This document shows, piece after piece, positions 1-64,000 of a stretch of DNA of 64,000 nt. The notes below the pieces were generated by a model. That model had not been told where the DNA came from. It worked only from the letters and a program-made list of their open reading frames with translations, and did not search any database. Location: contig NC_092579.1 of the NCBI RefSeq assembly GCF_037975245.1, forward strand, positions 18,039,678-18,103,677. Reading direction: 5' to 3'. The first letter of the stretch is position 1. Every line of letters begins with the position of its first letter. The translations under genes were made by a program, and so were the position numbers. The stretch is from Apostichopus japonicus. Its lineage: Eukaryota > Echinodermata > Holothuroidea > Aspidochirotida > Stichopodidae.

Positions 1-1035
1 GCCAAATAAGCAGAATTTGTAGCAAAGTACTGTACTGTACCTGTAATATATATTGTCATATTTCACAAGAGTATTTTTAACTCATAGAGACAGATATTTT
101 GATTATTTATTTCTTCAATGTTGTTTACATTTTAGACTGTTGAACAGTGGCTTGATAAATTGGACAGATCATTAAATGTTTTGTTTTAGTGTTTTTTCAA
201 TAAAATAAAATACTGTTTTTTTGCAAGCTTTTGGCGCTGTTATTTGACCTCCTAATCAAAGGTTTATTCTATACTAATTAGGTTAAATATAAATTGTTGC
301 TATTGGATTAACAAAATCCTTTTGTGTCAATGATTTGTGTTTCAAGGGATTTAAGGTTTGTTCTGCTTGAACCTTTTATTAATTTACAAGTTTATTAAAT
401 AATTACTATACATAATAATTTATGTTTGATGGTGTTGCTTCATATTTCTTATCTGAGTCGATGGCCACCAATACCAATGAATGGGTGATCGTGATTGGGT
501 AAATAAGTGAGGTTCCTTATCTGACCGAAATTCGGGTAAATATCCACAACGTTCACTAAAACCTCCACAACACAGTCACTGCTGTTTGCACGATTCTTAC
601 CCACTTTTACTCGTTTTAGATATGTTTTTCTTACTTAACTGTGTGTAGCACATCTTCATCATGGACAATATCTTGTGATCATATTTTAAAAATGAATTCA
701 GTGATAAAAGACAACAAATTTTGCCAAAACTTAACACACACAATATGGCAGGGCAGACTTCTAAGTTACCATTCTGTTACATTTGTACCCAACCCGCCCA
801 TCAGCCAGTAAAAACAAACGATAGATACATTCACTTAGTACTATGGTCTAGCTTGATCGCCAGAGCTAAAATACTCTTATTCAGAATTTTAAACTTCAAG
901 TAATTTCAAATAGTTGTGTAGTTGTTATTTGCTACTAAACACTAATCGTTGAAGAAACAAGTAAGTCAAGAAACCTTTTTTTACTTAGCTAGAGCCATTA
1001 TCTGTACGTTATCTACACTATTCAAGAGTAGAACA
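1..1035. other. No gene seen
   Basis: AT-rich sequence with stops in all frames and only short open frames (the longest is about 60 codons and begins with TTG). I see no splice-consistent coding exon, RNA gene or complete repeat here. Confidence 0.6.
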
Positions 1036-1552
1036 ACACATTGACATATACATGATGCAGCTCAGATTTGTGACCCTTATAACGTCTCAGACCAAGATAA
1101 AATAGAAAAAATTCAAAGTAACGCAGCACATTTTGTAACTTGTGATTTCCGTAGGCAATCCAGCCTCACTGGGATTTTAAAGACTTTGAAATGGGAACCC
1201 CTCATAGAAAGACGGAAAAGGGCCAGACTCATGCTTTTTTATCAAATTATAAATGGCCTAGTTGCAGTCCCAAACGAGACTAATCCCTTCTTCAAAACCA
1301 GGGAGACGTGGCCGCTATATATACTCAAATTCCTTGCTTTTCAGTATATATAGTTTCTATCCTAGGACTATAAAAGTCTGGAATACGCAATCCTTGGCCG
1401 ATAAGGAGAGCCATAGTCTTGAGGTGTTTAAAACTAGATTGATTAGCATTGTTTGTTAGTTTTACTAGCACTGCTGCGGTGCTGCCCTGCGTAACAACAT
1501 GCTTGTTGTGATACCCGAGAGGGGTTTTAACAAGTATTTAACAGAAACAGAA
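1036..1552 (+). mobile_element. 3' end of a non-LTR retrotransposon (LINE)
   Basis: Translation gives the C-terminal tail typical of CR1/Jockey/L2-like reverse transcriptases: a segment with DKIEKIQSNAAHFV, then WEPLIERRKRARLMLFYQII and NGLVAVP, then, after a one-base frame change near 1270-1290, SFYPRTIKVWN and EVFKTRL before a stop at about 1459. A short 3' UTR follows and ends in an ACAGAAACAGAA tail near 1540-1552. The upstream reverse transcriptase and endonuclease domains are missing, so this is a dead, 5'-truncated copy. Assignment to LINE is firm; the clade is not resolved. Confidence 0.8.
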
Positions 1553-2161
1553 ATACACTGAAGATTGGTGTGTGCTCACCGGCAAAAATCTGATGACTGC
1601 CGAAAAATATCTTCATCCCGTGCTGCCCCATAGACGTTAACTCGAATTGGGCAAGTGTGATGCAATTCACATATATACCTTAGGCCTAGCCTAATCGTGC
1701 ATCGTTTTATTGTACATCAACCATGGACTCTAGTGTAGAGGTTTGCGAAAAGTTCCCACTTTCATGCGGCCTGACTAGCCTACGCTACGTATCGTATACA
1801 ATTACCAGTAGTAGCATGGACACTTCAAAGTTCGGATACCTAAGCCTTAAAACACCCCAAAACTATATCTATTGGTATAAATCACCTGAAAATATACTTG
1901 ATATGGTGGGAGAAGTGTGTTATATTATGATACACGGCCAAACTTTCTTTCCTGCAAACTGTTTTCACGTTTTATTCCAAGAAGATTGTTCGTGCTTGTG
2001 GAACTGGTATTTCTTTGCTAGAGTATTGTCAAGTTCGGACACCCGGCCCAAAGTGCGGCACTGGTGATAAAATTGGTGGCGCAGTTGCTTTTTCAGTAAT
2101 TGTAACATACTTCATAGATCTACGTCATTTTATTAACAAATATGTAAGTAGGCTACTTACT
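1553..2161. other. No supported gene
   Basis: One 114-codon ATG frame (1723-2067, +) lies here, but it has no recognisable domain, no splice partner and no codon pattern that sets it apart from noncoding DNA. I do not call it a gene. Confidence 0.5.
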
Positions 2162-2698
2162 CAGGGGCGTAGCGAGCGGGGGTGTGGGGGTGGGGGTGTG
2201 GGGGGTGTCACACCCCCCAATAATTTGGTCGCTGTCGGCAAATTTTGGGTCTGTCGGAGGAAAGAGAAGAGAGCGGAAGGGGAAGAAAGAAGGAAAGCTG
2301 AATAGAGAAAAGGAGAACGGGAGCTTCTTCCGTGCCAAATTTGACTTAAAATATGCACCAGATTGCATCTAAGGACGTTTCAAAACTAAAAATTTTCCAA
2401 AGGGGAGGGAGGGGTAGACCCCCTACCCTTAGACCCCTCCCCCATTTCAGTCACCACTTCCAGATCCGTCGGCAAATCAAATTTGACTTAAAATATGCAC
2501 CAGATTGCATCTAACGACGTTTCAAAACTAAAAACTTTCCAAAGGAGAGGGGTAGATTTCTTACCCTTAGACCCCTCCCCCATTTCAGTCACCATTTCCA
2601 GATCCGTCGGCAAATCAAATTTGACTTAAAATATGCACCAGATTGCATCTAAGGACGTTTCAAAACTAAAAAATTTCCAAAGGGGAGGGGGACACCTC
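2162..2698. mobile_element. hAT-like element fragment with internal tandem repeats
   Basis: It opens with CAGGGGCGTAGCGAGCGGG and G-rich sequence, the same style of end as the complete hAT-like elements elsewhere in the window. Inside, a unit of about 140 bp containing ATATGCACCAGATTGCATCT is repeated about two and a half times (starting near 2336, 2477 and 2616). The units share CCAGATCCGTCGGCAAATC and C-rich blocks. No matching right terminal repeat or target duplication is visible, so the right end looks lost near 2698. Confidence 0.55.
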
Positions 2699-5600
2699 CT
2701 AGTACTAGCTGGCATTGTAAAACAGTACCGTAACAGTAAAATTAACTTTATATATCGTAAGTTTCATAACAACATATTCAGAACTTCACGTCAGATCATT
2801 CCGTAACCACCTTTGTATGTGTTGGCCTACAGAAAAAATCCAGTTATTCATTACCCGTTAAATCGATAAACCACACTTTCAAGTATTTCATACTTTCAAA
2901 AGTGTCTAGTTTTATTGAACGCCATCGACTTTTCATACTTTCGGATACATACTGTACTACGCAGTAGTACATGGAACGACGTTATTCAAATTCCTGAATC
3001 GGAATCCATCATCATTTGGACTCAGATGGTCGCATTATTCATTTGTACGTACAGTTTCCTCCGTCATTACTGGATAACTATATTTTTTAAAATAATTGTT
3101 AGACCTATTTCAAGTAGTTTTAAGGCCAACCATTTTGATTTAACAACAAAGTTTGACTTCTCTTCGCAGTGTTTTATGTTTACCTGTTTGTTGGGATTTC
3201 CCCTGATATCCAGGAGCCCCGCCCTGGCACCGTTTGTTACCACATTTTGAGTCAAATGTTTCGGATCACAACTGCCAGTCGAGTTTTTGAATGAATATTT
3301 GAACGAGCCTGACAACACATTCCCCCTTAGTCTATATTTATATCATTAATTAAAGGAGGGTACGTGCCAACAGCTGTTGAAGTTGTGACATGTCTTTCGG
3401 AATAAATTTTCTTAAGTTGGCACGTTTGTTCATTGAATAGCAAAACTTTCCAACGGTAGCCTAAAGTGAAACTGCACAAGTAAAACATATACTTAACAAA
3501 TTCCAGCCTGGAATTGTTCCCACTTTCCATCAAATTCATTAATTTTGGTTAGGCCTTCATCTCGTTTTCTAGTGTTTTAATAGGTGATAGGAGGGAGTTT
3601 CTTCAAATCTGAAGAGCATACGATGCATACGCGTCGCGACTCCTGAATTAAGAACACGAAAAGCCCCCCCCCCCCCGCCCCCAAATCACCAAGTATAGTG
3701 GTTGCGCCCAGCTAATAATAAAATATGTTATGACCAGGGGCGAACCTACGTACACCCCCTAATTTAATCAGGGGATTATTCAATTGCAACAGAATGAAGC
3801 ATAAATATCTGTGTACCGCACCACAATTAATTGCTCCCATTGACTAACACACTAAACTCGTCACTTTCCAAGGCCGATAGAGTATAGGAGTTTTCAACTG
3901 ATATATCCTACCCACCTAGGATAGTTTATAGCTATCATAAAACAGTCAACTTTTACCACCATGACCGTTTAGATTTTGAGCTAGATGAGCTAGAAGAGAG
4001 GAATCTCCTTGTTTCAGGCAAAAAAATTATAAAATCCTCCAGATTTTTAGACCATTCAGTAATTTATTTGATCCTCTTCACCATTCAAGTATAAAAAAGA
4101 ATGGTGATGGCTTAGAAAATTCCTTAAAAAAAAATCAACACAGTGGGTCACTTTAGGGCTATTTTCCGCCGGACAATGGTTAACCTCCCAGGCGGACGTG
4201 CACAACTACTCCAATTGTGCTGTGATACCTAAAGAGGCTATAGTATACTTTTCTATATATTATATCACGGGTAAATACCACTCTAAAAGGAACAGCAATG
4301 ATTCCACGACACACGTATGATATTTGTTATTACGCAGTGATAAGGTATATAAAGTATAAGTGATTATTTGCATAGGTGAAATAGTATGCCATAAAAATAT
4401 GTTACATCAGATATGGGACAAACATTAATGATATAGGCCTACCAATGAAGTATAGTAAGTCATGGTGGTGCACAGTGCGTCATTGCAATATGCGATATCC
4501 TTATGAAGCAACGTTCAATTGGAGAGGGTGAGGGTGGAGGGGGTGGAAGGAGGGGGGCGGGGGGCTGGAAGGAACGTACCGCAGTAGGTATTACAAGGTA
4601 TGACATACAGTTTAAAATATATTTTGAAAAACAGTTTATTTTATATATCCTAAAATTGTTCACGAAATTGGAACACCATAAATTTGTTCAAAGGAAGGAG
4701 CATGTAAAAGTGTTATTTTATCAATTAATGACAGCTGTCTGATCAGATGGAACTACCTACCCCACCCCCCCCCCCTTCCTCGTATTCATCAATGCAAGTA
4801 TTTTGTAGATAAATCACATGTTAGTGTCATTGATATTACTGGTACATGGTACCGTGGCATATCAGTGTTGTCAAAAAAAGGGAAAAAAAAACAACTCAGC
4901 TTCCGAACTAACCTACGGTTTAATAAGAGATTTCGCCCTTCAAATGAACGAAGATCACTAGAAACCGTTTTTTTGGGGGGGGGGCCCGTGGGGGTGGTTG
5001 ATATGTGCTGAATGAACCAAGTGCACGGTAAAGCCTTATTAAGCTATAAACCGTAAGAACCGCTATACATGGCATAGCCACACACAGCAAAACTTAGCAG
5101 TGTATATAGCGTCATTTGTGAAAACGGTTTACCATAGCAAGCTTGACAACACAATAGGCAAAATTGTGTGGTCAAAACTCGCCACCTAACCCACCTATAG
5201 CTTTGTACGATACTACGATTGTACTAACCCTTTTCCTGTTTTCAGAAACAAATGAAATTAGTTAGATGTTTATCTGCAATTAATAACCTTGCGCTCACAG
5301 GCCTACGTTCCGTGACGAGGGTGTAGCAATACAGTATCAGTATACCAAGAGAAATCTGTGGTGTTTGGTTGCGGAACTATATTATATACTATCGTATATA
5401 TAAACCGTGTTTGTAGGTCATTACTTGTCTAGAATGATACGCCGCAGTGAAATAACACAAAATATGAAACTGGCTTAATATTTTATATACCTTATAAAAC
5501 TGTTTACAATACAACTTCATTTTTCATCAATCTTTTTTTGTTGTAACTTTGGAACTGATGAAACTCGAACGATAATTCTGCATTTGAGTTGAAAATGAAT

Positions 5601-6111
5601 TTTGATAGAAGCCATAAACTTCGGATCGTATCAACTTTACGTCCCTTAACTGGGTACTCTGTTAAATCTAATATTATCATACACTAAGACTGTATGATAT
5701 TATTGTCGCAGTAGAAGCCGTAATTGTTTTTGCTTTGTTTACCACGAATTAATAGTATAGTAATGTCATTAGATTTATGTTAGGTACACAGAAAAGAAAA
5801 CACGCGATCGTACATATTTAACGATATATTTATTAATATCACCGTTGTTTGTATCAAGCAAACGAGTCCACGCGTCCTAAATACTACACTGCTGCAAGGT
5901 TTCGTGCGCGCGCATTTTGGCGGTATAACAAGAAATATGTTACAGCGCTATACAAAATCTTCGGTGAATAACTTCGTTAATTGCAATCGGCGATGAGCGC
6001 GCGCACTTGATGCGTAACAACTTAACATTTGCGCGTATATTTGACCATTGGGATGACCAACCTGATGAAACGCGTTGAACGAAATGCGTCACGGAGAGTC
6101 ACTACGAAACA
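2699..6111. other. No gene seen; scattered transposon debris
   Basis: A long gene-free stretch. It contains homopolymeric C or G runs (about 3664-3680, 4761-4775 and 4973-4985) and a fragment at about 3736-3765 that resembles the end of a CAGGGGCG-type element. Open frames are short and unconvincing. The last 250 bases become CpG-rich and are treated as a possible promoter of the gene that follows. Confidence 0.5.
5895..6020 (+). promoter_or_regulatory. Possible CpG-rich promoter with an E2F-like site
   Basis: Unlike the AT-rich surroundings, this segment holds several GCGCGC runs and the motif TTTTGGCGG at 5915-5923, close to the E2F consensus core. It lies about 200 bases before the upstream ORF and 330 before the main ATG at 6249. 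Promoter function is inferred from position and composition; no TATA box or initiator is clear. Confidence 0.3.
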
Positions 6112-6252
6112 ATGGAAACTGCAGATGAAGATGTCCCCTTGACGACAAACCTTCAGTTTGTATCAACAAGCACGACTAAGCAGATCTCTATAGAGTTACG
6201 CAAAGTTTTCGGAAATATTTCCACAGCTATCAAAAGCTATTTAACAAAATGA
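6112..6252 (+). CDS. Upstream ORF overlapping the next start codon (ATGA)
   Basis: This 46-codon frame starts in a very good Kozak context (A at -3, G at +4) and begins METADEDVPL. It ends in a TGA whose first two bases are the last two of the main ATG at 6249, giving the overlap ATGA. It lies wholly within the presumed first exon of the 555-aa gene. It may be a regulatory upstream ORF that limits or couples translation of the main frame, or a small protein in its own right; no family is recognised. It is real as sequence, but translation is inferred. Confidence 0.4.
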   Translation: METADEDVPLTTNLQFVSTSTTKQISIELRKVFGNISTAIKSYLTK

Positions 6253-9072
6253 ACGTTTCATCCGATCTAACTGGAAGGTAAGCTTTAAATTTATTACCAT
6301 TTTGGTTGATTTAGTAAATGAAAAGCTATTTGAGGTTAAAATATTAGCGAAACATCGGTTTACACTACAGTATAAGCTACTACATAGGAATAATGAAAGT
6401 TGACCGAGTGCCGCCAACTCAAAATGCATTCTAGCCCTTAAATGAGGCATAAATCCTAAGAATTTGGGTCCAATTATATATTACGATCATAAGATTAACA
6501 AATTTAAGCCAAAGAAAAAGAAAAAGGCCAGTATGAAATTTGACTGAGGAGGGCAGCCTATAGTAGCAATACATGGTGTCAAATAATACATAATCCTGCA
6601 TATAGATATGTCCTATTGAAAAAAAACAACTTACCTACCAAAATTATTATTTTTCAGTTTGTTTTTGTTCTAACTTAGTATCAAACTATGAGTCATAAGA
6701 GTTATATTAAAACATTAATGATAAAGAAGATTTTATTTTGCTTTGATAACATCTTACGTCAATGGTAACTTATAAATATTATTATATTTACTATTAAATT
6801 TGTATAATTTGATTTCTCCTTGTCATATTCATAAAAAAAAACTGAAGCTTTGTACATTTTAACATTAAATTCATGCACATATTGTTCAAATTGTCAACAA
6901 CAAACAGAAGTATCCTAATCATCATATAGCCCATTAAAATCAACTATAGCTTGTTATTGATATCCGGCAATGCTGGGTGTTTTTTTAGGTTGAGGTACCG
7001 GGAAGGGTGATGGGATGGGCAGTGCTGTCGAGAACCAGGAGGGGCCCTGTGAAAAATATGTCACCGGGACCCTTCCTGAAGTCTCAATATTTCATGAGGT
7101 AAATGATGAGGGTACATATTTTATCCCATGTACCCTCGTTACCCCTAATGGCCCACCCGATCCGACATGGGGCGGAATAACGAAAGACGCTTTCGGTTTT
7201 ATTTCCTGTATCATTCGCAATTTATTTAATATTCCATGATCCTTTCATAAACTGCAGTGTGTTTAAATATAATAATTTATTCACTTGCTTGTTCATTGAA
7301 ACCGCCATGTGCTTCTTACAATATTGTAGTATTTCTACATATTTCCATGTAATATCGGCGTTATACTAACATTAACTAGGGTTTTATTTTAAAGTAAATT
7401 TCAGTTCCTTCGTATTTTCTTGTTTTCCTTCAGATATCTTCCTTTTACATTGAATGGCCCCACCGGTGTCCTTGACCATGTGACAGACACCCCTCTGGCC
7501 CAATTACATCATTCTTTGACCACTAGGGCCGAACCAATCGAGGAAGGACAACGAGAACAGTCCCCTCGGAATACGGAGACTTTTAAACACCATGTCTCCA
7601 GCTGGCCAAAATTTACCAGCAGTCATGACGACCACGTGCAACAATTACCAGTTCCAGCACAAATTCCGCTTAGCGCCATCGATGATCATAAAATCAACGA
7701 CAGCGATGACGAACTCGATGACGCAAGTCCTCTACCGATGGACGATAACACCGGTGAAGAATCATGTTGCAATGATTCGACTTTGGCAAGTATAGCCGAA
7801 GAAGGCCGACTACCCTGGATGCGGACCTCGGTAGACATGGAAGAGGCTGTTGTACCCTGCTGGTCTGAGGAGGCTCACCCCGACATCAGCGATCTCGTCA
7901 GAGCAACAGTTGAGGTAGAATGTGAGGTTAAATCTAAAGTACCTTACGACCGCCGAGACAGGTTTACCTTCCAGAGGTTTCTAGATGATAAACGAATGAG
8001 CAGAGTACCAAAACCAACTCTAAACATTCACAAGGAGGACTCGAATCAAATGTTGATCAACTCTAACGACAAGGAGAAGGTACAGAAACGTGTCCGATTT
8101 GACTTGAGTAAGAACCAAGTCAAGACCGTAAGCCGATATCTGATTGGTCGCAAACAGAGACTTCTTCGTCCGGTTAACAGCAATGATAGCTCACCGGTGC
8201 TCCACGGGAATGCCTTCCAATTCAATGGATATGGTGCATCAGTGAAGGAAATGAAAGGAGTGGTCTTGCCTTCATTACACATGCCATCAAATACGCCCTC
8301 TACTTCAACCCACAGTAAATCGTGTCTATCTTCTCAAAAGAGCAAAGTCCTCGCAAAACGTAAGAAACAGAGAAATGTTCGGGATGTTACAGACGCCACT
8401 GTTGAACGGAATGCCGATGTCGATAAGTCTGGTCCAGCCAATAAACATGGTCTTGTCCATGCTAAACACAAGGATTTAAAGAAACGAGTAAAGAAAGTAA
8501 ATTTGGACAGCGGCACACAGTATGATTCAGACGGTAAGGCAACAGGTGTGCGAGACAACAGAGGTATTGGGAGAGAGGAGAGAAAAGAAGGAAGTTTCGC
8601 TGAAAAACGTGTTTCTAAGAGCAAGAGCCACCGTCGACTGAGATGGACAGAATCTATGACGTCACTCCCCGTAAACAAAAAATCGGAAAAGTTCAATTCG
8701 AAGGAGAAGACAGAACAACAAAGCTGTCAGAGCATCAACGAAACTAGTGAGACAACAATCTCCGAGCAATGCAACGGGCAGAAATTAAGCAGCCGCAGTT
8801 TCCATAGCTACAACGAACTTATCCATGGCGTGCATAAGAATGATAATCTTGCTGATAATCGGAATGAAAAAACACGTCGTAGGAACAGATCAGTCAAGCT
8901 GTCTGCGCATGTTCAGAAGCCTGTTAACTCAGGACGAGATGCGCCTTCTCAAAGTAGCAAGGTGTCGTCTGCCACGAATCAGAACGATGATCTAGGGATG
9001 GAGTCTTGTCTAGCCATCTTTGGACTAATAGTCTGCTTCATGCTCACTTTCGCTCTATTACCTTTGATATAA
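6249..9072 (+). CDS. Unrecognised tail-anchored basic protein with an RVRF motif
   Basis: Two exons: 6249-6277 and 7434-9072, joined across GTAAGC...TTCCTTCAG so that AG+A makes Arg10. The product is 555 aa beginning MNVSSDLTGRYLPF. No family is recognised. Residues 50-170 are acidic and low in complexity (DSDDELDDASPLPMDD). From about 200 on it is rich in Lys, Arg and Ser and likely disordered. KRVRFDL around residues 228-234 fits the RVxF docking motif of protein phosphatase 1. The last 20 residues (about 536-555) are a hydrophobic segment running to the stop, so the protein is probably tail-anchored with its bulk in the cytoplasm or nucleoplasm. The 5' leader carries an upstream ORF and the region above it an E2F-like site, so cell-cycle control is possible but unproven. 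The exon 2 frame is certain; the first exon is well supported by splice sites and frame. Confidence 0.75.
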
Positions 9073-9201
9073 GTTTATTATTGAGAATATCACCACGGCA
9101 ACGAAAACAATCATTGAATGTTAGCTAAACGAGGATCTATGGAGTCATAGAGAATCGTACTGACTTATACATCATTCTGATTGTTGTTTCCAGTTCTGCG
9201 A

Positions 9202-9207
9202 AATAAA
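9202..9207 (+). promoter_or_regulatory. Polyadenylation signal of the 555-aa gene
   Basis: AATAAA about 130 bases after the TAA stop at 9070-9072, a usual distance for a short 3' UTR. Confidence 0.6.
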
Positions 9208-10438
9208 ATATTGCTCTCTGAAATTTGAACATAAATAACGCTTTAGTTTCAATCACTGGTTTACTTTACTCTTCGGTCTACGCATCGTGCACTATTTTTT
9301 AGTCCCACTCTATCTTAATATCAGGTCGAAATCAAGTTCACTTTTATGGCGGAAATCCAAGTTGCTAGGCTAACCGGTGGTCGTTGTTACTTACAATATG
9401 TACATGGCCACAACCAGCATTTTTGAACTCTGGGGGGGGGGGGGGGAGGAGGTTGGATGGATATATTTTGTGGTCAAGGGAGAGGGTTGAAAAATGCTTA
9501 ACCCTCCTGATTTTATTCTGAATTATATGTGGTTGCGCACATGAACATGTATTTAGCATAAGAGAAAATCTCGAGGTTACATTAAATATGGGGTAGGAAC
9601 CAACTTTGAAGGGTACGCATTGGGGGCATAGGCCAATCGAAAAACAGCTCACCATTTTTACGGACGGAACATAGGCCTATCCCCTTTTTACGACCTGTGA
9701 TAAAAACAAAAAGTCCGTTCGAAGAATAGGGACGAAAGGGAGGGAGAAGGGGTGTAGGCGGTAGGATTTCCTCTAACCCTTCCTTACTTCCGCTCGCTAA
9801 TATTTGGAACAAATGGGAGAAGGATCCTAGCGTCCCATCCCCCTTAACCGAAGTCTCGTACGTGCTCAGTAAGGTTGGGAAGGTGTGGGTGGGGGAGGGG
9901 GGGGGACTCCTCTTCTTTGAACATGGTTGCCTCATGTAATTAATGTTTCCTTGGTGAACAAAAGAGCTGCTGTAACCCACAACCAAAACGACAGGAGACA
10001 GGAGATCATTTTCTTTTTACGTTTCGCAATTTTATTGCTTCGATCGAAATTCATGGATGAAAACTTGAAAGTTATAAAAATATAAATCTGATCAGTTAAA
10101 TCACATTAAATAACCGATTGATTGATTATCTCACTCATACTCGATTCTAACATCGAATGTTTTCTATTCCAAAGAAAAGTAAAAGAATAGAAATTTTAGA
10201 GTAAATTATGATAGTTGATGCGTTTAAGAAATAACAAATTTCAATTTGGAAATGAAGAATGACAGAAAGAGATATAAAAATGTTCTTGAAATATGCTAGA
10301 AAAGTAACCATGTAACATAAGAAACGTATAAATAAGAAAAATATGTACAATAGAAATCAATTCATGACTTTTGTATGAACAGAGTCATGAAAAAGACATC
10401 ATGTTTAGTCTCTATAATGATAGCTTATAATTATTAAT
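9208..10438. other. No gene seen between convergent genes
   Basis: This is the gap between the plus-strand 555-aa gene and the 3' end of the minus-strand SLC22 gene. It contains G-runs at about 9432-9447 and 9893-9905 and frames without homology. No complete transposon ends are visible. Confidence 0.5.
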
Positions 10439-10444
10439 TTTATT
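10439..10444 (-). promoter_or_regulatory. Likely polyadenylation signal of the SLC22 gene
   Basis: TTTATT on the plus strand (AATAAA on the minus strand), about 210 bases beyond the SLC22 stop codon. Confidence 0.45.
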
Positions 10445-10655
10445 AAATAATAATACCTTAGGCAATGGTAGTGTAACAACTACATTTTATCTCAATGGGT
10501 TTAAAAAACACCGTTTTACATCAACTGGCATGCAGGTTTGATTTTCAAAATTTCTTCCACAGCTTTGCTTATTTGTTTTTCTTGCTAGGTACACTGGATT
10601 GTGTAAAACTGGAGAATTGCAAGCCAAAGCAATATTTGAAGAGATGGAATATTTC

Positions 10656-20664
<10,009 letters not shown>

Positions 20665-20725
20665 TATGCTTTATGAAAGAAGCTGTACGGTACAAAATGA
20701 AAAGCAGATGAAAATGACATGGAGA

Positions 20726-21118
20726 CAGTGGCGGAGCGTCCATACAGTCAGGGGGCGGATGCCTTCCCCCCCCCCCCCCCCTGACGGACTCAAATGGACT
20801 GCTGGCGCCCTTTTCAGCTCTTTACCACATTTTACTTATTCGCGATTATTGACTTTTTTATTGCGCTCTCATCTACTTATTGACATTTGTCACATTTTGT
20901 TGGTGTAATTTGGCGATGACACCTATTTTTTCTTCGTTTATCTGCAAAGTAGCCAGGCCCGGAAAGGGTCATTTCCGGCGATCTAGGGAGTATCGTTACT
21001 CAAAAAAATTCTGTGCGTTACGCGCCAACCTGTGGTGGCGCTCCGCTTAGATAGTGTCGAAAGCGCCCCTGCAGACCATTTTCGCCCCTCCTGACCAATA
21101 CCCCTAGCTCAGCCACTG
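20726..21118 (+). mobile_element. hAT-like MITE, CAGTGGCGGAGC family, copy 1
   Basis: A complete 393-bp element with ends CAGTGGCGGAGCGTCC and CCTAGCTCAGCCACTG and an exact 8-bp duplication CATGGAGA at 20718-20725 and 21119-21126. It sits about 60 bases upstream of the SLC22 start codon (gene reads minus), so it lies in or next to the 5' UTR or promoter. It contains one copy of the shared hairpin module (about 21011-21055). Confidence 0.92.
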
Positions 21119-21126
21119 CATGGAGA

Positions 21127-22162
21127 TGGAGGTGTGGCGTAAGAGGGTGGGGGGGGGGGGTAAAGGTAATGAGGAAGCGAGGACCGAATATCTTTGCGTC
21201 CTGTAATAGTCAGAAGGGAATAACAATGAAATATGTAATTGCCTATTTATCAATAATTCCAGTGACAATCTCCCCACGTAGTGAGGCTGCAGGCAAAATA
21301 AAATGCGGGTGTACTCGGCAAGGAGTGTAATTGATATATTAAATTTGTATCTCTGTGTATCTCATGATAATCTACTTGTATAATCTACTTTGTATCTACG
21401 TTGTAATCTACTTTGTATCTCATGATAATCTACTTGCTAAAGAAAAACGTCGCATATCTGCTTTATTTGAATTTCAATTTGAACCCGATGGAAGGAAAGT
21501 AGAGTACGAAACTCTCGAGGGATCTTACGAAAGAGCGTCGTCGGTGTTCTCGAGGTCTCAGCCTTCATTGATGCATGGCAAACATATTCCATGGCATCAA
21601 ATGAGCTGATCTAGAACGATGAACTTACATAAATACCAGAACGAGGAACGGGGAGAGGGGGGTGGGGGGTGGGGGTGTTGGTGATGGTTGGACAATTCAT
21701 GCATCTGGCACACACATATTGTATATACGTCCTCTCAAGGTTTGACAACCTCACTAAAAAATATAGAGCATCAAATTACGTCACGCACGCGCAGACGTAT
21801 CAAGGATCAAAAAATTGTCCACGATGTATAATAGTTCGCTTTATACTAATCCTATTCTTCTTCGTCTCTCTTATTGTTGTTCTGTCTGGTCTGGAACTTT
21901 TCCTAGCTTTTTATCCTCTTACAGAGAGCAGTGACACATCATTTTCTGTTCCTCGTAGCATACAGTACAAGTCATTTATTCGCCTCTCTGAACATATTAC
22001 TTCAGCTTAACGAGTCTTATTATTTTTTTGAATACTCTTACCGCCCGATAATGATAATCTTTTCCCTAGTTCTTCGGAACACTGATCACATGCAACAGTA
22101 TATGCGGCTGGTTAAATTTTTTTATGTTGATCTTTATATGGGTATGTCCTACAGGTTTACAG
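21127..22162. other. No gene seen upstream of SLC22
   Basis: It contains a G-run near 21149, small local repeats of AATCTACTTTGTATCT around 21366-21432 and GT-rich sequence near 21660-21680. Open frames there (for example 21669-22010) have no recognisable domains. Confidence 0.5.
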
Positions 22163-22507
22163 TTAAAGGCATTGAAGACTCGCCCTAAACCGCGTGCCGC
22201 GCTCTAAAAAAGTTAACTTTCCGTTGCTTGCAAGTGAAGTTTTCTTGTTGTCGCTGCAAAATGCAGACAGTAATGAAACGTACCTTGTTTATGTCCATCG
22301 CTGCTATGTACACTGTGTTGTGGGTATTGACCGTAGCTGTGTGTATTGACTTTACAATAGTGTCTAATTACCGACGGTATAGCAAGCTTTGTGTGTATTT
22401 TCTGGGATCGACGCTGGTGTCTAACACTTCTGTTACACCTCATTCGAAACTAGGTCAGGTTACCGGCATGAGACGTTTCTTTGTGCGCGAGTCTTCACAC
22501 CCTTTAA
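22163..22507. mobile_element. TTAA-flanked MITE
   Basis: TTAA followed by AGGCATTGAAGACTCGCCC on the left; on the right, GCGCGAGTCTTCACACCCT followed by TTAA. The ends are imperfect inverted repeats (about 14 of 19 matches). TTAA flanks fit a piggyBac-type target site, but the termini do not closely match a piggyBac consensus I know, so the superfamily is open. The 116-codon frame inside (22228-22578) is not a recognised protein. Confidence 0.6.
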
Positions 22508-22926
22508 GGTACACACCGCCATGTCATGTCAACAAACTTATCGTTTTGAAAACGTGTTGGTTAATATTGACAATATAGCAGGGAATTATATGACATGCAT
22601 ATCTATGAACAACTGTCTGTATAGTAGATATAGACAGAAAGACAAACAAACAGACAGACAGGCAGTATTTACTGCATAGTCATAAAAGCCGGAGTTGGCT
22701 TAATGAGATTATTTGTTGTACCATAATACAGCTAGGGTCGGTTTAACTGCTGCACTCTGATATACTACTATACAGTATATTAAGTGACATAGTCTTCATC
22801 ATATATACAACCCGTAACAAAGGTTAAATATATGATTTCAACGATACTGTTTCATAACGGTATCTATTTTATCTTACTTACGCATATATATCATTATCAC
22901 TGGCAGCTGTATATTTGGGAATAATT

Positions 22927-23386
22927 CAAGGGCGGCGGAACCGGGGGGGCACAGGGGGCACGTGCCCCCCCCCCACTTTTCCTCAGGGTTAAAAATGTGC
23001 CCTTTTTCTACATAAAAATTGAGGTGTCTCAAGTTAGCAAGAGGCCAGGGAACCGGAATGAACACTCGGGAAGGGCCGTTTCTGGCCATCTGAGGGGTTT
23101 GTAAAACCAAAAATTTTCTTGTACGCTCCGCGCCAACCGATGGTGGCGCTCCGCTCAGATAGTCGTGCATACAACTTTGGATATTGCAGAGCTAGTATGC
23201 ATATTTTCTATGAAAGGGGTGGGGGGAGGGGGGCGTTGATGGAGTGATGTGTATACGCAAAAAAGATAATACAATAAGAGTTATAAAGGGTACTAAATAT
23301 AAGGCTACATCAGTCCAATCGAATTTCTGCAAAGTGCCCTTTGATGTCGGTGCCCCCCCAGATTAAAAGTGCTTCCGCCGCCCTTG
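22927..23386 (+). mobile_element. hAT-like nonautonomous element, CAAGGGCGGCGG family
   Basis: A complete 460-bp element with ends CAAGGGCGGCGGAACCGG and GCTTCCGCCGCCCTTG and an exact 8-bp duplication GAATAATT at 22919-22926 and 23387-23394. It includes a GGGGGCACGTGCCCCC palindrome near the left end and the shared hairpin module at about 23119-23163. A partial sister copy lies at 28425-29058. Confidence 0.92.
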
Positions 23387-23394
23387 GAATAATT

Positions 23395-24392
23395 TCAGGG
23401 TTAAGTTTTGTCAACAATTCGTATACTTTTGGAAATCAAAGTATAGTAGAATTTGCCACTCTTGTATTCAAGAAATTTTAATCAAGTACCAAGTACTTCT
23501 GATTAATTTAGGCTCTGTGTATTAAGTACCAAAGTCCGGAGTGCATGCTGCTTTTTAGGGTCCGAGTGTACCAGTGTCTGAGTACCAATTACGAGCACTT
23601 TTGTACGTTTCGAGTACTTTTAATTTATTCTTATATTGATAACTGCATGCTCCCTTGTGGTTATATTTCTTAAACAAATGTAACATTTACATGTGATGAC
23701 TTTGCTCGGAAATTGATATTGTGTGTCAGAATCAGGTTGTCCCCATATTACCAGCAAACTGGCAGTAAACAAGCGACTTCGTGATGCGTAAACAATGGTA
23801 ATAATGCAATCATGCAACTAGGTATTCCGTACGTTAGCAAGTGTATACATCTTCGCACATCCGATACGTATGTACTGCACTTGGTAGTATGCTAGGCTAG
23901 AAGACTACATGTACGGTATACTACTGGAGTAGAGGTGCAAAGTATATGAATACAATGAAGTGCCCAAAGGATCGACAAAGTAGTTGTAACGTCAGCTTTC
24001 CGAGACCTGATGCCTTACATACGTATGCTCGTATTGCGCATAAGTCCTCGCATTGAACGAGTAACAAGTCAGTTTAATCAAGTACAAGCACGAGTACTTA
24101 ATCATCCGAGTACCTTTCACCTAGTACCTGCAAAACGGTACTCTAGTAGTATACTTGAGTACCGTTTTGTACATTTCGAATACTACACCACTGGAATAAT
24201 TGTAGGTTGAATCGCTAGTCAATGAATGCTGATTAATAGATAACGAATTAAAATTAAAAAAGCCACGTATGAAATTTATCTTAATGAAACATCAGGTTTA
24301 TCAGTTTATTGTACAGAAAGACTGTACGGAGGGAATGTTTCTATATACCTGCACAAATATAAATTGAAACAACACACAAAACCGTATAGTGA
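23395..24392. other. No gene seen
   Basis: AT-rich sequence with many GAGTAC and AAGTAC words (about 23420-24190), which may be a decayed local repeat. No coding exon or complete element. Confidence 0.45.
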
Positions 24393-24400
24393 GTTGTTAC

Positions 24401-25487
24401 CAGTGGCGGCGGAACCGGGGGGGGGGCTTAGGGGGGCTCAGCCCCCAATGAAAAAGTTGAGCGGGCAAATGCATGATAAGCCCCCCAATATTTATCAAGG
24501 CTCCGAAACGTGCATCTGCCCATTTCAATGCATACTTGTCGATCTGTCCGATGCACACGTATAGGTGTAATAATTTTAGTAATTGCTAGGGGACCCTGGT
24601 CCCTCGGCCCGTCCCCTGGCTATAGACCACATTGTCACCCCAACCGCGTCTTCACGCCCCGTGAAAAGTGGAAGCAGTTAGTGTGAGTACCGGTAAGCGT
24701 AACACAACTTCGTCTTAGGCCAATGACTTGCCTCATTTCAGCCAGTTCTCCAACATCCCCTTACTTAGTGGCGAAGCGTCCATATATACAGTGAGGGGGC
24801 GGATCCCCCCCCCCCCTCCTGACGGACTCGAATGGACTGCTGGCGCCCTTTTCAGCTTTTCACTACTTTAAACTTATTCGCGATTATTGACTATTTTATT
24901 GCGCTCTCATATACCTATTGACATTTGTCATATTCTGTTGGTGTAATTTTCCGACAAAATGGCGACGACACCTATTTGTTCTCCGTTTATCTGCAAATTA
25001 GCAAGGCCCGGAAAGGGTCATTTCCTGCAATCTAGGGAGTAACTTTACTCAAAAAATTTCTGTACGCTCCGCGCCAACCTGTGGTGGCGCTCCGCTTAGA
25101 TAGTGTCGAAAGCGCCCCTACAGACCATTCTTGCCCCCTGACCAATACCCCTAGCTCCGCCACTGCCCTTACTACACTCAAAAACGTCTTTGCGAGTACA
25201 CTACGAGTGATAGCTACTCTCTTAAAACACCATCGAATATACAAATTACAATGTTTTTACAGACTTTTACGTGCAATCTGAGAAATTGCAGGCTTCAGAC
25301 CCATATTTTAGGGCTAGGTATTCGCAGCATAAAACACTCGGGAAGTGCCGTTTCCGGCCATCTGGGGGTTTGAAAAAACCCAAAATTTTCTTGTACGCTC
25401 CGCGCCAACCGATGGTGGCGCTCCGCTTAGATAGTCTCCACACATTAGCCCCCTCCCCCCAATAATTTGTCCGTTCCGCCGCGCCTG
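24401..25487 (+). mobile_element. Composite hAT-like element, copy A
   Basis: Ends CAGTGGCGGCGGAACCGG and GTTCCGCCGCGCCTG with an exact 8-bp duplication GTTGTTAC (24393-24400 and 25488-25495). The length is 1087 bp, including a complete 400-bp MITE of another family at 24766-25165. It carries the shared hairpin module twice, once in its own body (about 25391-25435) and once in the nested element. A second copy of the same composite lies inverted at 31551-32637. Confidence 0.92.
24766..25165 (+). mobile_element. hAT-like MITE, CAGTGGCGGAGC family, copy 2 (nested)
   Basis: 400 bp; the left end reads TAGTGGCGAAGC (first base changed), the right end GCTCCGCCACTG. Exact 8-bp duplication CCCTTACT (24758-24765 and 25166-25173). 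It is inserted inside the composite element at 24401-25487. Confidence 0.92.
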
Positions 25488-25495
25488 GTTGTTAC

Positions 25496-26816
25496 ATCAG
25501 GGAGACAGTGTAAATTTACACTTATTTTTTTCACGTGATTTCCATAACTTCTTCATACATTCGTAGTGATTCGATAGAATCATTATCAAGCTATAGTCAC
25601 TCTGCTTAGTTCGTTTAATTGTTTGATTATCTTTCAAGGACTAAGCCTATCCTGTTGTTCATGTTAAAAGTTGAAAGAACATTATTTGTTTGAGTTAATT
25701 AGAATGTAAAACAAAAAAAGTCACTCATTTTAGCCCTAAAGGATGCAATCTAGAGATATAAGCATATCATGTATCGTCTAATATCTTGACAACCAGAGCA
25801 GCTACATATAGCACCATTACTGACTACAATAGTACTCATTTTTGTATTTAGAATATATAAACATTTAACAGCGCAAAACTTATGTCTAATGTCATCCTTT
25901 CACGTATATAAATCTCATCTGCGGGGAAATGTCGAATTGTAAAGGTTCCACGCAGCCTGTAGGCCTACGGTAGCGTGCGAGTTGGGTATGAAAGATACCG
26001 GCTTTGCCCAGTATGAGCACGTTTTAAATGTCATATAAGAAGGGCATACAGGAACAGCAGGTATGTAGTAATGTGCAAGGTCAAGGTATATAAGAGAAGT
26101 CAACGTCGAGACATTTGCGTTTCTTGAGGTTTATAATTTGTTCACCTGACCTAAATAAAAACAAATATGCCAATGCGGCGGGTCAGAGACTTAAACCGGT
26201 AAGCCAATCCGTCCATGCTCCTGCCCAAATTAAAGCCTGTGTTGGGCTCCTATACTATGGTGATAATTAAACAATACATAAAATGGCATTATTATATTCA
26301 TACCTATACGGTTCGCACCCCATATCGATAAGAGCGCCCGAAGGCTAAGTTTTCAACGGGTCACAGACTCACAGTCAGGCATAATCACTAGTGATGATGA
26401 TAACACAATGGCACGCCAAAAGGAACCAAAAAGATAATAATCTTTATTTTCCACACCGCTCTTCACATGCAAAACAGGGTAGCTGAAAATACGAAACTTG
26501 CAGATTATACCACTATCGACGCCCATGTATGCTTTTTAATTTTTATATGCAGATTGGTATCAAAAATAATATACCATTAAAAATTCAATGTTTCCGCATC
26601 AAGTCACTTCTTTGCTAATTTAGAAGGCCTTGGATAAACATGTCTAATGCTGGTATCATCGTTTGGAACTTTCTTTAGGGAAATCCGAACCATTACACCT
26701 CACTTCAAGATTTCAAGTTTATACTGTATGTTCAAAAGCAGTCTATTGTACCGAATGCATATGCGGCCAAGCCCCAAAAATATATAAACCATAATATATA
26801 TAGAAGACAACAATTT
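25496..26816. other. No gene seen
   Basis: AT-rich sequence without supported exons or complete elements. Short frames on both strands have no domain signature. Confidence 0.5.
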
Positions 26817-27480
26817 GAAACGAAAAACAAAAATTTTAAAACAAAAATATTAAAATCGAAAAACAAAAATTTCAAAAACGAAAAAAATTTTAAAACGAAA
26901 AACAAATATTTTAAATCGAAAAACAAAAATAATTAAAACAATAACAAAATTGTAGAACGAAAATATATATTTGTTATTGTAGTCACACATTCACAAACAT
27001 TTGGATCTGACTGTGCAAGTGTGAGTAGACTTTCGATGAGAGTTCTGAAAGTCTCGGCATGGTGATCGAGACAGCCTTATTGCAGCATGCATGGTTATCC
27101 TATGCTGAATTCAGGCAATTCTATGCTTTTGAAAACGATATTATGTTTTTCGTCTTAAAATGATAGTTTTTCGTTTTAATATATTTGTTTTCGTTTTAAT
27201 ACTTTAAAAAAAAATTAAACAAAACGAAAAACAAATAATTTACAACGAAAAACAAAAAAATATTAAACCAACAACAAAATTGTAAAACGAAAAGAAAAAA
27301 AATTAATGTCGTTTTAATTCTAATTTTGAAAACGATATTATGTATTTTCGTTTTAAATTTATTGTTTTTCGTTTTAATATTTTTGTTTTCGTTTAAATAT
27401 TTTTGTTTTCGATTTAAAATTATAGTTTTTCGTTTAATTTTTTTTTTCGTTTTAAAAATTGTGTTTGTTGTTTTGAAATG
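26817..27480. repeat. AAACGAAAAACAAA repeats in both orientations
   Basis: A-rich copies of about AAACGAAAAACAAAAATTT run along 26817-26965 and 27208-27305, and the complementary T-rich form (TTTTTCGTTTTAAT) runs along about 27130-27200 and 27305-27470. The alternating orientation could fold into long A-T hairpins. Apparent 100-144 codon frames over it, rich in Phe/Leu or Lys/Asn, are products of the repeat. Confidence 0.75.
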
Positions 27481-28236
27481 TTTGTTTGTCATTTCATATT
27501 TTTTGTCTTGTAAGTATATCAACAGGATTGTTCAATATATATTGAAGTGGATCCACACACAATGCATGTATCAAGTTTATGCAAGCAGCTCTCCCAGTGG
27601 CGTAGCTACGGGGGGGCCTGGGGGGGCCGAGGCCCCCATGAAATCGGCTGGCCCCCCACTGGCCCCCCACTGGGGATGGGGTAAAAAAAAATGTAAAAAA
27701 AAAAAAAAAAACTCATCAATGCCATTCACTAATATTTTTTGTTCAATAATTTGGGAATAATAAATTGGGAGTTACACAATTTTCTCGTCTGCATCTGGCA
27801 GAATAAGAATAATACAATATCTGTAGTAATCATGAGAATGGTCACACAGCATGGCATGGCAATGGTCGATGCGATGATTGCGACCATACACCACGAACCT
27901 TGTTGTGCTGCGCGATATCGATATCTACCAATACATGTAATCGGTCATCGATTGGCACAAAAACCCAGATTCTGATGACAGCTGCCTCAAGAAACCCAAT
28001 AAATGGCCTAATTAGCACCGAGCCACCATTATCATTACCGAAACATCGATGCGTGTTAGTCTTCCATCCCCTTCCTCTAATGCTATTTAAGTCCACATGT
28101 GGGCATATCCTACAAACCTACCGGTAGCCCACAGGGGTTTGAGTTGGGAGAAAGGCCTTGACACCTTGAAACGACAAATGATGCCAACCATAGGCGTACG
28201 AGGCGGGGGGGGGGGGAGCAGACTGCCCCCAAATTT

Positions 28237-28358
28237 CCAGAGGACAAATTCGGGCAAAAGTCCTGAAAAATTCGGGCAGCCTAAGAGGAGAAAAAAAAAA
28301 TTTCTCCTTTTAGGCTGCCCGAATTTTTCAGGACTTTTGCCCGAATTTCTTGTCCTCT

Positions 28359-28360
<2 letters not shown>
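28237..28360. repeat. 124-bp near-perfect palindrome
   Basis: Two arms of about 59 bp (28237-28295 and 28302-28360) are inverted copies around a short A/T spacer. The left arm begins CCAGAGGACAAATTCGGGC; the right ends GCCCGAATTTCTTGTCCTCTGG bar a base or two. It would form a strong hairpin and probably arose by fold-back duplication inside the element. Confidence 0.9.
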
Positions 28361-28423
<63 letters not shown>

Positions 28424-28424
28424 C
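28361..28424. repeat. (TA)n microsatellite
   Basis: A TA tract joining the palindrome to the truncated CAAGGGCGGCGG-family element. It replaces that element's first ~13 bases. Confidence 0.9.
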
Positions 28425-29058
28425 CGGGGGAAAAAGGGGGCACGTGCCCCTCCCCCACTTTTCCTCAGGTTAAAAATGTGCCTTTCTTTCTACATAAAAA
28501 TTGAGGTGCCTCAAGTTACCAAGAGGCCAGGGAACCAGAATGAACACTCGGGAAGGGCCGTTTCCGGCCATCTGAGGGGTTTGTAAAACCAAAAATTTGC
28601 TAGTACGCTCCGCGCCAACCGGTGGTGGCGCTCCGCTCAGATAGTCGTGCATACAACTTTGCAAATCCTGGCTTAGCCCGTGACTATTAACGAATTTCTG
28701 TGAGTCAAACTCAAAACATTTTCGAATGGAAACAATTGTTAAGATATTAACAAGAAAAAAACTCTAATTCGGAAGATTCCTACATTAGCAACTAGCTTGA
28801 TTTCACCTCATTTTGTCTCAAAAGAAAACTTGTTCCTTGTTTCCCAATTTGCGCATTGGATATTGCAGTGCTAGTATGCATATTTTCCTTGAGGGGGGGG
28901 GGGGGGGCGTTGATGGAGTGATGTGTACACAAATAAGATAATACAATAAGAGTTATAAAGGGTAGTGAATATAAGGCTGCATAAGGCTGAATTTCTGCAA
29001 AGTGCCCTTTGATGTCGGTGCCCCCCCCCCCAGATTAAAAGTGCTTCCGCCGCCCTTG
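28425..29058 (+). mobile_element. Innermost CAAGGGCGGCGG-family element, left end lost
   Basis: From CCGGGGGAAAAAGGGGGCAC to CTTCCGCCGCCCTTG it matches the complete copy at 22927-23386, including the CACGTG palindrome and the hairpin module (about 28601-28645), but it is longer by an insertion around 28665-28855. The left terminal repeat is missing at the TA tract. GCCCTTG at 29052-29058 is the right end. Confidence 0.85.
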
Positions 29059-29923
29059 ACCTGGATATCCCCGACATGAGTGTATAAAAGAAACATTTTC
29101 TTTTTCATGGATGGTGGGGGGGGGAGTGCCTACAAGCCTAGAAGTACAGGTTTATCATATTCTTTGTTATATTTTATCCTTTTTTCTGAGACAAATTGCA
29201 GTCTCACCCGACACAGCGACATTATCCCGCCTGTCGTTGAACAATGTATGTTTTTCTGGAGGTAGCTGAGTACTGTGTTAAAATAATAAATAAGGTAACT
29301 AAATATAGGAGCTTAAAAAATATACTGTCCCATTTTTCCCCTTCAAAGTGATGTTACCATTTTTTCTTCTTCAAATTTACCAAATTTTTGGGGAATTGTA
29401 AATTTCTAAAACGTGAGATTATAAAATAAAAAATGTTTAGATGCAACTTGCAAGGCCTCAGAAGTGCCGTTTCCGGCAACCTGAGAGGCATTGTGTGCCA
29501 AAAATTTTCTTGTACGCTACGCGCCAACCGATGGTGGCGCTCCGCTTAGATAGTGTCACAGGAACTTTCAGGCACAAAAAGTTCTGCCCCCCCAAACTGA
29601 AATGGTCCCGTACGCCTATGATGCCAACTTCCCTCAAGTTAAAAGTCTGGCTGAGTTGGCAAGGCCAGTCAGCATGAAAGAGAAAAAACTTTTTTTTGCA
29701 TTTCTGTCACCAAAGTTGCACATCTTTTTGGTTGCTATTTTGCCACACAGGTGCCATCTCCTGCGATCTGGGGGGTTTTGAAATCTCAAATTTTCTCTGT
29801 ACGCTCCGCGCCAACCAAGGTTGCGCTCCGCTCAGATAGTAACCTCCGGCCCCCCCCCCACAAGAAAGAACATCCCCCCATGGCCCCCACTCAAAAAATC
29901 CTAGCTACGCCACTGAGCTCTCC

Positions 29924-31550
29924 TCCTTGAATGACCATGATTACTATAGTTTTTCAGACTTGGTTGACTCTGTTGAAGTTTGGGCAACAAATTGTCAAAA
30001 GGTACATGGTAAAATGTCATCACTGCTAGTAAATATGCTAATATTTAATCAAGATGCAGTTTTCTATAACTCTCAAAACACACTTTTTTGCCAATGATAA
30101 ATGCTTTAATCTGATTCGATCCAGACTTGCCAATAAACCTGCAGAATTCTTTTGAAAAAGTTGAAGGTAATTGCTGGAGGTTTGTTCTTGTCTTTGGTAC
30201 ATACAAGTGTGCTTTGATAATTCTCTTCTATATGGGTGGGAAAACTGCAATGCATTGCGTGTAGTGCTACCATATATGGTGTACTAATTTTAGACAGGAG
30301 CATATACTACAAACCACTTGCTATTTGCAGAATCTAGCTGTTACTTGATATAATGTAGGCAAAGTGTCCTATCCTGACATGTTTAAAGCTTGTACCCATT
30401 CAAGTAATTTTTTTCATCCATAAAAGAGCATGATCTTTGTGTGCTGATTCATCTACTTGCACTTATTATAAGCCTGAACTACAATACAAATCAATATTAC
30501 AGGCAACCGGTTTTTAGTGAATTAATATGGGACAACCGTTAGATGAACCACACATGAGTGTTCATCTAATGCGACTATCATATCCCGAGTGAACTGTTCA
30601 CAGTTACGCGTTACTTACGCGATACTGCAAATAAAGGAAACACTGTTAACAAACAATCACACTTACCAGAAGGAAGGACAGGATTATGTAAGTTCAGTCA
30701 ACTGTGGACAGGATTAACGGAAGGTTTCAGCTCGTACCGGCCGCAGTGGAGAGGTTCGAATTTCCTAACTTGCACAGCATGTACAGCGATAGTGCATATT
30801 GATTATACAAATGCTAATTGGCTATACGGTTGGTAGAATGCCGTCCGATTTCAGCCATGTAGTATTATCGTCTGCAACAGAAAACACATATACGTTGGTC
30901 AAGGTCTACAGCCTTATCAAAGCGGTTTGGAATAGCATTTTTCTACCTGCATACTGTCGAGAATAACTTTTCTCGTTCCCTTTACAGCGTGCTCAATCAA
31001 TGCCTCGGTCGATTGCAAGCATCACATCACAGTGGTTATTGACTATGTTGCGTAATAATAACGCCAGGATTGTTGTGATTGTTCGGTAACCATAACGTGC
31101 ACCACTAGATCTGCTATCCGATATCGACAGGAAAAGATAAACCGCAATGTGCGCTCTGGGCTACGATAAATATGGTGGGAAACCAATGATGTTTATGCAG
31201 AGGTTAATTTGAGCAATGGCGCCATTTCTTAACACAAGTGCTGAGTTAAGGCTTCTATGAGGATATTGTTAGTCATAAAGATCAAAAAGCGGCTGGGCTG
31301 TTCATTCGAGAGGAAGCTATAGTGCTTACTAGGGTTAAATCTCTTCCCAAAAAATGTAAGTCGGAGATCTGTGTAGTGCGTTAGTATCATAGGAATTAAA
31401 TCAAACAGCTCCAATTGATTTGTGTTAGCTCCGTGAGGGGGTGCAAATGTCCAAAGGCCCGTCCCAAACCCCACACGGTATGGTATTCATACTTCATGAA
31501 CGACTAGGGGGTACATACGAAATTTGGGCCAGGCCTTAGTTTTGGTCAAA
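29924..31550. other. No gene seen; one half of a dispersed direct repeat
   Basis: AT-rich, no supported exons. A small hairpin TTAGATGAAC...GTTCATCTAA is at about 30538-30570. Bases about 31405-31490 (CTCCAATTGATTTGTGTTAG, then TGCAAATGTCCAAAGGCC) recur in the same orientation at about 32728-32815, on the other side of the composite element. Confidence 0.5.
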
Positions 31551-32637
31551 CAGGCGTGGCGGAACGTAAAATTATTGGGGGGGGGGGCTAATGTGTGGAG
31601 ACTATCTAAGCGGAGCGCCACCATCGGATGGCGCGGAGCGTACAAGAAAATTTTGGGTTTTTTCAAACCCCCAGATGACCGGAAACGGCACTTCCCGAGT
31701 GTTTTATGCTGCGAATACCTAGCCCTTAAATATGGGTCTCAAGCCTGCAATTTCTCAGATTGCACGTAGGCCTAAAAGTCTGTAAAAAGTACATTGTAAT
31801 TTGTATATTCGATGGTGTTTTAAGAGAGTAGCTATTACTTGTAGTGTACTCGCAAAGACGTTTTTGAGTGTAGTAAGGGCAGTGGCGGAGCTAGGGGTAT
31901 TGGTCGGGGGGGCAAGAATGGTCTGTAGGGGCGCTTTCGACACTATCTAAGCGGAGCGCCACCACAGGTTGGCGCGGAGCGTACAGAAAATTTCTGAGTA
32001 AAGTTACTCCCTAGATTGCAGGAAATGACCCTTTCCGCGGGCCTTGCTAATTTGCAGATAAACGGAAAATAAATAGGTGTCGTCGCCATTTTGTCGGAAA
32101 ATTACACCAACAGAATATGACAAATGTCAATAGGTATATGAGAGCGCAATAAAATAGTCAATCATCGCGAATAAGTAAAAAGTAGTGAAAAGCTGAAAAG
32201 GGCGCCAGCAGTCCATTTGAGTCCGTCAGGGGGGGGGGGCCTCCGCCCCCTGACTGTGTATATGAACGCTCCGCCACTAAGTAAGGGGATGTTGGAGAAC
32301 TGGCTCAAATGAGGCAAGTCATTGGCCTAAGACGAAGTTGTGTTACGCTTACCGGTACTCACACTCACTGCTTCTACTTTTCACGGGGCTTGAAGACGCG
32401 GTTGGGGTGACAATGTGGTCTATAGCCAGGGGACGGCCCGAGGGTCCCCCAGCAATTACTAAAATTATTACACCTATATAGTATACGTGTGCATCGGCCA
32501 GATCGACAAGTATGCATTGAAATGGGCAGATGCACGTTTCGGAGCCTTGGTAAATATTGGGGGGGGGGGGGCTTATCATGCATTTGCCCGCTCAACTTTT
32601 TCATTGGGGGCTGAGCCCCCCGGTTCCGCCGCCACTG
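31551..32637 (-). mobile_element. Composite hAT-like element, copy B
   Basis: An inverted copy of 24401-25487 with the same length of 1087 bp, carrying the same nested MITE. Ends CAGGCGTGGCGGAAC and GGTTCCGCCGCCACTG. The flanking 8-bp duplication is TGGTCAAA on the left (31543-31550) and GGGTCAAA on the right (32638-32645), one mismatch. The flank differs from copy A's, so this is an independent insertion of the composite. Confidence 0.9.
31880..32279 (-). mobile_element. hAT-like MITE, CAGTGGCGGAGC family, copy 3 (nested)
   Basis: 400 bp nested in composite copy B, with the duplication AGTAAGGG on both sides (31872-31879 and 32280-32287). This is the reverse complement of copy 2's CCCTTACT, so both nested copies descend from one insertion. 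It shares copy 2's altered end (CCACTA). Confidence 0.92.
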
Positions 32638-34847
32638 GGGTCAAATCCCTATTTTCCACGACGCACGGGGCCCGGAACACATAAAAGAAATACTAATTCT
32701 GTTTTTGACTTAGACAAAATAACAAACAGCTCCTATTGACTTTGTGTTAGCTCCGTGGGGGGTTGCAAATGTCCAAAGGCCCCAATCCCAAACCCCAAAC
32801 AGTATGGTACTCATTAGCATTTCTTTCATGTGTTCCAGGCCCCTTATTTATAGGGTCCTACATGTCCCTTCTGATGCTTTTCTTTTTCAACTTTAACTCA
32901 GGGGTGGATCCAGGATTTTTAAGTCCCCTCTTGTCCCTGGGGGTCATTAAACCAACTTCCATTGATGCTGGGGAAGAACCCCAGAAAAGGAAAAAAGTTT
33001 TACTTGAAATGTGGCATTCTGAGGCACATATATGCTATAAATTTGGCCTATAATTAGGTCTATATGCAAGGTTGTGCCAACAACCACTTTTTAATTTTTG
33101 TGTGAAGTTTAGTTTAGTCCAAAAAAAAGATCATGAGGGACACTCAAGTCCCCATCAAGGACCCTATAGCAGAGAAACAAAACTCAAGACACAAACACTC
33201 AGACCAGATTACAATGCTTAAAGTGCTTGTCCAAAGCATTCTTAAACCCATTCACACTACTTGCAAGTACAACTTTCTCAGGCAAACCGTTCCACTCATT
33301 CGCAACCGTATGAAAAAAACGGTATGCCAAATATTAATCCTACTTTTATGACTTGACAATGAGTTGCAGACAATGACCTCTGGTGAAAAAGAAAGGGACG
33401 ATTCTGGCTGGATTTTGTATGGAGCTGTAAAAGGTATCCATATCTGGATCCAACCAGTAATGGTAGAATTAAATAAATAAATCAAATAAAAACTATCACA
33501 GACAACATAGGTAATGAGAAAAGACTTTTTATTTCCAAGTTTACAAATTTCTAACAAAGAAACAAAAGCATTTTACACAAGTACATTGACATAACTATGT
33601 AATTCTGTGTGTTGACATTGATCCAGAAAATATTCCAGAACTGTAACGGTAACCTAGTATATAGCAATAGTATATAGTTATATATTTTGAAGCTGTAGCC
33701 TGTTCCATAAGCCTGTAAAGTAACCAATATCTGTTGTAATTCAGGAAATTGCCAGTAAGAACTCGATTTGAACCAGAAGATATTTTAAGCACTGGCATCT
33801 GTTATCAAGTGACTAAAATTGTGAAATTCTAGGGTCTGAAGACGAATGCATATTTTCAATCAGGAGATTAAAAAAAAGATCGTTTAGGCTCATTAATGAT
33901 GCAGACTATCCTATTGTCTAGGGGCCTATAGCTTGAAGGGAAGGTAGTGGAGAGAACTGGGAGGGGGCCGTGTGGGCCAATACTTTGAGTTGAAAAATGC
34001 AGCTTTAACAAACTAAAAATAATTTCTGAAATATCACTGAATCTTGAACAAATGTTGCACATGATTTATCAATAGCTAGACAACTTTGTGACAGTGACAA
34101 ACGATAAAATCCACTACGTGCATAAAGTGCATCAGTTGTGTGCAGACAGGTAAGTGTAAGAGAACATTACATTGGTCATACAGTGACAAACTTTAATTGA
34201 CATCGAGCAAGCAAAGTAACATGATGTAACAACACTTAACGGAGTAAAGTGGAGAATAGCTAGAAATGCAAGCAGGTCTTGCATATATCATATCTGGTTA
34301 AGAAATATCCGCCCTACGGATAAAAATTGACTGTCACAACTCACAATAACGTTAAAATGTTTCAATCTGCCTGCATATCCTCTCGACAGCAATAAACTAA
34401 AGATCTGCTGAGAAACTTTCCAGTAATCATCTCATCCTTTCACATGCACACAACTGTTTAATTCAAAACATTATATTTTGCTATCATCCAAAACTTAAGG
34501 GATTATTTCTGAGAAAAACTTATATTGTTAGAATGCCACACATTGCTTTGTTCTGAAGCACCAACTGCCGGTCCTACCATTTTCGTTGACCTTGTTGAGA
34601 ATACGAAGAAATCGACATGTTTTGCCATTTGTTTTCAGAAGACTACTTCCAAACTTCACCTTTTGTTATCTACCTCCACAAGCTTGACAACACCTCCATA
34701 GAGATGAGATGACATATGACTGCTATCTTTGCAGACTTGCGTTTCCGCTGGTCACTCGCACGGTGCTAACTGACGGTCTGGCATTTACGGTCATGATTAC
34801 GTTGAAACAGAGAGAAGGCTGGAGTAAGGAGAGATTCTTTCCAAGGG
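32638..34847. other. No gene seen downstream of PDAP1
   Basis: It contains the second half of the dispersed direct repeat (about 32728-32815) and a fragment CAGGGGTGGATCCAGGATTT near 32899 that looks like a transposon end. TTTATT at 33528-33533 could be a distal minus-strand polyadenylation signal for PDAP1, giving a 1.3-kb 3' UTR, but this is weak. Confidence 0.4.
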
Positions 34848-37800
34848 TTATTTCCTGCTCTCCTTGGCAGCTTCTCTAGCTGAGGGACAAACAAGGATTA
34901 AAGCAAATGACAAATCATCTAATAGGTCATAAAATAACATCTCTGTTGCATCAGATTCGTTACGACACATTCTTAACTATGCAAAACACAAAAAAATTGG
35001 CATCACTCATGTTTATCTCACAATGTTCAATGACGTAAAATTTTCTGCAACAGAAACACAGACAGCATATACCCAGGGGTGAAGGGCTGGGGGGGGGGAC
35101 CTTGCTTCACCTATGAGCCACATACTGTACCATAAACTGCAGATGTTTGAAAGCTGCAAGTCACACAGCAAATTGTCAATTTACCATTTATTTACAATTT
35201 ATATTCATTCTGATGCAAAAAAAGGAGTACTGCCGAGACATTCCATGAGCTGCCCAATTAAAATGTCTTAGAGTGGCATGTGGCTGAAGAACCAGGTATA
35301 AACTATACCGCTTACAGCACGGCTGACACCAACACAAATCAAATTAAACGAATAAAGCATTGTCTCTTTGTTATTGAGGTTGTAAATGAAAAAAATGACA
35401 GGCTTTTATGGAAACTTTGATCATTCCAAAACTCGGATCTGCAAGAACCATCACCTCTTTCAAAGGAAATAAATGAATCGTCCCTCACTAGTCTATCTAT
35501 CACATGAGTTAATAGTGATGAATGAGACTGCTTCTCTTTAACAATACAGACAAAAAGCCAATCGGAAGTACTACTTTAACTTATTCTAAAGTTAATGATA
35601 ACCTACCTTTCTTTTCTGCATCTCTCTTTCTGGCCGCGTCTTCTCTCTGTTTCTTGATGATGGCGAGACGTGCTAGGTCAGCCTGTGCCTCGTGTGTTTT
35701 GCCCTGAGCTTGTAATTGCCTATACCTGTTCCTTTCTTGTTGTTTTTGTAGTTCTTCCCTAAAAAGGACAACAAGGAATTGAGATGAGTTTTTACAGCCC
35801 CTGTTTCACAGCTTTCATTGAGTCTAATATAACTTTTGAGTATATTTTGGTTTGTCGGTGAGCGATCTACCTTGGTAAACGATACTATTTTAAGATCAAA
35901 CTGTGCTGCAAAAGCGGGTTCCCCGGCCAATTTCAAGTGATACAATTATATGCATGTATCACATTCATACATCCGATGGCATCGTTTCTGATGGACGGGG
36001 ATTTTCCTTAATTTAGATTCCTAGTTTCTGGTGAGTGATTAGTTGGCTTCACATCCTTATCCTTGTGGTCAAGATGAAAATTTCAATGATTTGATCTTGG
36101 CTAATATGAATTAAAGAAAATATTTAAGCTGACTCAAAATGCTAACTTTTATCTAGGTCAGTAACTTATTAGTTCCCCTTTAATTTCACACTGCACAGTG
36201 AAATAATATATTAATCATCTTGTTAATTGAATTTGTAGAGGTCAGTACAGAATAATATGCTTCATTGTTAATGCTGTCTCCCTATTATTCATCAAACAAT
36301 TCGGATGGAAATATGTCATTTCTACCGTAGGATAACAATTCAAACTATAGTTTTGTTTGCAGCTTTGACATCTCCCTCAGCATGCATATATATGTGAATA
36401 GCCTTTGCAGTTGCTGATGTTGCTGGGTCTCAATAATATGTGGCAAAGATGTGTGGGAGGCCAGTTGAATGAAATCTAAACTGCTAGGTAAACCAAAGGC
36501 GTGCACAAATGTTGACAAGCTCTTGTGTGTTACTGTTGCACAACAGCAAATGTGCACGGTCAGTAAATGAAGAATACCTTTCTCTTCTTGATAACTGTTG
36601 AGTAGTAGGAGTAGCGCTGTTGACATCTAAATCCCTGGCTTTCTTCATTTTATTGTGGCTTCTGTTGGGATTTGCAGTTTCTATTAAATGAGATATGCCT
36701 TTCTTCTTCTTGGTCTGCATAAATGGAAACCAAAAAAAAAAAGAATGTACTGATTTAGTTTAAGAGGATAGTCCAAACGAAATTTACATTTAGCTGATGA
36801 ACATGTACTACTGTAACAAAATTCTTAGCATCCTGGTGAAATCTGCTATCAATTCCAAACTTCATAATTTGTGCTACATTTTATCTCAAAAATGTACATC
36901 AAACAATCTTCTTCAAACTTGGAATGCATTAACATATCAATACACTACAGTCCTTGGGATATTTACTAATTCACATCACCTACTGTCAGAGAAAAACAAA
37001 GAAATGCAAAACTCATGTTTCCTGACAGTGTACAACTATGACACCACACATGTTTGCTTCAAGGTTCAGTTATATGGTACAGACTGACAATTTCAACTAC
37101 TGTATCAACGTTCTGAGAATGGAAGGTAGGAATTGCAAGCAAATTTGTTCTTCTTCAATAGTCAAAACAAAGTTTTCTTTCAAATTATCCATTAACATGA
37201 TTCATATTAAATCAACTTTTATCAGAATACAGAAGAAAACAATTTTATGTGAACCCCGGCCCACTCATTAATATTCATGAGATGGGAACCACAAACAATA
37301 GGACACATCATGGGGTAGATACGTACCTACCATGGCGTTGACTCAGCTTCTGCTTCTTGAGATATCGTGTTTACAAGCTGTCCGTCACACACACACACAC
37401 ATACGCCATCACGATCACAAAGGGTTTCTGAGCCTTTGGCATTGTAACCAAACAGGCTTGCTTACATATACAGTGATCAAGAACTTGCAAGCTAGTCCAA
37501 AGGATATTGCTCAATTGCAGCATGTGTCAAATTGTAAAACTTACAATTTTCTTTTCCAACTAATTTCATTTCTGATTGGTGAAACTAGTGAACTTAAGAC
37601 GTGTTTGACCAATTCACTAAAATATGTGGTGAAAGAGTTCGCTGGAGCCAGAAATATTACAACATTATGAGACCGTTTCATCCTGAAGATAAAAGACCGC
37701 TCTCATCCACCAATTGTACATTTAGGAAAGTATTAACATACACTAGCTCTGACAAGTTGAGAGTATACTGTCAGCCCACACAGACAAATTAAGGTGAAGG

Positions 37801-39951
37801 GGTACTTCTTGCATGTTGTTGTTTAACATAAGTATGACTACAAAAGGTAATAGATGTGTTGACTATAACACAAAATGTTGCGATCACTTTACCCCATCAT
37901 CATCAGAGCTGGAGTCAGAATCTTCCTCTGAGCTAGATGGTGGAAAGTCCCTCGGTGGTTGTTTCATCTCAGTCGCAACTTCTTCCTCCTCCAAGTCACC
38001 TTCTTCCTCCCTCTTTTTCTACAAACGTACAAAACATTTCGGTGGCACATTAAGAGTGAATTAACTTAAGATATTCTTTAAGAAGCAAGTAGAACATTAA
38101 AAGTGAATTAACTTTTAAAAGAGATATTTTATAAGAAGCAAGTAGAACATTAGGGGTGAATTAATTTAAAAGATATTCTATAAGAAGTAAGTAAAACATT
38201 AAGAGAGAATTAACTTAAGATATTCTATAAGAAGCAAGTAGAACATTAAGAGTGAACTAATTTAAAAGATATTCTATGAGAAGTAAGTAGAACATTAAGA
38301 GAGAATTAACTTAAGATATTCTACAGTATAAGAAGCAAGTAGAACATTAAGAGTGAATTAATTTAAAAGATATTCCATAAGAAGCAAGTAGAACTTCGAG
38401 GATTGACGGTTCTTTTGTGCTAAGCCTAAGATTATACATCTGGTTTAATACAAGAGTAGACCCATTAGCAGAGCGAGGAGAGTAGGAGAGGGGAAAGGGT
38501 TTGGTGGGTTCAAGTTTTCATGACAAACAGTACCACCCGAGTTTTCCATCAATATCAAAATTTTATCAATTTTAAGATAGATCTGCCACCTCCCAAGGAT
38601 ATATTCGTACTTCAAACTACTTCAAACTAGTCTGTACTTCAAACTTTGGTTATGGAAATGCTAAGTGTTAACTGATATCTAATTCCAATCAGATTTAGAG
38701 TACCGAATGCATAGTATTACACATTCTACTGTGAGATTACTAGACTTATTGCATTAAGTGACAATATAGCATTGAACATTTGTGCTCATCTTAGAGTATG
38801 TCTACAGTAGTGCAGTTTTTGTGTCAACTAGCTCCAATTAAAACCTAGTGCTTTCTTAAACAATAAGATTCTATAATAAATTGCCTAAAACATGTAATTT
38901 AGTACATGTCATCAGTAAGCTTTGTACTGTAGGCCTAGGTGTACAGTGAACAGACTGCCAGTTTCTGTAGAGCTACAGTATTAAGTACTGTCTACAGTAT
39001 TAGGCAAATGTTCTCACCTGTCTCTTCAATTCTTCTCTCATTTGGGCATCAATTTCGTCAGGATTTGTGAAGACCTTTCTCCCTCCCTTGTGACTTTTCT
39101 TCCCTCCTGTTTATGAAGAATGTTTCACAATAATTACATATCTGCTGCTCTTACCTGGTTATTCCAGTGGCAGACATGTGACCTTCAAATGGTACAGTAA
39201 GAGAAAATATTTCACACTGTTAGTTGAAAGCACCATCTCAATTATCTTGTTCCTAACTCAATGGCTGATTCAATGGAACCTATTTTGGCTAGCTAAGCCT
39301 AAGCCCTGGCATCTTCTCTGGAGAGCCGCAAATTTTCTTCAAAACCTTCACCTTCCTATAACAAACTTCTTATTTATGTATCCTTGAAACCAGATACATT
39401 TGGAATGTTTGCATCTTGAGAAGGTTCTCTGTATTTAGAATTTTGTGGAAATGTTTTTTTCCCCTGTAAATTATATGTGAGTTAATAAATATCAAGAAAA
39501 ACAAAACGTTTTCAGCTGAATCGCCATAATGATATCATGGCTCTGCTGTAGACAGATCTGTATTCACGAAATACTCTATGCATGATGTACAACACCAGCA
39601 AATCTGGAAAATTTGTATATCTTTGCCATATAAAATGCAATTGGATGCTTCATCCACAAGAATATCATTTTAAAGACAGGATTCGGATTCTAAATAGCCA
39701 TAGGGTACCTTAGGTTAGGCAAGTGCTAACGTTTAATACAAATATTCAACCCACATTGCGTGCAATGATGGAAGTTACTGGCTTAACGTTATGGAATATG
39801 GGTATTGCAGCCTAGGCCTAGCCTAACGCAGTAGTTAGCCGTGTTACTGTTGGCCAATGTATACTAAAGTGTGTAATATCGGGTCCCGCGGTTATCCGTC
39901 TAATAATTACATGGAAACAATTCTTAAATAAATCATACCTCTTCTCGACAT
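34848..39951 (-). CDS. PDAP1: 28-kDa heat- and acid-stable phosphoprotein (PDAP1), complete gene
   Basis: Six minus-strand exons: 39951-39939, 39106-39018, 38018-37893, 36714-36578, 35758-35607 and 34879-34848. They total 549 nt and encode 182 aa (human PDAP1 is 181 as I recall). The N-terminus MSRRGGKKSHKGGRKVFTNP and the segment DEIDAQMREEL match the family. Residues 62-75 are an acidic serine run (SSSEEDSDSSSDDD) with casein-kinase-2-type sites. ANPNRS near 91-96 corresponds to the family's ENPNR; LSRRERE follows, and QADLARLAIIKKQREDAARK (about 148-167) is the conserved C-terminal block. The protein is small, highly charged and probably disordered or helical; the family was described as PDGF-A-associated and is an RNA-linked, cytosolic protein. 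The first coding exon has only 13 nt, placed by frame and consensus donor GTATGA. Confidence 0.95.
38045..38395. repeat. Seven-copy ~47-bp tandem repeat
   Basis: The unit is about ACATTAAGAGTGAATTAACT plus TAAGATATTCTATAAGAAGC and AAGTAGA; two subtypes (AACTTAAGATATT and ATTTAAAAGATATT) tend to alternate. It lies in PDAP1 intron 2, within 30 bases of the exon 3 acceptor. Confidence 0.9.
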
Positions 39952-40220
39952 TATTTTGGTTTATTTGAAAAGTCTTGTTATAGTAATAACGGCAGAAATA
40001 GCTGACAGCTGGCAGGAAATATGACAGATGTAAACCGAATTGTGAAATGTTTAGTGACCATATTACAATGTATTCATTCAGCTAGCTTAGGCTATTCAAT
40101 TTATCGACAACGTGACAGCACACGTATGGAAAGCCGAATTGAGATCAGCCGTTCCTACCTGTCTTCAGTTGTTAAATTTCAATCGGAGACAGGAGGGGAT
40201 GGGATCGAAAATGAAGAAAG

Positions 40221-40369
40221 GTGGAGGAGGAGGAGGAGGAGGAGGAGGAGGAGGAGGAGGAGGAGGAGGAGGAGGAGGAGGAGGAGGAGGAGGAGGAGGA
40301 GGAGGAGGAGGAGGAGGAGGAGGAGGAGGAGGAGGAGGAGGAGGAGGAGGAGGAGGAGGAGGAGGAGGT
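40221..40369. repeat. (GGA)n triplet microsatellite
   Basis: About 150 bp of nearly pure GGA/AGG repeats, followed by more purine-rich sequence to 40440. It starts about 270 bases upstream of the PDAP1 start codon. Six-frame translation yields poly-Glu, poly-Gly, poly-Arg, poly-Pro and poly-Leu frames that are not genes. Confidence 0.97.
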
Positions 40370-40440
40370 GGTGGGGGAGGGTATAGGTGGGGGAGGGTAT
40401 AGGTAGGAGTGAGTGAGGGAGGGAAAATGGAGGTGAGAAA

Positions 40441-41138
40441 GGGTATTGATACTGGGACCAGGGATTTTTCAATACCTATAGTACATTTCACGAGGATATG
40501 ATGCAGTGCAACACATGATTCTTACCCCAATTTAGTAATAACAGTGTTTGGTAACGCATAGGAAAGTGTATTTTCATTCATATTCCTTGTGTCATCGGAG
40601 AGTAAGGGCAAATTTGAGCTTAGTCTCCCACTGGTGAAGCCACTAGATATCGCCAATTACATGACATGAAATGCCCCTTACAGAAATTGTGCAGCCTTGC
40701 ATCTAATGATAATCATTTGAGTCAACAACCAGTGTCACTGATTTCCTGCCTACGAGTCTTATCTGTCTAAGAAGAAGAACTTTCTTTGGTAACATAATAA
40801 ATTTAAGCACTCTGCTAAGAAGACATCTGTGAAGCATTTCGTTCAAGCGTAATAAACAGTGGTTTTGCCTGGCCATGTGGTTTGTGTACACAAGAGTGAT
40901 AAGCATCCAGCTCTACAGCTGGAGGTGTCAACTCCAGTTTAAACGTTCTGCTGAAAATCCGACCTGTGGCCCATATATCAGGAATTCAATAGTGTTCAGT
41001 TCTATAAGGGGCACTTTCATAGCATGTACGATGACAAATGATTCGATGAAAATTAATATAACAATAAAAGGAATATTTTCACTTAACAGAAATATGTAAG
41101 GTCAGCACTACTGTACTTGAAGTGGGCACAGTTTAGAT
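40441..41138. other. No gene seen
   Basis: Intergenic sequence between PDAP1 and the Charlie-like element, with no supported exon. Some frames of 67-74 codons have no recognisable content. Confidence 0.45.
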
Positions 41139-41536
41139 CAGGGTTGTCCAACCTACGGCCCGCGGGCCACAGTCCGGCCCGCCGCAGGGTTGCGTCCGGC
41201 CGGCCAGAGATGCTCTACGGTGCGAAATTTTAGTGAGCAGATTTATTGATAACAATTTGAAGCTATATAATCAATCATTCGAACCTTCTGGGTCCAAAAA
41301 ACTGCATACAGGACAGTTTGTGTGACACTCTCAGCGGAGGGGGGGGGGGGGGGCGGCTGGACTTTATTCATCTGTTTTACCAGGAAGGAAAATAAATCAG
41401 TGCGCTCCGCGCGCAGTGCTCACTTTTTTTTGGCCTTGGGCTTCGGGCAAAAAATCGAGCGTAGGGTTCATGCGGCCCCCTCCTTCATCATAATCATTCC
41501 ATGTGGCCCTCCTCTGCAAAAGGTTGGACAACCCTG
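41139..41536. mobile_element. hAT Charlie-like nonautonomous element
   Basis: 398 bp with ends CAGGGTTGTCCAACCTACGG and AGGTTGGACAACCCTG and an exact 8-bp duplication GTTTAGAT (41131-41138 and 41537-41544). The end followed by GGCCCGCGGGCC is the style of Charlie/Tip100 hAT elements in other animals. A G-run is near 41339-41353, and GCGCTCCGCGCGC near 41402 may be a remnant of the shared module. Confidence 0.9.
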
Positions 41537-41544
41537 GTTTAGAT

Positions 41545-43187
41545 CATCAAACATCAAGGTATTTGGGAAGATCTTTCTATTACAGACATACCTAGTTTCA
41601 ACACTATGTTGGAAGTTTTCTGAATAACCTGTTTTCTATATTGATCTAGTAACATTCAATGATGTTAGGAAAACCCTCATATGGTTGAACAATGGGTCAC
41701 AGAGATCCAGATAAGAAACTACGAAGGTTATATTTCACACCAAGGTCAGAAACCTAAAGACTCCGTTTCAGACCAGTTACAGCACCAATGTGTTCCTTAT
41801 GAATCATAGTATATTATATAGGTTGATGTTGCATAGTTATCTAGTTTAGATCAATGGTCAATGGAGGGTTACTGTGAAGACCTTTAAAATCGGTAAATGT
41901 AGGATAAAGTGAATAGACAGAAAGATATGTAAATATGTTAATTATTCATATTGTGTGTGAGGGTGCTTTTCTTTAAGATAGAGGTCATGTCAGCTCAACC
42001 TAGAATTATAGCTATCCAAACAATTCATAGACATATTTCCAATTTAAATAATGGGTCCTTTTGTATTTTGTGCAGGTCAAAGGTTACTTCAGACCAAATG
42101 CCCGTATTCTGAATAAATCACAACTGTGCCTCATACACTGAATTCAAGAGCTCTATTGGTACAAAAGATCATTTGAGATCAAAACTGAAAAAAAAATCAG
42201 CTGAAACTGTGATAACATATTCAGGCTTTTTCTTGTAAACCTTTTGTGCAAACCTTTGTCAGAGATGTGTTAAGATAAAAAAGACTGGGTAATATGAACT
42301 TTGGATAATCAGGGTTAATATAAAGAGTCAGAAATTGAGACAAAAAAAGATGAAAACAGTCTAAAAGCTTTCAAAGAGCAAATGAAGCCAAATTTATTTT
42401 GTAAGATTTCTCTTATCCAACATAGCACTGTAAACTTGTGAACATTTTACTATTTTCACTAATCCAGCATATGACTGGAATTTGGGTGATCACATTTCAG
42501 GTTTGAAATTCTAAGATGCAGTTCAGAAAGCAAGAGAACACCTTTAATATTTATGTTATAAGTCAACAAATATTAATTTGTGCATATTTATATTCATAGC
42601 AATTAGGTTTGTTGGTAAAAGTATTAATTATACATATTCAATTGACCGTGGTATGAAACAAAACCCTTTTCAATACTTTTAAACAGCAATGCAGCTAAAA
42701 TGTTCACTTTTCTCTCATTCCAAAGGAAATTACAATTGAATTTCACAGGAACCTAACACCAACTTGAACAGATCTTCTAAGCAGAGACAACCTATTCATT
42801 ATTTGCATGCATCATCTGACCACACCCCACCCTCCTCCTTCTCACCCATATCCCTTCCACTCCCCCCCTCACTCTATCATTAGTCTCTTAGTTATGTTTC
42901 TACTTAAATAATAGATTGCGGTTTATTAAACTTTCTCTCTATTAAATCACACATGCTTGTGCAAATATTGTGAGGGCATATTTTTACGTTTATAAACAAT
43001 AAATGATGCAGAAGAAAACGTTGAAGTTTCATTTTCAAATTCATGACCTGACAGGTTAATAGATCTTCAAAACAAACTCCAAAATGAAGGTGTTATAATG
43101 AAGGCTTTTCAAAGGATGAATGCTTTCAAAGGATGATCTTCAGCACACACATAAACAGTGTATCGTGATATATTAAAACATTGTCGC
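41545..43187. other. No gene seen downstream of ETFA
   Basis: AT-rich intergenic sequence, with no exon, RNA or complete element that I can support. Confidence 0.5.
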
Positions 43188-43193
43188 TTTATT
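43188..43193 (-). promoter_or_regulatory. Polyadenylation signal of ETFA
   Basis: AATAAA on the minus strand about 105 bases past the ETFA stop codon. Confidence 0.5.
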
Positions 43194-43298
43194 CCATGGA
43201 TATAAAAATGATTTTGATTCCCTTCAAATTTAAAGAAGAAATTTTCATATTTCCTGTTCCATACACATCTCAATTCTTTTTTTTTTGGTCATTTTTTC

Positions 43299-52283
<8,985 letters not shown>

Positions 52284-53883
52284 ATAAGTAGTACAGCCTT
52301 ATTTAGTCCTAGTTTTCGAACGCAGCATGTAGGGTAAGATATATCGCGGATTTAGTCCAACACTGGCGTACATAGAATGATTACTGGCGGAGTATATATA
52401 CGTTAATAACAAGGCCATGTATTATTACTTAGGAAGTAACTGACGATTCTTGGAAATGAAGTAGATATTGCAGTGTTTTTAAAACAACAAACCGATTGGG
52501 ATATCCTTCTGGAATTTCTGCCGACGATTCCGAACATCTTGAAATTGTTGTACGCTTGTAGGATTCTATGTTTTCATTAGTCCAATGTACCTGAAGGTGA
52601 CCGTAAAGGCTGTACAGTGTATATATGATGTAACCATTATATTCTGTATAGTTGAATTCGAGTCAAAGTAGTTACGCAAAACGCATGTTACAAAAGATGT
52701 AAGATTTAATTGCTGCCCTCAATTTTTTCATTACCTAAAGATGTTCAGCTTGCTAGCATGCAATGAAAGTCACCTGGGCCAATATACTACGGGCTCATTT
52801 CAAATAAGCCTATCCCGAAATTACATGAAAATATGCATGATGATAGAAACGTTTTACTGTCTATTTTTACAAATTAATATATATATTTAGCTCAAACTGT
52901 CACACTAAGTTCAATCCCATGTCAAACATGTTAAGATCCATTTGATGTATTTAAACGTAAACTAAGGAAATATTACACAAAAGGAAATTTGTCACAAACA
53001 GTGTTAATTATGAGTACTCGCTTGGTATAGAGCTGTCAATATATGTTACTGTGTTATAATTAGCAAACGTGGGCCGGTGGCACGTTATGGTCATTTCTGA
53101 AGCCAACTCACTAAAATAGTGTGGCGATCCAGATAGGATATGTGGGTTTCCGTTATTGTTTGTACCAAGTACCACTCAAATGCGTGCATCCGAGTATCAA
53201 AAGATCGCGGTGCCAGCGATTATTTATAAAGTGACGTAAGGGCTGGCAAAAGTGCGATCCGGGTAATTATTGTAGAGCGTCCGTCAGATAACCTATATAA
53301 AGGGTAACCACTCTATTATGTGACGGTTTTATTAATTAGAATGAATAGCTAAGAATTTTGAAGAAAAAAAAAATAATAGGCCTAACAACAAAACTTATTA
53401 ACACGTTTTACGATTGTTCTTATGTTGGACATGGAAAAGCTCCATAAGTGAGGAGTCGGATAGGAACTAGAGGAAGAAGATGGTGAGGTTGATGGTAGAC
53501 AATGGGTGTCTTTTTTATTTAATGAGATGTTTGAAAAATTCACAAGAAGTTAAGCTAATTTTCAAGAAGGAGAGGGTGGTGGAGGGGAGTTGTTGATATG
53601 TTTAAAAATATAATGGAATTAAGTTACACGTAGTACATCTTCTTCTGTATAGCAATAACTTAATAACTTGGTCAAGCTGTGATCAGTGTGGTCAAGATAC
53701 AAGTCACGTGAGTAGCCTAGCCTCCAATATCTTCAGCTACACAGAAGTTTTGGTACGGAAAGTAGGCCCTACTTGATCAAACCAAGGAGAAATATGCATT
53801 ACCATAGTTATCAGCTTAATCGCAAGGAAAACAACAGATATTTACATTTTCATGATCTAAAATGTGTTTTGGCAGTTCTTTGG
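52284..53883. other. No gene seen upstream of ETFA
   Basis: This should contain the ETFA promoter, but no clear core motif stands out. No coding exons or complete repeats are supported. Confidence 0.45.

Positions 53884-53981
<98 letters not shown>
53884..53981. repeat. (TA)n microsatellite
   Basis: A pure TA tract of about 98 bp in the ETFA-SDR intergenic region. Confidence 0.95.
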
Positions 53982-54277
53982 GTTTTCCGCTGGGTGAGTA
54001 AGATGTTCCGCTAAACTACTGTGTGGATAATTTTAATTAAAAGAGTTAAATTGTGTCTAAATGTGAAAGTAAAGATTATACTAAGAATATTATCTGGTTG
54101 TGTTTAAGTGCTTAAATTACGTATAAACGTTTGTTCCAATGGATATTAGTCTTCTCAGTATAATTAATAAGATGATTAATCAGGGGTTAATCTGCTTACG
54201 TTAGCTGTACTGAGATAATGACCTTTAAAGTCGGCGATTCGGACGGTTATCACCGATAGGCTATAAAGTCCATCTAC

Positions 54278-54633
54278 CAAGGGCGTAGGAACGGGGGGGC
54301 AGTGAAAAATATGAAGGGGCGGAAGTATTTTCCCGCCCCCCCCCCCGCTTCGCAAGTAAAAAAAATCCTTTTTCATTTCCAAATGAGAAAAAAATCTCAT
54401 TTGAAGCACCAAATTGCATCTAAGGCCAGGTGAAAATGCAAAATTATAAACAAAATGGAGTGGGTGGGTTGAAGTGTGCTATATTGCACCAAATTGCATC
54501 TGAGGCCACCTGGAAATGCAAACAATTTCCAAAGGGGAGGGGGAAACCCCCTCCCCTTACACCCCTCCCCCAGGCCTGCCATCAGTCTTCAGTCCCCCCC
54601 CCCACCACTCAAAAGTACCTTCCTACGCCACTG
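54278..54633 (+). mobile_element. hAT-like nonautonomous element, CAAGGGCGTAGG family, copy 2
   Basis: 356 bp, ends CAAGGGCGTAGGAACGGG and TTCCTACGCCACTG. The target duplication is CCATCTAC on the left (54270-54277) and CCATTTAC on the right (54634-54641), one mismatch. It is clearly the sister of 19686-20059, sharing the two GCACCAAATTGCATCT segments. Confidence 0.88.
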
Positions 54634-54641
54634 CCATTTAC

Positions 54642-56083
54642 AATGGCTGAACGATGGCGACAATTAATTAAACGTCCCGTTTATTATTGTTTTTCTTATT
54701 AAAACAAAGGACAAGAGATTGCGCGGTCAAGTACATGGAGAACGACGGTAAAATTTACAAAGAGACGAACTGTAAAATGTATTTCGATAACGTAGATCCA
54801 TAGACTACAAGTAGATGGCGCTAATGCTTTATTTTCGAAGTGATGTAGCTGCGAAAGACATTCTGACTTTTCCAGACGAACACAATGTTTTAGCTTTCGC
54901 TAAAACGTAGTAGGCTGTGTAGTATTTGTTTTATTGATGAAGAGAACAAGGAAATTGGGGTTACAATTATACAAACTGAATATAAAATTTAAAATTACCA
55001 ACGCCCTTAACAACTCTATCGGGTGAAATCACCCTGACCCTCTTTACATACATACACAATCGTTAATAGTTTGTATAATGAGAAGTTGATATATAGGACG
55101 TGCACTATATTTAGTGCATAATAATTATAATTACCGAACCTTCCATAAAAGTGAATGACGCAGCATACAAGACAGCCATGTGGCTACTTTTAAGGTTCAC
55201 TCTGTATAGTTCCATGGGAAAGAGCTGAAATAGGTTGGGAAGGGGCCGGGGGGGGGGGTTCGGGTGGGGTAGCGTGTACTAATTGTGAATGTTGCAAAAT
55301 TGCCCGTGCCTTGATTAATATGTGCTGTTCACACGGATGAGTAAAAATAGCCCTCAAGATATGTTATAGAGGTTCCATAAAAAGCAAACAATTTTCTCGC
55401 GTGAAAACTCATTTAATTGTACTCACTTGTTCAGTACCTTCAAAAAGAATATAAAATTGTAGCGTAATATAATACTAATGATAACAGTTATTTTTAATAT
55501 TATTCAAAAGTAACATATAAGCCCAACCACCTTTGTAAGTCTTATAAGTGATGAACAACTTCTCCGCAAACCGCTAAACACATTATCTTATACCTTTTGT
55601 GAGATATCACAGACTGAAGTCTAAATATGACATCCGATCGAGCTACAAGTGTTTCATATTTTGAATCGTTTTGAATTATTAATAACAATGTTTTACTATC
55701 TATATTGGTGATGGGTTTTGTAAAATGCTGAATCTAAATTATTGCGGCTCTTAACATGAGCTAATGATGGGCATTTATTTGTTTCGATGCCAACACTGTA
55801 AACATTTCTACATTGAAAGTATGAATAAAGCAGGGGAAGGGAAATTACCAGGTTACATATAGTATTGGTATTATAATATCACAGATTTACGAATGTCATC
55901 TCCAAGATACTTTTAAAAACTAGGATATATCACATCTGGAAAATAGTATATTCCTGGTTTGCGGTTGAGATGTTCTTGACAAAGATTTCTTGCCGTGTAA
56001 GCCATAGCTGATGGTTTGGTTGATGTCCCCTTTACGTTAATTGCGTATTATCTGCCCCGGACTTTAAAGAACAGGGTCAAAGG
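54642..56083. other. No gene seen downstream of the SDR gene
   Basis: AT-rich with a G-run at about 55248. A minus-strand AATAAA at 55774-55779 lies 305 bases past the SDR stop and is a possible polyadenylation signal. No other supported feature. Confidence 0.4.
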
Positions 56084-59000
56084 TCAGTAGGTATGCTCCA
56101 GGGTACTCCTAACGTGTTTTACAAGGGCTTCTCCTGTTGTATCTTTGCAGAATTTGCTGGCGACGTAAACACCTATCTGGTCTGATTGGTAGACTGCGAA
56201 TGGTTCTTCTTTTTCAGTGATATCTTTGATTATTTTGGCCGTCTATGCAATGGGAAAACAATGTAAGCAGAACATAATAAATGACATTAATGTGTTAAAT
56301 TATGTTAAATTATTATGTTACTGAAAGATATGCTTAATCGTTGTACTAGGAATTTGGTCGGCGATTTAACAAACCGATAGTATGGCCTAGTTGGTTAGGG
56401 TGTTAGCTATATATATAAAGCGGGAGTCCCGGGTTCGAACCCCGGTAGAGGCTGGAAGTTTTGGCACTGTACTGAATTCTCAAATATACACACACATATA
56501 TAGATAGATAGATATAGTATATGTAAATAGTAGGCTATTTGTATGTTACTAATATAGATTTGCTATACTGCCATGCATATTGTTAATCCGTAATTCTTTC
56601 CAAACTATAGTTACAACCGTTTTGTGTTTAGCGTTTGTGTATCATTCAGTAGTTAATTGTCTTCAAAATTCGATGTAATGTGACGTTATAGCTTACTGTA
56701 CATTAGTTTTGAGATTTGGCTCGGAAGTAATTCTAATAGTGCCACAGTACCGTACATTGAACTAGCCCGGGTAGTTACGTACGTACGACACTATAGTCTG
56801 CGTAGCGAACACTTGATAACGTAGTTTTGAAGGATTTCAACGTATTCATTGGCCTTTAACAAATTGAGCCAACACCGTCCATGAAGATTTGCCCAATTCG
56901 CTTCAGTAACAGTTGCGAATATTTGGGCGATCAAATTGCGCGTGAGTAATGCAATAATTAATGGCTTACCTCTTCCGGATCTTGTGCTTGACATTCCGGC
57001 TTAAATGCATTTGCTAATTGATCAAGTCGTTCCTGAAACATTTTATTCGTGACTTCATCAACTTTTTCAGTCAGTCGCACGTGATCCTGGTAATCACGTG
57101 ATTCAAAAACCTTCATGGGACGCTCGGTTCGAACAGCTCTAGGATGCAAGACGCTGAGCCTGATGAATATATAAATATGATTTTAATATTAGTCTAAACA
57201 AAAAAAAGGATGTCAATTTGATAAATTAGTTTAATTGTCGATTTTGCCACGTTTACAATTAAGAATGGAAAAAATCTGGATGTGAAACAAAATAAAATTA
57301 CATATGAATATTTCAACAGAATTAAATACATATTAACGTAACACAATGTCACAGTCAATTCCTTTTATTTAAAAGGTTAGCTGTGTAATGAAGGAACATT
57401 TTCCCCGCACGCAACAACTTCAGCAGAAGATACAGACAGTCTGATTCATTCGTGTTTAATTAATTAGTATAGTTAATAATCAGACGCTATGTGAGTCGTT
57501 GAATCTCCCTACCATGCATAATGGCTAAATTACATCTCATAAAGTATAGAATATGCATAGGCTGAACGGAAGTTGCGAATCAAGCAATGTTCTTCTGTTT
57601 TACGTTCCTCTGCCTTTATTTCTGACATGTAACAGCCCCTACCCCCCCCCCCCCCACACACACACCACCCCAAAAAGGGTCTCCAAAGGGAGAATTAATG
57701 AGATGGTTAGCTTATAAAGACCTTCTTGTTGGTACCCTCATTTGAATAAATACCTCTACAAGGAGAAGACTAATTACACAACCATAACTTTTGCCCTCAG
57801 ATATGCTTGTATAATCCATTTTCCCTTAGACGACCAAGAAAATTCTTGTTCCGGTAAGTAAATGCATTGGTTTAAATCCACGTTAAGAGACTGTTGTCTT
57901 ATTAATTAAATTTCAAGGGAGATTAACTCTAACAGAGGGGATATGGAAGGGGGTGGGGGGGGGTAGGGAAAGCAAGAAGAAAGGTAAGTCATGTCCTCCC
58001 CATGGGCTCATTCAACCTCATAAAATAAGGTTGAGCCCATTCAACCTTATTAACCTGTTTGTATTCTGTGCTTGTATTTGTCCCTTGTAGTTTCTGTTAC
58101 TTGTCACTCAGCCTCTGAAGAAGATCCTGCTAAGATCGAAACGTCAGGCCCACAATACTTTTACACATTTCTCTTACACAGGCTCTTTAGTGGATAAGTA
58201 GTTTGCTAACAGTTTTGTTTTTGTTTTATAAAGATATATAAAATGTATGAAAACAAACCAAACATTGTACGGTCTCAGTTGAGCGTTCAAGTCGGTGGTT
58301 AGAGACTCAAGGGCACACTTTGAACCGGAGAAATACTCGTTGAATATTCCGTTATCTGTTACAAGATACACAAAGATACACAAACAAAAGTTAATTTGCA
58401 TATCTCAGAATCATCAGACTGAGACAATATTAAAGGAAATATGATGTAATCTTTTCATTCCTACCCCTCCCTGCCCCAGATGCATTTCTTAATTATGTTA
58501 GAATCACCTATCCTAAGAAAAAGGGAATAGAATAAAATAACTGGAACACTTTAAAGTGATAAATATATCCAGGCAATCTTTTTCTTGTTGTTAGTACTCC
58601 TATACCAGGGAGCAAATTTTCTGTTTGTGCCGTCAGAGAAATTTGACCCCCAAACTGTAATCAAATCATGGAAACAGTTATACGTTGGGTTAAAACTACT
58701 TGTGCTTTCCATGAAAAAGTTCAAAACAAACTGCATATAAATATATGATTGTTGTGCATGCTTTTTGTGTGCATGACGTATGCATGATATTAGCGTGACT
58801 CACATCCGACAGCTCCTATAGATCCTATGCTAATGATTCTTCCGTGACGTCGTTCCTTCATTCCTGGGATCAGCAGATGAATGAGTCTTGCATGACCAAA
58901 GAGATTAATCTCCATGACTTTTCTTCCCGAGTCAATATCAAGGGTCTCAAATGGAGAGAAAAAGGTGCATACGGCGTTGTTAACTGCATTGAAAGAAGAA

Positions 59001-60064
59001 TAAGTAAATACCAGGGTATAATTAAATGTTATCGGAATCGCTGTTTCCTCCCCATCCCCTGCCCCCTTCCCCCTTCCCCCTTCCAAGATGCTAGACTATG
59101 GTCAAATTATGACCACTGGTGTTCAAAATTCAACAACCGTTACTGTCGCCACCTTCAAGCACTTCTAATCAAAGGGATGTGTTAAAGGTGCGAATGCAGA
59201 AGATGAGGATTTGGCTAGTTTACAGCCCACCCACACTTTTCAATCACATCACCTCACGTCCACCTCCCCCTTCCCCAAACAAAATAACTAACTAAATGTA
59301 TATGTCCCCGCATCCTGGCGTTGTGTAGTTCTAATTTCATGTCTAACATTTGCTTTTACGTCACCCACATAATTTTGGACATGCTTATATTATTTTGGAT
59401 ATGTAGGCTTGTTTATACGAGGTTTGTTTCTTAATTACGCTCCATTTTGATCGTGTATTCGATTGATTGTTTTTTTGTTCTCGTATATATTTCGAGAGTG
59501 TTGAAATCCTTCAGACAAAATACTCTCCATGTGCATTCCGTATCACAAATCCCAGTATTTGAATGTGTTTCAACAAAAAGCAACTTCTTCAGTGAATTAC
59601 TTCAGAGTAATTTACAAAGAGATTTAATGAAATGTCTAAGGAAAGTATTTTTACGTTACCAAAAAGGAAATATTTCTGATTTATGTAAGCGCCCGGGGTG
59701 GGTGGCACCGTTGAGGTTTTCACAAACTGAGGGCCCTTGTGCCTAGTTCCTACCTCAAGACTATTTACTGCCCATTATACTATTGCTTCAACTTACCCAA
59801 AATGTCGATTTTGCCGTCTGTTTTGAGTATCATATCCACAGTAGATTCGATACTATTCTTGACGGTAAGATCAATGGAACAAACAAACAAGGTATCGTCC
59901 AGTAAATTCCCCGCCATTTTCTTAATAAGTTCGCTGTCGTCATCAACTCGTACTGCTGCCCATACTTTATAACATTTTCTAGGGTCATTAGCGTACTCCA
60001 TTGCAATATTAGTACCAAGTCCAAATGAGCACCCGGTAATGAGTACAACTTGCTTGTCAGCCAT
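56084..60064 (-). CDS. Short-chain dehydrogenase/reductase, RDH8/HSD17B1-like
   Basis: Five minus-strand exons: 60064-59797, 58983-58804, 58355-58259, 57159-56970 and 56242-56084. They total 894 nt and 297 aa. It is a classical SDR: the cofactor motif TGCSFGLG (TGxxxGxG) at residues 10-17, NNA at 91-93, and SIGSIGAVG at 141-149 with Ser144 in the catalytic position. NEYFSGSKCALESL then follows, with Tyr157 and Lys162. Family members convert retinal/retinol or 17-keto/hydroxysteroids with NADP(H); the layout, with LTTDLNAQLRPYNV and a long C-terminal region, fits the RDH8/HSD17B1 branch. Oddities: the active site reads Y-x4-K instead of Y-x3-K (see findings), and the exon 3 donor is a weak GTTTGT. 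An acceptor just before the ATG suggests a 5' UTR exon upstream. Substrate and activity are uncertain. Confidence 0.9.
56376..56455 (+). mobile_element. tRNA-derived SINE head or tRNA pseudogene
   Basis: It has an RNA polymerase III A box TGGCCTAGTTGG (56383-56394) and B box GGTTCGAACCC (56432-56442) at normal spacing, with a good T-stem (CCGGG/CCCGG). The acceptor stem does not pair well and the anticodon arm is replaced by a TATATATA run, so it is not a working tRNA. It ends near TA- and GATA-rich repeats. It lies in the last SDR intron. Confidence 0.65.
58004..58038. repeat. Short hairpin
   Basis: GGGCTCATTCAACCT followed closely by AGGTTGAGCCC: an 11-bp stem with a bulge, in SDR intron 3, just upstream of the hammerhead-like remnant. 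Confidence 0.6.
58111..58150 (+). ncRNA. Hammerhead-ribozyme-like motif of a Penelope-like remnant
   Basis: GCCT, then CTGAAGA, stem II made of GATC...GATC, GAAA, ACGTC, AGGC. GCCT and AGGC can form stem I, GTC is a standard cleavage triplet, and ACGT is a self-complementary stem III as in dimer-forming hammerheads. No Penelope coding sequence is nearby, so this is probably an orphan terminal repeat within SDR intron 3. Confidence 0.5.
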
Positions 60065-60584
60065 GATTCCTGTGTGTAGTAAAATGAAAGAAAAAAAACT
60101 GTTTATAATCACACACTCGTGTTTTGACCTAGAAAAGAACACGGGATCAATAAATTAATCATTAATTTGGTCAATTATTTCAGAAGCAACCATGTAGAGC
60201 AAAACGAAAAAAACTAGGCTGATCTACTGGTTAGCCCCTTTTCATGTTTCAGACTCTCCTATGAATCTCATACCCAGCTCTATCCATTCCATTCACGTCC
60301 CACAACCCTCCCCTTCCCCTCCCGTGAAAAGAGCAACGATACAGTTGTTCATATGATTAATGTTTTGCATTTTTCGAGCAATCTTATCTCCACATGGATG
60401 CTTATAAGACACTGAGTCGATCAACCACTTGAGTTTAGTCAAAGTTCTCAGATTTTCTCCACAAGAGTGACAGACAAAACAAACAAATCTATTGGTCATA
60501 ATACGGTACAACCATGATATGTTAAACTGAAGAACCAAACAAACTTGAGACGAGGTGTAACTGGCCCAATACACCGACTCTAGC

Positions 60585-60790
60585 GATTAACAGAATAATG
60601 TACACTACTGCAGGGTGATATTTTAATAAGGTAGGGGATTCAATCTCTTCGAACCCCGCCACCTTAGGTATCGCCCAATACTAACCGCGACTCTAGCGAT
60701 GAAAATGGTTAATGTACACTACTGCAGGGTGATATTTTAAGAAAGTAGGGGATTTACTAACCCCGCTACCTTCATTCTACACCATATTTT
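60585..60790. repeat. Two-copy tandem duplication, ~120 bp
   Basis: GACTCTAGCGAT, AATGTACACTACTGCAGGGT, GATATTTTAA, GTAGGGGATT and CCCCGC.ACCTT occur in the same order twice (from about 60578 and 60690). The copies have diverged by several bases. They lie just upstream of the SDR coding region, probably in its 5' intron. Confidence 0.8.
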
Positions 60791-60899
60791 TGCCAACCTT
60801 TCATTTAACGAACAAGAGCCAATACTAATTATTTATATAAGTCAAATAAAGAAAAAAAAATTGATACACGTCAAAATATGTTAACGTATAGGTACTTAC

Positions 60900-60960
60900 C
60901 TAAATACTTTTCTCAGATTTCGTTTTGTTTAAATCTTCTCAGGGAATGTTTCTGAAACAG
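60900..60960 (-). other. Candidate 5' noncoding exon of the SDR gene
   Basis: Minus-strand sequence ending GTATTTAG before a perfect GTAAGT donor (donor G at 60899) could splice to the acceptor CACACAG just before the SDR start codon (exon resuming at 60069). The upstream boundary is not known; the span given is nominal. Confidence 0.3.
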
Positions 60961-61325
60961 AATCTGTAATGTTGTTATATTACAAAAACCCAGCTGACGT
61001 ATATCTTCCAAAGTGTTCGCATTGCAGAGAATATCTATATATATATATACATTTCAGAGATCCTTAGCCTGTTCACATGAAGTGATCAAGGCTACATTGT
61101 AATTAGATTAAGTAAGATTAAGTAATACTCGAGTCAATTAAGTATAAATACTCAAGGCAGAGTCTGTGAATAATAAGGGTGTTATGATGTGTAGTCTATA
61201 GTATATTGATGAGTGATAGATCATTTCGAAGGGGCATTGTTGGTTTCAGCAAACCATTGTATGAGTCGTTGAACAATTTTGAGTGTTCCGTTGATGAGAA
61301 GTTCTACGGGTATGTATTTAAAGAG

Positions 61326-61683
61326 TTAGGGGTATTGGTCAGGGGGGTCGAGAATGTTCTGTAGGGGCGCTTTCGACACTATCTAAGCAGAGCGCCACCA
61401 CAGGTTGGCGCGGAGCGTACAGAGTTTTTTTGAGTAAAGATACTCCCTAGATCGCCGGAAATTACCCTTTCCAGGACTTGCTAATTTGCAGATAAACGAA
61501 GAAAATAGGTGTCATCGCCAACAAAATGTGACAAATGTCAATAGGTAGATGAGAGCGCAATAAAAAAAAGTCAATAATCGCGAATAAGTAAAAAGTGGTA
61601 AAAAGCTGAAAAGGGCGCCAGCAGTCCATTTGAGTCCGTCAGGGGGGCATCCGCCCCCTGACTGTATGGACGCTCCGCCACTG
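61326..61683 (-). mobile_element. hAT-like MITE, CAGTGGCGGAGC family, copy 5 (truncated)
   Basis: From TTAGGGGTATTGGTC to GGACGCTCCGCCACTG it matches the other four copies. The left terminal repeat is missing and no target duplication can be found. The hairpin module is at 61378-61422. Confidence 0.88.
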
Positions 61684-62144
61684 CTACCACAGATTTAGCA
61701 CGCATTAAAGCCTTCAATGTTCCGGTGACAAACAATTTAACACATATATTTTAATGAAAGTATTCCTTACTGTTAGTTAAAAACTCGAGATCAATTTGGC
61801 TTGTCCCTAATTCGGAATATGGTTCATTCAGTGACCTATTTTTAGCTATGTGGTGATTTGCCAATTTTCTGTCACTTTTTGCCACCGTGTTTGAATAACT
61901 GTCATTTCGTGATTTTACCTTCGATATGGTATGGCGCGAGAAAGCGGAATATATTACGTACAAATATATATATGCTGTACTTGCGAAATATATACATGGT
62001 TAACTTCAAAAATACATTTTAGACATATTTATATATATGTTTATAATAATATATTATCTAACAATAAATATTCTGTAAAGATATTTATACTAAAAAAAAT
62101 TATATGTTTCTATGCCAAGAATATATTTATTCTGTAAGAGAAAA

Positions 62145-62645
62145 AAATATATATATTCTGTAAGAGAAAAAAATATATATATTATCTAAGTGAAAAAATA
62201 TATATATTCTCTAAGAGAAAAACTATATATATTCTCTAAGAGAAAAAAATATATATATTCTCTAAGAGAAAAAATATATATATTCTCTAAGAGAAAAAAT
62301 ATATATATTCTCTAAGAGAAAAAAAATATATATATTCTCTAAGAGAAAAAAATATATATATTCTCTAAGAGAAAAAATATATATATTCTCTAAGAGAAAA
62401 AATATATATATTCTCTAAGAGAAAAAAATATATATATTCTCTAAGAGAAAAAATATATATATTCTCTAAGAGAAAAAATATATATATTCTCTAAGAGAAA
62501 AATATATATATTCTCTAAGAGAAAAAATATATATATTCTCTAAGAGAAAAAATATATATATTCTCTAAGAGAAAAATATATATATTCTCTAAGAGAAAAA
62601 ATATATATATTCTCTAAGAGAAAAATATATATATTCTCTAAAAAA
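62145..62645. repeat. Hairpin minisatellite, TATATATATTCTCTAAGAGA unit
   Basis: About 20 tandem units of roughly 23-26 bp: a TATATATA run, the near-palindrome TTCTCTAAGAGAA, then 4-7 A. Units differ mainly in the number of A. An inverted single unit (TTCTCTTAGAGAATATATAT) occurs near 63636-63660. Confidence 0.93.
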
Positions 62646-63126
62646 AAATTATATACAATTGAGTGAAATGCGCCCTGCACCACTGACGTAACAGTTTACC
62701 TGCCTTACAGATTTCAATATGCACTTGCGGTAGATCGCAGGAAATTTGAGCTGTGCAAATGACTTTCCCACGTTCGTTTCCTTTGCAAGGTTTGGCAAAC
62801 TGCTTACGTAACACACCTGCTAACGTTCCAAACTAATAACCTGGAAATGTGAAGAAGTGAGCAGTTACTGTTAAGCCGGCTAGTTACGTACGGTACAGAA
62901 GGCTTCGCTGTCGAACGTACCGTCGTACAATCAGGGAGTTGTTATGGAATAATCCCTGGTACTATCATGTGCAATGTGATATCGCAAACCCACTAACTAT
63001 GAACTGCATTAAGATTCTGAGCAAACATGTGCGTTTTATGAATGGCCAGTGTAATGAACAGGCTGGTCACTGCTGAAGTTACTGAACAACTTAACAAACA
63101 TCTTGGTCAGCACTTACAGAGCTCCG

Positions 63127-63590
63127 TACTTTGTACAGCATATCTATTTTTTCGCACAGAATATATTTTTCGTACAGAATATATTTTTCGCACAGAATAG
63201 GTCTTGAATGTTAGAGAATATATATATTTTCTGTACACACAATAAAAATATATTTTTGCACAGAATATAATTTTTCCTGTAGAATATATATTTTTTCTGT
63301 CTCAGAATTTATATATTTTGTTAGAGAAAAATATTTTTCATGTCAGAGAATATATATGTTTTGGTACTTTGTACAGCATATATATATTTTTCGACCAGAA
63401 TATATTTTTTCGCACAGAATAGAATTTTGTTGTTAGAGAATATATATATTTTTCGTACACACAATAAAAATATATTTTTGCACAGAATATAATTTTTCCT
63501 GTAAAATATATATTTTTTCTGTCTCAGAATTTATATATTTTGTTAGAGAAAAATATTTTTCTGTCAGAGAATAGATATGTTTTTTTTTAA
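63127..63590. repeat. Duplicated ~235-bp AT-rich block
   Basis: Two tandem copies, each running from TACTTTGTACAGCATAT through TTCGCACAGAAT, GTACACACAATAAAAATATA and CTGTCTCAGAATTTATATAT to GTCAGAGAATA. They lie in the right half of the 61930-63810 element. Confidence 0.85.
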
Positions 63591-63816
63591 CAAGATATAT
63601 ATATATATATATATATATATTGAAAGAAAATATATATTTTTCTCTTAGAGAATATATATTTATATTATAAATGCTTTTGTGTCAGAGAATATATTTTTGC
63701 AGAATATATAAATATGTCTAAAATGTATTTTTGAAGTAAACCATGTATGTATTTTGCAAGTAAAGCATATATATTGTTGTACATAATATATTCCGCTTTC
63801 TCGCGCCATAATATGG

Positions 63817-64000
63817 CTGAATTTTCATGAGAGGTTTGTGTGCGTTAAGTTTTTTAATTTACTTCATTTTATTTGACAAATTTGAAGGTCGTTTGAGGTC
63901 AGGAGAGGTCTTTTTCTGAAAAAAAAAAACATAAAAAAAGGCTACTTCTCCCAAAGCTCCCGCCCGGTACCAGTCTGCAGGGTGCCATGCCACAGCCCCC
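63817..64000. other. No feature seen
   Basis: Window end; short AT-rich then GC-richer sequence without a recognisable gene or repeat. Confidence 0.5.

Follow-up and report, generated by a model that had tools for sequence, protein, structure and literature searches.

Within the window, the whole 64,000-nt stretch of Apostichopus japonicus DNA that was analysed, a short hairpin module occurs 11 times, in each case inside a hAT-type miniature transposon. Five families are represented (A five times, B and C twice each, D and E once each), and several elements are nested in one another. With up to three mismatches allowed, both halves of the module were located at the same 11 sites, while 100 shuffles gave an expectation of 0. 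The first-pass annotation had reported about 11 copies, at coordinates no more than about one base away from the low end of each module, and the five differing terminal repeats and the looser upstream block (a TTTCC block) that it described are all present. Its module size of 45 bp requires revision, as the conserved unit measures about 105 nt instead. A covariance model of this block returned the 11 copies at 91-126 bits and no twelfth copy in the window, the next match scoring 12.4 bits (E 0.57). A scan for terminal repeats (TIRs) with exact 8-bp target duplications (TSDs) retrieved six block-bearing elements, and the others were placed by reading and script. The elements are as follows.

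20726-21118, plus strand: family A element (TIR CAGTGGCGGAGC), from TIR and TSD CATGGAGA; block 20955-21066, 123.6 bits
22927-23386, plus strand: family B element (TIR CAAGGGCGGCGG), from TIR and TSD GAATAATT; block 23062-23174, 120.6 bits
24401-25487, plus strand: family C element (TIR CAGTGGCGGCGG) with a nested A element, from TIR and TSD GTTGTTAC; C block 25334-25446, 123.6 bits
24766-25165, plus strand: family A element inside C, TSD CCCTTACT on both sides; block 25004-25115, 125.9 bits
27595-29915, plus strand: family D element (TIR CAGTGGCGTAGC) with a nested E element, from TIR and TSD AGCTCTCC; D block 29740-29851, 91.4 bits
28189-29620, plus strand: family E element (TIR CATAGGCGTACG) inside D, with a nested B element, from TIR and TSD ATGCCAAC; E block 29453-29565, 101.9 bits
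28426-29059, plus strand: second B copy, inside E, from a repeat match to B1, its left end indistinct beside an AT repeat; block 28544-28656, 119.8 bits
31551-32637, minus strand: second C element with the same nested A, flanks TGGTCAAA/GGGTCAAA (7/8); C block 31590-31702, 120 bits
31880-32279, minus strand: family A element inside the second C, AGTAAGGG on both sides by reading (the script placed the right end one base shorter); block 31931-32042, 117.6 bits
51690-52074, minus strand: family A element, from TIR and TSD TTGCTAGC; block 51742-51852, 116 bits
61327-61683, minus strand: family A element truncated at its low-coordinate end, by reading, with the end set by script; block 61367-61478, 120.9 bits

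The block-bearing miniature elements are hAT-type transposons with 8-bp target duplications. Such duplications are exact in six elements of the window and carry at most one mismatch in 27 elements of the genome, and the terminal repeats start with CA and end with TG (CAGTGGCG, CAAGGGCG, CATAGGCG, CAGGCGCG and CATGGGCG types). The F1 elements, at about 280-307 bp, are short, high-copy and non-coding, as expected of MITEs. Across the 671.6-Mb genome the hairpin core has 15,539 exact copies (control 0), a count that includes longer elements as well as miniature ones. The position of the block is also regular: in 22 of the 27 TSD-defined elements, 46-89 nt separate its end from the right end of the element. 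Families A, D and F1 repeat the module's GCTNCGC unit in their terminal repeats; those of the other seven families tested lack it (for G, at the right end only).

Conservation is concentrated in the module. Between families, identity reaches 93% in the module, drops to 26% in the next 11 columns and stands at 55-64% upstream, where similarity fades gradually with no sharp end; the A and C consensus modules show few differences despite unlike surroundings. The suggestion that the module stays alike while its flanks change thus stood between families, where the flanks diverge far faster, but is unclear within the window's own families: divergence is 5.9% in the module against 6.5-10.6% in the rest for family A, and 2.3% against 1.6-4.0% elsewhere for family C. 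In a larger set, module divergence (0.8-4.0%) was lower than that far upstream (2.0-14.9%) in all six families, although in F2 the module was no slower than the 62 nt immediately upstream. These within-family rates are not taken as evidence because the copies were retrieved through the block and sorted into groups by its similarity.

The same block is found in two families with transposase coding sequence. All four F8 copies read have it on the coding strand at a distance of 50-63 nt from the right end, with a TSD that is exact in two, 7/8 in one and broken in one; the exon, covering only the C-terminal part of F8, matches PF05699 (5.8e-11). In G, of which 14 copies exist, both copies read carry the block on the coding strand, 58 nt from the right end; a terminal repeat of the CA/TG type was seen at that end only. 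The adjoining 514-aa frame matches DUF4371 (8.6e-13) and Dimer_Tnp_hAT PF05699 (1.2e-7), and aligns with the Hermes transposase over residues 123-211 (E 1.5e-5). The two transposases are 39% identical over the C-terminal stretch compared. AATAAA precedes the block in three F8 copies and is found where the block begins in the remaining one; a large part of the block may therefore be absent from the mRNA. The first-pass annotation had called for a search for an autonomous hAT carrying the module; the coding sequence seen in the two carriers comprises the C-terminal part of F8 and the 514-aa frame of G. Several other loci were rejected as coding carriers. At L149 the block belongs, by reading, to a C-like element beside the hAT; at L158 a B block lies on the opposite strand; and at L160, L167 and L168 an E-like element is close to a hAT frame, these three not being counted as independent carriers because they look like copies of one composite. 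The B block of L142 sits at the locus edge and was set aside by position only.

Considering these observations together, the module appears to be the core of a subterminal block, about 105 nt long, at the right end of elements from a hAT DNA transposon lineage. Miniature derivatives would have lost the coding part and diverged in their terminal repeats while retaining the block, presumably for its role as a one-sided cis signal for mobilisation. The block is probably a handle for the transposase, as the same stretch occurs in elements with transposase coding sequence. It would most likely act as a quasi-palindromic DNA site (arms GTTGGCGC and GGTGGCGC) contacted by the transposase as it assembles on two unlike ends. 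Binding by the transposase is plausible, and the reading as a whole, a right-end block kept as a cis signal and most likely contacted as DNA, is given a probability of about one half. Speaking for a cis signal are the identity contrast between module and flanks, the right-end position, the F8 and G carriers, the nearly invariant arms, the placement of AATAAA, the occurrence of GCTNCGC in terminal repeats and the Hermes precedent discussed below.

Elements without the block count against a cis signal. L134 and L142 have B-type ends and perfect TSDs and have inserted at two places, with a segment of another element, bearing a different GC hairpin, replacing the block; likewise, six of the 14 TSD-defined elements not anchored on the block search are without it. 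The absence of GCTNCGC from the terminal repeats of most families, and of the Hermes AAGT/AAGC from the B and D blocks, also count against it. The replacing hairpin defines a second GC-hairpin class, TTCGCGCGC-nnn-GCGCGCGTTC, with 1,139 exact copies in the genome (control 0). Like the block, it is a GC-rich hairpin following a AAAATTTT-like stretch in hAT-like elements; it differs in its arms.

Compensatory change provides a further line of evidence. The GCGCCAACC/GGTGGCGC stem, where it had been proposed to be sought, is paired in 96.9% of cells and shows two-sided change in just one of eight pairs (two cells), its arms being almost invariant across 107 distinct copies. Two-sided changes are located instead in two hairpins upstream of the core stem. 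Two-sided change was counted in 92 cells, compared with 38.4 in shuffles (0 of 500 reach 92) and 14-44 with partners slid, in an alignment that was fitted to the structure model and made of related families. An arm-swap test with ten families, superseding a five-family version, gave p 0.023 for hairpin 1, p 0.022 for the upstream hairpin and p 0.33 for the outer stem. The compensatory changes upstream are not expected of a pure DNA site and count against it.

These changes raise the alternative that the block works as folded RNA or single-stranded DNA, with hairpins required in a transcript of the element, such as the 3' part of the transposase mRNA. RNAalifold gave the fold unprompted, hairpin 1 can form in 10 of the 11 named families despite differing sequences, and both carriers have the block on their coding strand. 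On the other hand, the outer stem fails the arm-swap test, hairpin-1 arms pair no better with their own partners than the swapped mean in four of ten families (B, F2, F8 and F9), and hairpin 1 is 62% paired, with no fold in G or the L160 type. Six single-sequence folds gave z-scores of -0.2 to -2.24, and Rfam yielded no match for the window at gathering scores or for one 251-nt block region at E up to 10. In addition, the AATAAA position in F8 and the fact that miniature elements carry no message to regulate argue against an RNA role, which is regarded as unlikely. A broader version is only slightly less doubtful: tandem compensating hairpins around an invariant one, at the 3' end of the transposase gene, might be obligatory for miniature mobility and replaceable by the second GC-hairpin class, so that a cut-and-paste transposon would have a cis signal based on structure.

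Exchange between families, in which nested insertion, deletion or gene conversion passes on the block or its surrounding interior and the likeness reflects recent movement, is improbable as the general explanation. It would fit the frequent nesting, the repeated C-plus-A composite and the near-alike A and C modules in unlike surroundings, and L134 and L142, which combine B ends with a foreign segment where the block belongs, indicate that interior segments have been exchanged in at least one case. However, strand and right-end distance are preserved in most families, upstream similarity declines gradually rather than abruptly, and the block is shared by two coding families as distant as F8 and G. 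Plain descent, with the block an unconstrained leftover of one ancestor, is rated still lower. It is compatible with the existence of transposase-coding carriers and with the divergence seen within the families of the window, where the module does not change clearly more slowly than other parts, but it is already weakened by the uneven between-family profile. Of the earlier suggestions, descent from one transposon is supported, F8 and G carrying the block at the same place on the coding strand, and exchange of interior segments took place in at least one case. A host DNA-binding protein recognising the CpG-rich palindrome, as at a promoter or insulator site, is very improbable: the palindromic arms are almost invariant and TTGGCGC resembles an E2F core, but in F8 and G the block is on the 3' side of the coding sequence, at the distal end of the element.

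Other sources of the block were also sought. ARAGORN detected no tRNA in the window that would suggest a tRNA-like origin, and phage and plasmid records contained no match to the block. Viral contigs gave no match to two tight patterns; looser patterns hit seven and eight contigs, and a model search of the first seven returned only four 11.3-bit matches. Bacterial and archaeal genomes gave none with one pattern and, with another, seven contigs, bacterial by title, that were presumed to be chance matches.

Classification of miniature transposons normally follows the terminal repeats, on the view that these determine the mobilising transposase. The present families have unlike terminal repeats yet have in common a near-end block that also occurs in elements with transposase coding sequence. 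The block offers a specific candidate mechanism by which a single transposase might mobilise many families, and a candidate reason for the required difference between hAT ends. The G elements, the thousands of block-bearing copies and the B-ended elements without the block offer natural test material.

Two known systems are comparable. The CMITEs of Acropora corals are miniature elements with different terminal repeats and one highly conserved internal region, thought to aid transposition (PMC2872659). They are thus a precedent for a shared internal region, of piggyBac type: CMITEs use TTAA target sites and share a 75-nt internal region of unknown source, whereas the present elements are hAT transposons with 8-bp TSDs and carriers with transposase coding sequence. 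The printed 60-bp CMITE consensus has no similarity to the block, the local score being reached by 410 of 500 shuffles. The hAT element Hermes has a quasi-palindromic pair of left-end subterminal repeats to which BED domains bind, and end asymmetry is required (PMC10368747). Those repeats are AAGT/AAGC, the pair studied lying within the first 27 bp; among eight family blocks, these motifs are absent from B and D and restricted to the minus strand in A. Both systems combine a hAT element with a quasi-palindromic subterminal pair, and unlike ends are needed in Hermes; the present block differs in being GC-rich, tens of bases further in and at the right end.

Both halves of the 45-bp hairpin module, which the first-pass annotation had reported about 11 times, co-occur at 11 sites in the window (0 expected), and every one of these copies sits within a transposon-like element. 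Six of the elements bearing the block, the conserved stretch around the module, were recovered by a scan as inverted repeats flanked by exact 8-bp repeats; the remaining ones, several of them nested, were placed by reading and with a script. A covariance model built on the 11 blocks identified no further copy in the window, the next best match scoring 12.4 bits. The block-bearing elements belong to five families of hAT-type miniature elements:

Family A: 5 copies, two nested in C and one truncated
Family B: 2 copies, one nested in E
Family C: 2 copies
Family D: 1 copy, hosting the nested E
Family E: 1 copy, nested in D

At window 24401-25487 and 31551-32637, C carries an A copy nested at the identical site, with differing flanking repeats. 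Since 11 modules among the first 100 places listed for the genome have another one 320-345 bases further along their strand, the composite has probably been amplified as one unit. Element E contains a near-perfect inverted repeat (window 28246-28348; 48-nt arms, 98% complementary, 7 nt apart). Further features of the window are as follows:

19686-20059, 374 bp: hAT-like element without the block, ends CAAGGGCGTAGGA / TCCTACGCCACTG, target site duplication (TSD) TCTGTGAC
41139-41536, 398 bp: element of another type, perfect 14-base inverted ends CAGGGTTGTCCAAC, TSD GTTTAGAT
43770-44844: inverted duplicate with two opposite-strand open frames encoding near-identical stretches, GIY-YIG-like as judged by eye only
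62120-62600: tandem array with a unit like ATATATATTCTCTAAGAGAAAAA, reaching the end of the stretch read

The assembly holding the window (671.6 Mb, 35 contigs) contains 4,888 exact copies of the left half of the module (control 0), 7,838 of the linker word (control 1) and 15,539 of the hairpin core GCGCCAAC-N(2-5)-GGTGGCGC (control 0). Judged by eye only, some frames look like animal genes. When the model was run on 94 of 98 fetched loci (four were omitted as overlapping others), 121 matches were obtained at E ≤0.01, of which 107 were distinct block copies. They sorted into 26 groups, of which 17 consist of a single copy, in many cases a decayed one; the named families total eleven, including D, F9 and G. 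As all loci lie on contig 1 and were retrieved via the linker or the module, divergent block forms are under-sampled.

The conserved unit spans ~105 nt and begins with an upstream hairpin (GGAAGTGCCGTTTCCGGC) and ATCT. Hairpin 1, small and variable, comes next, and a conserved linker (AAAATTTTCTTGTACG) leads from it to the originally noticed hairpin (hairpin 2) and CTTAGATAGT. Between-family identity, averaged over ten family pairs with one copy per family, was highest in the module, at 93%, and lower upstream of it (linker 79%, hairpin-1 region 55%, first 27 columns 64%); over the 11 columns that follow the module it was 26%. Among the 121 matches, 27 elements were resolved by terminal inverted repeats and TSDs (≤1 mismatch). 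The distance from the end of the block to the block-proximal (right) element end is 46-89 nt in 22 of them; it is larger in four B copies (221-402 nt) and for one A block (388 nt, measured to the end of the enclosing C).

Transposase-coding carriers were sought through the hAT dimerisation region (150 of 633 candidate places scored). The model matched in two of 30 fetched hAT loci, L149 and L142, and both were rejected, neither block being judged part of the transposase element. A contig-1 hAT place adjoining an already known block provided the following element:

L040: 1,297 bp, CAGTGGCGTCGTGCC...GGCACGACGCCCCCTG, flanks CACGGATG/CTCGGATG

It encodes the C-terminal portion of a hAT transposase, followed on that strand by the block, which lies 56 nt before the right end. 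With this coding stretch as query, the four best places, L040 itself among them, were found to carry the block in every case, with the right end 50-63 nt beyond it; being mutually 94-95% identical, they constitute one family, F8 (two copies with exact TSDs, one matching at 7/8 and one whose TSD is broken).

Among ten further hAT 3' flanks (1.8 kb each), three contained the block: on the strand opposite to the hAT in L158, within an E-like element in L160, and in L161, which together with its sister L166 represents a second coding carrier, G. Its 514-aa open frame contains DUF4371 and Dimer_Tnp_hAT and matches the Hermes transposase (1.5e-5); the block starts ~910 nt past the stop codon, and 58 nt separate its end from the position at which the flanking sequences of L161 and L166 diverge. 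The G right-end word occurs 14 times genome-wide, with a hAT domain 1.1-3.0 kb upstream on the same strand in all 14 (lists compared by eye), and the block was confirmed in the two copies read; the left end was not found. By eye, these 14 places (CAGGCCCGTCGGAAGG, G000) form two length classes from hAT domain to right end, ~1.1-1.2 kb in six copies and 2.4-3.0 kb in eight, as would result from a 3'-region insertion that was propagated together with the element. No block was detected in the ~1.5 kb fetched on each side of the long-frame hAT loci L121, L125, L138, L140 and L144-L148.

The palindromic core is nearly invariant, strand and distance from one end are maintained, coding carriers have the block and non-coding derivatives retain it; taken together, these features fit a cis signal for mobilisation. 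The main rival is that the block acts as RNA, for which its location on the coding strand and the covariation of the upstream hairpins speak. With the alignment as sole input, RNAalifold predicted the hairpins together with an outer stem. In the alignment of 107 distinct copies, itself fitted to the model, 92 cells changed on both sides, compared with 38.4 after shuffling and 14-44 in slid controls: 50 in hairpin 1 (four of five pairs), 39 in the upstream hairpin (four of seven pairs, 35 cells from one pair) and one in the outer stem. Compensatory change in the originally noticed stem, the proposed check, amounted to just two cells in one of eight pairs. An arm-swap test on ten families gave p values of 0.023 (hairpin 1), 0.022 (upstream hairpin) and 0.33 (outer stem), four of the ten having hairpin-1 arms that pair no better than the swapped-arm mean, and hairpin 1 folds in 10 of 11 named families, failing in G and also in the L160 type; these figures are indicative only, as the strings were picked after the alignments had been viewed and the families are related. 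Against an RNA role, three of the four F8 copies have AATAAA ahead of the block and the remaining one has it where the block begins (none was found in L166), and hairpin 1 is missing from one coding carrier.

A strict need for the block as a mobilisation signal is argued against by L134 and L142, two B-ended elements that lack the block and are bounded by exact TSDs, each at a different site. The position of the block is taken by a segment that resembles the terminal portion of element L058 (77-80%) and carries a CGCGCG hairpin. This second GC-hairpin class has 1,139 exact genome copies with varying loop letters, sits ~65 nt inside one end of L058, and occurs in the following elements:

TTCGCGCGC-nnn-GCGCGCGTTC: L058:2106-2544, L134:1941-2552, L142:2376-3154

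Either the block can be dispensed with, or the feature that counts is a GC hairpin near an end, for which one class can substitute for the other. Of the TSD-defined elements obtained without anchoring on a block search, 14 in all, eight carry the block and six lack it, which is no unbiased rate, as six of the eight came from this window and two through the F8 query.

With respect to known systems, searches of an open-access library turned up no paper recognisable as describing this hAT block; repeat databases and most subscription papers, outside this search, may describe it. In Hermes, a quasi-palindromic subterminal repeat pair is bound by two BED domains, and making the ends symmetrical costs most or all of the activity (PMC10368747). 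The GCTNCGC unit of the module reappears in the terminal repeats of A, D and F1 and is absent from those of the other seven families tested (for G, the right end only). The coral CMITEs present the same paradox as the hAT block, in that their terminal repeats are less conserved than an internal region; they are piggyBac-type elements whose internal region is of unknown source (PMC2872659), and their consensus is unlike the block sequence.
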